Of a DNA stretch of 64,000 nt, positions 1 to 64,000 are shown one piece after another. Positions within the stretch are counted from its first letter, which is position 1, and the number at the start of each line of letters is the position of its first letter. The stretch covers positions 1-64,000 of the forward strand of contig NZ_SSXU01000012.1 of assembly GCF_009469605.1 (NCBI RefSeq), in the 5' to 3' direction. A program made the position numbers and the translations under genes. A model generated the notes under the pieces. It saw nothing but the letters and a program-made list of their open reading frames with translations, was not told where the DNA came from and searched no databases. This DNA comes from Zoogloea sp. 1C4 (GTDB lineage Bacteria; Pseudomonadota; Gammaproteobacteria; Burkholderiales; Rhodocyclaceae).

Positions 1-502
1 GTGGCCCAAGGGCGGGTACGGCATCCCGCCGCTCAACCTGAGGTGCCCCCCAGGTATGCAGTCCCGGCCCCGCACAAAGACCTGAAAACGACCGGTTCCG
101 CACATCAACACAATACAAGGTCGGGTTCCAGGTGCTGGCCAGGGTCAGGTCGAAGACCTGGTGGTAGATACCCGCCGTCACCCCCGACGGGAAGCCGACG
201 AAAGTCGGCACCTGGGTCGCGACCCCCGCGGTCCCGGTCATCGCCACCGGCGTGCAGCAGTGGATGTGGGACGCCGTCACGTTGCCCGTCAGCCCGCCGA
301 AACTCACGTCCAGCGTCATCGTGAGCGCCGTCGTATCCACCAGAAGTGTTGCAGCGCCAAAACCCGCCGACGCGTTGGGCGGCGCCTCGGCTGCGCCGCT
401 CAGGATCGTCGAGTAACTCACCAGCGAGGCACCGGCCAGCGGCGCAGACAAGGCCAGGACACCGGCCACCCCACAACGAACAGCGTTCTGCAACAAGGAC
501 AT
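1..502 (-). pseudogene. CHRD-domain secreted protein, 5' part, apparently interrupted
   Basis: The minus frame opening at ATG 502 begins with a signal peptide (MSLLQNAVRCGVAGVLAL, then ALA-type cleavage region). It continues as a CHRD domain: SYSTILSGAAEAPPNAS, a beta-rich stretch, the characteristic SHIHCC motif near residue 78, and GIYHQVFDLTLASTWNP near residue 123. CHRD proteins are extracytoplasmic, often with a PEP-CTERM tail; their function is poorly known. After WNP (around base 118-130) the expected conserved end of the domain (an NIHT..PGGEIRG-like block) is missing and the frame continues as unrelated sequence to the window edge. A transposon insertion or other rearrangement near base 117 would explain this. 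The frame is still open at base 1, so the true end is unseen. The family call is fairly sure; the disruption is judged from memory of the family. Confidence 0.6.
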
Positions 503-743
503 GGCAACTCTCCCGGGGGAAATCAAGACGTTTGGGTAGGACGCAGCGCAATTCACCGAATCGCGAATGAAACGCAGCCGCGTTCTCTTTTTGTAGCACA
601 TCGAACCCCATCGCGCCCCCGTTACAACTGAACATGGCCTTACATTTGGGCTGACAACCCGCGCCAGGGGCCGGCGTTATTCGCTGCAAGGGCAGGCAAT
701 CACGCCGCCCGGACCAAAACGTCATCCCTCAGGAGAACATCTC

Positions 744-1097
744 ATGCTGAACAAGATCATCGCCCTTGCCATCACCGCCGGCTTTGCCACTGTCTCCTTC
801 GCCCAGACCCCGGCCGCTCCGGCCCAGGCCGCGCCCGCCGCCAAGGCCGCCGTCGCCGCCGCTACCGAGAAGAAGGTCGAAGCCGTCAAGGCCGAAGTCG
901 CCAAGCCGACCGAACCCGCCAAGGTCGAGCCCGCTCCCGCCGCCGCCACGCCGGCCAAGGCTGAAGCACCGAAGGCCGTGAAGAAGGTCCACAAGACCGC
1001 GAAGACTGCCAAGCAGGCCGCGAGGAAGGCCGAAGCCGCACCGGCCGCCGCCGCTGCCGCCACCCCGGCTGCTGCACCTGCCGCCGGCGCCAAGTAA
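744..1097 (+). CDS. Small secreted Ala/Lys/Pro-rich protein, 117 aa
   Basis: This protein has a clear signal peptide (MLNKIIALAITAGFATVSFAQ, cleavage after SFA). The rest is low-complexity, made of Ala, Pro, Lys, Glu and Val with AKAAV/KAEV/KTAKTAK patterns, resembling histone-H1-like or TolA-like tails. A good ribosome site (AGGAG, seven bases before ATG) supports the start. The mature protein is strongly basic and has no cysteine. Similar small lysine/alanine-rich periplasmic proteins are common in betaproteobacteria without an assigned role. It stands alone and is followed by a strong hairpin. Function unknown. Confidence 0.75.
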   Translation: MLNKIIALAITAGFATVSFAQTPAAPAQAAPAAKAAVAAATEKKVEAVKAEVAKPTEPAKVEPAPAAATPAKAEAPKAVKKVHKTAKTAKQAARKAEAAPAAAAAATPAAAPAAGAK

Positions 1098-1120
1098 GCC
1101 AGCCAGATCGCCCAGCCTCA

Positions 1121-1154
1121 CGGGGCGTGTTCCGGGAAACCGGGGCACGCCCCG
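1121..1154 (+). terminator. Hairpin after the Ala/Lys-rich gene
   Basis: CGGGGCGTG (1121-1129) pairs perfectly with CACGCCCCG (1146-1154), with an inner CCGG/CCGG step. It lies 24 bases after the stop codon. There is no T-run, so factor-assisted or weak termination is possible. Confidence 0.6.
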
Positions 1155-1221
1155 CGGTGCGTTTACCGCCCACCAGCGACGCAAGGCGCCCGATCCATTC
1201 AAGCTGCCCGCAAGGCGTACA

Positions 1222-1280
1222 TGAGAATTGTTCTCGTTTACTTTATTCTCGCCACGGCCTATATTGAGAATCATTCTCAA
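1222..1280 (+). promoter_or_regulatory. Tandem Fur boxes
   Basis: Two 7-1-7 inverted repeats lie just before the next operon. TGAGAATTGTTCTCG (1222-1236) is near-perfect and TGAGAATCATTCTCA (1265-1279) is a perfect dyad. Both match the known Fur consensus built from GAGAAT/ATTCTC arms. The second lies 20 bases before the start codon, where bound Fe-Fur would block transcription. Confidence 0.85.
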
Positions 1281-1299
1281 CTAAAAGGAGAGTGATCCG

Positions 1300-1530
1300 A
1301 TGGAACCCCGCCTCGCATCCGCCCCGCCCGCCAGCCTGTGGGCCGGCGCCCTCAGCGCCGTGCTGAGCTACGACGAAACCGGCTGCCCCCACGCCTCCCG
1401 CCGCGCCGCCGATCTCCTCGCCCGCCTTGCCGACTTTCCCGACACCGACCGCGACCTGCGCGACCTCTGCGAGCGCGCCAGCCAGCGCCTCGACCGCAGC
1501 CCGGAGAAGCCCCATGTGCCGCAACGCTGA
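1300..1530 (+). CDS. Small hypothetical protein of the Fur-controlled operon, 76 aa
   Basis: A 76-residue, helix-rich soluble protein (MEPRLASAPPASLWAGALSAV) without signal peptide or membrane segment. AAGGAGAG seven bases upstream is a strong ribosome site. It overlaps the following DUF2325 gene by 17 bases, so translation is probably coupled. Its position directly behind two Fur boxes means expression is expected when iron is scarce. I do not recognise a family. The two cysteines (one in GCPH) do not form an obvious metal site. Confidence 0.7.
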   Translation: MEPRLASAPPASLWAGALSAVLSYDETGCPHASRRAADLLARLADFPDTDRDLRDLCERASQRLDRSPEKPHVPQR

Positions 1531-2803
1531 ACGCCTGCCACCCGGCGCCGCCGTGTTCGCCGAGCCGCCCGCGCCTATCAAGCCCGACACGCCCCGCGCT
1601 CGCCCGCGCCTGTGGACCCTCGACCCCCAGCACCACTGCCCGATCATCGGCACCTGCCTGCCCCTGGGCGACCTGCAGCGCATCGCCAAACGCTGCCATT
1701 TCGCCGCCCGCCCGGACGACGACTTCGCCCTGCACGTGGAAGCCGTGAGCCACGCCCGCAGCCGCAACCCGGCCTCCGAAGCCATCCAGCGCCACCTCGA
1801 CGCCCGCTACCGGCTGGCCGTGGCCCGCTTCGCGCGCTTCAAGACCGACGCCGAGCTTCGTGACGAATGGCTGGCCTGCTTGGCCCGGGGCGAGGTGGCC
1901 GGCCCCCTTTGGGCGCTGTGCACCCACCGGATGGCCTCCGCCGAAACCCTGCAGGCGGCCTACCAGCGCGTGCACATGCTGTCCCACCAGGTGGGCGCCG
2001 GGCTCGCGGCCGACACCCGGCGGCTCGCCCAGCTCGAAAAGGAAAACACCGAACTGCGCTCCGGCCTCAAGCGCGAACTCACAGCCCTGCGCCGCCAGCT
2101 CGCCGCCGCCGAATCAGCCCTCATGGAGCGCGACGCCGCCCGCACCGAGGCTGCCGAGCTGAAGAAGCGCCTTCAACGCTTCGAATCCGGTCAGGTGATG
2201 GTCGATCTGGGCCGCCGGCTGATGAGCCTGCAGGGCGCCACCGAAGACCTCGCCAGCGCCACCCGGCGCATCTACACCCTGGAAAGCACCCTCAAGGACG
2301 CCCACCAGGAGAGCATCCGCCTCGCCGCCGAGCGGGATACCGCCCTATCCGAGCGCAACGCTCTCGAAGCCATCCTGCAGGCCAGCCTGCCCGCGGTGGA
2401 GGACGCCGACACCGAAGCCGTGTGCACCCGTGCCGGCAGCGACGACTGCGCCGGCTGCCCCCAGGCCACCAGCGAGCGCTGCATCCTCTACGTGGGCGGC
2501 CGCGCCGCGCTGATCGCCCAGTACCGCCAGCTCGCCGGTCGGCTCGGCATCAAGCTGATCCACCACGACGGCGGCCTGGAGGAATCCCTCTCGCGCCTGC
2601 CCGACCTCATCAACGGCGCCGACGCGGTGCTGTGCCCCACCGACCACATCAGCCACAACGCCTACTACCACGTGAAGAGCCACTGCAAGCGCATCGGCCG
2701 GCCGTGCCTGTTCTACAAGGGCGCAGGCGTATCCGGCTTTGCGGCGGCGGTGGCGCGGGTCAATCGGGGGGAATACAGCGTTGCCGGTCAGGACGAGGCC
2801 TGA
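1514..2803 (+). CDS. DUF2325-domain protein with four-cysteine cluster, 429 aa
   Basis: The start is ATG 1514 (GGAGA seven bases upstream), not further 5'. Residues about 160-300 form a long coiled coil rich in Ala, Arg, Glu and Leu. The C-terminal ~100 residues are a DUF2325 domain (CILYVGGRAALIAQY, then GLEESLSRLPDLI, then ADAVLCPTDHISHNAYYHVK and GRPCLFYKGAGVSGF). Just before it lies a symmetric cysteine cluster, Cys304-x7-Cys312-x2-Cys315-x7-Cys323, that could hold a metal or an iron-sulphur cluster. DUF2325 proteins have no established biochemical role. The Fur boxes upstream tie this one to iron limitation; a part in iron sensing or sparing is inference. Confidence 0.8.
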   Translation: MCRNAERLPPGAAVFAEPPAPIKPDTPRARPRLWTLDPQHHCPIIGTCLPLGDLQRIAKRCHFAARPDDDFALHVEAVSHARSRNPASEAIQRHLDARYRLAVARFARFKTDAELRDEWLACLARGEVAGPLWALCTHRMASAETLQAAYQRVHMLSHQVGAGLAADTRRLAQLEKENTELRSGLKRELTALRRQLAAAESALMERDAARTEAAELKKRLQRFESGQVMVDLGRRLMSLQGATEDLASATRRIYTLESTLKDAHQESIRLAAERDTALSERNALEAILQASLPAVEDADTEAVCTRAGSDDCAGCPQATSERCILYVGGRAALIAQYRQLAGRLGIKLIHHDGGLEESLSRLPDLINGADAVLCPTDHISHNAYYHVKSHCKRIGRPCLFYKGAGVSGFAAAVARVNRGEYSVAGQDEA

Positions 2804-2808
2804 GCCAA

Positions 2809-4044
2809 TCAGGTCACCGGCTGCAGCCGGCCCGCCCGCGAGAGCGGGATGAAACTCAACGCCTGGGCCGCCAGCAGCAGCACGAAGGCCACCACCAGCG
2901 CCGTGGCGGCGCTCATCCCGCCGCCGCCGCGCAGGCCATCCACCAGCCCGCCCAGCCCCCACTGCACGCCAAACGCGCCGACGAAGGCCACCAGGTTGAT
3001 GCAGGTCGTCACCCGGCCCGCGAGGCGCAGCGGAAAGTAACCCGCCAGCACGCCGTACATCTGCGCGCCGGTGGCCGACACCACGCCCAGCAGGCACCAC
3101 AGCGCCAGGGTCGGGCCCACCTGCGCGATGATCAGCGCCTCCACCACCATGCTCGCGAAGAGCCCGATCTGCATCAGCCGCAGGGGCGACACGCCGCGCG
3201 CCGCGAGGGGAATCGCCCAGGTGCCGATGGACAGCTGACCCGCCAGCATCCCCACGTTGAGCCACAGCAGGTGATCCGCCGCCAGCGCCCGGCTGTAGCC
3301 ATTCACCTCCATCAGCCAGGGCACCGCCCACAGGCCCTGGAGCGCCATGAAGCCGCCGGTGAAGAACGCCGACTGGGCCGCAAAGCCCCGGAAGGGCACC
3401 GCCGTCAGCACCTCGCCCACCCCGCGCAGGGCCTGCTGGAGATCGCCCTTCTCGTGCCCGTCGTCCCGCTCCGGCATCGCGAAGAAGATCGTCGCCGCCA
3501 CCAGCACTGCCAGCACCGCCACCACCCAGAAGGCGCCACGCCAGCCGATGAAGGGCAGGGCCGCCTCGAGGGGCGCCGAGGCCGTCACCGCCCCGAGGGC
3601 GCCGCTGGACATCACGTAGCCGGTCATCGACGCCAGCTTGTCCCGGGGAAACCACAGCGTGAACCCCTTCAGCCCCGCCATCAGGCAGGCCGACACGCCG
3701 AAGCCGATCAAACCCCGCGCGCCGGCCAGCACCGGCAGGCTGTCGCCCAGCGCGAACAGCGCCGCGCCCAGCCCGGTAAGCAGCAGGAGCAAGGCCTCGA
3801 CCCGTCGCGGCCCGTAGCGGTCGAGGGCGATCCCCACCGGGATCTGGGCGAGGGCGAAGGCAAAAAAGTAGGTGCTCGTCAGCAGCCCCAGATCGGCCGC
3901 GCCCAGGCCCAGTTCACGGGTCAGGTCGGGCGAAATCACCGCATTCACGGTGCGCATCAGGTATGAAAGGTAATAGCCCGCGGCAAAGGGCAGAAACACC
4001 CGCGTGACGAGAGAAGCCCGTGAAGGCAGGGACGACGACGACAT
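2809..4044 (-). CDS. Major facilitator superfamily transporter, 411 aa
   Basis: An MFS permease of about twelve membrane segments. The first half carries YLMRTVNAVISPDLTREL and the conserved loop 2-3 region (GIALDRYGPRRVEALLL), and the second half has matching hydrophobic helices. Length is typical (about 400-420 residues). The start at ATG 4044 (MSSSSLPSRAS) puts the first helix (VFLPFAAGYYLSYLM) near the N-terminus; the open frame extends 38 codons further but that part looks non-coding. Substrate cannot be read from the sequence. The closest feel is the nitrate/oxalate/hexuronate-type MFS group. It converges on the DUF2325 gene with a 5-base gap. Confidence 0.85.
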   Translation of the reverse strand: MSSSSLPSRASLVTRVFLPFAAGYYLSYLMRTVNAVISPDLTRELGLGAADLGLLTSTYFFAFALAQIPVGIALDRYGPRRVEALLLLLTGLGAALFALGDSLPVLAGARGLIGFGVSACLMAGLKGFTLWFPRDKLASMTGYVMSSGALGAVTASAPLEAALPFIGWRGAFWVVAVLAVLVAATIFFAMPERDDGHEKGDLQQALRGVGEVLTAVPFRGFAAQSAFFTGGFMALQGLWAVPWLMEVNGYSRALAADHLLWLNVGMLAGQLSIGTWAIPLAARGVSPLRLMQIGLFASMVVEALIIAQVGPTLALWCLLGVVSATGAQMYGVLAGYFPLRLAGRVTTCINLVAFVGAFGVQWGLGGLVDGLRGGGGMSAATALVVAFVLLLAAQALSFIPLSRAGRLQPVT

Positions 4045-4170
4045 GGACAACGACCGGCAGTTTGCGCAAGGCCGCAGCTTACCGGCCCGGCCAGCCGGCG
4101 TCTCTGCCGATGAGGGAAAGCCCCAAGTCGCCCGCCACACCGGCCTCGCGCAGGACATAAGCGATTTGAC

Positions 4171-4197
4171 TAAAGTTTACTCAAGTGCCGCCGTAAG
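4171..4197 (+). promoter_or_regulatory. Sigma-28 (FliA) promoter
   Basis: TAAAGTTT (4171-4178) is a perfect FliA -35 box. After exactly 11 bases comes GCCGTAAG (4190-4197), close to the GCCGATAA -10 box. It lies 28 bases before the CheY-like gene and indicates flagellar-regulon control of the operon. Confidence 0.85.
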
Positions 4198-4224
4198 CAC
4201 CGCAGCAGCCCCAAGGAGTGCTCC

Positions 4225-4584
4225 ATGACCGCTACCATTCTTCTCGTCGACGACAGCCGCGCTTCCCGCATGTTGTGCAGTTCGATCATCCGGAGCCTGC
4301 GTCCCGGGCTTCAGATCCTCGAGGCTGGCGACGGCAACGACGCCCTGTCTGTGCTCGCCAGCCAGCCCCCGCAGCTCGCGGTGATCGACATGAACATGCC
4401 CGGGATGTCCGGGCTCGAACTGGCCGAGAAGCTGCGCACCAGCCATCCGGACATCCGGCTCGCCCTGCTCACCGCCAACGTCCAGGAATCCATCCAGCGC
4501 CGGGCCGCCGAGCTGGGGGTGCATTTCTTCCGCAAACCGATCACCGAATCCGTCGTGGCCAGCATTCTGGGCCTGCTGGACTGA
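4225..4584 (+). CDS. CheY-like single-domain response regulator, 119 aa
   Basis: A stand-alone receiver domain. The acidic pair Asp9/Asp10, phosphoacceptor Asp55 (AVIDMNMPG), Thr83 and Lys104 (FFRKPI) are all present, so it should be phosphorylatable. A ribosome site (AAGGAG) precedes the ATG. It is first of three tightly packed genes, ahead of a CheC-type phosphatase and a PAS-GGDEF protein, downstream of a sigma-28 promoter. A natural reading is that its phosphorylation state is reset by the CheC-like partner and that the module feeds motility or c-di-GMP output. The kinase is not in this window. Confidence 0.9.
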   Translation: MTATILLVDDSRASRMLCSSIIRSLRPGLQILEAGDGNDALSVLASQPPQLAVIDMNMPGMSGLELAEKLRTSHPDIRLALLTANVQESIQRRAAELGVHFFRKPITESVVASILGLLD

Positions 4585-4588
4585 CGCC

Positions 4589-5224
4589 ATGCGCACCTTC
4601 TCCGACCTCGAGATGGATGCCCTGGCGGAAGCCTTCAACCTGTCGCTCGGCGAAGCGGCCGCCACCTTTTCGGCCATCGTCCACGAAGAGATCGAACTGT
4701 CGGTGCCCATCGTCGAGTTCATCTCCCGGGACGAGCTCACCCGCCGCCTGCAGGGCGACAAGGCCGACCAGGACCCGACCCGCCTGTGCCGCATCAACCA
4801 GAGCTTCACCGGCAGCGACGGCCTCGTCACTGACGCCCTGCTGCTCTTCCCCGAGCACGGCAGCCTCGAGATCGTCCGCCGCATGCTCGGCGACGACACG
4901 CCAATCGCTCACATCACCGAGCTCGAACAGGACGCCCTCGCCGAGATCGGCAACATCATCATCAACAGCTGCATGAGCAGCCTCGCCAACCTGTTCGGCA
5001 CCGAGCTCATCGGCTCCCTGCCCCGGGTCCAGTGCAGCGACGCCGCCCATCTGCTCGACGACAAGGCCGCGGACAACCTCATCCTCGTCGCCCGGATCGG
5101 CATGGTGATGTCGGCCCACAACCTGTCGGGCTTCGTGCTGTTCCTGATGGACGTGCCCTCGGTGGACCAGTTCATGGCCCGCGTCGCCCACCTGTTCAGG
5201 CTGCCCTCCGCGGCGCTCCAATGA
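4589..5224 (+). CDS. cheC: CheC-family CheY-P phosphatase, 211 aa
   Basis: Both CheC signature helices are present in duplicate form: D10-x3-E14-x2-N17 (DALAEAFN) and D115-x3-E119-x2-N122 (DALAEIGN). These Glu/Asn pairs are the known catalytic residues of CheC/CheX/FliY phosphatases, so both active sites look intact. Length matches CheC (about 200 aa). It sits 4 bases after the receiver gene and its stop overlaps the next ATG (ATGA). CheC is uncommon in betaproteobacteria, which usually rely on CheZ. Dephosphorylation of the upstream receiver is the simplest role. Confidence 0.85.
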   Translation: MRTFSDLEMDALAEAFNLSLGEAAATFSAIVHEEIELSVPIVEFISRDELTRRLQGDKADQDPTRLCRINQSFTGSDGLVTDALLLFPEHGSLEIVRRMLGDDTPIAHITELEQDALAEIGNIIINSCMSSLANLFGTELIGSLPRVQCSDAAHLLDDKAADNLILVARIGMVMSAHNLSGFVLFLMDVPSVDQFMARVAHLFRLPSAALQ

Positions 5225-6564
5225 ACGACGACCACCTCCTGGCCGACAGCGTCGACATCGGGCTGATCCTCCTCGACCACGACGGGCGCATCCGCCTGTG
5301 GAACCGCTGGATCGCCCAGCGCGCCACCCGCGCCGCCCACGAGGCCGAAGGCATGACCCTCACCGAGGCCTTCGGAAACCACATCGACCCGCGGCTCACC
5401 CTCGTCGTGCGCGAAGCCATCGACTTCGGCTGGACCGCCCGCCTGTCCCACGCCCTGCACCCGATGCCGCTGCCGCTTTTCCCCCCGGGCAGCGACCACA
5501 GCCAGCGCATGATGCAGGCCATCGACGTCACCCCCACCACCGACGGCACCCGCCGCATGTGCCTGCTGCAGGTGCGCGACGTGACCGAGGCGGTGCACCG
5601 GGAGGCGCTTCTCAAGCAGCAGGCCCACCAGCTGCGCAACGACCTCCAGCGTCTGTCCCGCGCCCAGGAAGAACTCCAGCGCAGCGAGATGCGCTTCCGC
5701 GAGCTCGCCCGCCAGGCCCCCGCCGGGCTGTTCGAGGCCGACGCCGAAGCCCGCTGCACCTTCCTCAACGAGCGCGGCGAGCAGCTCCTCGGCCGCGAGC
5801 TCGCCCACGTGGCCGGCAGCCCGTGGCCAAATCTCCTGCCCGCCGCCGAACAGGAGCGCATCCACGACCGCTGGCTGCTGGCCGTCAAATCCGCCACCCG
5901 CTTCTCGGAAGAATTCCGCTACATCCACCCCAGCGGCCGGCCCCTGTGGCTGCGCGCCGAGGCCGGCGCCCTGCGCGACCAGCACGGCCAGATCCGCGGC
6001 TTCATTGGCACCATCGTGGACATCACCGAGTTCCACGAACGGGCCAGCCGCAACGAGTTCCGCGCCAACCACGACAGCCTCACCGGCCAGCTCAACCGCG
6101 ACCACTTCGAGCGTCACCTGCGGGCGGCGATCTCCGGGGCGCGGGAAGTCACCGACCGCATTGCCCTGCTGTTCATCGACCTCGACGACTTCAAGGTCAT
6201 CAACGACACCCACGGTCACCAGGCCGGCGACACCGTGCTCAAGGCGGTGGCCTACCGGGTGCGCCGGGTGGTGCGCGCCGAAGACCGGGTGGCCCGCTAC
6301 GGCGGCGACGAGTTCGCGGTGCTGCTCTACGAAGCCGGCGATGACCGTTCGCTGGCGGCCATCGTCGCCAAGATCACCCACGCCGTGGCGCTGCCGATCA
6401 ACCTCGGCCACTGCCACGTGCGCATCAGCTGTTCGATCGGGCTGGCGGTGTATCCCGACGATGCGCAGGACCCGAACGGCCTGCTCAACCAGGCCGACCT
6501 GCGCATGTACGACGGCAAGCGCGGCCGGCCGGCGCGCGCCGGCCTGGCACCGCCCACCGCCTGA
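5221..6564 (+). CDS. PAS-PAS-GGDEF diguanylate cyclase, 447 aa
   Basis: Starts at ATG 5221, overlapping the CheC stop by four bases. Two PAS domains (about residues 10-125 and 165-275, the second ending GFIGTIVDITEFHER) are followed by a GGDEF domain. The active-site GGDEF is intact at residues 361-365, and an inhibitory I-site RAED lies five residues before it, so c-di-GMP synthesis with product inhibition is expected. There is no membrane segment, so the PAS domains must sense a cytoplasmic signal. With the CheY and CheC genes it links a motility-type phosphorelay to c-di-GMP. Confidence 0.9.
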   Translation: MNDDHLLADSVDIGLILLDHDGRIRLWNRWIAQRATRAAHEAEGMTLTEAFGNHIDPRLTLVVREAIDFGWTARLSHALHPMPLPLFPPGSDHSQRMMQAIDVTPTTDGTRRMCLLQVRDVTEAVHREALLKQQAHQLRNDLQRLSRAQEELQRSEMRFRELARQAPAGLFEADAEARCTFLNERGEQLLGRELAHVAGSPWPNLLPAAEQERIHDRWLLAVKSATRFSEEFRYIHPSGRPLWLRAEAGALRDQHGQIRGFIGTIVDITEFHERASRNEFRANHDSLTGQLNRDHFERHLRAAISGAREVTDRIALLFIDLDDFKVINDTHGHQAGDTVLKAVAYRVRRVVRAEDRVARYGGDEFAVLLYEAGDDRSLAAIVAKITHAVALPINLGHCHVRISCSIGLAVYPDDAQDPNGLLNQADLRMYDGKRGRPARAGLAPPTA

Positions 6565-6576
6565 GCGGCGCCGGGA

Positions 6577-7548
6577 TCAGCCCGTGACGGCCGGGCTCGG
6601 CGGGAGGGCGCAGGCCGCCCGGTATTCCGCCGCCAGACGGTCGCACAGCTCGCGCACCGGCGGCGCGTCGTGGATCGTCGCCACGCCGTGGCCGGCGCTC
6701 CACACATCCCGCCAGGCCTTGGCCTCGTCCGACAAGGCCTTCAGCTTCCCCTTGCCCACACCCTGCACCAGCTCCTCGCGCTTGTGGCCAAGCCGCTCCA
6801 GGCTCGGCCACAGGAAGTTGGCGTTGGTGCCGGAGATCGCGTCGGTGTAGACGACATCGCCCGCCGAGCTGTCGATGAGCATCTGCTTGTAGGCGTCCTG
6901 GGCGTTGGATTCGCGGGTCGCGATGAAACGCGTGCCCATGTAGGCCAGATCGGCACCGAGCACCTCGGCCGCACGCACCGTGTAGCCGTCGGAGATCGAC
7001 CCACCCAGCACCAGCGTGCCGTCCCAAAATTCGCGGATCTCCCGCACCAGGCTGAAGGCGCTCTGGGTGCCCGCGTGGCCGCCCGCGCCGGCGCCCACCG
7101 CGATGATTCCGTCCACGCCGGCGGCGATGGCCTTCTTCGCGTGATAGGCGTGGATCACGTCGGAAAACACCAGTCCGCCGTACTCATGCACTGCCTTCAC
7201 CACCTCGCCCGGGTGGCCCAGGCTGGTGATGACGAAGGGCACCTTGTGGCGGCAGATGAGCTCCAGATCAGGCGCCACCCGCGGATTGGATGCGTGGAGG
7301 ATCAGGTTGACGCCGTAGGGCGACACCGCCGCCGACGGATCGGCAGCCTTCGCGGCCGCAAGCGCGCCGGATATCTCGCCCAGCCAGGCATCAAACTGTT
7401 CGGAGGTGCGCGCATTGAGCGCCGGGAAGGTGCCCGCGACGCCGGCCTTGCAGGTCTCGATGACCAGCGACGGGCCGGAAACCAGGAACATCGGGGCAGC
7501 GATGGCGGGCAGGCGCAGGGCGCCGCGGAAAACGGACGGAATGCTCAT
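6577..7548 (-). CDS. Nitronate monooxygenase family flavoprotein, 323 aa
   Basis: A TIM-barrel FMN enzyme of the NPD/nitronate monooxygenase family: early LPAIAAPMFLVSG, then SPYGVNLILH, the GAGAGGHAGTQSAF phosphate-binding loop, LVLGGSISDGYT and LGADLAYMGTRFIAT. The family oxidises alkyl nitronates such as propionate 3-nitronate using O2, though many members have unknown substrates. Length is typical. It is 74 bases downstream of the AsmA-like gene on the same strand and may be the last gene of that unit. It ends 12 bases from the converging diguanylate cyclase gene. Confidence 0.88.
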   Translation of the reverse strand: MSIPSVFRGALRLPAIAAPMFLVSGPSLVIETCKAGVAGTFPALNARTSEQFDAWLGEISGALAAAKAADPSAAVSPYGVNLILHASNPRVAPDLELICRHKVPFVITSLGHPGEVVKAVHEYGGLVFSDVIHAYHAKKAIAAGVDGIIAVGAGAGGHAGTQSAFSLVREIREFWDGTLVLGGSISDGYTVRAAEVLGADLAYMGTRFIATRESNAQDAYKQMLIDSSAGDVVYTDAISGTNANFLWPSLERLGHKREELVQGVGKGKLKALSDEAKAWRDVWSAGHGVATIHDAPPVRELCDRLAAEYRAACALPPSPAVTG

Positions 7549-7622
7549 GAAGTCTCCTCGGTATTCTTGTGGGTGCAGCGGGGATCAAATCTAGCACCAT
7601 ACGGAGGAGTACGGAAACCGGC

Positions 7623-9899
7623 CTAGTTTCCGGGCTCCGGAGCAGGTGCGGGAGCTGGCGCGGGCTTGGGTGCCGGCGCGGCGGCCGGGGCTGCGGCAGG
7701 CGCCGGCGGTGAAGTGGGTGCTGGCGCAGGCGTGGGAGCCGCCGGGCGGGGCGCCGGCTTGACCACCGGCCGGGGCGCAGGCGGCGCGATCACCACCGGC
7801 TTCACCGGGGCCATCGGCGCCGCGCCCGGATCGAGCTGCCAGTCGGGCCGGGCGAGGGCGCCCCGGGCCCGCACGGGCACCGGCACGCCGCGCAGACCGC
7901 CGAGCAGGGGCGTGTCCACCGGCGCCACGGCCAGCAGGTTCAGCCGGACGAGGGCGTCGACGCGCGGGCCGGACAGATCGATGCTGCCGCCCCCCGTGAG
8001 CGCCAGCGTCGGGCTGCGGGCCTGCAGATCACTGCTGCGGGCGTGACCGCCGGCCACCTCGAACCCTGCCGTGAGCTCGCCCACCGGCGTGCTCTCGGTG
8101 TCCCGGTACGGTCGTCTGGCAGGCTGGCGCGCCTGGATCGGCCCGCGCCAGTCCTTCAGCGCGGCCGTGGCGTCGATGCCGCGCAGCACGCCGCCGCGCA
8201 GGCGCACGCGGGCTTGACCGGACAGGCCATGGCGCACGTCGGCCAGGGTCTGGCCGGCACCGCTCACGTCGATGAACAGGTTGAGCAGGCCGCTCGCCGG
8301 CTCCCGGCCGGTCGCGTCGCGGAGCAGCGGTGCCACATTGACGTTCTGCACGTAGCTGCGCCACTGGAGCTTGTTGCCCTCGGCCAGGCTGGCCGTGCCT
8401 TCCAGGGTGCCACCGTAGAGACTGCCGGTGTAGGCCGTCGCCGCGAGCTTGCCCCCGTGGAGCGCCAAGGGCAGGCGCAGGCGCTCGACGTGCACGCCGC
8501 CAAGTTTGAGGCTCGCGACCTTCAGCACCCCGTCCGCATCCAGCCCCGACAGGGCCGCGGCGTCGATGCGGGTAGTGCCGTCGATGGGGCCCAGATGGCG
8601 GTCGGCGTCGAAGCGGTCCACGTCCAGATCGAAGCCGATGCCTGGGGCCGAGAGCTTCGGCAGATTCCAGCTCCCCGTCAGATGGCTGTCGCCAAACCGC
8701 AGATTCAGCTTGCCACCGCCGTTGTCGCGCCCCAAATCAAACTTGCCGCCCAGCTGGGTGGCGATCTTGAGGGGCGCGGCGCCAGGCTTGGCAGCCGTCA
8801 GGCCCAGCTCGCCGGCCAGCGCCGGGATGTCCAGCACCCGCGCATCCGCCTGCCAGCTGGCCGCGCCACTGAGGCTGCCAGCCAACTGGCCCGCCGGGGT
8901 CTTCCAGTCGATGTCGGCGCTGAGCTTGTCCACCGCCAGCTGGTTGCCCTTGGCGGCGAGGCCGGCGATCCGGGCGCGGAGTTGGCCGCCGTAGGGCTTG
9001 CCGTCGATCCGCAGGGCGGCGTCGGCCGTAGCGGCCTCGGGGCCGGCAACGCCCAGCACCACCCGCGGTGCGGTGACGCGCAGTTCGGCCAGCCGCCCGT
9101 CGGATCTGTCCTTGCCCGCGAAGCTCAGGCCGCTCGCCTGGAGCGCGCCGTCCGCGGGAATCTGAAGTTCGGCGACCGCCAGATCCACATCGACCTCGGC
9201 CCGGTCAGCCAGCGCGCCGCGAACCGCCAGATGGGCGCTGCGCGCCTGATGGCCCGCGTCGCCGTCGAGCCGGTAGCCGGTCTGCAGCTCGATGCGCGCA
9301 TCGGCGAGGGGCGTGGCCTGAGTGAGCCGGGCCGAGAGTTCGAGCCGGCCATCGGCCTTGCGCCCGAGCCGGCTGGTGCCAAGGCGGATGTCCGACAGCG
9401 CGAAGTTGCGGCCAGTGGTCTCGTCGATCCAGTTGAGCACGCCGCCGGTCACCGCCAGCTTGTCCACGTCGAACTCCAGCGGCGCCTCGGCGGGCAGCGG
9501 GGTGAGGAGATCGGCCACCGACAGCTTGCCGTCCTTGCCCCGACGCAGGGCCAGCCGCAGCCCGTCCACCTCGACCCGATCCACCACCACGCGCTGGGCC
9601 AGCAGCGGCAGCAGGCGCAGCCCGATGGTGCCCTGCTCGATGCCGAGGAACTCGCCGTCGCCGTTGCGGCCGGAGAGCGACATGGCCGGCAGGCGCAGCT
9701 CGAGCCGCGGGAACATGGCGAGCTCCACCGCGCCGTCGAAGCGCAGGGTGCGCTGATGGCGTTGCTTGGTGAAGTGGCTCAGGTCGGTCGCCAGGCGGGC
9801 GCCGTCAAAGGTGGCGTAGAGATACAGCGCACCGGTGGCGACGGCCGTGCTGGCGCCACCGAGGGCGAAGGCCAGGTACTTGAGGTATTTGAAACGCAT
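7623..9899 (-). CDS. AsmA-family envelope protein, 758 aa
   Basis: The N-terminal transmembrane helix (YLAFALGGASTAVATGALYLYA) is followed by an AsmA domain (FPRLELRLPAMSLSGR, then VVVDRVEVDGLRLALRR) and a long beta-rich periplasmic body, then a C-terminal AsmA_2 region. The last ~70 residues are an Ala/Pro tail. AsmA/TamB/YhdP proteins are thought to bridge the periplasm and move lipids to the outer membrane. ATG 9899 was chosen because MRFKYLKYLAF directly leads into the membrane helix; GTG 9914 would add five residues. It starts 51 bases after the CHASE2 kinase stop, so it probably shares that operon. Confidence 0.85.
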   Translation of the reverse strand: MRFKYLKYLAFALGGASTAVATGALYLYATFDGARLATDLSHFTKQRHQRTLRFDGAVELAMFPRLELRLPAMSLSGRNGDGEFLGIEQGTIGLRLLPLLAQRVVVDRVEVDGLRLALRRGKDGKLSVADLLTPLPAEAPLEFDVDKLAVTGGVLNWIDETTGRNFALSDIRLGTSRLGRKADGRLELSARLTQATPLADARIELQTGYRLDGDAGHQARSAHLAVRGALADRAEVDVDLAVAELQIPADGALQASGLSFAGKDRSDGRLAELRVTAPRVVLGVAGPEAATADAALRIDGKPYGGQLRARIAGLAAKGNQLAVDKLSADIDWKTPAGQLAGSLSGAASWQADARVLDIPALAGELGLTAAKPGAAPLKIATQLGGKFDLGRDNGGGKLNLRFGDSHLTGSWNLPKLSAPGIGFDLDVDRFDADRHLGPIDGTTRIDAAALSGLDADGVLKVASLKLGGVHVERLRLPLALHGGKLAATAYTGSLYGGTLEGTASLAEGNKLQWRSYVQNVNVAPLLRDATGREPASGLLNLFIDVSGAGQTLADVRHGLSGQARVRLRGGVLRGIDATAALKDWRGPIQARQPARRPYRDTESTPVGELTAGFEVAGGHARSSDLQARSPTLALTGGGSIDLSGPRVDALVRLNLLAVAPVDTPLLGGLRGVPVPVRARGALARPDWQLDPGAAPMAPVKPVVIAPPAPRPVVKPAPRPAAPTPAPAPTSPPAPAAAPAAAPAPKPAPAPAPAPEPGN

Positions 9900-9950
9900 T
9901 TCCGGAGAAATCACGACTCCCGTGGCCTCGATCTTACCCCAGGCCTGCGC

Positions 9951-12284
9951 TCAGCCCGTAATGAGCGGTGCGGAGCTGCGCAGCGGCAGGCGCAGCTCGA
10001 AGGTGCTGCCCTTGCCGAGCTCGCTCTCGACGTTCACCGAGCCACCGTGGCGCTCGGCCACGGTCTTCACGATGAGCAGGCCGAGGCCGACCCCGGTGGG
10101 CTTGTCGCGCCCTTCCTCGACGATGCGCGAGAAGCGCTTGAAGAGCCGCGGCAGGGCGTCCGCCGCCATGCCTTCACCCTGGTCGCTGACGCGGATCACC
10201 CAGTCTGGCCCCTCGGCCGACAGGCGCACCGACACCGTGCTGTTGGCGGCGCCGTACTTGATGGCGTTGGTGAGCAGGTTGATGACCGCGCGGCGCAGCA
10301 GCGAGAAGTCGCCGCGCACGATGGCTTCCTCGGTCTCGGCGTCGCGGGTATCGACGTCGACGCGGATGCCCCGCGCGTGGGCCTGGGGCCACACTTCGTC
10401 GGCGGCCGAATCCACCAGACCGGCGAGGTCCAGCTCCACGAAGTCCTTCGGATCGGAACCCTCGGCGCGCACCAGGCGGAACAGGCCGTCGGCCAGATCG
10501 AGCGCCGAGCGGGCGTAGCGGTCGATGCGCGGGATCTGGGCGCCCCAGTCGGTCTTCTCGCCCTGGTGGCCGTCGATCAGGGTGAGGATGGAGGCCAGCG
10601 GCGCCCGCAGGTCGTGGGACAGGAAGTGCATGGTGTCCTCGCGGCTGCGCTGGGCTTCGTGCATCGCGGTGACGTCGGCGAGGCCAATCACCCGCCCGGG
10701 CCGGCCGCTGGATTCGGTGACCAGATCGGCCACCGACACCAGCAGGTAGCGCTTCTTGTCGGGGGTCAGCTCGAACTGGCGGATGCCCGAGAAGCCGGAC
10801 AGGTCGGGCAGGCCATCGCGCATCGGCACATACACCGGCCACGGCAGCTCGCGCAGGGCGGCCAGCAGGGCATCGCTGCGGAAGGCGCGCAGCAGGTAGC
10901 GGGCGCGTTCGTTGTGGAGGATCACCCGGTCGAGCTGGTCGATCACCACCACGCCGATGGGCAGGTGCTCGAGGGTGTCGGCGATGAAGCGGCGCACGTC
11001 CCGCTGGTGCTGGGCCACCTGACGGACGATGCGGATGCGCTGCTCCAGCGGATCGGCAGCCGCGGTGCCGGAATCGTCGGGCAGCAGGCCAAGGGGCGAG
11101 CCTTCGCGCTCGAGGGCGATCAGCTCGGCGTCCAGGTAGCGCTGGGCCGCTTCGAGGCGTCGCCAGCTCCACAGCGGATAGGCCAGCATGCAGCCGAGCA
11201 CCGCCGACGCCGGCCCGAACCACCAGCCGCCCACCGTCACCCCCAGCGCCGCCAGCAGCAGCGCAGCAGCGGCGAGGACGAAGGAGGTCATCAGGCCGAT
11301 GCGGGCGTCGGCGTAGAGCAGCACCAGCATCAGCCCGCCCACCATCAGGCCGGCCACCAGCCCGGCGACCCACGCCGGCAGCGGGGTGATGACGCCGTTG
11401 CCGCGCAGGGCGTCGAAGACGTTGGCCTGGAACTCGATGCCCGGCATCGAGCGGGACAGGCCGGAGGTGGGTGTCGGCACCGCCTCGGCCATGCCGGCCG
11501 CGGTGGCGCCCACCAGCAGCAGCTTGCCGCGCAAGGCCGCGGCGGGCACTTCGCCGCTCAGCACCGCCCGGTAGGAATAATGGATGTAGCTGCCCGGCGA
11601 ACCGGAGAAGCGGATGCGCAGCCAGCCGGCGCGTTGCCATTGCTGGGCGTCGGCGCCCTCGCGGGGGGCCGGTTGCGAATACCGGCCGCGCACCGCCGGA
11701 TCGACAACCCGCAGCAGCGACAGGGCCAGCTGGGGATGGCGCGCCGTGCCGAAACCTTCCCACAGGTAGACGCTACGGGCGATGCCGTCAGGGTCGAACT
11801 CGAGCTGGTCGTGGCCGAGGGCGGCAGCGGCCTCGGCGAACATCGGCAGCGGCAGCACCTCGCCGCTCAGCACCGAGCCGGTGGTGGCCTGGCTGAGGGG
11901 CAGCACCACCCGGCCAAAACTGCGCATGGCCCGGGCGAGGGCCTCGTCGGCGCCCGGGTCGTCACGGCTCGGCGCATCCAGCAGCACGTCGAACATCATC
12001 GCCGAGGCGCCGACTTCCCGCGCCCGGTCGATCAGCGCGGCGTGCACGCGACGCGACCACGGCCAGCGGCCCAGACTGGCCAGGCTGGCGTCGTCGATGG
12101 AGATGATCACCACCTCGTCGCTCGGCGGCGACACCCAGCTGGTGAGCACGCCGTCGTAGATCGTCTGGTCGATGCGCCACAGCCAGCCCTCCACCGCCGA
12201 CGCCACGGCCAGCGTCACGCACAGAAGGGTGACCGCAACCCACTCGACGTTGGGGCGGCGCAGGGATCCGCCGACGTTTCTCAC
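9951..12284 (-). CDS. CHASE2-PAS sensor histidine kinase, 777 aa
   Basis: Begins with GTG 12284, whose bases overlap the stop of the FecR-type gene (GTGA), so translation is coupled. One membrane helix precedes an extracytoplasmic CHASE2 domain (DEVVIISIDDASLASLGRWPWSR to about residue 320). Three helices (about 330-420), a PAS-like domain, a HisKA domain with His near residue 556 (FLSHDLRAPLASI) and an HATPase domain (NAIKYG, DQGEGM, GVGLGL) follow. All catalytic motifs are intact. CHASE2 kinases often sit next to FecR-type proteins, as here. The cognate regulator is not adjacent; the OmpR-type gene at 14546 is a possible partner but separated by mscL. Confidence 0.9.
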   Translation of the reverse strand: MRNVGGSLRRPNVEWVAVTLLCVTLAVASAVEGWLWRIDQTIYDGVLTSWVSPPSDEVVIISIDDASLASLGRWPWSRRVHAALIDRAREVGASAMMFDVLLDAPSRDDPGADEALARAMRSFGRVVLPLSQATTGSVLSGEVLPLPMFAEAAAALGHDQLEFDPDGIARSVYLWEGFGTARHPQLALSLLRVVDPAVRGRYSQPAPREGADAQQWQRAGWLRIRFSGSPGSYIHYSYRAVLSGEVPAAALRGKLLLVGATAAGMAEAVPTPTSGLSRSMPGIEFQANVFDALRGNGVITPLPAWVAGLVAGLMVGGLMLVLLYADARIGLMTSFVLAAAALLLAALGVTVGGWWFGPASAVLGCMLAYPLWSWRRLEAAQRYLDAELIALEREGSPLGLLPDDSGTAAADPLEQRIRIVRQVAQHQRDVRRFIADTLEHLPIGVVVIDQLDRVILHNERARYLLRAFRSDALLAALRELPWPVYVPMRDGLPDLSGFSGIRQFELTPDKKRYLLVSVADLVTESSGRPGRVIGLADVTAMHEAQRSREDTMHFLSHDLRAPLASILTLIDGHQGEKTDWGAQIPRIDRYARSALDLADGLFRLVRAEGSDPKDFVELDLAGLVDSAADEVWPQAHARGIRVDVDTRDAETEEAIVRGDFSLLRRAVINLLTNAIKYGAANSTVSVRLSAEGPDWVIRVSDQGEGMAADALPRLFKRFSRIVEEGRDKPTGVGLGLLIVKTVAERHGGSVNVESELGKGSTFELRLPLRSSAPLITG

Positions 12285-13858
12285 GGGTTGGAAACGGCGG
12301 GCGACGAGAGGGACCACCAGGGCAGCAGGTAGAAGGTCAGGAGCGTCTGGACACCCGACCACGGGCTGGTCGTGCCATCCGGATGGGTGCTGCGCAGACG
12401 CAGGTAATAGGTGCCCGAGGCAGGCGCCGCGACGGTGAAGGCCGCCTCGCCGATGCGCTGATCGGCAATCAGGTCGGTAAAGCCGGCATCCCGCGCCAGC
12501 TGCACGTCGTAGATCTGGCTGTCGCCAGCGGGCCAGGCAAAGCGCAGGCGCTGGTTGTAGGCGGTCAGGCTGACCGGGCCGGGCGCCGCCCGGACGATGA
12601 ACGCGTGAGGCTCGCCCCACGGGCCCTGATGGCCGTCGGCGGCGACGCTGGCCACCCGCCAGTCGTAACGGCCCGGCGCGAGCTGCGGAGCCAGTTCGAG
12701 GCCGTCCACGTCGCGCTCGAGCAGCGGCGTGGCGAAGCGGCCGTCGGTGGCAAGCTGGACGCGATAACGCGCTGCGTCGCCCTCGGCCCGCCAGGCGAGC
12801 CGGCCGTCGGTCGCGGCCAGCACGGCCGGGGCGAGGGGGCGGGCACGGACTTCAAACGTCCGGGACGCGTCGAGGCCTTCGAGGCCGGCATCGTCGATCG
12901 CCCGCACGCGCAGCCAGTAGGTGCCGTCGGGCAGGCCACTGAAGCGGGCCTGGGGCGTAGCAAACACGCCATCCATCACCACGTCGGCAAAGGCCTGGTC
13001 GCGGGCGACCTGGGCCCGGTAGCCGGTGGCCTTGTCCACGGGCGCGAAGGGCAGGCTCAGGGCAACCTGCTCGAACCGGGCGGGGACGCTGTCGAGCGCC
13101 GGCGCGGGCAGCAGCGGGCGAACCGGCGGCGGCGCCTGGCCGGCCTTGGCGACGAGGCCGAAGCCCGTCGGCAGGGCCTTCGGCGCGCCGCTGCCGGCGG
13201 GGTTGAACTGCACCTCACCGCCGGTGACTTCAGCCTGGGCGGCGTGGGCGTCGGGGTTGGCGCCGACGCGGAACTCGGTGCCGCGAACGGCGACGGAGCC
13301 GGTCGGCGTGCGGATCTGGTAACGGGCGGCCGGCCCGCGCTGGGCCTCGACGCGGGTTTCGACGCGCCCGCGTTCAAGGAAGACTTCGGCGCTCTGGCCG
13401 CTGAAACCCGGCACGCCGTGCAGCTTGTCGAGGCGCGCGGCGCTCTGGGGCTGGACGGTCAGGCGGGATTCGTCGGGCATCGCGATGGTCACGAAGGCGC
13501 CCACGCCAGTGCGCAGGAAGGCGCCGGCAGGCACCTTGGCGTCAAGCCCGAGGGCCCGACCGTCCGTCGTCACATCGCCCTGCAGGGCGATCACCCGGGC
13601 CATCTTCGGTTCGATCCGCATCCACGCTTCGGGAATCCGCAGCTTGGCGCCCACCGGCACCCGCAGGGAATCGAGCACGCGATTGTGGAGCTGGAGGTTC
13701 TTCCAGCCAAACGGCGCAGCCAGGAACTGTCGCTCCAGACCGATGAGCGTATCGCCCGATCGCGTGGTGTAGATGAGTTCCCGATCGGCGGCGAGGGCGC
13801 CGCAGGATGCCAGGGCACCCACGGCAAGGCCCAGAAAACGTAGAGGATGACAAACCAC
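12281..13858 (-). CDS. FecR/LysM secreted protein with fibronectin-like repeats, 525 aa
   Basis: A signal peptide (FLGLAVGALASCGALA) leads to a LysM-like module (YTTRSGDTLIGLERQF, ending VPVGAKLRIP). A FecR domain follows (LQGDVTTDGRALG, then VTIAMPDESRLTVQPQS, then TPTGSVAVRGTEFRV). Three to four beta-sandwich repeats with Y.R.Q.A.D..F..... patterns make up the rest. It is predicted periplasmic. GTG 13858 was chosen because it places the signal peptide at the N-terminus; the frame is open to a TTG at 13921. Its stop overlaps the CHASE2 kinase start, suggesting it delivers or senses the envelope signal for that kinase, which is inference from linkage. Confidence 0.8.
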   Translation of the reverse strand: MVCHPLRFLGLAVGALASCGALAADRELIYTTRSGDTLIGLERQFLAAPFGWKNLQLHNRVLDSLRVPVGAKLRIPEAWMRIEPKMARVIALQGDVTTDGRALGLDAKVPAGAFLRTGVGAFVTIAMPDESRLTVQPQSAARLDKLHGVPGFSGQSAEVFLERGRVETRVEAQRGPAARYQIRTPTGSVAVRGTEFRVGANPDAHAAQAEVTGGEVQFNPAGSGAPKALPTGFGLVAKAGQAPPPVRPLLPAPALDSVPARFEQVALSLPFAPVDKATGYRAQVARDQAFADVVMDGVFATPQARFSGLPDGTYWLRVRAIDDAGLEGLDASRTFEVRARPLAPAVLAATDGRLAWRAEGDAARYRVQLATDGRFATPLLERDVDGLELAPQLAPGRYDWRVASVAADGHQGPWGEPHAFIVRAAPGPVSLTAYNQRLRFAWPAGDSQIYDVQLARDAGFTDLIADQRIGEAAFTVAAPASGTYYLRLRSTHPDGTTSPWSGVQTLLTFYLLPWWSLSSPAVSNP

Positions 13859-14082
13859 GGACGGTGTCTTTCGGTCGAGTTTGGCTCGATATATTAGTTG
13901 GCGGGCAACGGCAGGGTGCAAAACTTCGCAAACTCGTCCTGAACTGTGTCACGCCGTGCTAAAGACACGAGCTTAAGGGGCAATCGGCCTTTTAAGATGG
14001 AAAAGGATGCCTTGACCCTTATGGCAAGGTACCGGTTTCTCAAGCCAATAATCTGGATTATCAATCGATACAAGGGGTAGTT

Positions 14083-14502
14083 ATGAGCTTTCTTCAGGAA
14101 TTCAAAGAATTTGCAATGAAAGGCAATGTGGTCGACCTCGCCGTCGGTGTGATCATCGGTGGGGCCTTCCAGAAAATCGTCGATTCCCTCGTCAAGGACA
14201 TGCTGATGCCGATCATCGGCAAGCTGCTGGGTGGCGTCGACTTCAAGCACCTTTACATCAACCTGGGTGACAAGACCTTCGAAACCATGGAAGCCGCCGA
14301 AAAGGCCGGCGCCCCGCTGTTCAAGTACGGCGTGTTCGTCAACTCCATCATCGACTTCATGATCGTGGCGATGGCCATCTTCGTGGCCATCAAGGCGATG
14401 AACAAGCTCAAGCGTGAAGAGCCCGCTCCGGTCGAAGAAGCCCCGGCCGAACCGGAAGACGTGAAGCTGCTGCGGGAAATCCGTGACGCGCTGAAGAAGT
14501 AA
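14083..14502 (+). CDS. mscL: Large-conductance mechanosensitive channel MscL, 139 aa
   Basis: A classic MscL: N-terminal amphipathic helix ([23 protein letters not shown]), pore helix TM1 with [23 protein letters not shown]2 ([21 protein letters not shown]) and a charged C-terminal bundle ending [11 protein letters not shown]. Length is normal. The channel opens at near-lytic membrane tension and dumps small solutes during osmotic downshock. A weak ribosome site (AAGGGG) precedes the ATG. The gene is alone and ends at a strong hairpin. Confidence 0.97.
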
Positions 14503-14515
14503 GCGCGCGGAAAAC

Positions 14516-14537
14516 GGGGTTCCCGGACGGGAACCCC
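14516..14537. terminator. Bidirectional hairpin between mscL and the OmpR-type gene
   Basis: GGGGTTCCC (14516-14524) and GGGAACCCC (14529-14537) form a perfect 9-bp stem with a GGAC loop, preceded by AAAA. It lies between converging genes and can serve both. Confidence 0.85.
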
Positions 14538-14545
14538 GGAAAACA

Positions 14546-15274
14546 TCAGGCCGGCGAAAGCACTGCCGTGCCAAGAGAAGGCGACTCGGACGGGTCGATG
14601 CGCTCCAGCCGGTAACCGAAGTTATAGGTCGGAGTCAGACGGAAGCCGTTTTCCGGACGCAGGTTGAGCTTGCTGCGGACACGGCTGATGTGGGTATCGA
14701 CCGTCCGGGTCGCCAGGTCGGGGTTACGGCCCCAGACGGCTTCCAGCAGGTGACCACGGGACAGCAGACGGCCCAGGTTGCGGAACAGGAAGGCCGCCAG
14801 CTCGAACTCCTTGTCGGTCATCTCGACGGGCACCCCATCGACCGTCAGCATCTTGCGGGCCAGGTCGAAGTTGTACGGCGCCACCACCAGACTCTGGTTA
14901 TTGGTGCGCGGCTGCGAGCGGCGCATCACCGCCTCGATCCGCGACAGCAGCTCGATCCGGCGCGGTGGCTTGATCAGATAATCGTCGGCCCCGGCGCTGA
15001 AGGCATTGGCGATATCCTCCTCCGCATCGCGGGAGGTGATGAAGATCGCCGGCGTATCGTTGCCGCGCTCCACGCGCAGCCAGCGCAGCACCTGCTCGCC
15101 GGTGAGATCGGGCAGCACCCAGTCCACCAGGAACAGGTCAAAACTTTCACGGCTCGCTACGCGCATCAATTCGCGAGCCAATCCGAAACCATGCACATCG
15201 TGCCCGGCTTCCCTCAGCCAGCCCGTCAGGACTTCCATCTGGGCCGGATCATCTTCGAGAATAGCGAATCGCAC
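14546..15274 (-). CDS. OmpR/PhoB-family response regulator, 242 aa
   Basis: An N-terminal receiver with acidic pair (LEDDPAQ), phosphoacceptor Asp51 (LFLVDWVLPDLTG), switch residue in IFITSRD and Lys in DDYLIKPPRR. A winged-helix DNA-binding domain follows (EFELAAFLFRNLGRLLSRGHLLEAVWG, then TRTVDTHISRVRSKL). The architecture is complete. There is no adjacent kinase; the CHASE2 kinase about 2.3 kb away on the same strand is one candidate partner, but nothing in the sequence proves it. Confidence 0.92.
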   Translation of the reverse strand: MRFAILEDDPAQMEVLTGWLREAGHDVHGFGLARELMRVASRESFDLFLVDWVLPDLTGEQVLRWLRVERGNDTPAIFITSRDAEEDIANAFSAGADDYLIKPPRRIELLSRIEAVMRRSQPRTNNQSLVVAPYNFDLARKMLTVDGVPVEMTDKEFELAAFLFRNLGRLLSRGHLLEAVWGRNPDLATRTVDTHISRVRSKLNLRPENGFRLTPTYNFGYRLERIDPSESPSLGTAVLSPA

Positions 15275-15360
15275 GCTGGTCTACCTTTTTCGAGAAATTA
15301 AGCACGCCCACCCACAACCACGCGCCAGACTCCTTTGGCAGCAATTCACGCGAACGGAGT

Positions 15361-16002
15361 TCATGCGTAGTCACCCACATAAGGATTGCTTTCGCGCTCC
15401 TCGCCAAAATCCGACATCGGACCGTGACCGGGAATGAAAGCCACATCCTTGCCCAACGGCCAGAGCTTGTGACGGATGGAATTCACGAGCGTGGCATGAT
15501 TTCCACGGGGGAAATCGGTACGGCCGATGGAACCGGCAAAAAGCACATCACCCACCACCGCCAGGCGTGCAGCGGTGCTGAAGAAGACGACGTGCCCGGG
15601 TGTATGACCCGGACAATGCAGCACATCCAGGGTTTCCTCGCCAATGCTGACGGTGTCACCATCGACCAGCCAGCGGTCGGGCGTGAAGGCCTCGACCTGC
15701 GGAAAGCCGAACATCTTGCTCTGCTGGGGCAGGGCGTCGATCCAGAAGCTGTCTTCACGCTCCGGACCTTCGATCGGCACATTGAGGCGACGGGCCAGCT
15801 CGGCCGTCCCGCCAGCATGATCGATATGGCCGTGGGTAAGAAGAATCTTCTCCACCGTCAGGCCGAGCGCTCCAATGGCTTCCGTGATGCGGTCCACATC
15901 ACCCCCCGGATCCACCACCGCCGCGCGGCGCGAAGCATCACACCACAGCAGCGAGCAATTCTGTTCAAACGGAGTGACGGGGACGATCTTGTATCGAAGC
16001 AT
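15361..16002 (-). CDS. MBL-fold hydrolase, glyoxalase II-like, 213 aa
   Basis: The metallo-beta-lactamase signature THGHIDH (residues 56-62) is intact. Further metal ligands are in GHTPGH and in the GDVLFAGSIGRTDFP segment, and PGHGP lies near the C-terminus. This is the YcbL-like glyoxalase II type: a dinuclear metal enzyme that hydrolyses thioesters such as S-lactoylglutathione. Length (213 aa) fits the short YcbL group rather than classical GloB. Substrate remains inferred. Confidence 0.88.
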   Translation of the reverse strand: MLRYKIVPVTPFEQNCSLLWCDASRRAAVVDPGGDVDRITEAIGALGLTVEKILLTHGHIDHAGGTAELARRLNVPIEGPEREDSFWIDALPQQSKMFGFPQVEAFTPDRWLVDGDTVSIGEETLDVLHCPGHTPGHVVFFSTAARLAVVGDVLFAGSIGRTDFPRGNHATLVNSIRHKLWPLGKDVAFIPGHGPMSDFGEERESNPYVGDYA

Positions 16003-16199
16003 GTTTATTTTCTGGAATCGGAAAGGAGACGAAAGGACGTATGACTACGTATCTGAATCCACCGTTCGGTCCCGGCTTTCTGGATGTCCTGCATGCTTCA
16101 AAGTTTATCATGCACCAAATCGGCGACCATTCACGTTCTCGCCTCCCCGACCCAGAATGAGCGCACCTGACACGCTTGTTTTCATTCAAGGACGATTTG

Positions 16200-16325
16200 A
16201 TGGAATGCAAATGTCAGAAAGCCTTGCGCGGATACAACGGCGAAATACATTTGGCAAAACCGGGGAAATGCTTGCCAACAAAGGCGATCCCGGATTTCAT
16301 TCCACGAAGCAAATTGCACCCTTAA
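16200..16325 (+). CDS. Possible 41-aa small protein with CxC motif
   Basis: ATG 16200 is preceded by AAGGA eight bases upstream and opens a 41-codon frame ending in TAA. The product begins MECKCQKALRGYNGEIHLAK and has cysteines at 3, 5 and 24. Codon use is less GC-biased than neighbouring genes. It resembles no family I know. The ribosome site and the otherwise empty interval are the only support; chance is quite possible. Confidence 0.25.
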   Translation: MECKCQKALRGYNGEIHLAKPGKCLPTKAIPDFIPRSKLHP

Positions 16326-16349
16326 TTGACAGGGAAATATGCGCGATGA

Positions 16350-16378
16350 AAAGGCGGGCTCCCGGCGCCGCCCCGGGA
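16350..16378 (-). terminator. Rho-independent terminator of the DUF-like coiled-coil gene
   Basis: Read on the minus strand, a TCCCGG/CCGGGA hairpin (16360-16378, 7-base loop) is followed by GCCCGCC and then TTTT. It begins 16 bases after the stop at 16395. Confidence 0.7.
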
Positions 16379-16394
16379 AGGGAGGAAAAATGTT

Positions 16395-17027
16395 TCAGCG
16401 GGGCGGCGGAGTGCTGCCGCGGGGATCGGTCAGCGCGATGTAACGGATGCGGTCCTGCTCGTAGCGCGTGCGGATCGCCTCGACCTCGCGCTTCTTCGCT
16501 TCGATCACCGACCCCTGGGCGGCCAGCTCGCTGTCGGACTCGCGCAGGGCCGCCGCGAGGGGCGACGGCATCGGGCGCCTGGCGTAGAACTCGGCCTCGC
16601 GGTTGAGGCTTTCACGCTTCTTGAGCAACTGGGCCTGCCGCGCCTCGGCACGCTTGAGCTCCTGGTCGACGCCTTCCAGTGCGCGGTCGCGGCGGGTTTC
16701 GATGTCGGCCACGCTGGAGTAGGTCTCGAGCAACGACTGGTTGCGTCGCTGCTCGGCGCGCAGCCGGGCCTGCTCCAGGCGCCGGGCGCGGTCTTCGGCC
16801 TCGCGGCGGGCGAGCTGTTCGGGCGTCAGGGGCGGCTCGACGAGACGCCGCACCGTGCCCTGGGGGCTCATCTCGCGGTAGCCCTTGCCGTAGCACTGCA
16901 TCGGCAGCACGTCGCCGCACACCTGGTGGCCGTTGTCCATGCAGCAGAACACCGTCCCCTTCGTGGGCGTCTGCGCCCACGCGGGCAGCGCGGTCCAGAG
17001 GGCGAGGAGAAGGGCGCGTCGAACCAT
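16395..17027 (-). CDS. Secreted coiled-coil protein with N-terminal cysteines, 210 aa
   Basis: The signal peptide (MVRRALLLALWTALPAWAQ) is followed by a short Cys-containing module (VFCCMDNGHQVCGDVLPMQCYGKGYRE). A long Arg/Glu/Ala-rich coiled coil runs to the end. The N-terminal module resembles the DUF4124-like segments found at the start of many betaproteobacterial periplasmic proteins. ATG 17027 lies just after the pyrE stop (4-base gap), so it is the second gene of a pyrE operon. Function unknown; the location is probably periplasmic. Confidence 0.75.
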   Translation of the reverse strand: MVRRALLLALWTALPAWAQTPTKGTVFCCMDNGHQVCGDVLPMQCYGKGYREMSPQGTVRRLVEPPLTPEQLARREAEDRARRLEQARLRAEQRRNQSLLETYSSVADIETRRDRALEGVDQELKRAEARQAQLLKKRESLNREAEFYARRPMPSPLAAALRESDSELAAQGSVIEAKKREVEAIRTRYEQDRIRYIALTDPRGSTPPPR

Positions 17028-17031
17028 TGGA

Positions 17032-17679
17032 TCAGGCTTCCGCGGCCACACCATAAGTTGCCCGGTAGCGCTGTACGGCTTCCAGGTTGGCCGCCAGGGC
17101 GGGGCTGTCGTGGAGGTAGGCGATGAGATCGGTCAGGGTTGCCACCGCCAGCACCGGGATGCCGTAGGTGTCGCGCACTTCCTGCACCGCCGACAGGCTG
17201 CCGGTGCCGCGCTCCATGCGGTCGAGGGCGATCACCACCGCCGACGGCGTGGCGCCGTGGGCGCGGATGATCTCGACGGATTCGCGCACCGAGGTGCCCG
17301 CGGAGATCACGTCGTCGAGGATGGCCACGCGGCCGGCCAGGGGTGCGCCGACCAGGGTGCCGCCTTCGCCGTGGTCCTTGGCTTCCTTGCGGTTGAAGCA
17401 GAAGGGCAGGCTGTGGCCGCGTTCGGCAAGCCGCATGGCCGTGCCGGCCACCAGCGGGATGCCCTTGTAGGCCGGCCCGAAGAGCATGTCGCAGGGCAGA
17501 TCGGCCGCCACCAGGGTACGCGCGTAGAAATCACACAGCTGACCGAAGGACGCGCCGTCGTTGAACAGGCCCGCATTGAAGAAATAGGGCGACAGCCGCC
17601 CCGCCTTGGTGACGAACTCACCAAATCGCAGAACACCCTTGTCGCAGGCGAGCTGAATGAAATCGCGGCTAAAATTCAC
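17032..17679 (-). CDS. pyrE: Orotate phosphoribosyltransferase, 215 aa
   Basis: Converts orotate plus PRPP to OMP in pyrimidine synthesis. The PRPP-binding motif [13 protein letters not shown], the [10 protein letters not shown] loop and the [11 protein letters not shown] catalytic loop are all present. Length is typical of proteobacterial PyrE. It is divergent from xth with only 33 bases between the start codons, an arrangement I recall in other betaproteobacteria; promoters must therefore overlap. Confidence 0.97.
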
Positions 17680-17712
17680 TTCGTTTCCAAAAATCGGACC
17701 AAGTTACACAAA

Positions 17713-18501
17713 ATGTTACGCGTCGTGACCGTCAACCTCAACGGCATCCGTTCGGCCAGCGTGAAAGGGTTCCTGCCCTGGCTGGCACTTCAGAACGCGG
17801 ATGTCGTGTGCCTGCAGGAGCTCAAGGCACAGATCGGCGACCTGACGCCGGAGATGATCAACCCCGGTTCGCTGACCGGCTATTTTCATTGCGCTGCAAA
17901 AAAAGGCTACAGCGGCGTGGGAATTTACACCCGAAAGCCGCCCGACCGCATCATTGAAGGCATCGGCAATGAAGAATTCGACGCCGAGGGGCGTTATCTT
18001 CAGGCCGATTTTGGCTCGCTGTCCGTCGTTTCCCTATATTTGCCCTCTGGTTCCAGTTCTGACGAGCGCCAAATTGCAAAATTCCGTTTCATGAACCTGT
18101 TCATCCACCGCATGGCCGAATTGCGCGCCAGCGGCCAGGACGTGATCGTCTGCGGCGACTGGAATATTGCCCACCAGGCCATCGACCTGAAGAACTGGCG
18201 CTCCAACCAGAAGAACTCCGGCTTCCTGCCCGAAGAACGCGCCTGGCTCGGCCGGCTTTTCGACGAGCAGGGCTGGATCGACACCTATCGCCGGCTCCAC
18301 CCCGAAGCCACCGACGCCTGCTACACGTGGTGGTCGAACCGCGGCCAGGCCTGGGCCAAGAACGTCGGCTGGCGGCTCGACTACCAGATCGCCACCCCCG
18401 AACTCGGCCAACGCGCCCGGCACGCCGCTGTATACAAGGACCAGCGCTTCAGCGATCACGCGCCCCTCACCGTCGATTACGACTACCCCTTCGGCGAATG
18501 A
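17713..18501 (+). CDS. xth: Exodeoxyribonuclease III, 262 aa
   Basis: AP endonuclease / 3'-5' exonuclease of base-excision repair. Motifs follow the family order: VNLNGIRSA, VVCLQELKAQ (metal-binding Glu), YSGVGIYTRK, VVSLYLPSGS, VCGDWNIAH, and the C-terminal QRFSDHAPLTVDY with the catalytic Asp-His. The ATG at 17713 gives a normal 262-residue protein. It is divergent from pyrE. Confidence 0.95.
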   Translation: MLRVVTVNLNGIRSASVKGFLPWLALQNADVVCLQELKAQIGDLTPEMINPGSLTGYFHCAAKKGYSGVGIYTRKPPDRIIEGIGNEEFDAEGRYLQADFGSLSVVSLYLPSGSSSDERQIAKFRFMNLFIHRMAELRASGQDVIVCGDWNIAHQAIDLKNWRSNQKNSGFLPEERAWLGRLFDEQGWIDTYRRLHPEATDACYTWWSNRGQAWAKNVGWRLDYQIATPELGQRARHAAVYKDQRFSDHAPLTVDYDYPFGE

Positions 18502-18575
18502 CGACGCGCTTTCCCTTTTCGGCCGAGGCGATGTCTTTATTCAATAGAATTAATTTATAAAACATCGCAAGATGC

Positions 18576-18606
18576 CTGATGCGTGGCGCGGTCCGGCACG
18601 CATCAG
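18576..18606. repeat. Perfect 10-bp inverted repeat after xth
   Basis: CTGATGCGTG (18576-18585) is repeated inversely as CACGCATCAG (18597-18606) around an 11-base loop. It lies 75 bases after the xth stop and 145 before the next gene. It may be a terminator without T-run or an operator. The rest of the 249-base gap shows no gene. Confidence 0.6.
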
Positions 18607-18750
18607 CGCCCGCCGCGGCGTGCACCATCGTTGTTTGCCTTCGGGAACGATTGGGATTAGCCTTGGTCAGGATCACATGGCCACCGAAAGCAGCACCCCG
18701 GTCAGCCCAACCGTCTTCCCTTGCCTCAGTAAAAAAACCAGGAGAACACC

Positions 18751-19059
18751 ATGAGCGAAGCACAAGTCACCAAGGAAAAACTCGTTTCCGATTTCAAGGC
18801 CGTCGTCGCCGACACCGAAGAGCTCCTCAAGCTCACCGCCGGCCAGGCCGGTGACAAGGTCGCCGACGTGCGCGCCCGCCTCGGCGAGCGCCTCACCTCC
18901 GCCAAGTACAAGTTCCAGGACATCGAAGCCGCCGTCGTCGAGAAGACCAAGGCCGCTGCCCGCGCCACCGACGACTACGTCCACGACAACCCCTGGAAGG
19001 CCGTCGGCGTGGCAGCCGGCGTGGGCTTCCTGCTGGGTCTGCTGGTCAACCGCCGCTAA
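18751..19059 (+). CDS. DUF883 (YqjD/ElaB-like) ribosome/membrane-associated protein, 102 aa
   Basis: An amphipathic, Lys/Ala/Glu-rich helical body is followed by the DUF883 hallmark (DDYVHDNPWKAVGVAAGVGFLLGLLVNRR): a single C-terminal membrane anchor ending in arginines. In E. coli YqjD, such proteins bind ribosomes at the inner membrane in stationary phase. A good ribosome site (AGGAG) is present. It is first of a yqjD-yqjE-yqjK-like operon. A second, divergent paralogue lies at 31489. Confidence 0.9.
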   Translation: MSEAQVTKEKLVSDFKAVVADTEELLKLTAGQAGDKVADVRARLGERLTSAKYKFQDIEAAVVEKTKAAARATDDYVHDNPWKAVGVAAGVGFLLGLLVNRR

Positions 19060-19071
19060 GCGCGACATCGC

Positions 19072-19455
19072 ATGAGCGATCCCGCGCCCACGCGCCTTGG
19101 CGAATCCCTGAAGGGGTTCGCCGAATCCGGGCTGGCCACGCTCCAGACCCGGATCGAACTCTTTGCCGTCGAGCTCAAGGAAGAAAAGCTGCGCGCCGGC
19201 AGCTTCCTCTTCGATACCGTGCTGGCCGCGCTGTTCATCGGCTTTGGCGTGATCTTCCTGATGGCCTTCCTCACGGTGCTGTTCTGGGATAGCCACCGCC
19301 TGCTGGCCCTGGGCCTTGGCACCACCGGGCTGTTCATCGCCGGGGTATGGGCCGCCACCCGTGCCGCCGCCCGGCTGCGTGCCGGCTCCCGGCTGTTCAG
19401 CGCGAGCCTGGCCGAGATCGCCCACGACCGGGAAGCCCTGCGACGCAAAGAATGA
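19072..19455 (+). CDS. YqjE-like (phage-holin superfamily III) membrane protein, 127 aa
   Basis: Two adjacent hydrophobic helices (TVLAALFIGFGVIFLMAFLTVLF and LLALGLGTTGLFIAGVWAAT) follow an amphipathic N-terminal helix (LGESLKGFAESGLATLQTRIELFAVELKEEKLR). This pattern is diagnostic of YqjE/actinobacterial holin-X proteins. It begins 12 bases after the DUF883 gene, and its stop overlaps the next start (ATGA). Exact function is unknown; co-occurrence with YqjD is the family norm. Confidence 0.88.
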   Translation: MSDPAPTRLGESLKGFAESGLATLQTRIELFAVELKEEKLRAGSFLFDTVLAALFIGFGVIFLMAFLTVLFWDSHRLLALGLGTTGLFIAGVWAATRAAARLRAGSRLFSASLAEIAHDREALRRKE

Positions 19456-19736
19456 GCCCCGAACTCGTCGAACTGGCGCTGCGCAAGCAGCGCCTGCAGA
19501 TCCGCAGTGCCGACCAGCGGGCGGCGATGATCCATCACGCCCAGGGTTTTGCGCCCGTCTTCCGTGGCGTCGACAAGGTCGTCGATGGTGTCCTGTGGGC
19601 CCGCAACAACGCCCCCATCCTGTCCGGCATCGGCATCTTCGTGCTGGTCGCCCGGCCCCGGGCAGCCATCCGCTGGCTCAGGCGTGGCTGGATGGGCTGG
19701 CAGCTCGTCCGCCGGGCACGCAACCTCGTTTCCTGA
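19452..19736 (+). CDS. YqjK-like protein, 94 aa
   Basis: MSPELVELALRKQRLQIRSADQRA is followed by a hydrophobic stretch (APILSGIGIFVLVARP) and a basic tail. Position directly after a YqjE-like gene with a four-base ATGA overlap identifies it as the third member of the yqjDEK-type operon. Sequence conservation in this family is weak, so the call rests largely on context and size. Confidence 0.75.
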   Translation: MSPELVELALRKQRLQIRSADQRAAMIHHAQGFAPVFRGVDKVVDGVLWARNNAPILSGIGIFVLVARPRAAIRWLRRGWMGWQLVRRARNLVS

Positions 19737-19746
19737 GATCCACCCC

Positions 19747-20307
19747 ATGAAGCCCGTCGACCTCGACGAAATCCGCCGCGTCCGCGAGGAGGCCGACTGC
19801 CTGTGCGACGCCACCGAAGTGGACGCCGCCCTGACGCGCCTCGCCTCCGACATCACCGCCCGCCTGCACGACAAGAACCCGCTGGTCTACACCGTGATGA
19901 ACGGCGGGCTGGTGCTGGCCGGCCGGCTGCTGCCGCGCCTGCCGTTTCCCCTCGAAGTGGGTTATCTCCACGCCACCCGCTACGGCCATGCGCTGCACGG
20001 CACGCTGCTCGACTGGCTGGTGAGCCCCACCCACGACCTCTGCGAACGCACGGTGCTGGTGCTCGACGACATCCTCGACGAGGGCCACACCCTTGCCGCG
20101 ATCATCGACTTCCTCAAGGCCGAAGGCGCGCGGGAAGTCTTCTCCGCGGTGCTCGTCCACAAGAACCACGAGCGCAAGGCCTGGCCGGCGATGCGCGCCG
20201 ATTTCACCGGGCTCGAAGTGGCCGATCGCTTCCTGTTCGGCAGCGGCATGGACTACAAGGGCTACTGGCGCAACGCCCCCGGCATCTACGCCCTCAAGGG
20301 GCACTGA
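19747..20307 (+). CDS. Hypoxanthine-guanine phosphoribosyltransferase, 186 aa
   Basis: Type I phosphoribosyltransferase fold with the PRPP loop VLVLDDILDEGHTLAA, an early VYTVMNGGLVLAGRLLPRL segment and a C-terminal DRFLFGSGMDYKGYWRNAPGIYAL that matches hypoxanthine/guanine PRTases of this group. It salvages purine bases to nucleotides. It begins 10 bases after the YqjK-like gene and may be cotranscribed with it. Confidence 0.85.
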   Translation: MKPVDLDEIRRVREEADCLCDATEVDAALTRLASDITARLHDKNPLVYTVMNGGLVLAGRLLPRLPFPLEVGYLHATRYGHALHGTLLDWLVSPTHDLCERTVLVLDDILDEGHTLAAIIDFLKAEGAREVFSAVLVHKNHERKAWPAMRADFTGLEVADRFLFGSGMDYKGYWRNAPGIYALKGH

Positions 20308-20331
20308 GCCCCACCCCCGCGACACCCCGAA

Positions 20332-20772
20332 TCAGGCCTCCGGCGGCACCGCCAGGGCCTGCATCACCTGCTTCCAGGCCAGCTCCGTGTCCGCGCCCAA
20401 CTGGGCAAACACCTTCTCCAGCATTTCCACCTGGGTACCGGTGAGCGCAGCCTCCAACTGCCCGCCCTTGTCGGTCAGGTGCAGCCGGCGCACCCGCTTG
20501 TCCGACGCATCGGCGGCGCTGCCCACCAGCCCGGCCTCGGCCACCTGACGCAGCGGCCCGTTGAGCGCCTGCTTGCTCACCCCCAGCACGCCCTGCAGCT
20601 CGGTCACGGTGATGCCCGGCTGGCGCGCCACGAAATACAGCACCCGGTGATGCACGCGGCCCAGGCCCCAGGCTTCCAGCAGGCGATCCGGCGGCGCGGT
20701 AAAGGCCCGATAACCAAAGAAGAACAGCTCGATGGCCTCGCGCAGCTCGGCCTGACGATTTAGGTCAACCAT
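20332..20772 (-). CDS. MarR-family transcriptional regulator, 146 aa
   Basis: A compact winged-helix protein: GLGRVHHRVLYFVARQPGITVTELQGVLGVSKQALNGPLRQVAEAGLV is the MarR HTH, followed by the wing (DKRVRRLHLTDKGGQLE) and C-terminal dimer helices. It is divergent from an aminotransferase gene, and the shared 82-base region carries two copies of a 6-5-6 dyad. One dyad overlaps its own start codon, so it most likely represses itself and the aminotransferase. The ligand is unknown. Confidence 0.9.
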   Translation of the reverse strand: MVDLNRQAELREAIELFFFGYRAFTAPPDRLLEAWGLGRVHHRVLYFVARQPGITVTELQGVLGVSKQALNGPLRQVAEAGLVGSAADASDKRVRRLHLTDKGGQLEAALTGTQVEMLEKVFAQLGADTELAWKQVMQALAVPPEA

Positions 20773-20779
20773 ATTGACA
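20763..20779. promoter_or_regulatory. Second MarR operator, over the marR start codon
   Basis: GGTCAA-CCATA-TTGACA is a 6-5-6 dyad with one mismatch against the perfect copy at 20808. It covers the start codon of the MarR gene (20770-20772), where a bound repressor could block its own expression. Confidence 0.7.
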
Positions 20780-20807
20780 TTTCTCGGCGAGAGGATCAGG
20801 ATTAATA

Positions 20808-20824
20808 GGTCAATATACTTGACC
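20808..20824. promoter_or_regulatory. Main MarR operator in the divergent promoter
   Basis: GGTCAA-TATAC-TTGACC is a perfect 6-5-6 palindrome of the size and form bound by MarR dimers. It is 31 bases before the aminotransferase start and 36 from the marR start, so it can control both directions. Confidence 0.8.
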
Positions 20825-20854
20825 AATTCTACCCCATCGTCTCTGGAGAAAGCC

Positions 20855-22012
20855 ATGCCTTCCCGCACCGCCGACCGCCTTCCGCTCTCCCTCTCCGCCC
20901 GCGTGCACGACCTGCACCCGTCGCCGATCCGGGAGATCCTGGAAGTCGTAGGGCGGCCCGGCATGATCTCCTTCGCCGGCGGGCTGCCCGCCGCGGAGAC
21001 CTTCCCCGACTTCGGCCTCACCGCGCCGGATTCGGCCCTGCAATACGGCCCGTCCGAAGGCGACCCGGCGCTGCGCGAGCGCATCGCGCTGGAACTCGCC
21101 GCCCTCGGCCTCGACGCCACGCCGGACCGCGTGCTGGTGCTCTCCGGCTCCCAGCAAGGCATCGACCTGGTGGGCAAGCTGTTCGTCGACGCCGGCACCC
21201 CGGTCGCCGTCGAATCGCCCACCTACCTCGCCGCGCTGCAGGTGTTCCGCTTCTTCGGCGCACGCTTCCTGCCCTTCGCGCCCGAAACGGTGAGCGCCGG
21301 TTTCTTCCGCGACCACCGCCCGGCCCTCGCCTACGCCATCCCCACCTTCCAGAACCCCACCGGCCGCTGCTACACCGCCGCCGAGCGGGCCGCGCTGGCC
21401 GAAGCGTGCATGGAATCCGGCGTGCCCCTGTTCGAGGACGACCCCTACCGCGATCTGGTGTTCGACGCCTGCGACCGCCGCCCGGTGTGCGCCGGCATCG
21501 AAGGCAGCCCGTGGATCTACCAGGGTTCGTTCTCCAAGAGCCTCGCCCCGGGCCTGCGGCTGGGTTTCCTGGCGGCGTCGCCCGAGCTGTTCACCCCGCT
21601 GGTGCGCCTCAAGCAGGCCGCCGACCTGCACAGCAACCGACTCAGCCAGTGGCTGGTGCTGCAGCAGCTCGAAGCCGCCGGACGCCCGGCGCGGCTTGCC
21701 CGGCTGGCGGATTTCTACCGGGCCAAGCGCGACGCCTTCGACGCCGCCCTGCGCCGCCACTTCGGCGCCCTGGCCGACTGGCAGACGCCCGCCGGCGGGC
21801 TGTTCTTCTGGCTGCAGCTCAAGCGCCCGGTGGACACCCGCCTGCTGCTGCCGGCCGCCATCCAGCGCGGCGTCGCCTTCATGCCCGGCGAGGCCTTCTA
21901 CGCCAGCGACGCCGCCCTCGGCACCCTGCGCCTCAACTTCAGCCACGCGGCCGAAGACGAGATGGACACCGGCCTCGCGAAGCTCGCCGAGCTGGTCGCC
22001 AACGCCCCCTGA
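20855..22012 (+). CDS. PLP-dependent aminotransferase, class I/II (2-aminoadipate/valine-pyruvate type), 385 aa
   Basis: Fold-type I aminotransferase. MISFAGGLPAAETFP, YGPSEGDPALRERIA, SGSQQGIDLVGKLF, PTFQNPTGRCYTAAER, EDDPYRDL and the PLP-lysine block YQGSFSKSLAPGLRLGF occur in the right order. This matches the LysN/AvtA/MocR-domain group without the N-terminal HTH. ATG 20855 with GGAGA upstream was chosen; the frame is open further upstream through the operator. Substrate is not determined. The divergent MarR regulator with shared operators suggests inducible use. Confidence 0.9.
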   Translation: MPSRTADRLPLSLSARVHDLHPSPIREILEVVGRPGMISFAGGLPAAETFPDFGLTAPDSALQYGPSEGDPALRERIALELAALGLDATPDRVLVLSGSQQGIDLVGKLFVDAGTPVAVESPTYLAALQVFRFFGARFLPFAPETVSAGFFRDHRPALAYAIPTFQNPTGRCYTAAERAALAEACMESGVPLFEDDPYRDLVFDACDRRPVCAGIEGSPWIYQGSFSKSLAPGLRLGFLAASPELFTPLVRLKQAADLHSNRLSQWLVLQQLEAAGRPARLARLADFYRAKRDAFDAALRRHFGALADWQTPAGGLFFWLQLKRPVDTRLLLPAAIQRGVAFMPGEAFYASDAALGTLRLNFSHAAEDEMDTGLAKLAELVANAP

Positions 22013-22018
22013 GCCGCC

Positions 22019-23416
22019 TCAAGCCTCCGGGCCGGTCATCGCCTCGGCCCGCACCCAGGCGTCGAACTCCTCGCCGGTCACGTCGCCCAGCGCCAGCGCC
22101 GCCTCGCGCAGGGTGAGGCCGGCGTGGTGGGCGTGCTTGGCGATGGCCGCGGCGCGGTCGTAGCCGATGTGCGGGCTCAGCGCCGTCACCAGCATCAGCG
22201 AGCGCGACACCAGCTCCGCCACCCGCGGCCGATTCACCTCGATGCCCCGGGCGCAGTGGGCGTCGAAGCTGGCCATCGCATCGGCCAGCAGGCGCACGCT
22301 CGCCAGGAAGTTGTGAGCGATCAGCGGCTTGAAGACGTTCAGCTCGAAGTTGCCCGACGCCCCGCCCACGGTGATCGCCACATCGTTGCCGAACACCTGG
22401 CAGCACACCATCGTCAGCGCCTCGCACTGGGTCGGGTTCACCTTGCCGGGCATGATCGAGCTGCCCGGCTCGTTCTCCGGGATCACCAGCTCGCCCAGCC
22501 CCGAACGCGGACCCGAGGCCAGCCAGCGCACGTCGTTGGCGATCTTCATCAGCGCCACGGCCAGGGTCTTGAGCGCCCCGTGGGCCGCCACCAGCCCGTC
22601 GTTGGCGGCCAGCGCGGCAAACTTGTTGGGCGCGCTGCGCAGGGGCAGGCCGCAGCGCACGGCCAGCTCGGCCGCCACCCGCTCGCCAAAGCCCGGCGGC
22701 GCGTTGAGCCCGGTGCCCACCGCGGTACCGCCGATGGCCAGCTCCTCCAGCGCCGACAGGCTCGCCTCGATGCTCCGGGCGGCGTGATCCAGCTGGGCCA
22801 CCCAGCCCGACATCTCCTGCCCGACGGTGAGCGGCGTGGCGTCCTGCAGATGGGTGCGGCCGATCTTCACGATGTCGGCAAACTCCGCCGCCTTGGCCGC
22901 CAGCGTCGCCGCCAGGGCCCGCAGCGCCGGCTGCAGCGTGCCGCTCACGGTGGTCACCGCCGCCACGTGCATCGCGGTGGGAAACACGTCGTTGGACGAC
23001 TGGCCGAGATTCACGTGGTCGTTGGGGTGGATCAGCCGCCCCATGCCCCGCTCACCGCCGAGGATCTCGGAGGCCCGGTTGGCCAGCACCTCGTTCACGT
23101 TCATGTTGGTCTGGGTGCCCGATCCGGTCTGCCACACCGACAGCGGAAAGGCCTCGGGGTGATCGCCGGCGAGCACCTCGTCGGCGGCAGCGATGATGGC
23201 CGCAGCCTTGTCGGCCGGCAGCAGGCCCAGCTCGCCATTGACCCGGGCGCAGGCGCGCTTGACCTCGGCCAGCGCGCGGATCAGCGGCACCGGCATGCGT
23301 TCGGTGGAGATCGCGAAGTGATGCAGGGAGCGCTGGGTCTGGGCGCCCCACAGGGCGTCGGCGGCCACCTCGATGGGGCCGAAGGCGTCGGTTTCGGTGC
23401 GGGTCGGGCGCGGCAT
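22019..23416 (-). CDS. fumC: Fumarate hydratase class II, 465 aa
   Basis: Iron-independent fumarase of the TCA cycle. Active-site motifs include [47 protein letters not shown] and the superfamily signature [13 protein letters not shown]. Length is standard. The start at ATG 23416 has GGGAG upstream. It is divergent from acnA (144 bases apart), so two consecutive TCA-cycle enzymes could be coordinated. Class II fumarase with no iron cluster is typical of aerobic or iron-poor conditions. Confidence 0.97.
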
Positions 23417-23560
23417 GACAATCTCCCGGTTGGACGAACGATGCCGGATGGCAGGGGTCATACCTGAGTGTAGTTCCATACCACCTCCCGCGCCCTGTCG
23501 GGCCGTGCCGGCGTTCCCACCGCCCCGCAGTCCGGGCGGCGGCGTCACCAGGAGAACGCC

Positions 23561-26263
<2,703 letters not shown>

Positions 26264-26297
26264 CCTCCGCCCCCTGCCGGACGTGCCGTGGTCATAT

Positions 26298-26339
26298 GTG
26301 GGCCACCGCACGTAGCCAATACGCTTTTTGGACTAAGCT
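26298..26339 (+). promoter_or_regulatory. Dyad promoter site 1 (crp-PAS gene)
   Basis: GTGGGCCACCGCAC (26298-26311; one mismatch in the left arm of GTNCG-N4-CGNAC) is followed after exactly 22 bases by TAAGCT (26334-26339). No recognisable -35 box is present. Gene start is at 26405. Confidence 0.7.
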
Positions 26340-26404
26340 GAATCGACTGCGATGGCACTTCCGCGCACCCATTCACGGCAGGCTTCCACAGGCAGGAGGG
26401 GCGA

Positions 26405-27739
26405 ATGCCCGACAACATCTTTGACGGTGCGCGACAGAACCGCATCCTGGCGGCGCTGCTTCCCGACGAGTACGCCAGGCTGGCGGACGACCTGGAGTTC
26501 GTGAGCCTCACCGCCGGCCAGACGATCCTCGAATCGGGGGACGATCTGACCAGCGTGTATTTTCCGACCACCTGCATCTTCTCGCTGATCTCCAGCCTCA
26601 AGGATGGCTCGTCGGTGGAGCTGGCGATGACCGGCAACGACGGGCTGATCGGCATTCCGCTGGTCCTCGGCGGCGACACCGCCAACTACCGGATCGTCGT
26701 CCAGCACGCCGGCGGCGCCTACCGCCTGCGGGCCGAGCTGATGAGCTGGGAGCTCAACCAGGGCGGCAACCTGCGGCGCATGTCCCTGTGCTACACCCAG
26801 GCCCTGATGACCGAGATGGCCCAGAGCGTGCTGTGCAACCGGCACCACACCGTCGACCAGCAGCTGTGCCGGTGGCTGCTCCGCAACCTCGACCAGATCT
26901 CCGGCATGCAGCTCGACGTCACCCAGGAGACGATCTCCAACCTCCTCGGGGTGCGCCGCGAAGGCGTCACCGAGGCCGCCTGCAAGCTCCAGTCCGCCGG
27001 CCTGATCCAGTATCGCCGCGGCCACATCACGGTGCTCGACCGGGCTGGGCTGGAGTCGCGGGCCTGCGAGTGCTACGCCATCGTGCGCGCCGAATACCAG
27101 CGCCTGCTCCGCCTGATGGCGGCGAGCCTCGCCACCCGGCGCGCCCGCCCCAACCCGGCCACCCTGCGCCAGCGCGCCGAAGCCCGCCTCAAGCTGACCA
27201 GCCCGGCAACCGACGGCAGCATGCCGTGGGACACCGCCCACCTGCTCCACGAGCTGCAGGTGCACCAGATCGAGCTGGAGATGCACAACGAGGAGCTCCG
27301 CCAGGCCTACGACGAGGCCGACGCCCTGCGGGAGAAATACGCCGACCTCTACGACTTCGCGCCGGTGGGCTATTTCACCCTCGACAACCAGGGCACCATC
27401 CTGCAGATCAACCTGGCGGGGGCGATCCTGCTCGGCATCAAGCGCTCGCAGATGGGGCGCCTGCGCTTCGGCGCCTTCGTCAAGCCGGCCTTCCTGCCCG
27501 AGTTCAACGCCTTCGTGGATGAGGTGCTCGGCGGCAAGGCCCGCAACAAGTGCGAGATCGCCCTGATGGCCACTGCCCAGCGGCCGGAGGTGCTGGTGCG
27601 GATCGAGGCGGTGGCCGACGAGGCCCGCCGGGAATGCCGCATCGTGGTGGTGGAAGTGGCCGAGAAGGGCTGGCCCCGCCAGAAGGCCGGCGCCAGGCCG
27701 GCCACCGACGCACCGCGGGGGCTCGACACGCTGCAGTAG
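26405..27739 (+). CDS. Crp/Fnr-family regulator fused to a C-terminal PAS domain, 444 aa
   Basis: Residues 1-150 form a cyclic-nucleotide-binding-like barrel (LPDEYARLADDLEFVSLTAG, then TSVYFPTTCIFSLIS). A Crp-type HTH follows at about 172-215 (QETISNLLGVRREGVTEAACKLQ, wing YRRGHITVLDR). Unusually, the protein then continues through the linker [17 protein letters not shown] into a PAS domain (about 315-420; LYDFAPVGYFTLDNQGTILQIN). Ordinary family members end near residue 240. The barrel lacks the standard cAMP-contact Arg-Ser pair, so its ligand is unclear. Its promoter carries the shared dyad, which fits autoregulation or mutual control with the other two paralogues. Confidence 0.88.
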   Translation: MPDNIFDGARQNRILAALLPDEYARLADDLEFVSLTAGQTILESGDDLTSVYFPTTCIFSLISSLKDGSSVELAMTGNDGLIGIPLVLGGDTANYRIVVQHAGGAYRLRAELMSWELNQGGNLRRMSLCYTQALMTEMAQSVLCNRHHTVDQQLCRWLLRNLDQISGMQLDVTQETISNLLGVRREGVTEAACKLQSAGLIQYRRGHITVLDRAGLESRACECYAIVRAEYQRLLRLMAASLATRRARPNPATLRQRAEARLKLTSPATDGSMPWDTAHLLHELQVHQIELEMHNEELRQAYDEADALREKYADLYDFAPVGYFTLDNQGTILQINLAGAILLGIKRSQMGRLRFGAFVKPAFLPEFNAFVDEVLGGKARNKCEIALMATAQRPEVLVRIEAVADEARRECRIVVVEVAEKGWPRQKAGARPATDAPRGLDTLQ

Positions 27740-27755
27740 CGGCGAGCCCCCGCGG
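27713..27755. terminator. 13-bp-stem hairpin between converging genes
   Basis: CCGCGGGGGCTCG (27713-27725) pairs perfectly with CGAGCCCCCGCGG (27743-27755). The left arm and loop contain the end of the crp-PAS coding region, so the stop codon is in the loop. It can end transcription from both sides. Confidence 0.8.
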
Positions 27756-27768
27756 GCATTTCAGCGGA

Positions 27769-28602
27769 TCAGACAGCCGGCCAGGGTGGCACGCTCTCCG
27801 GCACCTCGTCGGTGCGCACGATGAAGCGCTTCAGGGCGTTGGGCCCGAAGGTGTTGCTGATCGCCACGTCGGCCGCGTCGCGCCCCCGGGCGATGAGCAC
27901 CCGGCCGATGCGCGGCGTGTTGTTGCGGGCATCGAAGGTGTACCAGTGGCCGTCGAGCCACACCTCGAACCAGCCGGCAAAATCCATCGGGCCGTAGGGC
28001 GGCGGCATCCCCATGTCGCCCAGGTAGCCGGTGCAGTAGCGCGCCGGAATGTTCAGGCAGCGGCAGAAGGTGATCGCCAGGTGGGCGTAATCCCGGCACA
28101 CGCCGACCCGCTCGTGGAACACGTCCCAGGCGGTCTTGGTGTGGCGGGCGTGCTCGTAGCCGAAGGCGATGTGGCTGTGCACGTGGTCGCACACCGCCTG
28201 CACCCGCGCCCAGCCCGGCGGCGTGTGGCCAAACAGCTTCCAGGCCACGTCGGTCAGGCGGTCCGTCTCGCAGTAGCGGCTGCCCAGCAGAAACAGCAGC
28301 GTCTCGTCGGGCAGCTCGGTCACCGGGGTCTGGCGGGCGTTGGGCACCACGACGTCGGGCAGCCCGCTGTCGTGGACGATGGCGTCCGTCGTCAGGCGCA
28401 GCGTGCCCTTGGGGGCCAGCAGCCGCGAGCACCAGTTGCCGAAGGTGTCCCGGTAGGCCGTCACCGGCACCGCCGGCTCGGTGACCAGCAGGTCGGGGGT
28501 GATGAGATCGGCCACCCGGGAGGCGTGGACGGTCAGCGTCAGGATCATCGGGGTGGGCTGGGGGCAATCGTAGATCAGGTCGAAACCGATGCGGATCTTC
28601 AT
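27769..28602 (-). CDS. Transglutaminase-like cysteine protease of the Anbu cluster, 277 aa
   Basis: A bacterial transglutaminase-like domain. The N-terminal beta region (IGFDLIYDCPQPTPMILTL) is typical, the catalytic Cys lies in ERVGVCRDYAHLAITFCR, the His in FEVWLDGHWYTFDARNN, and the Asp just after it. This triad is intact. The family occurs with Anbu peptidase genes in many bacteria, as here, three genes downstream of a Crp-type regulator. AGGAG lies six bases before the ATG. Likely cytoplasmic; whether it cuts or crosslinks is not known. Confidence 0.88.
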   Translation of the reverse strand: MKIRIGFDLIYDCPQPTPMILTLTVHASRVADLITPDLLVTEPAVPVTAYRDTFGNWCSRLLAPKGTLRLTTDAIVHDSGLPDVVVPNARQTPVTELPDETLLFLLGSRYCETDRLTDVAWKLFGHTPPGWARVQAVCDHVHSHIAFGYEHARHTKTAWDVFHERVGVCRDYAHLAITFCRCLNIPARYCTGYLGDMGMPPPYGPMDFAGWFEVWLDGHWYTFDARNNTPRIGRVLIARGRDAADVAISNTFGPNALKRFIVRTDEVPESVPPWPAV

Positions 28603-28638
28603 GGCGGGCTCCTGGGGGAAGGGGGCGATGGAACGGGG

Positions 28639-29370
28639 TCAGCGCGGCGCAGCGGGCGGATCGCCGGCGAGGGCGTCGCGCAGCGCGGTGACGATGGCCT
28701 CGCGCAGGGCCGGCCAGTGGCTGCCCGTGCCGAGGATGTGCTGCTGATTCACTTCAAGCTCCACGCCCACGTAGCTTTCGGGCGACAGGCGCTGGCGCAG
28801 CCAGGCGGTCAGGCCGTCGCCCTTGCCGGCGTAGGGGTAGTTGCGGCGGATGTTGAGCGCCGGCAGGCGGGCGCCGAGGGCGGCCTTCCAGCGCTCGCAG
28901 AGGGCGGCTTCGCCGGGTCGCCGGGGGTCGTAGAGCAGGCCGATGTCGGCGGTGCGGCGCTTGCCGTCCAGCTCCGGCGTGAAGCTGTGGGACGACAGGT
29001 GGAGCACCGCGCCGTGTTCGGCGATGGCGGTGCGGATGGCCTGCTCGGCGCGGCTGCGGTAGGGGCGGTAGAAGCGCGCCAGGATCTCGGCCTTCTGCCC
29101 CTCGCCCAGGCTGCGGACGGGGCCGGCATGCAGCCGCGGGTGGCCCACCGAGCGGTTCAGGTCCACCAGCAGGCGGCTCACGGTGGACGACACCAGCGGC
29201 GCGCCAAAGGCCCGGGCCAGGTCTTCGGCCATCTCCAGGGCGCCGGGGTCGAAACCCCGGTGGCTGGCCAGCGCGGCCTGCAGGTCGCCGAAGAGGGCGC
29301 GGTACAGGGCCGGGATGTGGTTGCCCCCGTGCTCGCAGGTGACCACCACGCCGGGAGCCGGCCCGGTCAT
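28639..29370 (-). CDS. N-formylglutamate amidohydrolase-family protein, 243 aa
   Basis: Matches the PF05013 family: an early metal-binding CEHGGNHIP, DLNRSVGHPR, HLSSHSFTPEL and DIGLLYDPRRPGE, with GVELEVNQQH near the end. Known members hydrolyse N-formylglutamate; related ones act on other N-acyl amino acids. ATG 29370 overlaps the stop of the Anbu gene by one base (TGATG), so translation is coupled. Being inside an Anbu operon suggests it acts on a glutamate-type modified product of that system rather than in histidine breakdown; no hut genes are nearby. Confidence 0.82.
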   Translation of the reverse strand: MTGPAPGVVVTCEHGGNHIPALYRALFGDLQAALASHRGFDPGALEMAEDLARAFGAPLVSSTVSRLLVDLNRSVGHPRLHAGPVRSLGEGQKAEILARFYRPYRSRAEQAIRTAIAEHGAVLHLSSHSFTPELDGKRRTADIGLLYDPRRPGEAALCERWKAALGARLPALNIRRNYPYAGKGDGLTAWLRQRLSPESYVGVELEVNQQHILGTGSHWPALREAIVTALRDALAGDPPAAPR

Positions 29371-30089
29371 CACCAGTCCAGCCGGGGCAGGCGGCGGAAC
29401 ACTTCGCGGGTGCCGGCGCTCCATTCGTCGCCAAGCCGGGCAAAGTAGCCGTCGCCCTCGTCGAAACGGCGGCGCATGCGCACTTCGAGGCTGTTGCGCT
29501 GGTAGCAGATCAGGTCGATGGGCATGCCCACCGACAGGTTGCTGCGCATCGTCGAATCGAAGGACACCAGCACGCACTTGGCGGCGTCGTTGAGGGTGGT
29601 GGCGCGGGTGATGCCCCAGTCGATGACCGGCTTGCCGTACTTCGTCTCGCCGGTCTGCAGGTAGGGCGTCTCGAGGCTGGCCTCGATGAAGTTGCCCTCG
29701 GCGTAGATGCGGAACAGGTGGGGCGGCCCGCCGGCGATCTGGCCGCCGAAGACGAAGGAGGCGTTGAAGCCGGTTTCCTCCAGGTATTCCCCGTCGCGGC
29801 GATCCACGTCGCGCATGGCGTCGGAGACCAGCATGGCCGCGTCGAACATCGACGCCGCCTGCCACAGGGTGGCGCCCTCGGCCCGCTCGTTGCGCTGCTT
29901 GAGCAGGCTGATCACCGCCTGGGTGCCGGCCAGGCTGCCGGAACTGAGCAGCACCAGCACCCGGTCGCCGGGGCGCTCGAAGACGGTCATCTTGCAGAAG
30001 CGGGCAAAGTTGTCGACGCCCGCGTGGGTCCGGGAGTCGGACGCGAAGACCAGTCCGGTGTCGAGCATGATGCCAACGCAGTAAGTCAT
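29370..30089 (-). CDS. Anbu, proteasome-like Ntn hydrolase, 239 aa
   Basis: After removal of Met the protein begins with Thr (TYCVGIMLDTGLVFASDSRT). That gives the nucleophile Thr1, Asp17 (in ASDSRT) and Lys32 (FARFCKM), the catalytic set of proteasome beta subunits. The length and sequence (HAGVDNF, VLLSSGSLAGTQAVI, GGQIAGGPPHLFRIYAEGNFIEA) identify the Anbu group (COG3484). Anbu forms open helical rings and has no proven substrate. The usual neighbours are a transglutaminase, an alpha-E domain protein and an ATP-grasp enzyme; only the first is present here. It starts 13 bases after the Crp-type gene. Confidence 0.92.
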   Translation of the reverse strand: MTYCVGIMLDTGLVFASDSRTHAGVDNFARFCKMTVFERPGDRVLVLLSSGSLAGTQAVISLLKQRNERAEGATLWQAASMFDAAMLVSDAMRDVDRRDGEYLEETGFNASFVFGGQIAGGPPHLFRIYAEGNFIEASLETPYLQTGETKYGKPVIDWGITRATTLNDAAKCVLVSFDSTMRSNLSVGMPIDLICYQRNSLEVRMRRRFDEGDGYFARLGDEWSAGTREVFRRLPRLDW

Positions 30090-30102
30090 GGCAGAGGGTG
30101 AT

Positions 30103-30834
30103 TCACGGTTGCGGTTGGGTTCGGGCAGCGGCGGGCATCGCCATGCTGCGCTGGTAGCAGACCTTGTCGGCGGCGTAGCAGCCGCAGGCCGCGGCCTCCA
30201 GGCCGGCCCGATCGATCACGGTGATGTCGCCCCGGGCGTAGCGGATCAGCCGGCGGTTCTGCAGCGTGGTGGCGGCGCGGGTGATGCCCACCCGGCGCAC
30301 CCCCAGCACGTTGGCCAGGAACTCGTGGGTGAGATGAAACTGGCTGGAATGGGCGCGGTCCTGGGTCATCAGCAGCCAGCGGGCGAGGCGCGCCTCGACC
30401 ACATGAAAGCGGGTGCAGCCGGCGGTCTGGGCCAGCTGGCCCATCTGGGCGTGGATGTAATGGCGCAGCACCCGGGTCAGTGCCGGGCTGCGCGCCAGCT
30501 CCCGGCGAAAGCGGCCGGCCTCGATGCGCAGCGCCTCGCCCGGCTCCTGCACCAGCGCCTGCTGGGGCGATTCCGCCACATCCAGCACCAGCGAGGCGCC
30601 AAGGGCTCCTTCGTCGCCCACCAGCCCGACTTCCAGATTGGCGTGGCCGTCGATCCGGGCCACCTGGACGATGGCGCAGCGGATGGGAAACCACACCTCG
30701 CGGATCGGCTCGCCGGCTTCGGCAAGGATCGCGGCGAAATGCAGTTCGACGGGTTCGCAGTGATCCAGCAGACGCCCGCGTTCGGTGGCCGGCAGGGCTT
30801 CGAGCAGGCGGTTGGCAGCGACGGTTGACGGCAC
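30103..30834 (-). CDS. Crp/Fnr-family regulator heading the Anbu operon, 243 aa
   Basis: GTG 30834 was chosen because GGAGG lies seven bases upstream. A cNMP-binding-like barrel (residues 10-130; EVWFPIRCAIVQVARIDG) and dimer helix lead to the HTH at about 175-215 (THEFLANVLGVRRVGITRAATTLQ, wing YARGDITVIDR). The recognition segment differs from the two other paralogues (RRVGITRA instead of RREGVTEA). The C-terminus has cysteines (AACGCYAADKVCYQRS). It is followed by Anbu, the amidohydrolase and the transglutaminase as one operon under a shared dyad promoter. Confidence 0.88.
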   Translation of the reverse strand: MPSTVAANRLLEALPATERGRLLDHCEPVELHFAAILAEAGEPIREVWFPIRCAIVQVARIDGHANLEVGLVGDEGALGASLVLDVAESPQQALVQEPGEALRIEAGRFRRELARSPALTRVLRHYIHAQMGQLAQTAGCTRFHVVEARLARWLLMTQDRAHSSQFHLTHEFLANVLGVRRVGITRAATTLQNRRLIRYARGDITVIDRAGLEAAACGCYAADKVCYQRSMAMPAAARTQPQP

Positions 30835-30891
30835 GGGAGGCCTCCGGTTAGGCGGCGCCGGGGGTCGGCGCCGTGGGGATCGACCCGCTGC

Positions 30892-30933
30892 AGCGTGGGC
30901 CGATCGTCGCCCCCTGTCGGGGCGGTAGCGCAC
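30892..30933 (-). promoter_or_regulatory. Dyad promoter site 2 (crp-anbu operon)
   Basis: On the minus strand GTGCGCTACCGCCC (30933-30920, one mismatch in the last arm) is followed after 22 bases by CACGCT (30897-30892). The predicted transcript start leaves about a 50-base leader before GTG 30834. Confidence 0.65.
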
Positions 30934-30956
30934 GCAGGCCCGCCCCGGTTTCCGGC

Positions 30957-31277
30957 CTACACGCCCCAGGTGACCGGCACGCCGTCGGCAGCCGCCCGTT
31001 CCAGCATGTCAAGCAGCGGCACCGCGCGCTGGTGAAAGCTCACGCCTTCCCCTTCGTCGGCTATCGGCTGGGGCGCGGCGGCAGCCTTGACGATATAGGT
31101 GGCCACGTCGTCGGCGATGGCCCGGCGCAGGCAGGCGATGGCCGCCGGCAGCTGTTCCACGGTGAAGATGCCCTGGCCGTCGTCCCGGTCCTTGCCGAGG
31201 ACTTTCAGCATCTGGCGGGCGTTCTTCTCGAAGGTGATGAGGTCGCCGGAGGCGGCGGACTTGAAGGTGATCAACAT
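30957..31277 (-). CDS. DUF1840 protein, 106 aa
   Basis: MLITFKSAASGDLITFEKNARQML is the hallmark start of DUF1840, and the rest (GIFTVEQLPAAIACLRRAI, then VSFHQRAVPLLDMLERA) follows the family pattern. These small cytoplasmic proteins are found mainly in betaproteobacteria and have no known function. It is divergent from a DUF883 gene; the region between carries one dyad promoter for each direction. Confidence 0.85.
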   Translation of the reverse strand: MLITFKSAASGDLITFEKNARQMLKVLGKDRDDGQGIFTVEQLPAAIACLRRAIADDVATYIVKAAAAPQPIADEGEGVSFHQRAVPLLDMLERAAADGVPVTWGV

Positions 31278-31306
31278 GATGGGCGTCCTTTCCAGGGTTG
31301 CAGCCC

Positions 31307-31348
31307 AGTGTGCGCAGGAAGGGCCGGCGGGTCTGTGCGCTACCGAAC
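31307..31348 (-). promoter_or_regulatory. Dyad promoter site 3 (DUF1840)
   Basis: Minus-strand GTTCGGTAGCGCAC (31348-31335), identical to the site before the crp gene at 44493, is followed after 22 bases by CACACT (31312-31307). Confidence 0.8.
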
Positions 31349-31370
31349 CAAGGCCCCGGTACGCCGCTGC

Positions 31371-31412
31371 GTACGTTGGCGCACCGACATCGGGTACCAC
31401 CAGGGCCACGAT
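31371..31412 (+). promoter_or_regulatory. Dyad promoter site 4 (DUF883/CsbD operon)
   Basis: GTACGTTGGCGCAC (31371-31384) is followed after 22 bases by CACGAT (31407-31412). The first gene starts at 31489. Confidence 0.8.
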
Positions 31413-31488
31413 GCAGCCAGAGGAGCCCGTGGCCCAAACCCCCGGCGCCGATCGCCCCGCACTCAATCCATTTGCAGCAGGAGACATC

Positions 31489-31821
31489 ATGACCACCGAA
31501 ACCACCGCTCTGCAGGACACCGGCGACAGCCGCCGGTCCGGCTTCGTGAATGACGTGAAGCACGCCGCCGGCCGCGCCGACGAGCTGATGACCGACGCCG
31601 CCAACACCACGGCGGAAGGCTACGCCGCGGCCCGCGCGAGCCTCCACGAGGCGATGGGCGAGGCCCGCTCCCGCTACGACGACACCCGCAACCGGATGGC
31701 CCACAAGGCCCGCGTGGCGGCCGACGTCACCCAGACCTACGTGAAGGAAAACCCCTGGCAGGTGCTGGGGGGTGCCGCGGTCGCCGGCTTTCTCATCGGC
31801 TTTCTGATGAGCCGGCGCTGA
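31489..31821 (+). CDS. DUF883 membrane-anchored stress protein, 110 aa
   Basis: A helical body with amphipathic repeats ends in the DUF883 tail VKENPWQVLGGAAVAGFLIGFLMSRR, a single C-terminal membrane anchor with terminal arginines. GGAG eight bases upstream supports ATG 31489. It is a paralogue of the gene at 18751 but is driven by the shared dyad, so the two copies are probably used under different conditions. CsbD follows 56 bases later. Confidence 0.9.
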   Translation: MTTETTALQDTGDSRRSGFVNDVKHAAGRADELMTDAANTTAEGYAAARASLHEAMGEARSRYDDTRNRMAHKARVAADVTQTYVKENPWQVLGGAAVAGFLIGFLMSRR

Positions 31822-31877
31822 ACGGCGCGTCCGGCCGGCAATTCCGCCGTCCGGCAGATCAACACAAGGAGTCGAAA

Positions 31878-32102
31878 ATGAACTGGGACATCGTTGAAGG
31901 TAACTGGAAGCAATTCAAGGGCAAGGTCAAGGCGCAGTGGGGCAAGCTCACCGACGACCACCTGGACGTGATCGCCGGCAAGCGCGACGACCTGTCCGGC
32001 AAGATCCAGGAAGCCTACGGGATCACCAAGGACGAAGCCGAGGCGCAGCTCAAGAAGTTCGAGGACGCCAACAAGGATTCACCGCCGAAAAGCCCGTCCT
32101 GA
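31878..32102 (+). CDS. CsbD-family stress protein, 74 aa
   Basis: MNWDIVEGNWKQFKGKVKAQWG and the KLTDDHLDVIAGKRDDLSGKIQ block are diagnostic of CsbD. These small, hydrophilic, highly abundant proteins are induced by general stress (sigma-B in Bacillus, RpoS-like conditions elsewhere). Biochemical role unknown. AGGAG precedes the ATG. It lies in the same transcription unit as the DUF883 gene. Confidence 0.95.
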   Translation: MNWDIVEGNWKQFKGKVKAQWGKLTDDHLDVIAGKRDDLSGKIQEAYGITKDEAEAQLKKFEDANKDSPPKSPS

Positions 32103-32196
32103 CCCGTTCGCGCCATGCGGGGGCCTCGCAGCACGCCCCGCGCATGGCACGGCACGGGCCCAGGCGGGCCGGCAATTACATGGAAGGATTGTGGTC

Positions 32197-32385
32197 ATGA
32201 ACACATTCATGCGTTTCACCCCCCGGGCGGGGCCGGTCGACGGCCCCGTCAGCCTCTCCCCCTTTGCAACCCAGATGGCCGAGCGCCTGAGCGCCCGGCA
32301 GGCCCGGCGCCCGCGGACGCCGCTGAAGGTGTGGGAAGACGAAGGCGGCAGTCTGGCCGCCCCCGTCGCCGCGCCGCCCCTGTGA
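32197..32385 (+). CDS. Small hypothetical protein, 62 aa
   Basis: ATG 32197 with AAGGA eight bases upstream; a GTG at 32191 is the alternative. The product (MNTFMRFTPRAGPVDG onwards) has an Arg-rich segment (AERLSARQARRPRTP) and an acidic KVWEDEGG. No family is recognised. Its stop overlaps the next gene's GTG start (GTGA), so both are translated together. Confidence 0.55.
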   Translation: MNTFMRFTPRAGPVDGPVSLSPFATQMAERLSARQARRPRTPLKVWEDEGGSLAAPVAAPPL

Positions 32386-32570
32386 AGCCCGGCAAGGACG
32401 CCACCGAAGACTGGCTCGACCGCGAATGCCCCCGCTGCGACAGCTCCGCCTACCGGGTGCCGCGCCGCTTCGTGGATGTGCTGCGCGGCCTCTTCGGCGC
32501 GGTCCGGCGATACCGATGCACGGCGATGGGCTGCGGCTGGGAGGGCAACCTCCGCCCGCCACGCCACTGA
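32382..32570 (+). CDS. Small zinc-ribbon protein, 62 aa
   Basis: Starting at GTG 32382, overlapping the preceding stop, this frame encodes a protein with Cys16-x2-Cys19 (RECPRCDSSAYRVPRR) and Cys46-x4-Cys51 (RYRCTAMGCGWEG). The paired knuckles and aromatic/Arg pattern look like a small zinc ribbon. No full-length homologue is recalled. It is easily missed because of the GTG start and its size. Likely cytoplasmic, possibly nucleic-acid binding. Confidence 0.65.
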   Translation: MKPGKDATEDWLDRECPRCDSSAYRVPRRFVDVLRGLFGAVRRYRCTAMGCGWEGNLRPPRH

Positions 32571-32622
32571 ATCCCCGGGGTTGGCAGGCATCCCCGGCCG
32601 GCCCCCGAAACACCTCCCCAAT

Positions 32623-32643
32623 CTTCCCGGCCCTGCCGGGAAG
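32623..32643. terminator. Hairpin between converging units
   Basis: CTTCCCGGC (32623-32631) and GCCGGGAAG (32635-32643) form a perfect 9-bp stem with a CCT loop. The 188-base gap around it contains no gene. Confidence 0.75.
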
Positions 32644-32758
32644 CGCACGTTCACCCGGCCGGTAAACGGGCACGCCCCGGCCCGGCCATTTGCACGGCCT
32701 TGCCGGGGCTGCCCGGAACATCCCCCGCCGACACCCCAAAGCGCCGGCGGGCACCGGC

Positions 32759-33607
32759 TCAGCGGGCCGGGATGTTGCCGTTCTCATCCGACAGCACCAC
32801 CTCCACCCGACGGTTCATCTGGCGGCCGCCGATGCTGCCGTTGCCGGCCACCGGATAGGCCTCGCCGTAGCCGTGGGCCGAGAGGCGCGAGCTGCCGATA
32901 CCCATCTCCACCAGCGCCCCCATCACCGCATCGGCACGTCGGCCGGAGAGTTCCCGGTTGTGGACGTCGCTGCCGGTGCTGTCGGTAAAGCCTTCGATCA
33001 TCGCCTTGCGCTCCGGGTTGGCCTTCAGGAAGGCCGCCAGCTTCTCCATGTTGCGCCGGCCACCCGACCGGATCTCGGCCCGGTCGGTGTCGAAGAGCAC
33101 GTCGCCGATGGTTACCACCATGCCGCGGGGGGTCTGGCGGGCGTTGAGGGCCTTCAGCTGGCTTTCCAGCTCGCGGTTGCGGGCCTGGGCATCGCCGGTG
33201 GCCATGCGGGCGCTGTCGGCGCTGCGATGGGCCATGTCGGCTTCGGTGGTGCGGGCCGCCAGGCGCACCTTGTCGCGGGCGCCCTCGGCACCGGCGACAG
33301 CCTTCTCGGCGGCCTTCTGGTTGCCGGTCTCCTGGGCGATCGCCACCCGCTGCTTGGCCAGGTAGGCCAGGTGATCCACGTCGGCCGGCTTGTCGCCGCG
33401 CATCGACGCCTCATCGGCCAGCTTCAGGGCGTCGCCGGCCTGCTTCATCTCGCCCGCCGCAAACTCGCGGGCCTGGGGATTCGCCTCGGCGATCTGGTAG
33501 TCGCTGCGCGCCTGGTCCAGCAGCGCGTTCTTCGGGGGCGTCGAACTACAGCCGGCCAGGGTGGCCAGCGCGACGAGGGTCATCGCGAAAATCCGTTTTT
33601 CAGTCAT
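32759..33607 (-). CDS. DUF4398/OmpA-family lipoprotein, 282 aa
   Basis: A lipoprotein signal (AMTLVALATLAGC, lipobox Cys near residue 20) leads to a DUF4398 helical region (NALLDQARSDYQIAEANPQAREFAAGEMKQAGDAL). A C-terminal OmpA domain follows (VVTIGDVLFDTDRAEIRSGG, then IEGFTDSTGSDVHNRELSGRRADAV, ending QMNRRVEVVLSD). It probably anchors in the outer membrane and binds peptidoglycan. It follows a second DUF4398 lipoprotein by 23 bases in one dyad-driven operon. Confidence 0.92.
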   Translation of the reverse strand: MTEKRIFAMTLVALATLAGCSSTPPKNALLDQARSDYQIAEANPQAREFAAGEMKQAGDALKLADEASMRGDKPADVDHLAYLAKQRVAIAQETGNQKAAEKAVAGAEGARDKVRLAARTTEADMAHRSADSARMATGDAQARNRELESQLKALNARQTPRGMVVTIGDVLFDTDRAEIRSGGRRNMEKLAAFLKANPERKAMIEGFTDSTGSDVHNRELSGRRADAVMGALVEMGIGSSRLSAHGYGEAYPVAGNGSIGGRQMNRRVEVVLSDENGNIPAR

Positions 33608-33630
33608 GGTCGTTCCTTTTGTCTGGGCAA

Positions 33631-34017
33631 TCATTTGTTCTTGCGGCCGAGCTCTTCGCGCAGCACGCGGATGCCTTCCTGCAATTCGTCGGCGGCCTTG
33701 CGGGCCTTCACCGAGCGCGACTTGGCCTCGGCGAGCTGGGCGTCCACCTGGGCCTGCTGGGCAAACCGGCGGGCGCTGTCGAAGTCCTCGCTGACCATGG
33801 CGCGCTTGGCCAGGTCGAGCTTCTCCCGCGCCATCTGCATCTCGGCGGGGGCCATCTCGCTGCCGCCGGCGCTGCCGGCCCGGCCGACCGCGGCGGTGGA
33901 CACGGCCAACTGTTCGACGGGGGCGGGCGTGCTGGCGCAGCCGCCCACAAGCATCGCCGCGGCGGCGACGAGTACCGGCAGGCCGAACCGGAGAGCTCCG
34001 GCGGATCGGGTTTTCAT
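33631..34017 (-). CDS. DUF4398 lipoprotein, 128 aa
   Basis: The signal peptide ends in a lipobox (AAAAMLVGGCAST). The mature part is a helical hairpin (APAEMQMAREKLDLAKRAMVSEDFDSARRFAQQAQVDAQLAEAKS), the DUF4398 pattern also found at the start of the OmpA-type neighbour. The pair appears to be a duplication in which one copy gained the peptidoglycan-binding domain. First gene of the operon behind dyad site 5. Confidence 0.88.
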   Translation of the reverse strand: MKTRSAGALRFGLPVLVAAAAMLVGGCASTPAPVEQLAVSTAAVGRAGSAGGSEMAPAEMQMAREKLDLAKRAMVSEDFDSARRFAQQAQVDAQLAEAKSRSVKARKAADELQEGIRVLREELGRKNK

Positions 34018-34089
34018 GGTGATTCCCTTCGTTGAATGAAGCGGCTGACCGGCTGGGCGGAAGCCCGCCGCGTCTTGGCTCACCGGCCG

Positions 34090-34131
34090 AGCATGCACGG
34101 GACGTGCGGCGCGGTCGGTGCGCTGACGCAC
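34090..34131 (-). promoter_or_regulatory. Dyad promoter site 5 (DUF4398/OmpA operon)
   Basis: Minus-strand GTGCGTCAGCGCAC (34131-34118), a perfect five-base arm dyad, is followed after 22 bases by CATGCT (34095-34090). Confidence 0.85.
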
Positions 34132-34165
34132 CCGGAACGATGAATCCGGCATGGCCAGCCCCTGT

Positions 34166-34207
34166 GTGCGGCAGCGCACCGACCCCGCAACGCCTTGTGG
34201 CTAGGCT
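34166..34207 (+). promoter_or_regulatory. Dyad promoter site 6 (DUF3422/ndvB operon)
   Basis: GTGCGGCAGCGCAC (34166-34179) is a perfect arm dyad, identical to site 15 before the VIT gene. After 22 bases comes TAGGCT (34202-34207). Confidence 0.87.
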
Positions 34208-34302
34208 GCCTGCGAGGTTTCCCGTGGCTCCGCGCCCTGCGGCACGGCGTCCCCTCCGGTTCATCGTCAGCCGTTGCATGACGAACTGGGGGAGGTTCAT
34301 TC

Positions 34303-35589
34303 ATGGCAATCCTGGCCAATCACCCGCAGCGCTTTGCGCTCAACTACGAGCTGCATGCCCGCCCGCTGGAAGCCCTTCAGGCCCCCGAGCAGGCGTCCTA
34401 CCTGGCCGTGTGCACCGAACCCGACGGGCGGCAGGCCGAGTACGAACACCTCGTCGAGCTGTGCACCCGCTACGGCGTGCCCTCGCCGGCCGCCGACCTC
34501 ACCCACTTCCAGGTGGATCTGGGCGTCTTCCGCCTGCGCTGGGAACACCGCCAAAACTGCAGCAGCTACACCTTCTTCCGCCACGGCGATTTCGAGACGC
34601 CGTTTGCCGATCCGGTGATCGGCAGCGTTCCCCAGGACTGGCTCGAGAAGCTGCCCGGCACCGTGCTGGTCGCCGCCCACATGGCCCTGCGCGCGGTGCC
34701 GCCGGTCAAGCACGCCGACGACGAGCTGGCCCTGCTGTTCGAGGGCAACCCGGTCAATGCCTCGCGGGTGGGCGACGGCGTCGCCAGCGTGGTGACGGAC
34801 TTCCGCATCCACGCCGATGGCTTCAGCCGCATCCTGATCGACGACATCCGGCTCGCCCCCGGCCAGGCCGGACGCACGGTGCTGCGCCTGTTCGAGATCG
34901 AGACCTACCTGATGCGCGCCCTCCAGGCCTCTCCGCTGGCCCGCGCGACCCTGCCGGTGCTGGTGGATGCCGACGCCCAGCTGGCCGCCCTCATCACCGA
35001 GATGGCCGAGGTGCACAGCAAGGACGAACCCGCGCTGCTCGACCGCCTGACCCGCCTCGCCGCCGCCGTGGAGGGCACCATCTCCGCCACCCTGTACCGC
35101 ATCTGCACCGCCCGCGCCCACCAGGAACTCGTCACCCGACGCATCGCCGAGCTGCGCGAGCAGCGGGTCGAGGGCTTGCCGACCCTGCGGGAGTTCGTCG
35201 AGCGGCGCCTGCTCCCGGCGATGAACACCTGCGAAACCGTGGCCCGCCTGCAGGAGAGCCTGTCCGAGCGGATCAGCCGGGCCAGCGAACTGCTGCGCAC
35301 CCGGGTGGACATGACCCTCCAGCAGCAGAACCAGATCATCCTCAACGCCACCGCCCGCCGCGCCCGGATGCAGCTGCGCCTGCAGGAGACCGTCGAGGGG
35401 TTGTCCATCGCGGCCATCAGCTACTACGTGGCCGGCCTCATCGCCTACCTCGCCAAGGCCCTCAAGGCCGGCGGCGCGCCGGTCAATCCGGAGATCGTGG
35501 TGGGGCTGGCGATACCGGTGGTGGTGATCGCCGCCGCCGTCGGCGTGCGTCACATCCGCCGCGCGGTGCAACGCGCCGAACTCTCGTGA
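34303..35589 (+). CDS. DUF3422 membrane-anchored protein, 428 aa
   Basis: Starts MAILANHPQRFALNYELHARPLEAL, typical of DUF3422 (RxxLxxExHARPxxxL pattern). It contains a globular region, a helical region and two C-terminal hydrophobic segments (SIAAISYYVAGLIAYLAKAL and EIVVGLAIPVVVIAAAVGV). Such proteins resemble CorA-like architecture in outline, but no function is proven. Its stop overlaps the GTG start of the giant glucan synthase (GTGA), so the two are translationally coupled, which suggests related work at the membrane. Confidence 0.85.
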   Translation: MAILANHPQRFALNYELHARPLEALQAPEQASYLAVCTEPDGRQAEYEHLVELCTRYGVPSPAADLTHFQVDLGVFRLRWEHRQNCSSYTFFRHGDFETPFADPVIGSVPQDWLEKLPGTVLVAAHMALRAVPPVKHADDELALLFEGNPVNASRVGDGVASVVTDFRIHADGFSRILIDDIRLAPGQAGRTVLRLFEIETYLMRALQASPLARATLPVLVDADAQLAALITEMAEVHSKDEPALLDRLTRLAAAVEGTISATLYRICTARAHQELVTRRIAELREQRVEGLPTLREFVERRLLPAMNTCETVARLQESLSERISRASELLRTRVDMTLQQQNQIILNATARRARMQLRLQETVEGLSIAAISYYVAGLIAYLAKALKAGGAPVNPEIVVGLAIPVVVIAAAVGVRHIRRAVQRAELS

Positions 35590-38500
35590 ACGCGCCCGTC
35601 GATTCCTTCCCGCGCCTCAGGGACTGGCTGGCCGGCAAGCCCCGGCAGCCCTCCGCCGATGCCGACGAGCCGCCGCTCCGCGCAGAGCTGTTCAGCGCCG
35701 ACCAGATGGCCACCCACGGCAAGCGCCTGGCGGCCTCCCACACCACCCTGGCCCGCGGCCGGGTGCGCGACCGCCTGCTGGCCCGCCTCGCCGACAACGA
35801 GCGGGTGCTGGTGGACGTGTGCCGCCAGCTCACCGAGGCGGTGGCCGACAAGCGCCGCGTCACCCCCGCCGGCGAATGGCTGCTGGACAACTTCTACCTG
35901 CTCGAAGAACAGGTCCGCATGGCCCGCAGCCTGCTGCCCGAAGGCTACAGCCGCGCCCTGCCGCGCCTCGCCGACAGCCCCACCGAGCCCGGCGCCCCGC
36001 GGGTGTACGACATCGCCCTCGAGACCGTCTCCCACGGCGACGGGCGGGTCGACGCGGAGAGCCTCGGCCGCTTCGTGACCGCCTACCAGACCGTCACCCC
36101 CCTCGAACTGGGCGAGCTGTGGGCGATCCCCATCATGCTGCGGCTGGCCGTGATCGAGAACCTGCGCCGCGTCAGCGTGCGGGTGGCCGCCGGCTGGGTC
36201 GAGCGCGAGCTGGCCGGCACCTGGGCCGACCGCCTGATCCAGACCGTCGAGGACGACCCGCGCAGCCTGATCCTGGTGATCGCCGACATGGTGCGCTCCA
36301 ACCCGCCGATGGTCGGCGCCTTCGTGGCCGAGCTGGCCCGGCGCCTGCAGGGCAGGGGGCCGGCGCTGGCCCTGCCCCTCACCTGGATCGAGCAGCGTCT
36401 GGCCCAGTCCGGCCAGACCATCGTGCAGCTCGTCCAGTCCGAAAACCAGCAGCAGGCCGCCGACCAGGTATCCATCAGCAACAGCATCGGCAGCCTGCGG
36501 GTGCTCGGCACCCTGGACTGGCGGGATTTCGTCGAGAACCTGAGCCTCGTCGAGCAGACCCTGCGGGGCGACCCCGGCGGCGTGTATGGCCGGATGGATT
36601 TCGCCACCCGCGACCACTACCGCCACGCCACCGAAGAGATCGCCCGGCGCGGCGGCCTGGGCGAGAACCAGGTGGCCCGCCTCGCGGTGGATCTGGCCCG
36701 GGCCGCCGCCCGGGGCACCGGCGGGCGGGCCGCCCACGTGGGCTATTACCTGGTGGATGCCGGCCGCCCGGCGCTCGAAGAGGCCGCCGGGCTGCGTCCG
36801 GGCCTCGTCCGCCGCATCGGCCGCGATGCCGCCCACGCGCCCCTGTGGCTCTACCTGGGCGGCATCGCCCTCATCACCCTGCTGGTGGCGGGCGGCCTGT
36901 CGGGCCTCGCGCTGGCCGACGGCCTGCCCGTGTGGGCGCTGGCCCCGGCCGGGCTGCTCGCGGTGATGGTGGCCAGCCAGCTGGCGGTGTCGCTGGTCAA
37001 CTGGGCCGCCACCCTGCTGGTCAAGCCGCATCCCCTGCCGCGGATGGATTTCTCCCGGGGCATTCCGGCGCCCTGCCGCACCCTGGTGGTGGTGCCCACC
37101 ATGCTCGGCAGCGAAGCGGGGGTGGATGGCCTGCTCGAAGCCCTCGAAGTGCGCTTCCTGGCCAACCGCGATCCCCACGTGCACTTCGGGCTCCTCACCG
37201 ACTTCCTCGACGCCGCCGACGAGACCCTGCCCACCGACGCCCCGCTGGTGGCCCGCGCCCGGGCCTGCATCGACGCCCTCAACGCCACCTACGCCACGCC
37301 GGACGGCGACGTGTTCTTCCTGTTCCACCGCCCGCGCCGCTGGAACCCCCAGGAGCAGGCCTGGATGGGCGCCGAGCGCAAGCGCGGCAAGCTCGCCGAT
37401 CTCAACGCCCTGCTGCGCGGCTTTGCCGGCGACGCCTTTGCGCTGGTGGCCGGCGACACCACCATTCTCGGCGGGGTGAAGTACGTCATCACCCTCGACA
37501 CCGACACCCAGCTCCCGCGGGATGCGGCGCGGCAGTTCGTCGGCGCCATGGCCCACCCCCTCAACCAGCCGGTCTACGACGAGCGGGCAGGGCGGGTGGT
37601 GGCCGGCTACGGCATCCTCCAGCCGCGGGTCGGCATCAGCCTGCCGGGGGCCAACCGCTCCCGCTACGCCCGGCTCCACGCCGGCGAGGCCGGCATCGAC
37701 CCGTACACCCGCGCGGTGTCCGACGTGTATCAGGACGTGTTCGGCGAAGGCTCCTTCATCGGCAAGGGCATCTACGACGTGGACGCCTTCGAGGCGGCGC
37801 TGGGAGAGCGCTTTCCCGACAACCGCATCCTCAGCCACGACCTCCTCGAAGGCTGCTACGCCCGCGCCGGCCTGCTCAGCGACGGCCTGCTGTACGAGGA
37901 CTACCCGGCCCGCTACGCGGTGGACGTGACCCGCCGCTACCGCTGGATCCGCGGCGACTGGCAGCTCGCCGGCTGGCTGCTGCGCCACGTGCCGTGCCTG
38001 TGCGACGACGGCGCCGGGCCGCACCGGCAGCCCAACCCCCTGTCGGCCCTGTCCCAGTGGAAGCTCGTGGACAACCTCCGGCGCAGCCTCGTGCCCCCGG
38101 CCCTGCTGGCCCTGCTGGTGCTCGGCTGGGCCACGCTGGACCGGCCCGGGCTGTGGACCGGGCTCCTCGTCGGCATCCTGATCCTCCCCGCCCTGTGCGC
38201 CGTGCTGCTGGATCTGCTGAAGAAGCCCAAGGACAGCGTGCCGCGCCAGCACCTGGCCGCCGTGGCCCACGGCGCCGGCCAGCGCGCCGCGCAGCTCGGC
38301 TTCGAGTTCGCCTGCCTGCCTTTCGAGGCCGGCTTCAGCCTCGACGCCATCGGCCGCACCCTGTGGCGGCTGGGCGTCAGCCACCGGCGCCTGCTGGAAT
38401 GGTGCCCGTCGAGCGAAGTCGAGCGGAAAGCCGCCGCCCACGACGACCTGCCCGGCGCCTTCCGGACCATGGCCACCGCGCCCCTCGCCGTGGTGGCGAT

Positions 38501-41500
38501 CACCACCGGCCTCGTCGCCCTGGCGCCGGGGGCGCTGCCCGCCGCGGTGCCGGTGCTCCTGCTGTGGCTGGCCTCGCCGGCCATCGCCTGGTGGCTCGGC
38601 CGGCCCATGGCCCCCCGCGCGGTGAGCCTCAGCATCGACCAGACCCTCTTCCTGCGCGGCGTGGCCCGGCGGACCTGGGCCTACTTCGACACCTTCGTCG
38701 GGCCCGCCGACCACTGGCTGCCGCCCGACAACTTCCAGGAATACCGCGTCGCCTCGGTGGCCCACCGCACCTCGCCCACCAACATGGGGCTCGCCCTGCT
38801 GGCCAACCTGGCCGCCTGCGATTTCGGCTACATCCTCGCCGGCCCGCTGCTGGCGCGCACCACCCGCACCCTCGACAGCATGGCGCGCCTGACCCGCTAC
38901 CGGGGGCACTTCTACAACTGGTACGACACCCGCAGCCTCGAACCCCTCGCCCCCGCCTACGTATCGACGGTGGATAGCGGCAACCTCGCCGGCCATCTGC
39001 TCACCCTGCGGGCGGGCCTGGGCGAACTGCCCGACGACCCTGTCGTGCCGGCCCACCTGTTCGACGGGCTGGCCGACACCGTTCACATCCTCGCCGCCGC
39101 CATCGGCAGCGACGCCGACGAGCGGCTCGCCTCCTGCTGGCGGGCCCTGGAGAGCGCCTCCGTGGCCCAGCCGGCCAGCCTGCCGGCGGTGCGCCTCATC
39201 CTCGAGGGGCTGGCCGGCTGCGCTGCCAACGTGCTGGTGCAGACCGCCGGACGGCCCGACACCGGCGCCGACCCCCGCCCCGCCACCGAGGCCGGCCGCT
39301 GGGCCGAAGCCCTGCTGCGGCAGGTGCAGGAAGCCCAGGCCGAACTCACCCAGCTCGCCCCGTGGCTGCAGCTGCCCCCGCCGCCCCGCGGGCTCGACGG
39401 CTTTGCCGACCGGATCGCCGAGACCCTGGGCATGCCCACCCTGCGCCAGCTGGCCCACGTCGACAGCGCGCTGTGCGCCCAGATCCGCCAGCGCCTCGAC
39501 GACGACACCAACCAGACCCAGCGCGCCTGGCTGCAGGATCTGCTGCACGGCATCGCCGAAGGCGGCACCCGCGCCCGGGAGCGCCTCGCCGCCATCGACA
39601 GCCTGCGCGCCCGCCTCGCCGCGATGGCCTGCATGGATTACGCCTTCCTGTACGACACCACCCGCCACCTGCTGTGCGTCGGCTACAACGTGCAGGACCG
39701 CCGGCTCGACGCGGGCTGCTACGACCTGCTCGCCTCCGAGGCCCGGCTGGCCAGCTTCGTCGGCATCGCCCAGGGCGCGCTGCCCCAGGAGAGCTGGTTC
39801 GCCCTCGGGCGCCTGCTCACCCGCGCCGGCGGCGAGCCCGTGCTGCTGTCGTGGAGCGGCTCGATGTTCGAATACCTGATGCCGCAGCTGGTGATGCCCG
39901 CCTACGCCCACACCCTGCTCGACCAGACCTGCCGGGCCGCGGTGGCGCGCCAGATCGACTACGGCCGCCAGCGCGGCGTGCCCTGGGGCATGTCCGAGTC
40001 GGCCTACAACAGCGTGGACGTGCAGCTCAACTACCAGTACCGGGCCTTCGGCGTGCCCGGGCTGGGCCTCAAGCGGGGGCTCGCCGACGATCTGGTGGTC
40101 GCCCCCTACGCCTCGGCCCTGGCCCTGATGGTGGTGCCGGCCGAGGCCTGCGCCAACCTCCGGCGCCTCGCCGCCGAAGGCTTTGTCGGGCGCTTCGGCT
40201 TCTACGAGGCCATCGACTACACCCCGGCCCGCCAGCGTCGCGGGCAGGCCCGGGTGGTGGTGCGCGCCTTCATGGCCCACCACCAGGGCATGAGCCTGCT
40301 GGCCCTCGCCTCGCACCTGCTGGGGCAGCCCATGCAGCGTCGCTTCGCCGCCGACCGCCAGCTCCAGGCCGCGCTGCCGCTGCTGCAGGAGCGCATCCCC
40401 CGCCCGTCGGGGCTGTTCTCGATGGCGGCCGAGCTGTCCGGGCTGCAGGCCCGCGTCCAGCCCCTCGACACGCCGCTGCGGGCCTTCACCACCCCCGACA
40501 CCCCGATGCCTGAGGTCCAGCTGCTGTCCAACGGCCGCTACCACGTGATGATCAGCAACGCCGGCGGCGGCTACAGCCGCTGGCGCGATCTGGCGGTGAC
40601 CCGCTGGCGCGAGGACGGCACCTGCGACGACCGGGGCGCCTGCTGCTACATCCGCGACGTGGCGAGTGGCGCCTTCTGGTCCGTCGCCCACCAGCCAACC
40701 CGGCGCCGCCCGACCAGCTACGAGGCGATCCTCTCGGAAGGGCGGGTCGAGTTCCGGCGCCGGGACGAAGTGGAACCCGGCGGCGAGATCGAGACCTACA
40801 CCGAGATCGTCGTCTCCCCCGAAGACGACATCGAGCTGCGCCGGGTGCGCCTCACCAACCGCAGCAGCCGCCCGCGGGAGATCGAGATCACCAGCTACGC
40901 CGAGGTGGTGATCGCCCCGCCCGCCGCCGACGCCCTCCACCCGGCCTTCAGCAAGCTCTTCGTGCAGACCGAGATCCTGCCCCGCCAGCGGGCCATCCTG
41001 TGCAAGCGCCGGCCCCGCTCGCCGGATGAAGCCACCCCCTGGCTGCTTCACCTGATGGCGGTGCACGGCGTGCCGTCCGACGCCGTGTCGTGGGAGACCG
41101 ACCGCGCCCGCTTCATCGGACGCACCCGCGACACCGCCGCCCCGCTGGCCATGCTCGACAGCGCCCCCCTGTCGGGCAGCGCCGGGCCGGTGCTTGACCC
41201 CATCGTCGCCATCCGCCAGCGCGTCACCCTGGCGCCGGAGCAATCCGCCATCGTGGACATCGTCACCGGCATGGCCGACACCCGCGACATCGCCGTGGGC
41301 CTGGTGGGCAAGTATCTCGACCGCCACCTGGCCGACCGGGTCTTCGATCTGGCGTGGACCCACAGCCAGGTCGAACTCCAGCAGCTCAACGCGGTGGAAG
41401 CCGACGCCCAGCTCTACGCCCGGCTGGCCGGGGCCATCCTCTACGCCGGCGCCGCCCTGCGGGCCGACCCGGGCCTGCTGATCCGCAACCGGCGCGGCCA

Positions 41501-44366
41501 GTCCGGGCTGTGGGGCTACGCCATCTCCGGCGACCTGCCCATCGTGCTGCTGCAGATCGGCGACGCCAGCAACGTGGAGCTGGTCCGCCAGCTCGTGCAG
41601 GCCCACGCCTACTGGCGCCTCAAGGGGCTGGCGGTGGATCTGGTGATCTGGAACGAAGACCACGCCGGCTACCGCCAGCGCCTCCAGGACGAGATCGTCG
41701 GCCTGATCGCCTCGGGCAGCGGCGCCAGCGTCATCGACCGGCCGGGCGGCATCTTCGTGCGCCCCGCCGAGCAGATCTCCGCCGAAGACCGGCTGCTCTT
41801 CCAGGCCGTCGCCCGCATCGTCATCACCGACTGCCGCGGCACCCTCGCCGAGCAGCTCGACCGACGCGAACTCGCCGCCCCGCGCCCGCCACCCCTGCTG
41901 GCCACCCGCGCCCACCGCCCGGCCCCGCCCGCCGACGCTCCGCCCCAGGCCGTCACGCCGATCCTCGCCAACGGGCTGGGCGGCTTCTCGCCGGACGGGC
42001 GCGAATACCTCATCACCCTGGCCCCCGGCCAGCACACCCCCGCCCCGTGGGCCAACGTGATCGCCAACCCCGGCTTCGGCACCGTCATCTCGGAGAGCGG
42101 CAGCGCCTACAGCTGGAGCGAGAACGCCCACGAGTTCCGCCTCAGCCCGTGGCACAACGACCCGGTGAGCGACCCGTCCGGCGAAGCCATCTACCTGCGC
42201 GACGAGGAAAGCGGCCACCTGTGGTCGCCCACCCCACTGCCCCTGCGCGGCAGCGGCACCTACCTCACCCGCCACGGCTTCGGCTACAGCGTGTTCGAGA
42301 CCCGGGAAGACGGCATCCACTCCAGGCTCACGGTGTTCGTCGCCATCGACGCGGCGGTGAAGTTCTCGGTGCTCACCCTCCGCAACGACTCCGGCCGGCC
42401 GCGCCAGCTCTCCGCCACCGGCTACGTGGAATGGGTGCTGGGCGACCTGCGGGAGAAGTCGGCCATGCACGTCAGCACCACCCTCGCCCATCCCGGCGGC
42501 GCCCTGTACGCCCGCAACCCCTTCAACACCGAGTTCGCCGAACGGGTGGCCTTCTTCGATGCGGACGGCCCGGTGCACAGCCGCAGCGCCGACCGGCGCG
42601 AGTTCCTCGGCCGCAACGGCACCCTCGACGACCCGGCGGCCCTCGAATGCGCCGGCCTGTCCGGCCACGTCGGCGGCGGCCTCGACCCCTGCGCCGCCCT
42701 CCACCTGAAGGTGAACCTGGCCCCCGGCGCCAGCCGCGAGCTGGTGTTCCGCCTCGGCGTCGGGCACGACAGCGCCGACGCCGACCGGCTGGTGGCGCGG
42801 GTGCGGGGTTCCGCCGCCGCCCGCCAGGCCCTCGACGACGTGCACGCCTACTGGCAGCGCACCCTCGGCGCGGTGCAGATCGACACCCCCGACCCGGCGG
42901 TGAACGTGCTCGCCAACGGCTGGCTGCTCTACCAGACCCTGGCCTGCCGGCTGTGGGCGCGCAGCGGCTACTACCAGTCGGGCGGCGCCTTCGGCTTTCG
43001 CGACCAGCTGCAGGACGCGATGGCCCTGGTCCATGCCGAACCGGCGCTGCTGCGGGCCCACCTGCTGCTGTGCGCCGGCCGCCAGTTCCGCGAGGGCGAC
43101 GTGCAGCACTGGTGGCACCCGCCCTCGGGCCGCGGCGTGCGCACCCGCTGCTCCGACGACTACCTGTGGCTGCCCCTGGCGGTGTGCCGCTACGTCACCG
43201 CCAGCGGCGACACCGGCGTGCTCGACGAAGTGCAGCCCTTCCTCGAAGGCCGTCCGGTCCACCCCGAAGCCGACGCCTACTACGACCAGCCCACCGTCTC
43301 GGGCGAGTCCGCCGACCTCTACGCCCACTGCGTGCAGGCCATCCGCCACGGGCTCACCGCCGGCGCCCACGGGCTGCCGCTGATGGGCTCGGGCGACTGG
43401 AACGACGGCATGAACCGGGTCGGGCTGGCCGGCCAGGGCGAAAGCGTGTGGCTGGGCTTCTTCCTGTACGCCGTGCTCGGGCAGTTCGCCGGGCTGGCCG
43501 AATCCCGCGGCGACGACGCCTTCGCCGCCCTGTGCCGCGAGGAAGGCGCCCGCCTGCAGGGCGCCCTCGAAACCCACGGCTGGGACGGCGGCGTGACACC
43601 GGCCGGCTGGTATCGCCGGGCCTACTTCGACGACGGCACGCCCCTGGGCTCGGCCGGCAACGCCGAATGCCGGATCGACTCGATCCCCCAAAGCTGGGCG
43701 GTGCTCTCCGGCGCGGCCGAACCCCACCGGGCGCGCTGGGCGATGGACGCCCTGGCCGAACATCTGGTGCGGCCCGCCGACCGGCTGGTGCTGCTCCTCG
43801 ACCCGCCCTTCGACACCGCCAGCCTGCCCGCCGGCTACATCCGCGGCTACGTGCCCGGCGTGCGCGAGAACGGCGGGCAATACACCCACGCCGCGGTGTG
43901 GGCCGCGATGGCCTTCGCCCAGCTCGGCGACACCACCCAGGCCTGGGCGCTGCTCGGGCTGATCAACCCGACCAACCACGCCCGCAGCGCCGACGGCGTC
44001 GCCACCTACAAGCTCGAACCCTACGTGGTCGCCGCCGACGTGTACGCCTGCCCGCCCCACGTGGGCCGCGGCGGCTGGAGCTGGCACACCGGCGCCGCCG
44101 GCTGGATGTACCGGCTGATCGTCGAATCCCTGCTCGGCCTGCGCCGGGAAGGCACGCTGCTCTACGTGGCGCCGCGCCTGCCGACCGACTGGCCCGGCTG
44201 CACCCTGCGCTACCGCTTCGGCGAAACCTGCTTCCCCATCGTCGTCACCCGCGCGGTGGCGGGCGAAGACGTCGGGCTGCGCGTGGATGGCGTGGCGCAG
44301 GCCGACGGGGCCATCCGCCTGGTGGACGACCGCCAGCCCCATCAGGTCGAGCTGCGCCTCGGCTGA
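35586..44366 (+). CDS. ndvB: Cyclic beta-1,2-glucan synthase, NdvB/ChvB type, 2,926 aa
   Basis: Makes and cyclises osmoregulated periplasmic beta-1,2-glucan from UDP-glucose. N-terminal ~415 residues are followed by membrane helices (418-480), a GT84 glycosyltransferase core (about 490-830; VITLDTDTQLPRDAARQF, EGSFIGKGIYDVDAFE, SHDLLEGCYARAGLL, RYRWIRGDWQ) and further helices (about 838-875 and 965-1005). A glycoamylase-like region (about 1380-1600; LLSWSGSMFEYLMP, AYNSVDVQLNYQYRAFGVPGLG, FMAHHQGMSLLAL) and two GH94-type phosphorylase regions complete it, the second with GSGDWNDGMNRVG near residue 2600. The size matches rhizobial NdvB/ChvB (about 2,830 aa). GTG 35586 overlaps the DUF3422 stop. 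No frameshift is seen over 8.8 kb. Confidence 0.95.
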   Translation: MNAPVDSFPRLRDWLAGKPRQPSADADEPPLRAELFSADQMATHGKRLAASHTTLARGRVRDRLLARLADNERVLVDVCRQLTEAVADKRRVTPAGEWLLDNFYLLEEQVRMARSLLPEGYSRALPRLADSPTEPGAPRVYDIALETVSHGDGRVDAESLGRFVTAYQTVTPLELGELWAIPIMLRLAVIENLRRVSVRVAAGWVERELAGTWADRLIQTVEDDPRSLILVIADMVRSNPPMVGAFVAELARRLQGRGPALALPLTWIEQRLAQSGQTIVQLVQSENQQQAADQVSISNSIGSLRVLGTLDWRDFVENLSLVEQTLRGDPGGVYGRMDFATRDHYRHATEEIARRGGLGENQVARLAVDLARAAARGTGGRAAHVGYYLVDAGRPALEEAAGLRPGLVRRIGRDAAHAPLWLYLGGIALITLLVAGGLSGLALADGLPVWALAPAGLLAVMVASQLAVSLVNWAATLLVKPHPLPRMDFSRGIPAPCRTLVVVPTMLGSEAGVDGLLEALEVRFLANRDPHVHFGLLTDFLDAADETLPTDAPLVARARACIDALNATYATPDGDVFFLFHRPRRWNPQEQAWMGAERKRGKLADLNALLRGFAGDAFALVAGDTTILGGVKYVITLDTDTQLPRDAARQFVGAMAHPLNQPVYDERAGRVVAGYGILQPRVGISLPGANRSRYARLHAGEAGIDPYTRAVSDVYQDVFGEGSFIGKGIYDVDAFEAALGERFPDNRILSHDLLEGCYARAGLLSDGLLYEDYPARYAVDVTRRYRWIRGDWQLAGWLLRHVPCLCDDGAGPHRQPNPLSALSQWKLVDNLRRSLVPPALLALLVLGWATLDRPGLWTGLLVGILILPALCAVLLDLLKKPKDSVPRQHLAAVAHGAGQRAAQLGFEFACLPFEAGFSLDAIGRTLWRLGVSHRRLLEWCPSSEVERKAAAHDDLPGAFRTMATAPLAVVAITTGLVALAPGALPAAVPVLLLWLASPAIAWWLGRPMAPRAVSLSIDQTLFLRGVARRTWAYFDTFVGPADHWLPPDNFQEYRVASVAHRTSPTNMGLALLANLAACDFGYILAGPLLARTTRTLDSMARLTRYRGHFYNWYDTRSLEPLAPAYVSTVDSGNLAGHLLTLRAGLGELPDDPVVPAHLFDGLADTVHILAAAIGSDADERLASCWRALESASVAQPASLPAVRLILEGLAGCAANVLVQTAGRPDTGADPRPATEAGRWAEALLRQVQEAQAELTQLAPWLQLPPPPRGLDGFADRIAETLGMPTLRQLAHVDSALCAQIRQRLDDDTNQTQRAWLQDLLHGIAEGGTRARERLAAIDSLRARLAAMACMDYAFLYDTTRHLLCVGYNVQDRRLDAGCYDLLASEARLASFVGIAQGALPQESWFALGRLLTRAGGEPVLLSWSGSMFEYLMPQLVMPAYAHTLLDQTCRAAVARQIDYGRQRGVPWGMSESAYNSVDVQLNYQYRAFGVPGLGLKRGLADDLVVAPYASALALMVVPAEACANLRRLAAEGFVGRFGFYEAIDYTPARQRRGQARVVVRAFMAHHQGMSLLALASHLLGQPMQRRFAADRQLQAALPLLQERIPRPSGLFSMAAELSGLQARVQPLDTPLRAFTTPDTPMPEVQLLSNGRYHVMISNAGGGYSRWRDLAVTRWREDGTCDDRGACCYIRDVASGAFWSVAHQPTRRRPTSYEAILSEGRVEFRRRDEVEPGGEIETYTEIVVSPEDDIELRRVRLTNRSSRPREIEITSYAEVVIAPPAADALHPAFSKLFVQTEILPRQRAILCKRRPRSPDEATPWLLHLMAVHGVPSDAVSWETDRARFIGRTRDTAAPLAMLDSAPLSGSAGPVLDPIVAIRQRVTLAPEQSAIVDIVTGMADTRDIAVGLVGKYLDRHLADRVFDLAWTHSQVELQQLNAVEADAQLYARLAGAILYAGAALRADPGLLIRNRRGQSGLWGYAISGDLPIVLLQIGDASNVELVRQLVQAHAYWRLKGLAVDLVIWNEDHAGYRQRLQDEIVGLIASGSGASVIDRPGGIFVRPAEQISAEDRLLFQAVARIVITDCRGTLAEQLDRRELAAPRPPPLLATRAHRPAPPADAPPQAVTPILANGLGGFSPDGREYLITLAPGQHTPAPWANVIANPGFGTVISESGSAYSWSENAHEFRLSPWHNDPVSDPSGEAIYLRDEESGHLWSPTPLPLRGSGTYLTRHGFGYSVFETREDGIHSRLTVFVAIDAAVKFSVLTLRNDSGRPRQLSATGYVEWVLGDLREKSAMHVSTTLAHPGGALYARNPFNTEFAERVAFFDADGPVHSRSADRREFLGRNGTLDDPAALECAGLSGHVGGGLDPCAALHLKVNLAPGASRELVFRLGVGHDSADADRLVARVRGSAAARQALDDVHAYWQRTLGAVQIDTPDPAVNVLANGWLLYQTLACRLWARSGYYQSGGAFGFRDQLQDAMALVHAEPALLRAHLLLCAGRQFREGDVQHWWHPPSGRGVRTRCSDDYLWLPLAVCRYVTASGDTGVLDEVQPFLEGRPVHPEADAYYDQPTVSGESADLYAHCVQAIRHGLTAGAHGLPLMGSGDWNDGMNRVGLAGQGESVWLGFFLYAVLGQFAGLAESRGDDAFAALCREEGARLQGALETHGWDGGVTPAGWYRRAYFDDGTPLGSAGNAECRIDSIPQSWAVLSGAAEPHRARWAMDALAEHLVRPADRLVLLLDPPFDTASLPAGYIRGYVPGVRENGGQYTHAAVWAAMAFAQLGDTTQAWALLGLINPTNHARSADGVATYKLEPYVVAADVYACPPHVGRGGWSWHTGAAGWMYRLIVESLLGLRREGTLLYVAPRLPTDWPGCTLRYRFGETCFPIVVTRAVAGEDVGLRVDGVAQADGAIRLVDDRQPHQVELRLG

Positions 44367-44379
44367 GCCCGCCCGGCAC

Positions 44380-44413
44380 GGCCGGATATGTTCGGTAGCG
44401 CACATATCCGGCC
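44380..44413. repeat. 34-base near-perfect palindrome after ndvB
   Basis: Arms GGCCGGATATGT and ACATATCCGGCC surround the dyad core TCGGTAGCGC; only one base pair inside the arms mismatches. It can act both as a terminator for ndvB and as an extended operator, because dyad site 7 is its centre. Confidence 0.75.
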
Positions 44414-44431
44414 GCCATGGGTGCCTATACT
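44390..44431 (+). promoter_or_regulatory. Dyad promoter site 7 (crp gene at 44493)
   Basis: GTTCGGTAGCGCAC (44390-44403) is followed after 22 bases by TATACT (44426-44431), the best -10 box of the set. Leader to ATG 44493 is about 55 bases. Confidence 0.88.
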
Positions 44432-44492
44432 GGGCATGTGGCAGCCCCGTCGCTCCGACAGGTGCGCCCGCCCCACGCATTGGAGCCCGATC

Positions 44493-45212
44493 ATGGTCAG
44501 CGCCGACAACGCCCGCGGAAACCAATTGCTCGCTGCCCTGCCGGATGCCGAATCCCAGCGCATCCTGCCCCAGCTGGAGGTCGTGGACATGCCCCTCGGG
44601 CAGGTGCTGTACGAATCCGGCCGGCAGCTCAGCCACGTGTATTTCCCCACCACCGCCATCGTCTCGCTGCTCTACGTGATGGAAAACGGCGCCTCGGCCG
44701 AGATCGCCGTGGTGGGCAACGAGGGCATCGTCGGCATCTCCCTCTTCATGGGCGGCGAAACCACCCCCAGCCGGGCGGTGGTGCAGAGCGCCGGGCGCGG
44801 GCTGCGGCTGCGCGCACCGGCGATCAAGGACGAGTTCAACCGCACCGGCCCGGTGATGCACCTGCTGCTGCGCTACACCCAGGCCCTCATCACCCAGATG
44901 GCCCAGACCGCCGTGTGCAACCGCCACCACTCCCTCGACCAGCAGCTGTGCCGCTGGCTGCTGCTGAGCCTCGACCGCCTGTCGGGCAACGAGCTGGTGA
45001 TGACCCAGGAGCTCATCGCCAACATGCTCGGGGTGCGCCGCGAGGGCGTCACCGAAGCCGCGCTGAAGCTCCAGGCCGCCGGGCTGATCCGCTACGCCCG
45101 CGGCCACATCACGGTGCTCGACCGGGCCGGGCTGGAGGCCCGCACCTGCGAGTGCTACGCCGTGGTCCGCAAGGAATACGACCGCCTGCTCCCCTCGCGC
45201 ATCGCAAGCTGA
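44493..45212 (+). CDS. Crp/Fnr-family regulator, 239 aa
   Basis: A full-length family member: barrel (LEVVDMPLGQVLYESGRQLSHVYFPTTAIVSLL), dimer helix (MHLLLRYTQALITQMAQTAVCNRHHSLDQQLCRWLL) and HTH (TQELIANMLGVRREGVTEAALKLQ, wing YARGHITVLDR). No Fnr-type N-terminal cysteine set is present. It is closely related to the N-terminal half of the Crp-PAS protein at 26405, sharing the recognition segment RREGVTEA, so both may bind the same dyad. Its own promoter carries that dyad. This is the most ordinary of the three and the best candidate regulator of the region. Confidence 0.9.
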   Translation: MVSADNARGNQLLAALPDAESQRILPQLEVVDMPLGQVLYESGRQLSHVYFPTTAIVSLLYVMENGASAEIAVVGNEGIVGISLFMGGETTPSRAVVQSAGRGLRLRAPAIKDEFNRTGPVMHLLLRYTQALITQMAQTAVCNRHHSLDQQLCRWLLLSLDRLSGNELVMTQELIANMLGVRREGVTEAALKLQAAGLIRYARGHITVLDRAGLEARTCECYAVVRKEYDRLLPSRIAS

Positions 45213-45213
45213 A

Positions 45214-45233
45214 GGCGGCGGGCGCGCGCCGCC
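45214..45233 (+). terminator. Hairpin after crp
   Basis: GGCGGCG (45214-45220) pairs with CGCCGCC (45227-45233) directly after the stop codon, just before dyad site 8. Confidence 0.5.
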
Positions 45234-45236
45234 CGT

Positions 45237-45278
45237 GTTCGCTATCAGACAGACCGCTCCCGGCCTGCCCCATAAGCT
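45237..45278 (+). promoter_or_regulatory. Dyad promoter site 8 (secreted protein and ABC transporter)
   Basis: GTTCGCTATCAGAC (45237-45250; last arm CAGAC instead of CGNAC) is followed after 22 bases by TAAGCT (45273-45278). Gene start is at 45329. Confidence 0.7.
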
Positions 45279-45328
45279 GACGGCATTGGCACCCGACGGA
45301 CGATGTCCGGCTTTTCCAGGAGCAGACG

Positions 45329-45823
45329 ATGACGCAGCGAATCCCCATGCCCGATCCGGCCTCACGCCAGCGCCCGCGCGGGCCGTGGCGGCTGGCCAGC
45401 CTTCTCGGCGCGATCGCCCTGCAGCTGGGCCCGCCGGCGCTGGCGCAGGACGGGAACGACCTGCTCCGCTGCGGCGTGCCGGCCATCCCCGCCGTCCCCG
45501 TCGAGACCGTCGCCTGGATGAGCGGCGGCATCGGCGAGGCCGACCGCGCCCAGATGAACCGCGCCGCCGCCGACTACAACCTGCAGGTGGTCTTCAGCGA
45601 CCGCGCCGGACACTATCTGGCCGACGTGCCCTTCTCCATCAAGGCCCAGCCCGCCGGCCCGCGCTACGCCGCGGTGAGCGCCGGGCCGCTGCTGTACATC
45701 CGCCTGCCGCCCGGCCGCTACCGGATCGGCGCCCGGCTGGACGGCGCCTGGCAGGCCCGGCAGATCCGCATCGGGGCCGCCGCGCGGCCGGTGCGCATCG
45801 CCTTCGTCACCGCTGGCCGCTGA
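45329..45823 (+). CDS. Secreted carboxypeptidase-regulatory-like protein, 164 aa
   Basis: A signal peptide with an Arg-containing N-region (WRLASLLGAIALQLGPPALAQ) precedes SGGIGEADRAQMNRAAADYNLQVVFSD. Then comes a beta-sandwich segment (YLADVPFSIKAQ, YIRLPPGRYRIGARLDG) typical of periplasmic carboxypeptidase-regulatory-like domains in proteobacteria. Function unknown. It is followed within 25 bases by an ABC transporter gene and preceded by a dyad promoter. Confidence 0.75.
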   Translation: MTQRIPMPDPASRQRPRGPWRLASLLGAIALQLGPPALAQDGNDLLRCGVPAIPAVPVETVAWMSGGIGEADRAQMNRAAADYNLQVVFSDRAGHYLADVPFSIKAQPAGPRYAAVSAGPLLYIRLPPGRYRIGARLDGAWQARQIRIGAAARPVRIAFVTAGR

Positions 45824-45848
45824 GCGCATCCGCGGGCCCGCCACGCCC

Positions 45849-47563
45849 ATGATCCCCTTCGACGGTCAGCTCCTCCGGCGCTTCTGGCAGATTGCCGGGC
45901 CCTACTGGTTCAGCGACGGCCGGCGGGGCGCCCTGGGGCTGCTGGCGCTCCTCGTCGCGCTGCTCTTCGGCCAGGCCCTGTTCGCGGTGCTCCTCAACGC
46001 CCAGACCGGCGAATTCACCTCGGCGCTGGCCGCCCACGACGAGGCGCGGTTCTGGTCATCGATCCGCCAGTGCCTGGTGCTGCTGGTGGTGGCGGTGCCC
46101 ACCCACGCCTTCTACTACTACGTCCGCGACACCCTCGGCCTGCGCTGGCGGCGCTGGCTGACCCGCGACTACCTCTCCGCCTACCTGGGCAACGGGATGT
46201 ACTACCGGCTGAACGCCAGCGCCGAGATCGACAACCCGGACCAGCGGATCGCCGAGGACATCAACACCTTCACCCAGAAATCCCTCCAGTTCCTGCTCGT
46301 GCTGGCCAGCGCGGTGCTGCAGCTGGCGGCCTTCTCGGGCGTCCTGTGGGCGATCTCCCGGGAGCTGGTGCTGTTCCTGATCGTCTATGCGGTGGTGGGC
46401 ACCACCGTCACCGTGCGCCTGTTCGGGCGGGTGCTGGTAGGGCTCAACTTCAACCAGCTCCGGCGCGAGGCGGATTTCCGCTTCAGCCTGGTGCGCATCC
46501 GCGAGCACGCCGAGGCGATCGCCTTCTACGCCGGCGAAGCGCGCGAATCCCGCCAGGTGGACCAGCATTTCGACGCGGTGTACGGCAACGCCAGCCGGCT
46601 CATCGGGGCGCAGCTCCGGCTGAACCTGTTCCAGTACGCCTACAGCTTCATGACCATCGTGCTGCCCAGCGCGATCATCGCCGGGCGGGTCCTGTCCGGC
46701 GAGCTCGAGGTGGGCCGGGCCATCCAGGCGGCCGGCGCCTTCGCGGCGATCCTGGCGGCGCTGGCGGTGATCGTCGACAACTTCGAGAGCTTCAGCAAGT
46801 TCGCCGCCGGCATCGACCGGCTGGACAGCTTCGCCGGCTTCATGGACGGGAAGCACGACGCCACCAGCGACGAGCGCATCGAGTTCGTCGAGGATTCGCG
46901 GATCCACATCGACGGGCTGACCCTGTGGACGCCGAACCGCGAGCGCACCCTGATCTGCGACCTGTCCCTCTCCATCGACCCCGGCCAGAGCCTGATGATC
47001 GTCGGCGCCAGCGGCTGCGGCAAAAGCTCGCTGCTGCGGGCCATCGCCGGCCTGTGGCGGTCCGGCCACGGGCGGATCGGCCGGCCTCCGGCGACATGCT
47101 GTTCCTGCCCCAGCGCCCGTACATGCTGCTGGGCAGCCTACGCAGCCAGCTGCTCTACCCCCGGCAGGACCAGGCCATCCCCGACGCCGAACTGCTGGCC
47201 GTGCTCGAGCAGGTCAACCTGCCCGATCTGGTGGCCCGCTTCGGTGGCCTCGACGCCGCCCAGGACTGGGCCAAGGTGCTGTCGGTGGGCGAACAGCAGC
47301 GGGTGGCCTTCGCCCGGGTGCTGCTGGCGGCCCCGCGCTACGCGGTGCTCGACGAAGCCAGCAGCGCCCTCGACGTGGCCAACGAGGACCGCCTCTACAC
47401 CCTGCTCGCCGCCACCGGCATCACCCTCGTGAGCGTCGCCCACCGGGCCTCGATCCGCCACTTCCACCGCCAGGTGCTGGATTTTCGCAGCGACGGCAGC
47501 TGGACGCTGCACGGCGCGGGATCTGTGCGCAGGCGTACAGACGCGCCGCGGGTCGCCTCCTAG
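45849..47563 (+). pseudogene. ABC transporter permease-ATPase with a one-base frameshift
   Basis: A fused exporter-type half-transporter of the YddA/SbmA-like ABC group: about five to six helices, then an ATPase. The first frame encodes the permease and Walker A (IVGASGCGKSSLLRAIAGLW) to about residue 412. At 47085-47089, after GGCCGGCC, one base is missing and the reading passes into another frame. That frame carries DMLFLPQRPYMLLGSLRSQL, the signature SVGEQQRVAFAR and Walker B YAVLDEASSALD to a TAG at 47561. Restoring one base gives a normal 571-aa protein. As it stands the ATPase is split between Walker A and the signature. It may be a true recent mutation, an assembly error, or less likely recoding. 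Confidence 0.85.
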
Positions 47564-47566
47564 GCT
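47525..47566 (+). promoter_or_regulatory. Dyad promoter site 9 (cbpA/cbpM)
   Basis: GTGCGCAGGCGTAC (47525-47538), with flanks extending the dyad to TCTGT/ACAGA, is followed after 22 bases by TAGGCT (47561-47566). It lies inside the end of the ABC gene and its -10 box contains that gene's stop codon. Confidence 0.88.
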
Positions 47567-47611
47567 TGATATCCCGGCCGACTGGCCGCGAGTCGTCGCA
47601 GGAGCTGCCCC

Positions 47612-47680
47612 ATGAAACCGAATCCCCACCCCGTACCGGACCCCGCCGCCATTGCGCCGGCGCGTCCGGCCCGGCCCTAG
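47612..47680 (+). CDS. Possible 22-codon leader peptide before cbpA
   Basis: ATG 47612 is preceded by GGAG eight bases upstream and encodes a Pro/Ala-rich peptide (MKPNPHPVPDPAAIAPARPA...) ending in TAG 18 bases before the cbpA ATG. It lies within the predicted leader of the transcript from dyad site 9. The proline runs could slow ribosomes. Leader function is speculative. Confidence 0.35.
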   Translation: MKPNPHPVPDPAAIAPARPARP

Positions 47681-47698
47681 CCCCGGAGGCCGGCCGGC

Positions 47699-48622
47699 AT
47701 GGAATTCAAGGACTACTACGCAGTCATGGGCGTCGCCCCCGACGCGACCCAGGACGAGATCAAGCGCGCCTACCGCCAGCTGGCGCGCAAGTACCACCCG
47801 GACGTGAGCAAGGAGCCCGACGCCGAGCAGCGCTTCAAGGCCCTCGGCGAGGCCTACGCGGTGCTCAAGGACCTGGAAAAGCGCGCCGCCTACGACCAGC
47901 TGGGCAGCGACTGGCAGCCCGGGCCGGATTTCCAGCCACCCCACGGCCGCCGCGGCGACGCGGCCTTCTCCAACGACGAGTTCAACGATCTGTTCGAATC
48001 CATCTACGGGCGCGGCCCGTCCCAGGGGCGGGAGGAGGGCGCCGGCTTCCACGCCCGCGGCCAGGATCATCACGCCCAGGTGTTCATCGACCTGGAAGAC
48101 GCCTACACCGGCGCCACCCGCAGCATCAGCGTGCAGACACCGGAGGTGGATGAGCGCGGGCGCGTGCATCTGCGCCGGCACACCCTGAAGGTCACGATCC
48201 CCAAGGGCGTCCGCGCCGGGCAGCACATCCGCCTGGTCGGGCAGGGCATGCCGGGCATGGGGCAGGGGCCCGCCGGCGACCTTTATCTCGAAGTGGCCTT
48301 CAACCCCCACCCCCATTACCGGGTCGACCAGCGCGACGTGTATTTCGACCTGCGCATCGCCCCCTGGGAGGCCGCCCTCGGCACCCAGGTCGAGGTGCCC
48401 ACACCGGGCGGACGAGTCGAACTGAGCGTGCCCGCCGACGCCCGGGCCGGCCGCAAGCTGCGCCTCAAGGGGCGCGGCATTCCCGGCCCGGTGGCGGGCG
48501 ATTTCTACGCCGTGCTGCAGATCGTCGTGCCACCCGCCGACAGCGAGGCGAGCCGCGCCTATTACACCGGCATGGCCGGACAGTTCGCCGCCTTCGATCC
48601 CCGATCCACCGCCGGAGCCTGA
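47699..48622 (+). CDS. cbpA: CbpA, DnaJ-like curved-DNA-binding co-chaperone, 307 aa
   Basis: An N-terminal J domain with the HPD motif (ARKYHPDVSKEPDAEQRF), a short Gly/charged linker (no zinc-finger region) and two C-terminal substrate-binding barrels (VTIPKGVRAGQHIRLVGQGMPG, GGRVELSVPADARAGRKLRLKGRGIPG). This is the CbpA/type II Hsp40 plan: it stimulates DnaK and in E. coli also binds curved DNA in stationary phase. GGAGG precedes the ATG. cbpM follows directly, as in E. coli, confirming the identity. Confidence 0.95.
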   Translation: MEFKDYYAVMGVAPDATQDEIKRAYRQLARKYHPDVSKEPDAEQRFKALGEAYAVLKDLEKRAAYDQLGSDWQPGPDFQPPHGRRGDAAFSNDEFNDLFESIYGRGPSQGREEGAGFHARGQDHHAQVFIDLEDAYTGATRSISVQTPEVDERGRVHLRRHTLKVTIPKGVRAGQHIRLVGQGMPGMGQGPAGDLYLEVAFNPHPHYRVDQRDVYFDLRIAPWEAALGTQVEVPTPGGRVELSVPADARAGRKLRLKGRGIPGPVAGDFYAVLQIVVPPADSEASRAYYTGMAGQFAAFDPRSTAGA

Positions 48623-48625
48623 CCC

Positions 48626-48952
48626 ATGGACCACCCAAGCATGCTGCCCCAAGCCACCGTGACCATCCTCGAGGAACAGACCGGGCTCAGCCTCATCGAG
48701 GTGTGCCGCGCCTGCGCCGTGAACGCCGACGGCATCGTCGAGCTGGTGGACGAAGGCCTGCTGGCGCCCCTCGGACGCGAGCCCCACCGCTGGCGCTTCA
48801 CCGGCCTGCACGTGCGCCGCGCCACCGTCGCCCTGCGCCTGCGGCGCGACCTCGGGCTCAACCTCGCCGGCGCCGCGCTGGCCATCCAGCTGCTCGACGA
48901 ACTGGACGCCCTGCGGGAGAAGCTGCGCGCCCTCGGCACCCCCGGGGCATGA
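48626..48952 (+). CDS. cbpM: CbpM, modulator of CbpA, 108 aa
   Basis: MerR-like small protein: LSLIEVCRACAVNADGIVELVDEGLLAPLG, then WRFTGLHVRRATVALRLRRDLGLNLAGAALAIQLLDELDALREKL. E. coli CbpM binds the J domain of CbpA and blocks its co-chaperone and DNA-binding activity. It begins 3 bases after cbpA, the standard pair. Confidence 0.9.
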   Translation: MDHPSMLPQATVTILEEQTGLSLIEVCRACAVNADGIVELVDEGLLAPLGREPHRWRFTGLHVRRATVALRLRRDLGLNLAGAALAIQLLDELDALREKLRALGTPGA

Positions 48953-48972
48953 TCCCGCCGGTTTGCAGCTCT

Positions 48973-49014
48973 GTTCGCCAGCGTACGGAATACCCGGATC
49001 AATGGGCGCAGGAT
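48973..49014 (+). promoter_or_regulatory. Dyad promoter site 10 (ysc84-like)
   Basis: GTTCGCCAGCGTAC (48973-48986) is followed after 22 bases by CAGGAT (49009-49014). Start codon is at 49121. Confidence 0.82.
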
Positions 49015-49120
49015 GAAAGCTCGCAGTCGTGCCCGATCAGCGGAATGTCCGGTCAGGCACCGCCCTCGATCCCGCTTCCGACATCACTCCCGATGCCGGG
49101 ACAACATGAAGGAACACACC

Positions 49121-49684
49121 ATGACCAACGTACGCCGCAACTTCCACAAGCTCGTCCTCGTCACCGCCACCTCCCTCGCCCTCGGCGCCTTCGGCGGCCC
49201 GGCCTTCGCGGCCACGTCCGAAGACCTCGACCGGGACGCCGCCCAGGCCCTGCAGACCCTCTACAAGAGCAACCCGGCCGCCGAAGCCATCTCCAGGAAG
49301 GCCCGGGCCGTGCTGGTCTTCCCGAAGATCATCAAGGCCGGCCTGGTGTTCGGCGGCAGCTACGGTGAGGGCGTCCTCACCCGGGGCACCGAACACCTCG
49401 GCTACTACAACTCCGTGTCGGCCTCCTGGGGCTGGCAGGCCGGGGCCGAATCCTACGGCTACGTGGTGTTCCTGATGAGCGACAAGGCCGTCAAGTACCT
49501 CAACACCAGCCAGGGCTGGGAGATCGGTGTCGGCCCGTCGGTGGTGGTGGTGAACGAAGGCATGGCCAAGAACCTCTCGTCCTCGACCCTCAAGAACGAC
49601 GCCTACGCCTTCATCTTCGACCAGCAGGGCCTGATGGCCAGCCTGAGCATCGAAGGCACCAAGATCACCCGCATCAAGCGCTGA
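49121..49684 (+). CDS. Ysc84/SYLF-domain lipid-binding protein, 187 aa
   Basis: A signal peptide (LVLVTATSLALGAFGGPAFA) is followed by the SYLF domain: EAISRKARAVLVFPKIIKAGLVFGGSYGEGVL, GYYNSVSASWGWQAGAESYGYVVFLMSD and GVGPSVVVVNEGMAKNLSSS. In eukaryotes the SYLF domain binds phosphoinositides and actin; bacterial members are exported and possibly bind lipid. ATG 49121 with AAGGA seven bases upstream was preferred over 49106. It is a single-gene unit ended by a strong hairpin. Confidence 0.92.
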   Translation: MTNVRRNFHKLVLVTATSLALGAFGGPAFAATSEDLDRDAAQALQTLYKSNPAAEAISRKARAVLVFPKIIKAGLVFGGSYGEGVLTRGTEHLGYYNSVSASWGWQAGAESYGYVVFLMSDKAVKYLNTSQGWEIGVGPSVVVVNEGMAKNLSSSTLKNDAYAFIFDQQGLMASLSIEGTKITRIKR

Positions 49685-49708
49685 ACGGCGTAGCGGTTCC
49701 CGCGTGAC

Positions 49709-49742
49709 GGCGGACCGGCCCGGTGACACGGGCCGGTCCGCC
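49709..49742 (+). terminator. Terminator after the ysc84-like gene
   Basis: GGCGGACCGGCCCG (49709-49722) pairs perfectly with CGGGCCGGTCCGCC (49729-49742) and is followed by GTCGTTTA. Confidence 0.85.
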
Positions 49743-49778
49743 GTCGTTTACGGGCCGCACCGAAGCCGGAAACGCAAA

Positions 49779-49816
49779 CGCCCGGCGGCCGGATTACGAA
49801 GACCGGCCGCCGGGCG
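49779..49816 (-). terminator. Terminator of the DUF3309/DUF1328 operon
   Basis: CGCCCGGCGGCCGG (49779-49792) and CCGGCCGCCGGGCG (49803-49816) form a 14-bp perfect stem, 13 bases past the DUF1328 stop. On the minus strand it is followed by TTTGCGTTT. Confidence 0.85.
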
Positions 49817-49828
49817 GAGCGGGTGCGT

Positions 49829-49993
49829 TCAGCGTCGCCGGATGAGGCCGACCACGAAGGATGCGACGAACAGCACCAGAAAGATGAAGAACAGGATGCG
49901 CGCGATCTCGACCGCACCGGCGGCGATGCCGGTGAAACCGAACAGGGCCGAGATCAGCGCAATGACGAGAAACACGCCGGCGTAGTGGAGCAT
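49829..49993 (-). CDS. DUF1328 (UPF0391) small membrane protein, 54 aa
   Basis: [20 protein letters not shown], then [33 protein letters not shown]. Two hydrophobic helices and the LHYA start identify the DUF1328 family of tiny inner-membrane proteins, often induced by osmotic or general stress. The gene is too small to stand out by length but the match is close to full length. It follows a DUF3309 gene by 49 bases on the same strand, under dyad site 11. Confidence 0.92.
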
Positions 49994-50042
49994 TTTGGTT
50001 CCTTTCAAGTCATGCCGGTGGCGAGCCGGCGCGGCAGCCGGG

Positions 50043-50201
50043 CTAGATGCGGCCCAGCAGCACGAGGACGAGCAGGATCACGACGATGAAGCCGATGCCT
50101 CCGCTCGGGCCGTAGCCCCAGCTCTGGCTGTGGGGCCAGCTAGGGAAGGCGCCGATCAACAGCACGATGAGCACGATCAGCAGAATGGTTCCGATGGACA
50201 T
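50043..50201 (-). CDS. DUF3309 small membrane protein, 52 aa
   Basis: [37 protein letters not shown] and [15 protein letters not shown] give the classic DUF3309 layout: one helix, a WPHSxxWGYGPSG loop, a second helix. It lies at the head of a two-gene minus-strand unit with DUF1328. Function unknown, usually stress-linked. GGAG-type ribosome site (rc of ACCTC) is seven bases from the ATG. Confidence 0.93.
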
Positions 50202-50237
50202 TTGAGGTCTCCTTGCCTGGGTTGCGTTGCACTGTCG

Positions 50238-50278
50238 ATGCTACGCAGCAGGGCCGGCGCGTCTGTGCGCCATCGAAC
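50238..50278 (-). promoter_or_regulatory. Dyad promoter site 11 (DUF3309/DUF1328)
   Basis: Minus-strand GTTCGATGGCGCAC (50278-50265) is followed after 21 bases by TAGCAT (50243-50238). It is the only site whose spacing is off by one. Confidence 0.75.
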
Positions 50279-50297
50279 AGCGGCGCAATCCGGGTGG

Positions 50298-50339
50298 GTG
50301 CGCCAGCAGACAGACGCCCCGTCCCATCTCCCGCAGGCT
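50298..50339 (+). promoter_or_regulatory. Dyad promoter site 12 (CX10C-repeat protein)
   Basis: GTGCGCCAGCAGAC (50298-50311; right arm CAGAC as in site 8) is followed after 22 bases by CAGGCT (50334-50339). The leader to ATG 50483 is unusually long, about 135 bases. Confidence 0.75.
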
Positions 50340-50482
50340 GGGTCCATCCGAACCACCGGGGCCAGCAGTCTTCCCCGTGACGATGGAGGGCGCTTCCGGC
50401 GCCCCCATCCTGGCGAAGAACCTGTCGTGCCAGCCCATCGGGCTGCGCGGCAAGCCGGATTCATCCTTTCAAGGAAAACATC

Positions 50483-51094
50483 ATGAAAACATCCAGCCTC
50501 AAGCTCATCGCCCTCTCCATCGGCCTCGCCTTCAGTCTCGGCGCCGCCGCCGAAACCATGTCGAAGGACGACTACAAGGCCGGCGAGACGAAGATTGCCG
50601 CCGACTACAAGGCCGCCCGCGCCGCCTGTGGCGCCAAGGCCGACAACCAGAACGACATCTGCGTGGCCGAAGCCAAGGGCAAGGAGAGGGTCGCCCTGGC
50701 CGAGCTCGAAGCCAGCTACAAGCCCAGCCGCAAGGCCCACTACGAAGTCCAGGTGGCCAAGGCCGAAGCCGCCGGTGCAGTGGCCCGCGAACGCTGCGAT
50801 GACATGGCCGGCAACGCCAAGGACGTCTGCGTGAAGGAAGCCAAGGCCGCCGAAACCTCCGCCAAGGCCGACGCCAAGGCGCAGATGAAGACCTCGGCCG
50901 CCACCGCCGCCGGCAACGAGAAGGCCGCCGAAGCCCGCAGCGACGCCAAGGGCAAGGCTGCGGAAGCCCGCAAGGACGCGGCGACCGACAAGCGCGACGC
51001 CCAATACACGGTGGACAAGGAAAAGTGCGGCAGCCTCGCCGGCACCGCCAAGGCCCAGTGTCTGGACCAGGCCCGCGCCAACATGGGCAAGTGA
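50483..51094 (+). CDS. Periplasmic Ala/Lys-rich protein with three CX10C repeats, 203 aa
   Basis: Signal peptide (LIALSIGLAFSLGAAAE) then a charged helical protein. Six cysteines fall in three identical spacings: Cys49-Cys60, Cys105-Cys116 and Cys182-Cys193, each CX10C inside a helical repeat like CDDMAGNAKDVC. Between the second and third pair is an Ala/Lys stretch. The even number and export suggest three disulphide-bonded helical hairpins. I recall similar uncharacterised proteins in betaproteobacteria, without function. It is a single-gene unit with its own dyad promoter. Confidence 0.8.
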   Translation: MKTSSLKLIALSIGLAFSLGAAAETMSKDDYKAGETKIAADYKAARAACGAKADNQNDICVAEAKGKERVALAELEASYKPSRKAHYEVQVAKAEAAGAVARERCDDMAGNAKDVCVKEAKAAETSAKADAKAQMKTSAATAAGNEKAAEARSDAKGKAAEARKDAATDKRDAQYTVDKEKCGSLAGTAKAQCLDQARANMGK

Positions 51095-51109
51095 CCGGCT
51101 TCTGCCGGC

Positions 51110-51127
51110 CGACCCCGCCCGGGGTCG
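51110..51127 (+). terminator. Hairpin after the CX10C protein
   Basis: CGACCCCG (51110-51117) pairs with CGGGGTCG (51120-51127), 15 bases past the stop. No T-run. Confidence 0.55.
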
Positions 51128-51247
51128 CGCCGGCCGGACAGCAAGGCCGGACCGGCCCATCCCACAACGGATGGCCGACCCGGCCTTTCTTCCGCCCACG
51201 CCAGCCGCTTCACCCCTGCCACCCGGCGCGGCAGGCACGCCGGCTCC

Positions 51248-51289
51248 GTTCGCTGGCGTACATACAGCCGGCACCGCGACGACCACAAT
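51248..51289 (+). promoter_or_regulatory. Dyad promoter site 13 (KaiC-like operon)
   Basis: GTTCGCTGGCGTAC (51248-51261) is followed after 22 bases by CACAAT (51284-51289). Confidence 0.82.
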
Positions 51290-51355
51290 CGGTTCAGCCA
51301 ATCCCGGCGGGCCGGCGCCGGCACCCCGCGGCGATCACTTCAGGAGGCGCCATCC

Positions 51356-51760
51356 TTGCAAGCCCCTTTGATACCCCCGGCTGAAGATCGCGTCCTGGCC
51401 CTGCGGGTCGCCGACGCGGCGGTCACCGCGTGGCGCGAACTCGACGCCGCCCTGTCGCCCATCATCGGCCAGCGGGGCGTCGCGGCCCTCTACCAGCGCA
51501 GCCTCTACCTCACCCGCATCGACTACCCGTGGCTCGCCGGCGTACACCAGGCCACCGTGCGGGCGGGCGAATTCGCGCCGCTCCACACCGTGCTCTCCCA
51601 GCAGACCAGCGCCACCGCGGCCGGCGCCTGCAGCGCGCTGCTCGCCACCTTCCGCGATCTCCTGACCCGCCTGATCGGCGCCTCGCTCACCGAGCGCCTG
51701 CTGCCCCCGATCCCGCCAGCCCCACCCGCCCCCAACGCCGCCCCGGACCCCTCGCCATGA
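51356..51760 (+). CDS. Hypothetical helical protein preceding KaiC-like ATPase, 134 aa
   Basis: A TTG at 51356 is the likely start, with AGGAGG ten bases upstream and no ATG that keeps the conserved-looking N-terminus. The product is helical and soluble (VADAAVTAWRELDAALSPIIGQRGVAALYQRSLYLTR) and ends in a Pro/Ala tail. The layout suggests a small partner domain, but I recognise no family. Its stop overlaps the KaiC-like start (ATGA), indicating equimolar production with that ATPase. Confidence 0.7.
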   Translation: MQAPLIPPAEDRVLALRVADAAVTAWRELDAALSPIIGQRGVAALYQRSLYLTRIDYPWLAGVHQATVRAGEFAPLHTVLSQQTSATAAGACSALLATFRDLLTRLIGASLTERLLPPIPPAPPAPNAAPDPSP

Positions 51761-53211
51761 ACACCGACACCACCCGCCTCCAACGCATGGCCACCGGCGT
51801 CTCCGGGCTTGACGCGGTGCTCGGCGGCGGCCTGCCGGAGCTCTCCTTCAGCCTCATCGCAGGCCCGCCTGGCAGCGGCAAGACCACCCTGGCCCATCAG
51901 ATCATGTTCGCGCTGGACTCGCCCGAGCGCCCGGCGCTGTACTTCACGGTGCTCGGCGAGCCGCCCCTGAAGATGCTGCGCTACCAGCAGCAGTTCGAGT
52001 TCTTCGAGCACGAGCGGGTCAAGGATTCGATCCGCTTCATCAGCCTGGCCGACGAGACCGCCAGCGGCGATCTGGACAAGGTGCTCGCCCGCATCTCCAG
52101 CGAGGTCGAGGCCCACGCGCCGGGCCTGGTGTTCGTGGACTCCTTCCGCTCGGTGGCCGGCAGCCCCGCCCGCGCCGGCATTCCGTCCCTCGGCCTGCAG
52201 CACTTCATCCAGAACCTCGGCGTGCTGATGACCTGCTGGCAGGCCACCACCTTCCTGGTCGGCGAATACTTCACCCCGAACGACCCCAACCCGGTGTTCA
52301 CCGTGGCCGACGGCCTGATCTGGCTGAGCCAGAGCGTCCAGGGCAACTCGGTGGTACGCAAGCTCGAGATCATCAAGATGCGCGGCCAGGCCACCGTGCC
52401 CGGCCTGCACACCTTCCGCATCGGCAGCGCCGGCATCACCGTGTTCGGCCCGCCGCCCTGCAGCGCGCCGCTGGCCGACGCCGGACCCGGCCTGGCCGAT
52501 CGCCTGCCGATGGGCGTGCCCGGGCTCGACGGGATGATGGGCGGCGGCCTGCCCCGGGGCTACTCGCTGCTGGTCGCCGGCCCCTCCGGCTCGGGCAAGA
52601 CCCTCCTCGCCGAAGCCTACCTGGCCGAAGGCGCCCGCCACGGCGAGACCGGCGTGATCGCCGCCTTCGAGCAGCGCCCCCGGCGCCCCCGCAGCCACCG
52701 GCTCGCCGACCTCATCGCCAGCGGGCAGGTCGGCGTGGTCGACACCCGCGCGCCGGATCTGTCGGTGGACGAGATGGCCATGCTCCTCATCACCGAGATC
52801 CGCCGGCTGGGCGCCAGCCGGGTGGTCATCGATTCGCTGTCAGGCTTCGAGCTGGCCCTCGCGCCCACCTTCCGCAACGACTTCCGGCAATCCCTGGCGC
52901 GCCTCGTGGCGGCCCTCACCGGCAGCGGCGTCACCCTGCTGATGACCTCCGAGCTCGAAGACCGCTTCACCGACCTGCGCTTCAGCCCCCACGGCACCGC
53001 CTTCCTCACCGACGCCATCATCGTTCACCGCTACGTCGAGCTGGCCGGCCGCCTGCTGCGGGCGCTGGCGGTGGTCAAGCTGCGGGGCAGCCCCCATTCC
53101 GACGAGCTGCGCCTCTTTCATGTGGACGACGACGGCCTGCACATCGACGAGCGCCTCGCCGGCCACACCGGCCTCCTGACCGGCCGGCCGCTCCGCCTGC
53201 CCGCCGACTGA
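51757..53211 (+). CDS. KaiC-like double-RecA ATPase, 484 aa
   Basis: Two KaiC domains in tandem. Domain 1 has Walker A GPPGSGKTT near residue 39 and Walker B LVFVDSFRSV. Domain 2 has Walker A GPSGSGKTL near residue 275 and RVVIDSLSGFE. Each begins with a GVxGLDxxxGGGLP motif. Unlike cyanobacterial clock KaiC there are no adjacent kaiA/kaiB genes. Non-clock KaiC homologues are linked to stress response and signal transduction in proteobacteria. It lies between a small partner gene and a GGDEF gene in one operon. Confidence 0.9.
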   Translation: MNTDTTRLQRMATGVSGLDAVLGGGLPELSFSLIAGPPGSGKTTLAHQIMFALDSPERPALYFTVLGEPPLKMLRYQQQFEFFEHERVKDSIRFISLADETASGDLDKVLARISSEVEAHAPGLVFVDSFRSVAGSPARAGIPSLGLQHFIQNLGVLMTCWQATTFLVGEYFTPNDPNPVFTVADGLIWLSQSVQGNSVVRKLEIIKMRGQATVPGLHTFRIGSAGITVFGPPPCSAPLADAGPGLADRLPMGVPGLDGMMGGGLPRGYSLLVAGPSGSGKTLLAEAYLAEGARHGETGVIAAFEQRPRRPRSHRLADLIASGQVGVVDTRAPDLSVDEMAMLLITEIRRLGASRVVIDSLSGFELALAPTFRNDFRQSLARLVAALTGSGVTLLMTSELEDRFTDLRFSPHGTAFLTDAIIVHRYVELAGRLLRALAVVKLRGSPHSDELRLFHVDDDGLHIDERLAGHTGLLTGRPLRLPAD

Positions 53212-53230
53212 GCCCTGGCGACCCGCCACC

Positions 53231-54007
53231 ATGCCGGCCTCCGACCCCCACCAGACCGACGCCGCCCTGGCGACCCTGGCGCAGCTGGACGAAGCCGCCA
53301 ACCGCCTGGTGGCGGAACTCGCCCGACTAAGGCAGGAGCTCACCGCCGCCCGCAACGACTGCGACGCGCGCCGCAGCGCCCAACTGCGCGAGGCCAACGA
53401 GAAGCTTCTCCTCGCCGCCCTCCAGGCCGACCAGATCGCCGAGAGCGCGGTGAATGACCGGGACGTGCTCGCCAACCGCAGCCAGCGCGACCCCCTCACC
53501 GGCACCCCCAACCGCAGCCTGATGCTCGACCGCCTCGAAAGCGCCATCGCCCTGGCCCACCGGCGCGGCACCCACATCGCCGTGCTGTTCCTCGATCTCG
53601 ACCTCTTCAAGCAGATCAACGACGTCCTCGGCCACGCCGTCGGCGACGAAACCCTGCAGCTCGTGGCCCAGCGCCTGCAGTCGGTGCTGCGCGACTCCGA
53701 CACCGTGAGCCGCCACGGCGGCGACGAGTTCCTGGCCCTCCTCACCGAGATCACCCAGCCCACCGACGCCACCCTCATCGCCGACAAGATGCTCGCCGCC
53801 CTCGCCGCCCCGGCGCGGATCGGCGACCACCTGCTCAACCTGTCGGGCAGCGTGGGCATCGCCCTCTACCCCCAGGACGGCACCGACGCCGCCAGCCTGA
53901 TCGCCCACGCCGACGCCGCCATGTACGCCGCCAAGCGCGCCGGCGGCGGGCGCTGCGCCCTCCATCAGCCCGACACTCCGCCGGAAGCCCCACCCGAAAG
54001 CGGCTGA
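53231..54007 (+). CDS. Coiled-coil GGDEF diguanylate cyclase, 258 aa
   Basis: An N-terminal coiled coil (residues about 12-75) leads to a GGDEF domain with DPLTGTPNRSLMLDRL, intact GGDEF (163-167) and I-site RDSD (154-157) five residues before it. No membrane segment or sensor domain is present, so its input probably comes through the coiled coil or the KaiC-like neighbour 19 bases upstream. It should make c-di-GMP with product inhibition. Confidence 0.9.
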   Translation: MPASDPHQTDAALATLAQLDEAANRLVAELARLRQELTAARNDCDARRSAQLREANEKLLLAALQADQIAESAVNDRDVLANRSQRDPLTGTPNRSLMLDRLESAIALAHRRGTHIAVLFLDLDLFKQINDVLGHAVGDETLQLVAQRLQSVLRDSDTVSRHGGDEFLALLTEITQPTDATLIADKMLAALAAPARIGDHLLNLSGSVGIALYPQDGTDAASLIAHADAAMYAAKRAGGGRCALHQPDTPPEAPPESG

Positions 54008-54096
54008 ACGCCCCCGGCGTCAGCAATGCCTCATCCCGCCGGCCGATCAGGCGGATAATCCATAAGACGAACTACGAACCTGAATCGAAATTCCGT

Positions 54097-56655
54097 ATGC
54101 GCTGCGCACCTCCCCTCGATTCAACCCCGGTAGAAACACCCGATGCGCAGCCCCGGCAGCGCCCGGACTGCCCCATCGTCGGCATCGGCTGCTCGGCCGG
54201 CGGGCTCGAAGCCCTCGAAGCCCTGCTCGGCCATGTGCCCGACGGCACCGGCATGGCCTTCGTGATCGTCCAGCACCTCGACCCAGAGCACGTCAGCACC
54301 CTCCCGGAGATCCTCCAGCGCATCACCCCGATGCCGGTCATCGAGGTCGCCGAAGGCATGGTCGTCGCGCCGGAGCACGTCTATGTGATCCCCCCCAACA
54401 AGGATCTGTCCCTGCTGGGCGGCGTGCTCCACCTGCTCGACCCCACCGCCCAGCGCGGCCTGCGCCTGCCCATCGACTTCTTCCTGCGCACCCTGGCCGC
54501 CGACCGCCAGGAGCGGGCCATCGGGGTGATCCTCTCCGGCATGGGCTCCGACGGCATGGCCGGGCTCGCGGCGATCAAGGAAAAGGGCGGCCTCACCCTC
54601 GCCCAGGACCCGGCCAGCGCCCGCGCCGACAGCATGCCCGCCAGCGCCATCAAGGCCGGCGTGGTGGATATCGTCGCGCCCGCCGAAGCGCTGGCCGAGC
54701 GCATCGCCGCCTTCCTGCGGCACGTTCCGCGCCCGCCCCAGCCCGACGCCGCGCCGGGCGAGCAGGGCGCCCTCGAACGGATCATCGTGCTGCTGCGCAA
54801 CCGCAGCGGCAACGACCTCTCCCTCTACAAGCCGAACACCCTGCTCCGGCGCATCGAGCGGCGCATGGCCCTGCTCCAGATCGCCGCCATCGCCGACTAC
54901 GTGGGCTACCTGCGCGACAACCTCCAGGAACTCGACCTGCTGTTCAAGGAGCTCTTGATCGGCGTCACCAGCTTCTTCCGCGATCCGCCCGTGTGGGATT
55001 ACCTGCGCGACGTCGCCCTACCGGCCCTGTTCGCCCGTCACCCCGACGGGCAGGCGCTGCGGGCCTGGGTGCCGGCGTGCTCCACCGGCGAGGAAGCCTA
55101 CTCGCTGGCCATGGTGTTCCGGGAAGCCCTCGACAACACCCGGCCGCCGGGCCAGTTCTCGCTGCAGATCTACGCCACCGATCTCGACCCCGACGCCGTG
55201 GACCGGGCCCGCCGGGCCTGCTACCCCGCCAACATCGCCGCCGACGTGACGCCGGAGCGGCTGGCCCGCCACTTCGTTGCCGAGGACGACGGCTTCCGGC
55301 TCAACCGCGAGCTGCGCGAGATGGTCATCTTCGCGCCCCACAACCTCATCTCCGACCCGCCCTTCACCAAGCTCGACATCCTGTCGTGCCGCAACCTGCT
55401 GATCTACTTCGGCCAGGAACTGCAGAAGAAGGTCCTGCCCCTGTTCCACTACGCCCTCAACCGGGACGGCATCCTGGTGCTCGGCAGCGCCGAGACCATC
55501 GGCGGCTTCGACGCCCTGTTCTCGCCCCTCGACAAGAAGACCCACATCTTCCGGCGCACCGAACACCGCAACCAATCCTCGTGGCTGGATTTTCCCGCCC
55601 GCACCCCGGCCGGCCCCGCCAGCACCGACGGCAGCCGGCCCGACTTCCGCGACAGCGTCGAATACCTCACCGACCAGCTCATCCAGCAGCACTACGCGCC
55701 CGCCGCGGTGCTGGTCAATGGCGAAGGCGACATCCTGTACATCAGCGGGCGCACCGGCAAATACCTCGAACCGGCCGCCGGCAAGGTCAACATCAACCTC
55801 CACGCGATGGCCCGCGAAGGCCTCCGCGACGCCCTCACCGGCGTGATCGGCAAGGCCCTGCGCCAGCCCCAGCCGATCCACCTCAACGGCCTGCAGGTCG
55901 AAGGCAACAGCCACCCCCAGCTGGTCAACATCACCGTCCAGGGCATCGACAAGCCCGAAGCCCTGCGCAACCGGGTGCTGGTGGTGTTCAACGACGTCAA
56001 GGCACCGCCCGGCAACCGCCGGCCGCGCAGGCAGCTGGCGTCCGAACGCGAAAGCGCCCTGCTGCTCGAACTCGCCCAGCTGCGCGAAGCCCTGCAGATC
56101 AGCCGTCAGGAGATGCAGGCCTCCCTCGAGGAAGCCAAATCGGCCAACGAGGAGCTGCAGGTCACCAACGAGGAACTCACCACCTCGAAGGAAGAGCTGC
56201 AATCCATGAACGAAGAGCTGCAGACCATCAATGCGGAGCTGCAATCCAAGGTGGACGACCTCACCTGGGCCCGCAACGACATGACCAACCTGCTCAACAG
56301 CACCGAGATCGCCACCGTCTTCCTCGACAGCGAGATGCGACTGCGCCGCTTCACCACCCACGCCACGCACCTGTTCAAGTTCATCCCGGGCGACGTGGGC
56401 CGGCCCCTGTCCGACATCGTCACCGACCTGGACTACCCCGGCCTGCAGAACGACGCCAGCGCCGTGCTCACCACCCTGATCTACTGCGAGAAGCAGGTCA
56501 GCACCGGCGACGGCCGCTGGTTCCGGGTGCGCATCATGCCGTACCGGACCCAGGACAACGTGATCGACGGGGTGGTCCTCACCTTCATCGACATCACCGC
56601 CATCAAGCAGCTCGAAGCCAAGCTGCGCAAGCGGGAGAATCGCCGTGACCACTGA
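54097..56655 (+). CDS. CheB-CheR fusion with coiled coil and PAS, 852 aa
   Basis: Residues about 25-200 are a CheB methylesterase domain with Ser33 (GCSAGG), His60 ([10 protein letters not shown]) and Asp near 153 (GMGSDGMAG), a complete triad but no receiver. Residues about 220-490 are a CheR methyltransferase ([50 protein letters not shown]). Then follow a coiled coil (about 650-730, repeated NEELQ..NEEL) and a PAS domain (about 735-845). Such fusions signal outside the classic chemoreceptor array. The next gene overlaps by 11 bases. Confidence 0.92.
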
Positions 56656-58057
56656 AGACACCGACGAGCCTGACCAGCGACCCTACACCACGCCCCTCCG
56701 GCAGGCCGCCGAGGCCCGGCTGGTGCATGAACTGCAGGTGCACCAGATCGAGCTCGAGATGCAGAACGAAGAGCTGCGCCGGGCCCGGGCCGAGACCGAC
56801 GCGGCCCTCGACCAGCTCCACCAGCTCAACGCCCACCTCGAAACGCTGGTTGCCGCCCGCACCGCCGAGCTCGTGGCCGCCCGCGACGCCGCCGAGGCCG
56901 CCGACCGGGCAAAGACCCACTTCCTCGCCAACATGAGCCACGAGATCCGGACGCCCCTGAACGGCATCCTCGGCATGGCCCACCTGCTGCGGCGCAGCGG
57001 CCTCACCCCCACCCAGGCCCACCAGCTCGACAAGATTGAAGTGTCAGGCCGCCATCTGCTGGCGGTCCTCAACGACATCCTGGATTTCTCGAAGATCGAG
57101 GCCGGCCGCCTCGAACTGGAAACCGTGGATTTCACCCTCGACGAGCTGGTGCGCGACGTCACCGCCATCGTCACCGACAGCGCCGCCGCCAAGGGCCTCC
57201 GGCTCGACATCGACACGGCCGGCATCCCCCGCCACCTCCGGGGCGACCGGGTGCATCTGGCCCAGGCGCTGCTCAACTACGTGGGCAACGCCATCAAGTT
57301 CACCGCCGCCGGCAGCGTCACCCTCAGCGCCCGGCTGCTCGAAGAAACCCGGCAGGGCTACCTGCTGCGCTTCGACGTGGTCGATACCGGCATCGGCATG
57401 ACGCCGGAACAGCAGGCCCAGCTCTTCCGGCCCTTCACCCAGGCCGACAGCTCCACCACCCGCCGCTTCGGCGGTACCGGGCTGGGGCTGGCCATCACCC
57501 GGCGGCTCGCCCAGCTGATGGGCGGCGAGGTGGGTGTCAAATGCACGCCAGGCGAGGGCTGCCGCTTCTGGCTCACGGCGCGGCTGGGCAAAGGCCGGCC
57601 CACCCGCCCGGCCCCCGACATGCGGGACCGGGAGCACGCCGAGCTGATCCTCCGGCGCGACTACCGGGGCGCCCGGGTGCTCGCCGTGGACGACGACCCG
57701 GTCAACCTGGATGTGCTGCTGAGCCTGCTGCTGAACCTCGGCCTGGCGGTCGACATCGCCAGGGACGGCGCCGAGGCGCTGCGCCTGGCCCGCGAGAAGC
57801 CCTACGCGCTGATCCTGATGGACCTGCAGATGCCCCTCATGGGCGGGCTGGAGGCCAGCCGGGCGATCCGACGCCTGCCGGGCCACGCCAGCACCCCCAT
57901 CGTCGCCATCACCGCCAGCGCCTTCGTCTCCGAGCGGGAGGCCTGCCTCGCCGCCGGGATGAGCGACTTCATCGCCAAGCCGCTGGATGTGGATGCGTTT
58001 TTCGGGACGCTGCTGCAGTGGCTGCCCCCGCCACCCGCTCAGGTCTGCAGCACGTAA
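56645..58057 (+). CDS. Hybrid histidine kinase with C-terminal receiver, 470 aa
   Basis: Starts at GTG 56645, overlapping the CheB-CheR gene by 11 bases. An N-terminal [17 protein letters not shown] coiled coil, also found in the Crp-PAS linker, is followed by HisKA with His99 ([12 protein letters not shown]), HATPase_c ([20 protein letters not shown]) and a receiver with Asp393 (LILMDLQMP). There is no sensor domain, so the CheB-CheR/PAS protein is the probable input. The gene end overlaps the converging phaC gene by 19 bases. Confidence 0.92.
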
Positions 58058-59781
58058 GTGCCCGGCGCCGCGCCCAGGGTCGCCAGCCCGCCAGCCGCAT
58101 GGCCCATCGACGGCGGATCACCGGGCGGGCCGGAGCGCGCATCGAGCCACGCCCGCCACGCCGGCCACCACGACCCCTCTGACGTGGGCGCCGCCGCCAG
58201 CCACGCGTCCGGCGCAAGGTAGCGCCCGTCGTGGGGCCGGGTGAGCATCTGGTAGCTGCGCCCGGGCACGCCCGGCGGATTGACGATGCCCACGTTGTGG
58301 CCACCGGAACTGAGCAGGAAGGTGACCGGCACGTCGGCGAGCAGGTGCAGCTTGTGCACCGATCGCCACGGCGCCACGTGGTCGCGCAGGGTGGAGACGC
58401 AGAAGATCTCGCAGGTGATGTCGGTCAGCGCCACCGGGCGGTCGCCCACCGGGTAGCGGCCGCTGGCCAGGTCGTTGTCGAGGAACAGCCGGCGCAGGTA
58501 TTCGGCGTGCATCCGGTAGGGCAGGCGGGTGCCGTCCACGTTCCAGGCCATCAGGTCGCTCATCGGGCGGCGCTCGCCCATCAGGTAGTCCTTGAGCATC
58601 CGCGACCACACCAGATCGCGGGAGTTGAGCAGCTGGAAGGCCCCGGCCATCTGGGTGGTGTCCAGGTAGCCCCGATCCCACATGATGTCCTCCAGAAAGC
58701 TCACCTGGCTGTTGTCGATGAACAGCGCCAGCTCCCCCGGCTCGGTGAAGTCGGTCTGGGCCGCCAGCATCGACACCGACGCCAGCCGCTCGTCCCCGTC
58801 GCGCCCCATGGCCGCGGCGGCGATCGCCAGCAGCGTGCCGCCCAGGCAGTAGCCGGCGGCGTGGATCCGCTGCCCCGGCACCACCGCGGCCACTGCATCG
58901 AGGGCATCCATCACCCCCAGCCGCAGGTAGTCGTCCATGCCCAGGTCGCGCCCCTCGGGGCCGGGGTTGGCCCACGAGATGGCGAACACCGTGTAGCCCT
59001 GATCCACCAGAAAGCGGACCAGCGAATTGGCCGGCGACAGGTCGAGGATGTAGTACTTCATGATCCACGAGGGCACCAGCAGCACCGGCTCCGGCCGAAC
59101 CTGCGGGCCGGCGGGGGCGTACTGGATCAGCTCGATCAGCCGGTTGCGGAAGATCACCTGCCCCGGCGTGACCGCCACCTCGTGACCCACCCGAAAATGC
59201 TCGGCCCCCGGCGGCGGCGATTCGGACTGCAGGTGACGGGCGTCCGCCATCAGGTTTCGCAGGCCCTCCACCAGATTGGCGCCGCCGGTCTGCGCGGTGC
59301 GTTCGAGCACCTCGGGGTTGGCCCACGGAAAGTTGGCCGGCGACAGCACGTCGAGCAGCTGCCGGACGGTGAAGCTCACCACGTTCTCGTGGTGCCGCGA
59401 CACGCCGTGGACGCCGGTGGTGGCGGCCTTCCACCAGGCCTCGGTGAGCAGGAAGGACTGGCTCATCACGTTGAACGGCCACGCCTGCCAGCCCGGATGG
59501 TCGAAGCGGTGGTCCTGCACGCCCGCCTCGATGCCCGGGCGCCCGGCCGGACGGCCCGCCTCCAGCAGCAGGCCAGGCAGCCTGGCCCAGGCATCGAGCC
59601 AGGCCTGAGCCAGCTCGGCCTGCTCCGCCGGGTTGTGGGACAGGTGCATCAGCCAGTCGTCGAAGGCCATCGCCAGCGCCACCGGGGAGATGCCGCCGGT
59701 CAGGTGCGAGAACTGGGCATGCACGAAACGGTCTAGATTGCTGCCCGGTCGGGGCAGCACGGCGGGGGGAACATGGGTCAC
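58039..59781 (-). CDS. phaC: Polyhydroxyalkanoate synthase, class I-like, 580 aa
   Basis: Polymerises hydroxyacyl-CoA into PHA storage granules. The N-terminal PHBC_N region ([28 protein letters not shown]) and the alpha/beta-hydrolase core are present, with lipase-box Cys near residue 311 (GYCLGGT), Asp in [10 protein letters not shown] and His in [14 protein letters not shown], the full catalytic triad. Length fits class I. GTG 59781 is preferred, with GAAGG nine bases upstream. It is alone, without phaA/phaB, and is controlled from a dyad promoter shared back-to-back with a VIT-family transporter. Confidence 0.93.
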
Positions 59782-59820
59782 GGAATCAACCTTCGGCGTG
59801 CGCGCGAATTGACGCAGCCC

Positions 59821-59862
59821 ATCATCTCCACCCCGCGCCACCGCGTCTGTACGAGAGCGCAC
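59821..59862 (-). promoter_or_regulatory. Dyad promoter site 14 (phaC)
   Basis: Minus-strand GTGCGCTCTCGTAC (59862-59849) is followed after 22 bases by GATGAT (59826-59821), the weakest -10 box of the set. Confidence 0.72.
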
Positions 59863-59908
59863 CAAGCCCGGCCCGCAAGTGCGCGACAATCCCGGCGGGG
59901 TGACGGCG

Positions 59909-59950
59909 GTGCGGCAGCGCACAGACCCGCACGCAGGCCAGCCGCATAGT
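59909..59950 (+). promoter_or_regulatory. Dyad promoter site 15 (VIT-family gene)
   Basis: GTGCGGCAGCGCAC (59909-59922), identical to site 6, is followed after 22 bases by CATAGT (59945-59950). Confidence 0.85.
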
Positions 59951-60047
59951 CGAGACTCCCCACTCCAGGCCACGCCGCCCTCGCCCCAGGCTGCCCCGGA
60001 AGACCAGGCCGCCAAGGTCTCTCACACCACGTAAGGAACCCGCCAGC

Positions 60048-60749
60048 ATGCTCTCCCCCAAGCGCCACAAGGAAAGACACCGCACCGACCGCATCGGCTG
60101 GCTGCGCGCCGCCGTGCTCGGCGCCAACGACGGCATCGTGTCCACCGCCAGCCTCGTGCTGGGCGTGGCCAGCGCCAGTTCGAGCCACGCCAGCGTCCTG
60201 GTGGCCGGGGTTGCCGGGCTGGTGGCGGGCGCTATGTCGATGGCGGCCGGCGAATACGTCTCGGTGCATTCCCAGGCCGACACCGAAAACGCCGACCTGA
60301 ACCGCGAGCGCGAAGAGCTCGAACACGCCCCCGCCGCCGAACTGCGCGAGCTGACCGCCATCTACGTGGGCCGCGGGCTGAGCTACGAGCTGGCCACGCA
60401 GGTGGCGGAGCAGCTCACCCGCCACGACGCCCTCGGCGCCCACGCCCGCGACGAACTCGGCCTGTCGGACACCACCAGCGCCCGGCCGATCCAGGCCGCC
60501 CTGGCCTCGGCGGCCAGCTTCGCCGTGGGGGCGATCCTGCCCCTGGCGGTGACGGCGCTGGCGCCCGAGCGGCTGCTGATCCCCTGGGTCGGCGCAAGCT
60601 CCATCAGTTTTCTGGCGATCCTCGGCGCCGTCGCGGCCCGGGCCGGTGGGGCCGACCCGCTGGTCGGCGCGGCCCGCGTGAGCGGCTGGGGGGCGCTGGC
60701 CATGGCGGTCACCGCCGGCGTCGGCGCCCTTTTCGGCGCGCCGGTCTGA
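60048..60749 (+). CDS. VIT1/CCC1-family Fe2+/Mn2+ transporter, 233 aa
   Basis: DRIGWLRAAVLGANDGIVSTASLVLGVA is the VIT1/Ccc1 signature first helix, followed by LVAGAMSMAAGEYVSVHSQADTE (metal-binding Glu region) and three further helices (SAASFAVGAILPLAVTAL and on). Yeast and plant relatives load iron or manganese into vacuoles; bacterial members probably export them. Length is typical. It is divergent from phaC under the shared dyad, so metal handling and carbon storage are probably co-induced. Confidence 0.92.
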   Translation: MLSPKRHKERHRTDRIGWLRAAVLGANDGIVSTASLVLGVASASSSHASVLVAGVAGLVAGAMSMAAGEYVSVHSQADTENADLNREREELEHAPAAELRELTAIYVGRGLSYELATQVAEQLTRHDALGAHARDELGLSDTTSARPIQAALASAASFAVGAILPLAVTALAPERLLIPWVGASSISFLAILGAVAARAGGADPLVGAARVSGWGALAMAVTAGVGALFGAPV

Positions 60750-60771
60750 GCCACACCAGCGGCGCTCCCGG

Positions 60772-61317
60772 TCAGCCCCGCCCGGTGCCCAGCAGGCGGT
60801 CCCACGCCCCGCCGAGGGTGCCGAAGGCGCGGCGCTCATCCACCTGGTGGTGAAAATGGTGATGCCGCCAGCGGCGGCGCAGCCAGCCCTCGCGGCACGG
60901 CTCGGGCTGATGCAGATGGAAATGGACGACCTCCTGGGCCAGGTGGCCGAGGATCAGCCCGCCGGAAAACGCCAGCCCCAGGCCCGGATCGCCCAGCAGC
61001 AGCGACGGCGCCCCGGCCAGCACGAGCACCATCGGCAGGCTGAACAGCAGCGGCGTGCGCATCGGCACGTCGGGCGCGTGGTGGTGTTCCAGATGCCAGC
61101 GCCGGAAGGGGTCAAGCCTGTGCAGGATGAAGCGGTGCAGCGCGTACTCGGCAAAGGTCCAGGCGCCGAGCCCGGCCAGCAGCGCGGCGGCCCCGACGGC
61201 CCAGCCGCGCGCGTCGACATGCAGCCATCCCGCCGTCAGCGCCACCACGGCAAGCATGGGCATCAGCACCGAAGCCGGAAACCGGAGGGCGGGCCCGGCA
61301 ACACGGAAATCTTCCAT
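60772..61317 (-). CDS. Fatty acid hydroxylase/sterol desaturase-like membrane protein, 181 aa
   Basis: Several hydrophobic helices alternate with histidine boxes: HRFILH, HLEHHH, HFHLH and HHHFHH. This is the eight-histidine di-iron arrangement of the fatty acid hydroxylase superfamily. The short length matches bacterial FA2H-like proteins such as those near carotenoid or lipid genes. ATG 61317 has GGAGG seven bases upstream. Substrate unknown. The dyad promoter is not clearly present. Confidence 0.8.
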   Translation of the reverse strand: MEDFRVAGPALRFPASVLMPMLAVVALTAGWLHVDARGWAVGAAALLAGLGAWTFAEYALHRFILHRLDPFRRWHLEHHHAPDVPMRTPLLFSLPMVLVLAGAPSLLLGDPGLGLAFSGGLILGHLAQEVVHFHLHQPEPCREGWLRRRWRHHHFHHQVDERRAFGTLGGAWDRLLGTGRG

Positions 61318-61451
61318 CGCGATCCTCCCGGCGTTCCGTCCGTCAATCCACCGCACCGGAGAGATGCGGCCAATCACGGCCCTAAATTGGACACGCGGGA
61401 ACCGGCTTCGGTCAGTGCGTCAGGCAACGCATGCGCCCGACGGGGCGGCGA

Positions 61452-62741
61452 CTACCCGCCCAGCAGCGCCGCCGCGGTCGCCGGGTTCGACGGAAAGTAG
61501 AAATGCACGTAGGACGCGGTGATCCGCCCGAGCCGGTAGATCGCCTCGCCCTCACGCCCGGCCAGCGACGTGGCACGGACCAGCGGCGCCAGCGGCGTAT
61601 CGCTCACGGAGTAGTGGAAGGTGTGGCCGGTGATGCGGCCTTCGGGCAGCTCGGCCACCTGGGTGCCCAGCGCGGCGAGACGCGCCTGCATCCGGGTGTG
61701 GCCGGGCAGCAGGCCGGCGCCCGGGTGGGTCAAGCCTTCCTTGTCGGTAAGACGCTCGAAAAGGCTCATCATTCCGCCGCATTCGGCGAGCAGCGGCTTG
61801 CCGGCCGCCACATGGGCGTGCAGATCGGCCTGCCAGCGGGCGTTGGCGGCGAGCTGGGCGGCGTGGAGCTCCGGGTAGCCGCCGGGCAGCCACAGGGCGT
61901 CGCAGGCGGGCAGGGCGTCGCCGGCCAGCGGCGAGAAGAACTCGACCTGCGCGCCAAGGGCTTTCAGCAGATCCACGTTGGCCGGGTAGATGAAGCCGAA
62001 GGCGGCGTCCCGGGCAATCGCCACGGTGCGGCCGGCCAGCAGCGGCGCGACAGGCGGCGGTTCGGCGGCCGGAAAGCTCACCGGCGGCGGCAGATCGGCC
62101 GCGCCGGTGCGGGCGAGATGGTCGGCCAGGCGATCGAGGCGCTCGTCCAGATCGGCGATCTCGGCAGCCTGCAGAATGCCCAGGTGGCGCTCCGGCAGCG
62201 CGGCGTCGGCGTCGCGGGGGATCGCGCCGTACCAGGCGATCTCGCCGGGCAGGCAGTCGCGCAGCAGCTTGGCGTGGCCCTCGCCACCCACGTGGTTGGC
62301 GAGCACGCCCGAGAAGGGCAGATCCGGCTGCCAGGTGGCGAGGCCGTGGGCCACAGCGGCGAAGGTCTGGGCCATCGCCTTGGCGTCGATCACCGCCATC
62401 ACCGGAATGCCGAAGCGGCGGGCGATGTCGGCGCCCGAAGGCTTGCCGTCGAAGAGGCCCATCACCCCTTCGACGAGGATCAGGTCGGCCTCCTGCGCCG
62501 CGGCGTGCAGGCGCCAGGCGGCGTCCATCTCGCCGCACATGCCCAGGTCGAGGTTGTACACCGGCGCGCCGGTGGCGACCGTGTGGATCTGCGGATCGAG
62601 GAAATCCGGCCCGCACTTGAACACCCGCACCCTGCGCCCCTGGCGCACGTGCAGGCGGGCGAGGGCGGCGGTGACGGTCGTCTTGCCCTGGCCGGAAGAC
62701 GGCGCGGCGACGAACAGCGCGGGGCAGCGGGCCGCCGTCAT
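61452..62741 (-). CDS. cobB: Cobyrinate a,c-diamide synthase, 429 aa
   Basis: Amidates cobyrinate at the a and c side chains using glutamine and ATP. The N-terminal P-loop ([20 protein letters not shown]), [18 protein letters not shown] and the C-terminal class I amidotransferase half ([29 protein letters not shown] with the catalytic Cys, GHTFHYS) are all present. Its ATG overlaps the stop of the cobA gene by four bases (ATGA). Length is typical. Confidence 0.93.
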
Positions 62742-63529
62742 TCGTCGCGCTCCGGGTGGAACCACGCCAGCCGCGGCTGCAGCGACACCACGTCGCCGAC
62801 GATGGTGAGCGCCGGCGGGGTGATGCCGGCCGCCTTGACCGCGCCCGGCAGCGTCGCCAGATCGGCGGTCACGACGCGCTGGGCCTTCGTGGTGCCGCGC
62901 CGCACGACGGCCGCCGGGGTGGTGGCGGGCAGGCCGTGGGCCACCAGCTTGTCGCAGATCGTCGCCAGCTGGGTGATGCCCATGTAGAACACCAGGGTCT
63001 GCTTGCCGCGGGCGAGCATGTCCCAGTCCAGGTCCACCGTGCCATCCTTCAGGTGGCCGGTGACGAACACGCAGGCCTGGGCGAAATCCCGGTGGGTGAG
63101 GGGGATGCCGGCGTAGGCGCCGATGCCCGCCGCGGCGGTGATGCCGGGGATCACCTCGAAGGACACGCCGGCCTTCACCAGCTCTTCCACCTCTTCGCCG
63201 CCGCGCCCGAAGATGAACGGGTCGCCGCCCTTCAGGCGCACCACGCGCTTGCCCTGGCGGGCCAGATCGACCAGCAGCAGATTGATGTCGCCCTGGGGCA
63301 GGGCGTGGTTGGAGGCCTTCTTGCCCACGTAGATGCGCTCGACCGCCGCCGGCACGCAGGCCAGCACCTCGGCGCTCACCAGGTTGTCGTAGACCAGCAC
63401 GTCGGCCTCCAGCAGCAGGCGGGCGGCGCGCAGGGTGAGGAGTTCCGGATCGCCCGGCCCGGAACCGACGAGATAGACCCAGCCCGGCTGGGCCGGACGA
63501 TGGCTGGCGGGAAAAACGGTATCAGGCAC
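62738..63529 (-). CDS. cobA: Uroporphyrinogen-III C-methyltransferase, 263 aa
   Basis: SAM-dependent first committed enzyme of cobalamin/siroheme synthesis. Motifs: [54 protein letters not shown] and [20 protein letters not shown]. It is a free-standing SUMT rather than a CysG fusion. The start is GTG with AGGAG eight bases upstream. Translation runs into cobB through an ATGA overlap. Confidence 0.95.
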
Positions 63530-63556
63530 GACGGTGCTCCTGGCGGACTCGACGAT

Positions 63557-64000
63557 TCAGTTTAGCGGCTTGCGCCACAGGGCGAGGCGGATCGGCGCGG
63601 CGGGCGCAAAACGCAGCCGGCCGGCCACCGTCTCGCCGCGGGCGAGGCTCAGCTCCTGCCAGGCCTCGGCGGGCACCTGGGCGGCAAAGGCGAGCAGGTC
63701 GGCGCGGGCGTGGTCGTCCTCGGCGGTGGCCACCAGCCGGCCGCCCGGGGCAAGGCGCGTCCAGGCAGCGGCGAGCCAGTCCGACAGACCGACGCCACCC
63801 CGCACGAACACCGCCTCGGGCATCGGCCACTCGCGGCTGCGCAGCGGCGAGGCGGACGGGATCGCGGCGAGGTTTTCACCCACCCCGGCGCGGGCCATCG
63901 CCACGCCCAGCAGGCTCGGCTCGACACCGACCGCACGCACGCGGGCCGTCGGCACCGCCCGGGCCCATTCGAGGGCCAGGCTGGCTTCGCCGTCGGAGAT
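63557..64000 (-). CDS. Precorrin-6B methylase, CbiT/CobL C-terminal type (partial)
   Basis: The minus frame is open to the right edge. Visible parts are SDGEASLALEWARAVPTARVRAVGVEPSLLGVAM, FVRGGVGLSDWLAAAWTRLAPGGRLVATA and a C-terminal WQELSLARGETV. This is the Rossmann SAM-methyltransferase pattern of CbiT, which methylates and decarboxylates precorrin-6B. The glycine-rich loop start lies beyond the edge, so I cannot say whether this is a separate CbiT or the end of a CobL fusion. It is 27 bases from cobA in the same operon. Confidence 0.75.
   Translation of the reverse strand: MSDGEASLALEWARAVPTARVRAVGVEPSLLGVAMARAGVGENLAAIPSASPLRSREWPMPEAVFVRGGVGLSDWLAAAWTRLAPGGRLVATAEDDHARADLLAFAAQVPAEAWQELSLARGETVAGRLRFAPAAPIRLALWRKPLN

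Follow-up and report, generated by a model that had tools for sequence, protein, structure and literature searches.

Which protein reads a dyad that recurs before gene after gene in one part of a Zoogloea genome, and does it switch these genes on or off? In a stretch of 64,000 nucleotides from Zoogloea sp. 1C4 (contig NZ_SSXU01000012.1), referred to here as the window, the initial annotation had reported GTNCG-N4-CGNAC at 15 coordinates, in 14 cases with a -10 hexamer after a fixed gap of 22 bases and with 50265 (21 bases) as the exception. Both statements were borne out. Eleven of the dyads are exact, four (26298, 30920, 45237, and 50298) are one base off, and all 15 are intergenic according to our own gene calls, which were made with a simple scorer and give an intergenic length of 8254 or 6139 bp for the window depending on settings. 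NANNNT is present at gap 22 towards a gene for all dyads except 50265, and the 14 gap-22 sites are located 57 to 171 bp from the gene start (Table 1). The combination of a dyad with at most one mismatch and NANNNT occurs 16 times at gap 22 in the window, 15 times in intergenic DNA, compared with 0 to 6 matches per gap elsewhere in the range from 16 to 29. The exact dyad is found 12 times in the window, versus a mean of 2.44 and a maximum of 8 in 100 shuffles. The claim that the first 26 kb are devoid of sites holds for intergenic DNA, but an exact dyad lies at 4407 inside a gene, the one exact dyad of the window outside intergenic regions.

Table 1. Dyads, predicted promoters, and regulator genes in the cluster (window coordinates; gap 22 unless indicated)
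Position	Strand	Feature	-10 box	Gene or remark
26298..26311	+	Dyad (1 mismatch)	TAAGCT (26334-26339)	Promoter of Crp-PAS gene 26405
26405..27739	+	Crp/Fnr regulator, HTH_Crp_2		Helix LGVRREGVTEAA; C-terminal PAS domain
29370..30068	-	Anbu, proteasome-like peptidase		Same strand, downstream of crp 30103
30103..30834	-	Crp/Fnr regulator, second type		Helix LGVRRVGITRAA
30920..30933	-	Dyad (1 mismatch)	CACGCT	Promoter of crp 30103
31335..31348	-	Dyad	CACACT	Promoter of DUF1840 gene 30957-31277
31371..31384	+	Dyad	CACGAT	Promoter of DUF883 gene 31489, then CsbD gene 31878
34118..34131	-	Dyad	CATGCT	Promoter of DUF4398 gene 33631-34017, then OmpA/DUF4398 gene 32759
34166..34179	+	Dyad	TAGGCT	Promoter of DUF3422 gene 34303, then GH94/glucan synthase-type gene 35586
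44390..44403	+	Dyad	TATACT (44426-44431)	Promoter of crp 44493
44493..45212	+	Crp/Fnr regulator		Helix LGVRREGVTEAA; likeliest (predicted) dyad binder
45237..45250	+	Dyad (1 mismatch)	TAAGCT	Promoter of gene 45329 (no Pfam or NCBIfam match)
47525..47538	+	Dyad	TAGGCT	Promoter of CbpA-like DnaJ gene 47699 and MerR_2 gene 48626
48973..48986	+	Dyad	CAGGAT	Promoter of Ysc84 gene 49106
50265..50278	-	Dyad	TAGCAT (gap 21)	Promoter of DUF3309 gene 50043-50201, then DUF1328 gene 49829
50298..50311	+	Dyad (1 mismatch)	CAGGCT	Promoter of gene 50483 (no Pfam or NCBIfam match)
51248..51261	+	Dyad	CACAAT	Promoter of gene 51356 (no family match), then KaiC-like 51757, GGDEF 53231
59849..59862	-	Dyad	GATGAT	Promoter of PhaC gene 58039-59781
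59909..59922	+	Dyad	CATAGT	Promoter of VIT1 gene 60048

Equal frequency across the genome had been named in the initial annotation as speaking against its reading. The exact dyad occurs 96 times in 5.02 Mb, compared with 123 matches for a reversed-pattern control, but the 33.7-kb cluster holds 11 exact dyads versus about 0.64 expected from the genome-wide rate. The loose dyad is thus not enriched genome-wide and the signal is local. The tighter palindrome GTDCGNYRNCGHAC has 30 matches in the genome (control, 11), nine of which are in the cluster and all intergenic; of the other 21, 19 are situated within called genes or frames. The remaining two form a divergent intergenic pair (C107:4099 and 4150) flanked by genes for Dps and for an unclassified protein, and each member has its NANNNT at gap 22. 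All eight genome matches of the 20-bp form with up to two mismatches belong to the cluster, so that the description "locally clustered" was right for the strong sites, the divergent pair being the one tight exception. With up to three mismatches, the 20-bp form is found 54 times (control, 20), and further targets outside the cluster are possible among these weaker matches. A chance pattern in GC-rich DNA would agree with the genome-wide count of the loose dyad, but has a negligible probability given the local clustering, the intergenic placement, the fixed gap, and the conservation elsewhere.

This conservation was assessed in the best 80 loci of homologous Crp genes, a set that was fetched by the Crp protein only, is Crp-centred, and includes some same or close species. 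Tight sites number 156 in 266 kb of intergenic DNA versus 13 in 1.10 Mb of coding DNA, even though the scorer leaves much DNA uncalled in some loci (e.g., L101, L117, L146, and L036), so that the intergenic density comes out too low. In 71 of the 80 loci, one or more exact dyads are intergenic, and the other nine have none in intergenic DNA. When the intergenic 5-mer dyads were ranked after removal of half-sites without G, GTGCG-N4 came out on top (46 versus 1.0 expected from coding DNA), and the top gapped dyad, with runs of N set aside, was GTnCG-N4 (209 versus 6.5). The consensus across these loci is TGTnCG-N4-CGnACA. The flanks TCTGT..ACAGA proposed at the outset were recovered on the promoter-near side, where ACAGAC is strong; the far-side TnT is weak, and the extension is therefore asymmetric. 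In 20 control stretches from eight genomes (that of the window and seven of the 10 relatives read), no exact dyad was detected in 53 kb of intergenic DNA, compared with nine in the coding parts.

The promoter architecture is equally uniform. On the 277 promoter sides of the best 80 loci, the frequency of TANNNT peaks at gap 22 (64 sides), and NANNNT is positioned at gap 22 on 111 sides, at gap 23 on 35, and on about nine for each other gap; about half of the sides lack NANNNT at gap 22 or 23, partly because divergent regions contribute both sides. GAC occupies -33 to -31 on 70 of the 111 sides with a -10 box at gap 22, and the promoter-near half-site overlaps this -35 core, which is 17 bp from the -10. 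The dyad centre, with its position predicted from the -10 box, falls at -41.5 in the window and in the relatives, and the peak at gap 22 lends support to the class II geometry suggested earlier. The dyad is most probably a class II operator of a Crp/Fnr subfamily represented by proteins 44493 and 26405 (named after the coordinates of their genes; helix LGVRREGVTEAA). A bound Crp dimer centred at -41.5 would contact RNA polymerase in the class II manner and activate promoters whose -10 (NANNNT) is weak and whose -35, 17 bp away, is only partial (nnGACn) and shares bases with the near half-site. Autoregulation of the circuit is probable, given the sites before the genes of the regulators themselves. 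The overlap with the -35 core would also suit a repressor, i.e., the same Crp proteins shutting the promoters off from an operator across the -35. Repressor sites usually vary in position, however, and a partial -35 with a weak -10 is typical of activator-dependent promoters. The tight restriction to one spacing (gap 22, with some sites at 23) in combination with these two elements has the look of activator dependence, and we regard repression as unlikely.

All three candidate regulators show the Crp-type winged helix (PF13545) above the cut-off. PF00027 reaches 30.4 bits in 44493 (cut-off, 27.5), remains below the cut-off in 26405, and has no match in 30103 at an E value of 0.01. The predicted structure of 44493 (pLDDT of 86) is of the Crp/Fnr fold, with CRP, FNR, and GlxR as top PDB matches. 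In the alignment as printed, 44493 has a gap where GlxR has the Glu of its GELS motif, which makes cAMP binding by 44493 doubtful. The cysteines of 44493 are located at positions 142, 153, 219, and 221, none of them before residue 142. C142, H146, C219, and C221 are invariant in 30 of 30 proteins, but this conservation was partly selected, because QTA[VA]CNRH was among the patterns used to find the loci, and it was not accepted as indicating a metal or redox site.

The assignment of the dyad to a Crp-type regulator, already made in the initial annotation, is supported by its association with Crp genes in 60 genomes and in the best 80 loci, by the sites before crp genes, and by the empty intergenic DNA of the control stretches. 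The 20-bp palindrome averages 10.6 matches (control, 2.1) in the 22 genomes with the Crp protein and 3.9 (control, 1.3) in the 38 without it (Mann-Whitney test, P = 4e-6, kinship ignored). A profile recheck of 12 genomes "without" the protein uncovered a relative in two of them, as a weak match (G023) and cut by a contig end (G045), and both have an excess of 20-bp sites. In two genomes with a single Crp match each (G059 and G048), a site is placed about 110 to 120 bp upstream of the crp gene. The correspondence is not complete: G035 and G040 carry the Crp gene, yet their sites barely exceed the control (8 versus 7 and 10 versus 8), tight sites are absent from the DNA read for G042 and G040, and counts are raised in G050 and G051 even though a Crp gene is lacking there. 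The excess in G050 (16 versus 2) was rejected as support, as nine of the 10 listed sites are spaced at multiples of 60 bases in a repeat-like manner (C1:473.7-476.7 kb). The whole-genome count of the 14-bp dyad was also discarded as a marker; it separates the 60 genomes only weakly by Crp gene (P = 0.04) and is often below the control, because background dominates.

A regulator unrelated to Crp, with the Crp genes merely among its targets, would be compatible with the association and the upstream position taken alone. It is nevertheless very unlikely, since the dyad is present at loci that were picked solely by the Crp protein, the 20-bp form follows this protein over 60 genomes, and the spacing of TGT matches that of Crp sites as generally known. 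In addition, the dyad accompanies close homologs and not distant ones: it is intergenic and exact in 13 of the 22 loci with homologs of at least 56% identity and in none of the seven below 45% (P = 0.008), although an exact dyad within about 1.5 kb is absent at nine of the 22 close-homolog loci. A site is located upstream of the genes for 67 of 151 proteins of the Crp protein cluster, versus 314 of 1657 proteins overall (best 80 loci; P values per family uncorrected for multiple testing). The binder could also be 30103, as the main reader of the dyad or as a competitor for the same sites, considering that its own gene bears a site (with one mismatch) and that much of its helix is shared with the LGVRREGVTEAA type. 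The RREG helix, however, was read in 11 of the 13 close-homolog loci with an intergenic exact dyad (no helix was read in the other two), and an upstream site accompanies 51 of 93 Crp-cluster proteins with RREG versus 10 of 35 with RRVG (P = 0.01), a comparison made in loci centred on RREG genes. We consider a leading or competing role of 30103 quite unlikely, and 44493 and 26405 would be the proteins that bind the dyad.

The operator thus proposed resembles that of CRP, TGTGA-N6-TCACA, which in class II promoters is centred at -41.5 before a weak -10. The two have the Crp fold, the palindrome, the distance from TGT to the centre, the -41.5 position, and the weak -10 in common, whereas the half-site is TGTnCG here and TGTGA in CRP, and the dyad is not a CRP operator in this respect. 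FNR, ANR, and FixK recognize TTGAT-N4-ATCAA, and FNR binds a [4Fe-4S] cluster via N-terminal cysteines. The similarity to these regulators comprises the superfamily and, as generally known, the promoter position, and the FNR of A. fischeri is among the best fold matches of the 44493 model; unlike them, the dyad does not read TTGAT-N4-ATCAA and 44493 lacks an N-terminal cysteine cluster. A clustered stress and persistence locus of the Burkholderiales is the low-oxygen-activated (lxa) locus of B. cenocepacia, to which the present cluster is likened as a stress-type locus by description only and not by motif or regulator. The dyad was not found described in a weak literature search, in which the term "crp fnr" missed "Crp/Fnr" written with a slash, and the main text of PMC5343134 contains no word starting with Crp or Fnr.

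In this genome, almost all strong sites lie within a single 34-kb cluster, whose genes are of the stress and envelope types. A general-stress role, which we read solely from the gene families, would be in keeping with the genes concerned (Anbu, CsbD, DUF883, DUF3309, Ysc84, OmpA/DUF4398, BON, and Dps). PhaC and VIT, which had been counted among the regulon, do have dyads here, but their homologs in other loci lack the site (0/2 and 0/3, respectively); they were rejected as core targets and are better regarded as weaker ones. The analysis provides a testable operator and promoter code for a widespread, little-studied Crp/Fnr subfamily, and tying CsbD, DUF883, DUF3309, Ysc84, DUF4398, BON, and Anbu to one regulator would open a route to their functions. 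More tentatively, and with a good deal of doubt, the cluster might represent a proteobacterial stress system without a dedicated sigma factor, in which an autoregulated trio of Crp paralogs uses an operator code of its own, TGTnCG, to turn on a proteasome-like Anbu operon together with envelope and DNA protection targets in response to a signal read by an unusual, conserved set of Cys and His residues. Within this trio, one Crp paralog is equipped with a PAS sensor and another with a changed recognition helix.

The dyad pattern GTNCG-N4-CGNAC proved real, and its reading in the initial annotation as a class II site for a Crp-type regulator is largely right; on sequence grounds, it is best described as a putative operator at which an unnamed Crp/Fnr subfamily would act in class II fashion. 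All 15 dyads reported for the window are present (11 exact, 4 with one mismatch), all are intergenic according to our own gene calls, and NANNNT follows 22 bases geneward in 14 of them and at gap 21 in the remaining one, as had been proposed. With up to one mismatch allowed, gap 22 accounts for 16 occurrences of dyad plus NANNNT and no other gap from 16 to 29 for more than 6, and the window holds 12 exact dyads, compared with a mean of 2.44 in shuffled sequence. The supposed absence of sites from the first 26 kb nearly held, except for one exact dyad at 4407, which lies within a gene. All three crp genes of the window carry a dyad.

Genome-wide scanning, as suggested in the same annotation, found the loose dyad enriched locally, in the 34-kb cluster of the 15 promoters, but not overall (96 exact matches in the 5.02-Mb genome versus 123 for the reversed control). 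The tighter palindrome GTDCGNYRNCGHAC has 30 matches versus 11 for its control; 9 fall in the cluster, all intergenic, and of the 21 beyond it, 19 lie within called genes or frames. The remaining 2, each with NANNNT at gap 22, are paired divergently in the region separating a Dps gene from an unclassified gene. At up to two mismatches, TCTGTDCGNYRNCGHACAGA has 8 genomic sites, every one in the cluster (control, 1), and at up to three it has 54 (control, 20), among which weaker targets outside the cluster are possible.

A Crp ortholog search of 60 genomes gave matches in 22: the source genome of the window plus 21 of the 59 relatives. Twenty Crp stretches from 10 of these 21 relatives contained 44 exact dyads in 74.5 kb of intergenic DNA versus 4 in 320 kb of coding DNA (tight dyads, 37 versus 0), and no tight dyad was found in the Crp-search stretches of two genomes, G042 and G040. 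Twenty control stretches distant from Crp loci, taken from 7 of the 10 sampled relatives and the window's own genome, held no exact dyad in 53 kb of intergenic DNA and 9 in 347 kb of coding DNA. At the best 80 named loci by Crp alignment (Variovorax, Hydrogenophaga, Rubrivivax, Collimonas, Thiocystis, Rhodanobacter, and others), 209 exact dyads were intergenic versus 30 coding (tight, 156 versus 13), with at least one intergenic exact dyad in 71 of the 80, and GTGCG-N4 was the top-ranked intergenic 5-mer dyad (spacers of 0 to 12; halves without G excluded).

Of 277 promoter sides at the same 80 loci, 64 had TANNNT at gap 22, compared with 13 for gap 23, 6 for gap 21, and 0 to 4 for each remaining gap from 10 to 49. 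The dyad had been thought to extend into its flanks; in a logo of 118 sides that have the -10 after 22 bases, the near half indeed extends as ACAGAC, but the far half only weakly. GAC at -33 to -31 lies 17 bp from the -10, at the position of the -35 TTGACA core, so the "extension" is largely the -35. GAC was found there on 70 of the 111 sides whose -10 lies at gap 22 versus 26 of the 136 with no -10 at either 22 or 23.

The 22 genomes that encode the Crp protein averaged 10.6 sites of the longer, 20-bp form (control, 2.1), and the 38 lacking it averaged 3.9 (control, 1.3; P = 4e-6, kinship ignored); the 14-bp form separated the two groups only weakly (P = 0.04). A profile recheck of 12 of these 38 recovered a relative only in G023 (E = 4e-10) and G045 (truncated at a contig boundary), both with a site excess; G051 and G050 had elevated counts but no relative. 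Across the phylum, 53 of 299 sampled genomes encode a homolog at E = 1e-30. Among 29 of their loci inspected (G042 overlapping the earlier stretches), an intergenic exact dyad occurred at 13 of 22 with at least 56% identity versus 0 of 7 below 45% (P = 0.008), and 4 of the 13 belong to another class of the phylum.

Target families (table) were labeled from one representative each, with P values uncorrected for multiple testing. With Crp left out, sites were found at 33 of 72 homologs of window targets versus 48 of 202 homologs of other window genes (P = 0.0005). In G011, of the same genus, the best homologs of DUF1840, DUF883, DUF4398, Ysc84, DUF3309, Crp, and the second-type Crp have sites, and those of CbpA and Crp-PAS have none. 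PhaC and VIT, originally listed as targets, were unsupported (0 of 2 and 0 of 3 homologs), as was DUF3422 (0 of 1).

Multi-locus candidate target families and individual loci
Feature	Coordinates	Observation
BON		upstream site 12/23
CsbD		upstream site 10/27
DUF3309		upstream site 8/22
DUF4398		upstream site 8/13
Ysc84		upstream site 6/7
PRC barrel		upstream site 5/10
Glycine zipper		upstream site 4/7
DUF5670		upstream site 3/7, nonsignificant
Divergent tight pair	C107:4099/4150	between Dps gene and unclassified gene
L050, divergent Dps and unclassified genes holding this pair	G000:C107:2099-6163	sole intergenic tight sites found beyond cluster
Repeat in G050	G050:C1:473772-476671	dyad-like 20-mer at multiples of 60 bases, apparently a repeat
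Crp-PAS (window)	26405-27739	Crp/Fnr regulator with C-terminal PAS domain
Crp protein 44493 (window)	44493-45212, residues 142-146 and 219-221	CNRHH and CECY

The commonest target is the Crp protein cluster itself, with a site up to 350 bp upstream in 67 of 151 members versus 314 of 1657 proteins overall, a comparison biased because the loci were centered on Crp. By recognition helix, the proportions were 51 of 93 for RREG and 10 of 35 for RRVG. Protein 44493, the likeliest dyad binder, has a Crp fold according to its predicted structure. In CRP, Arg180 contacts the G of TGT; the subfamily helix VRREGVTE keeps the counterpart of Arg180 but has Glu in place of Arg185, which would agree with a retained TGT and an altered inner half-site. 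CNRHH and CECY, possibly a metal or redox site, are kept in the subfamily, in part as an effect of the search pattern. As with the Crp-PAS gene of the window, long open frames (at least 440 amino acids) occur at the Crp matches of several relatives.
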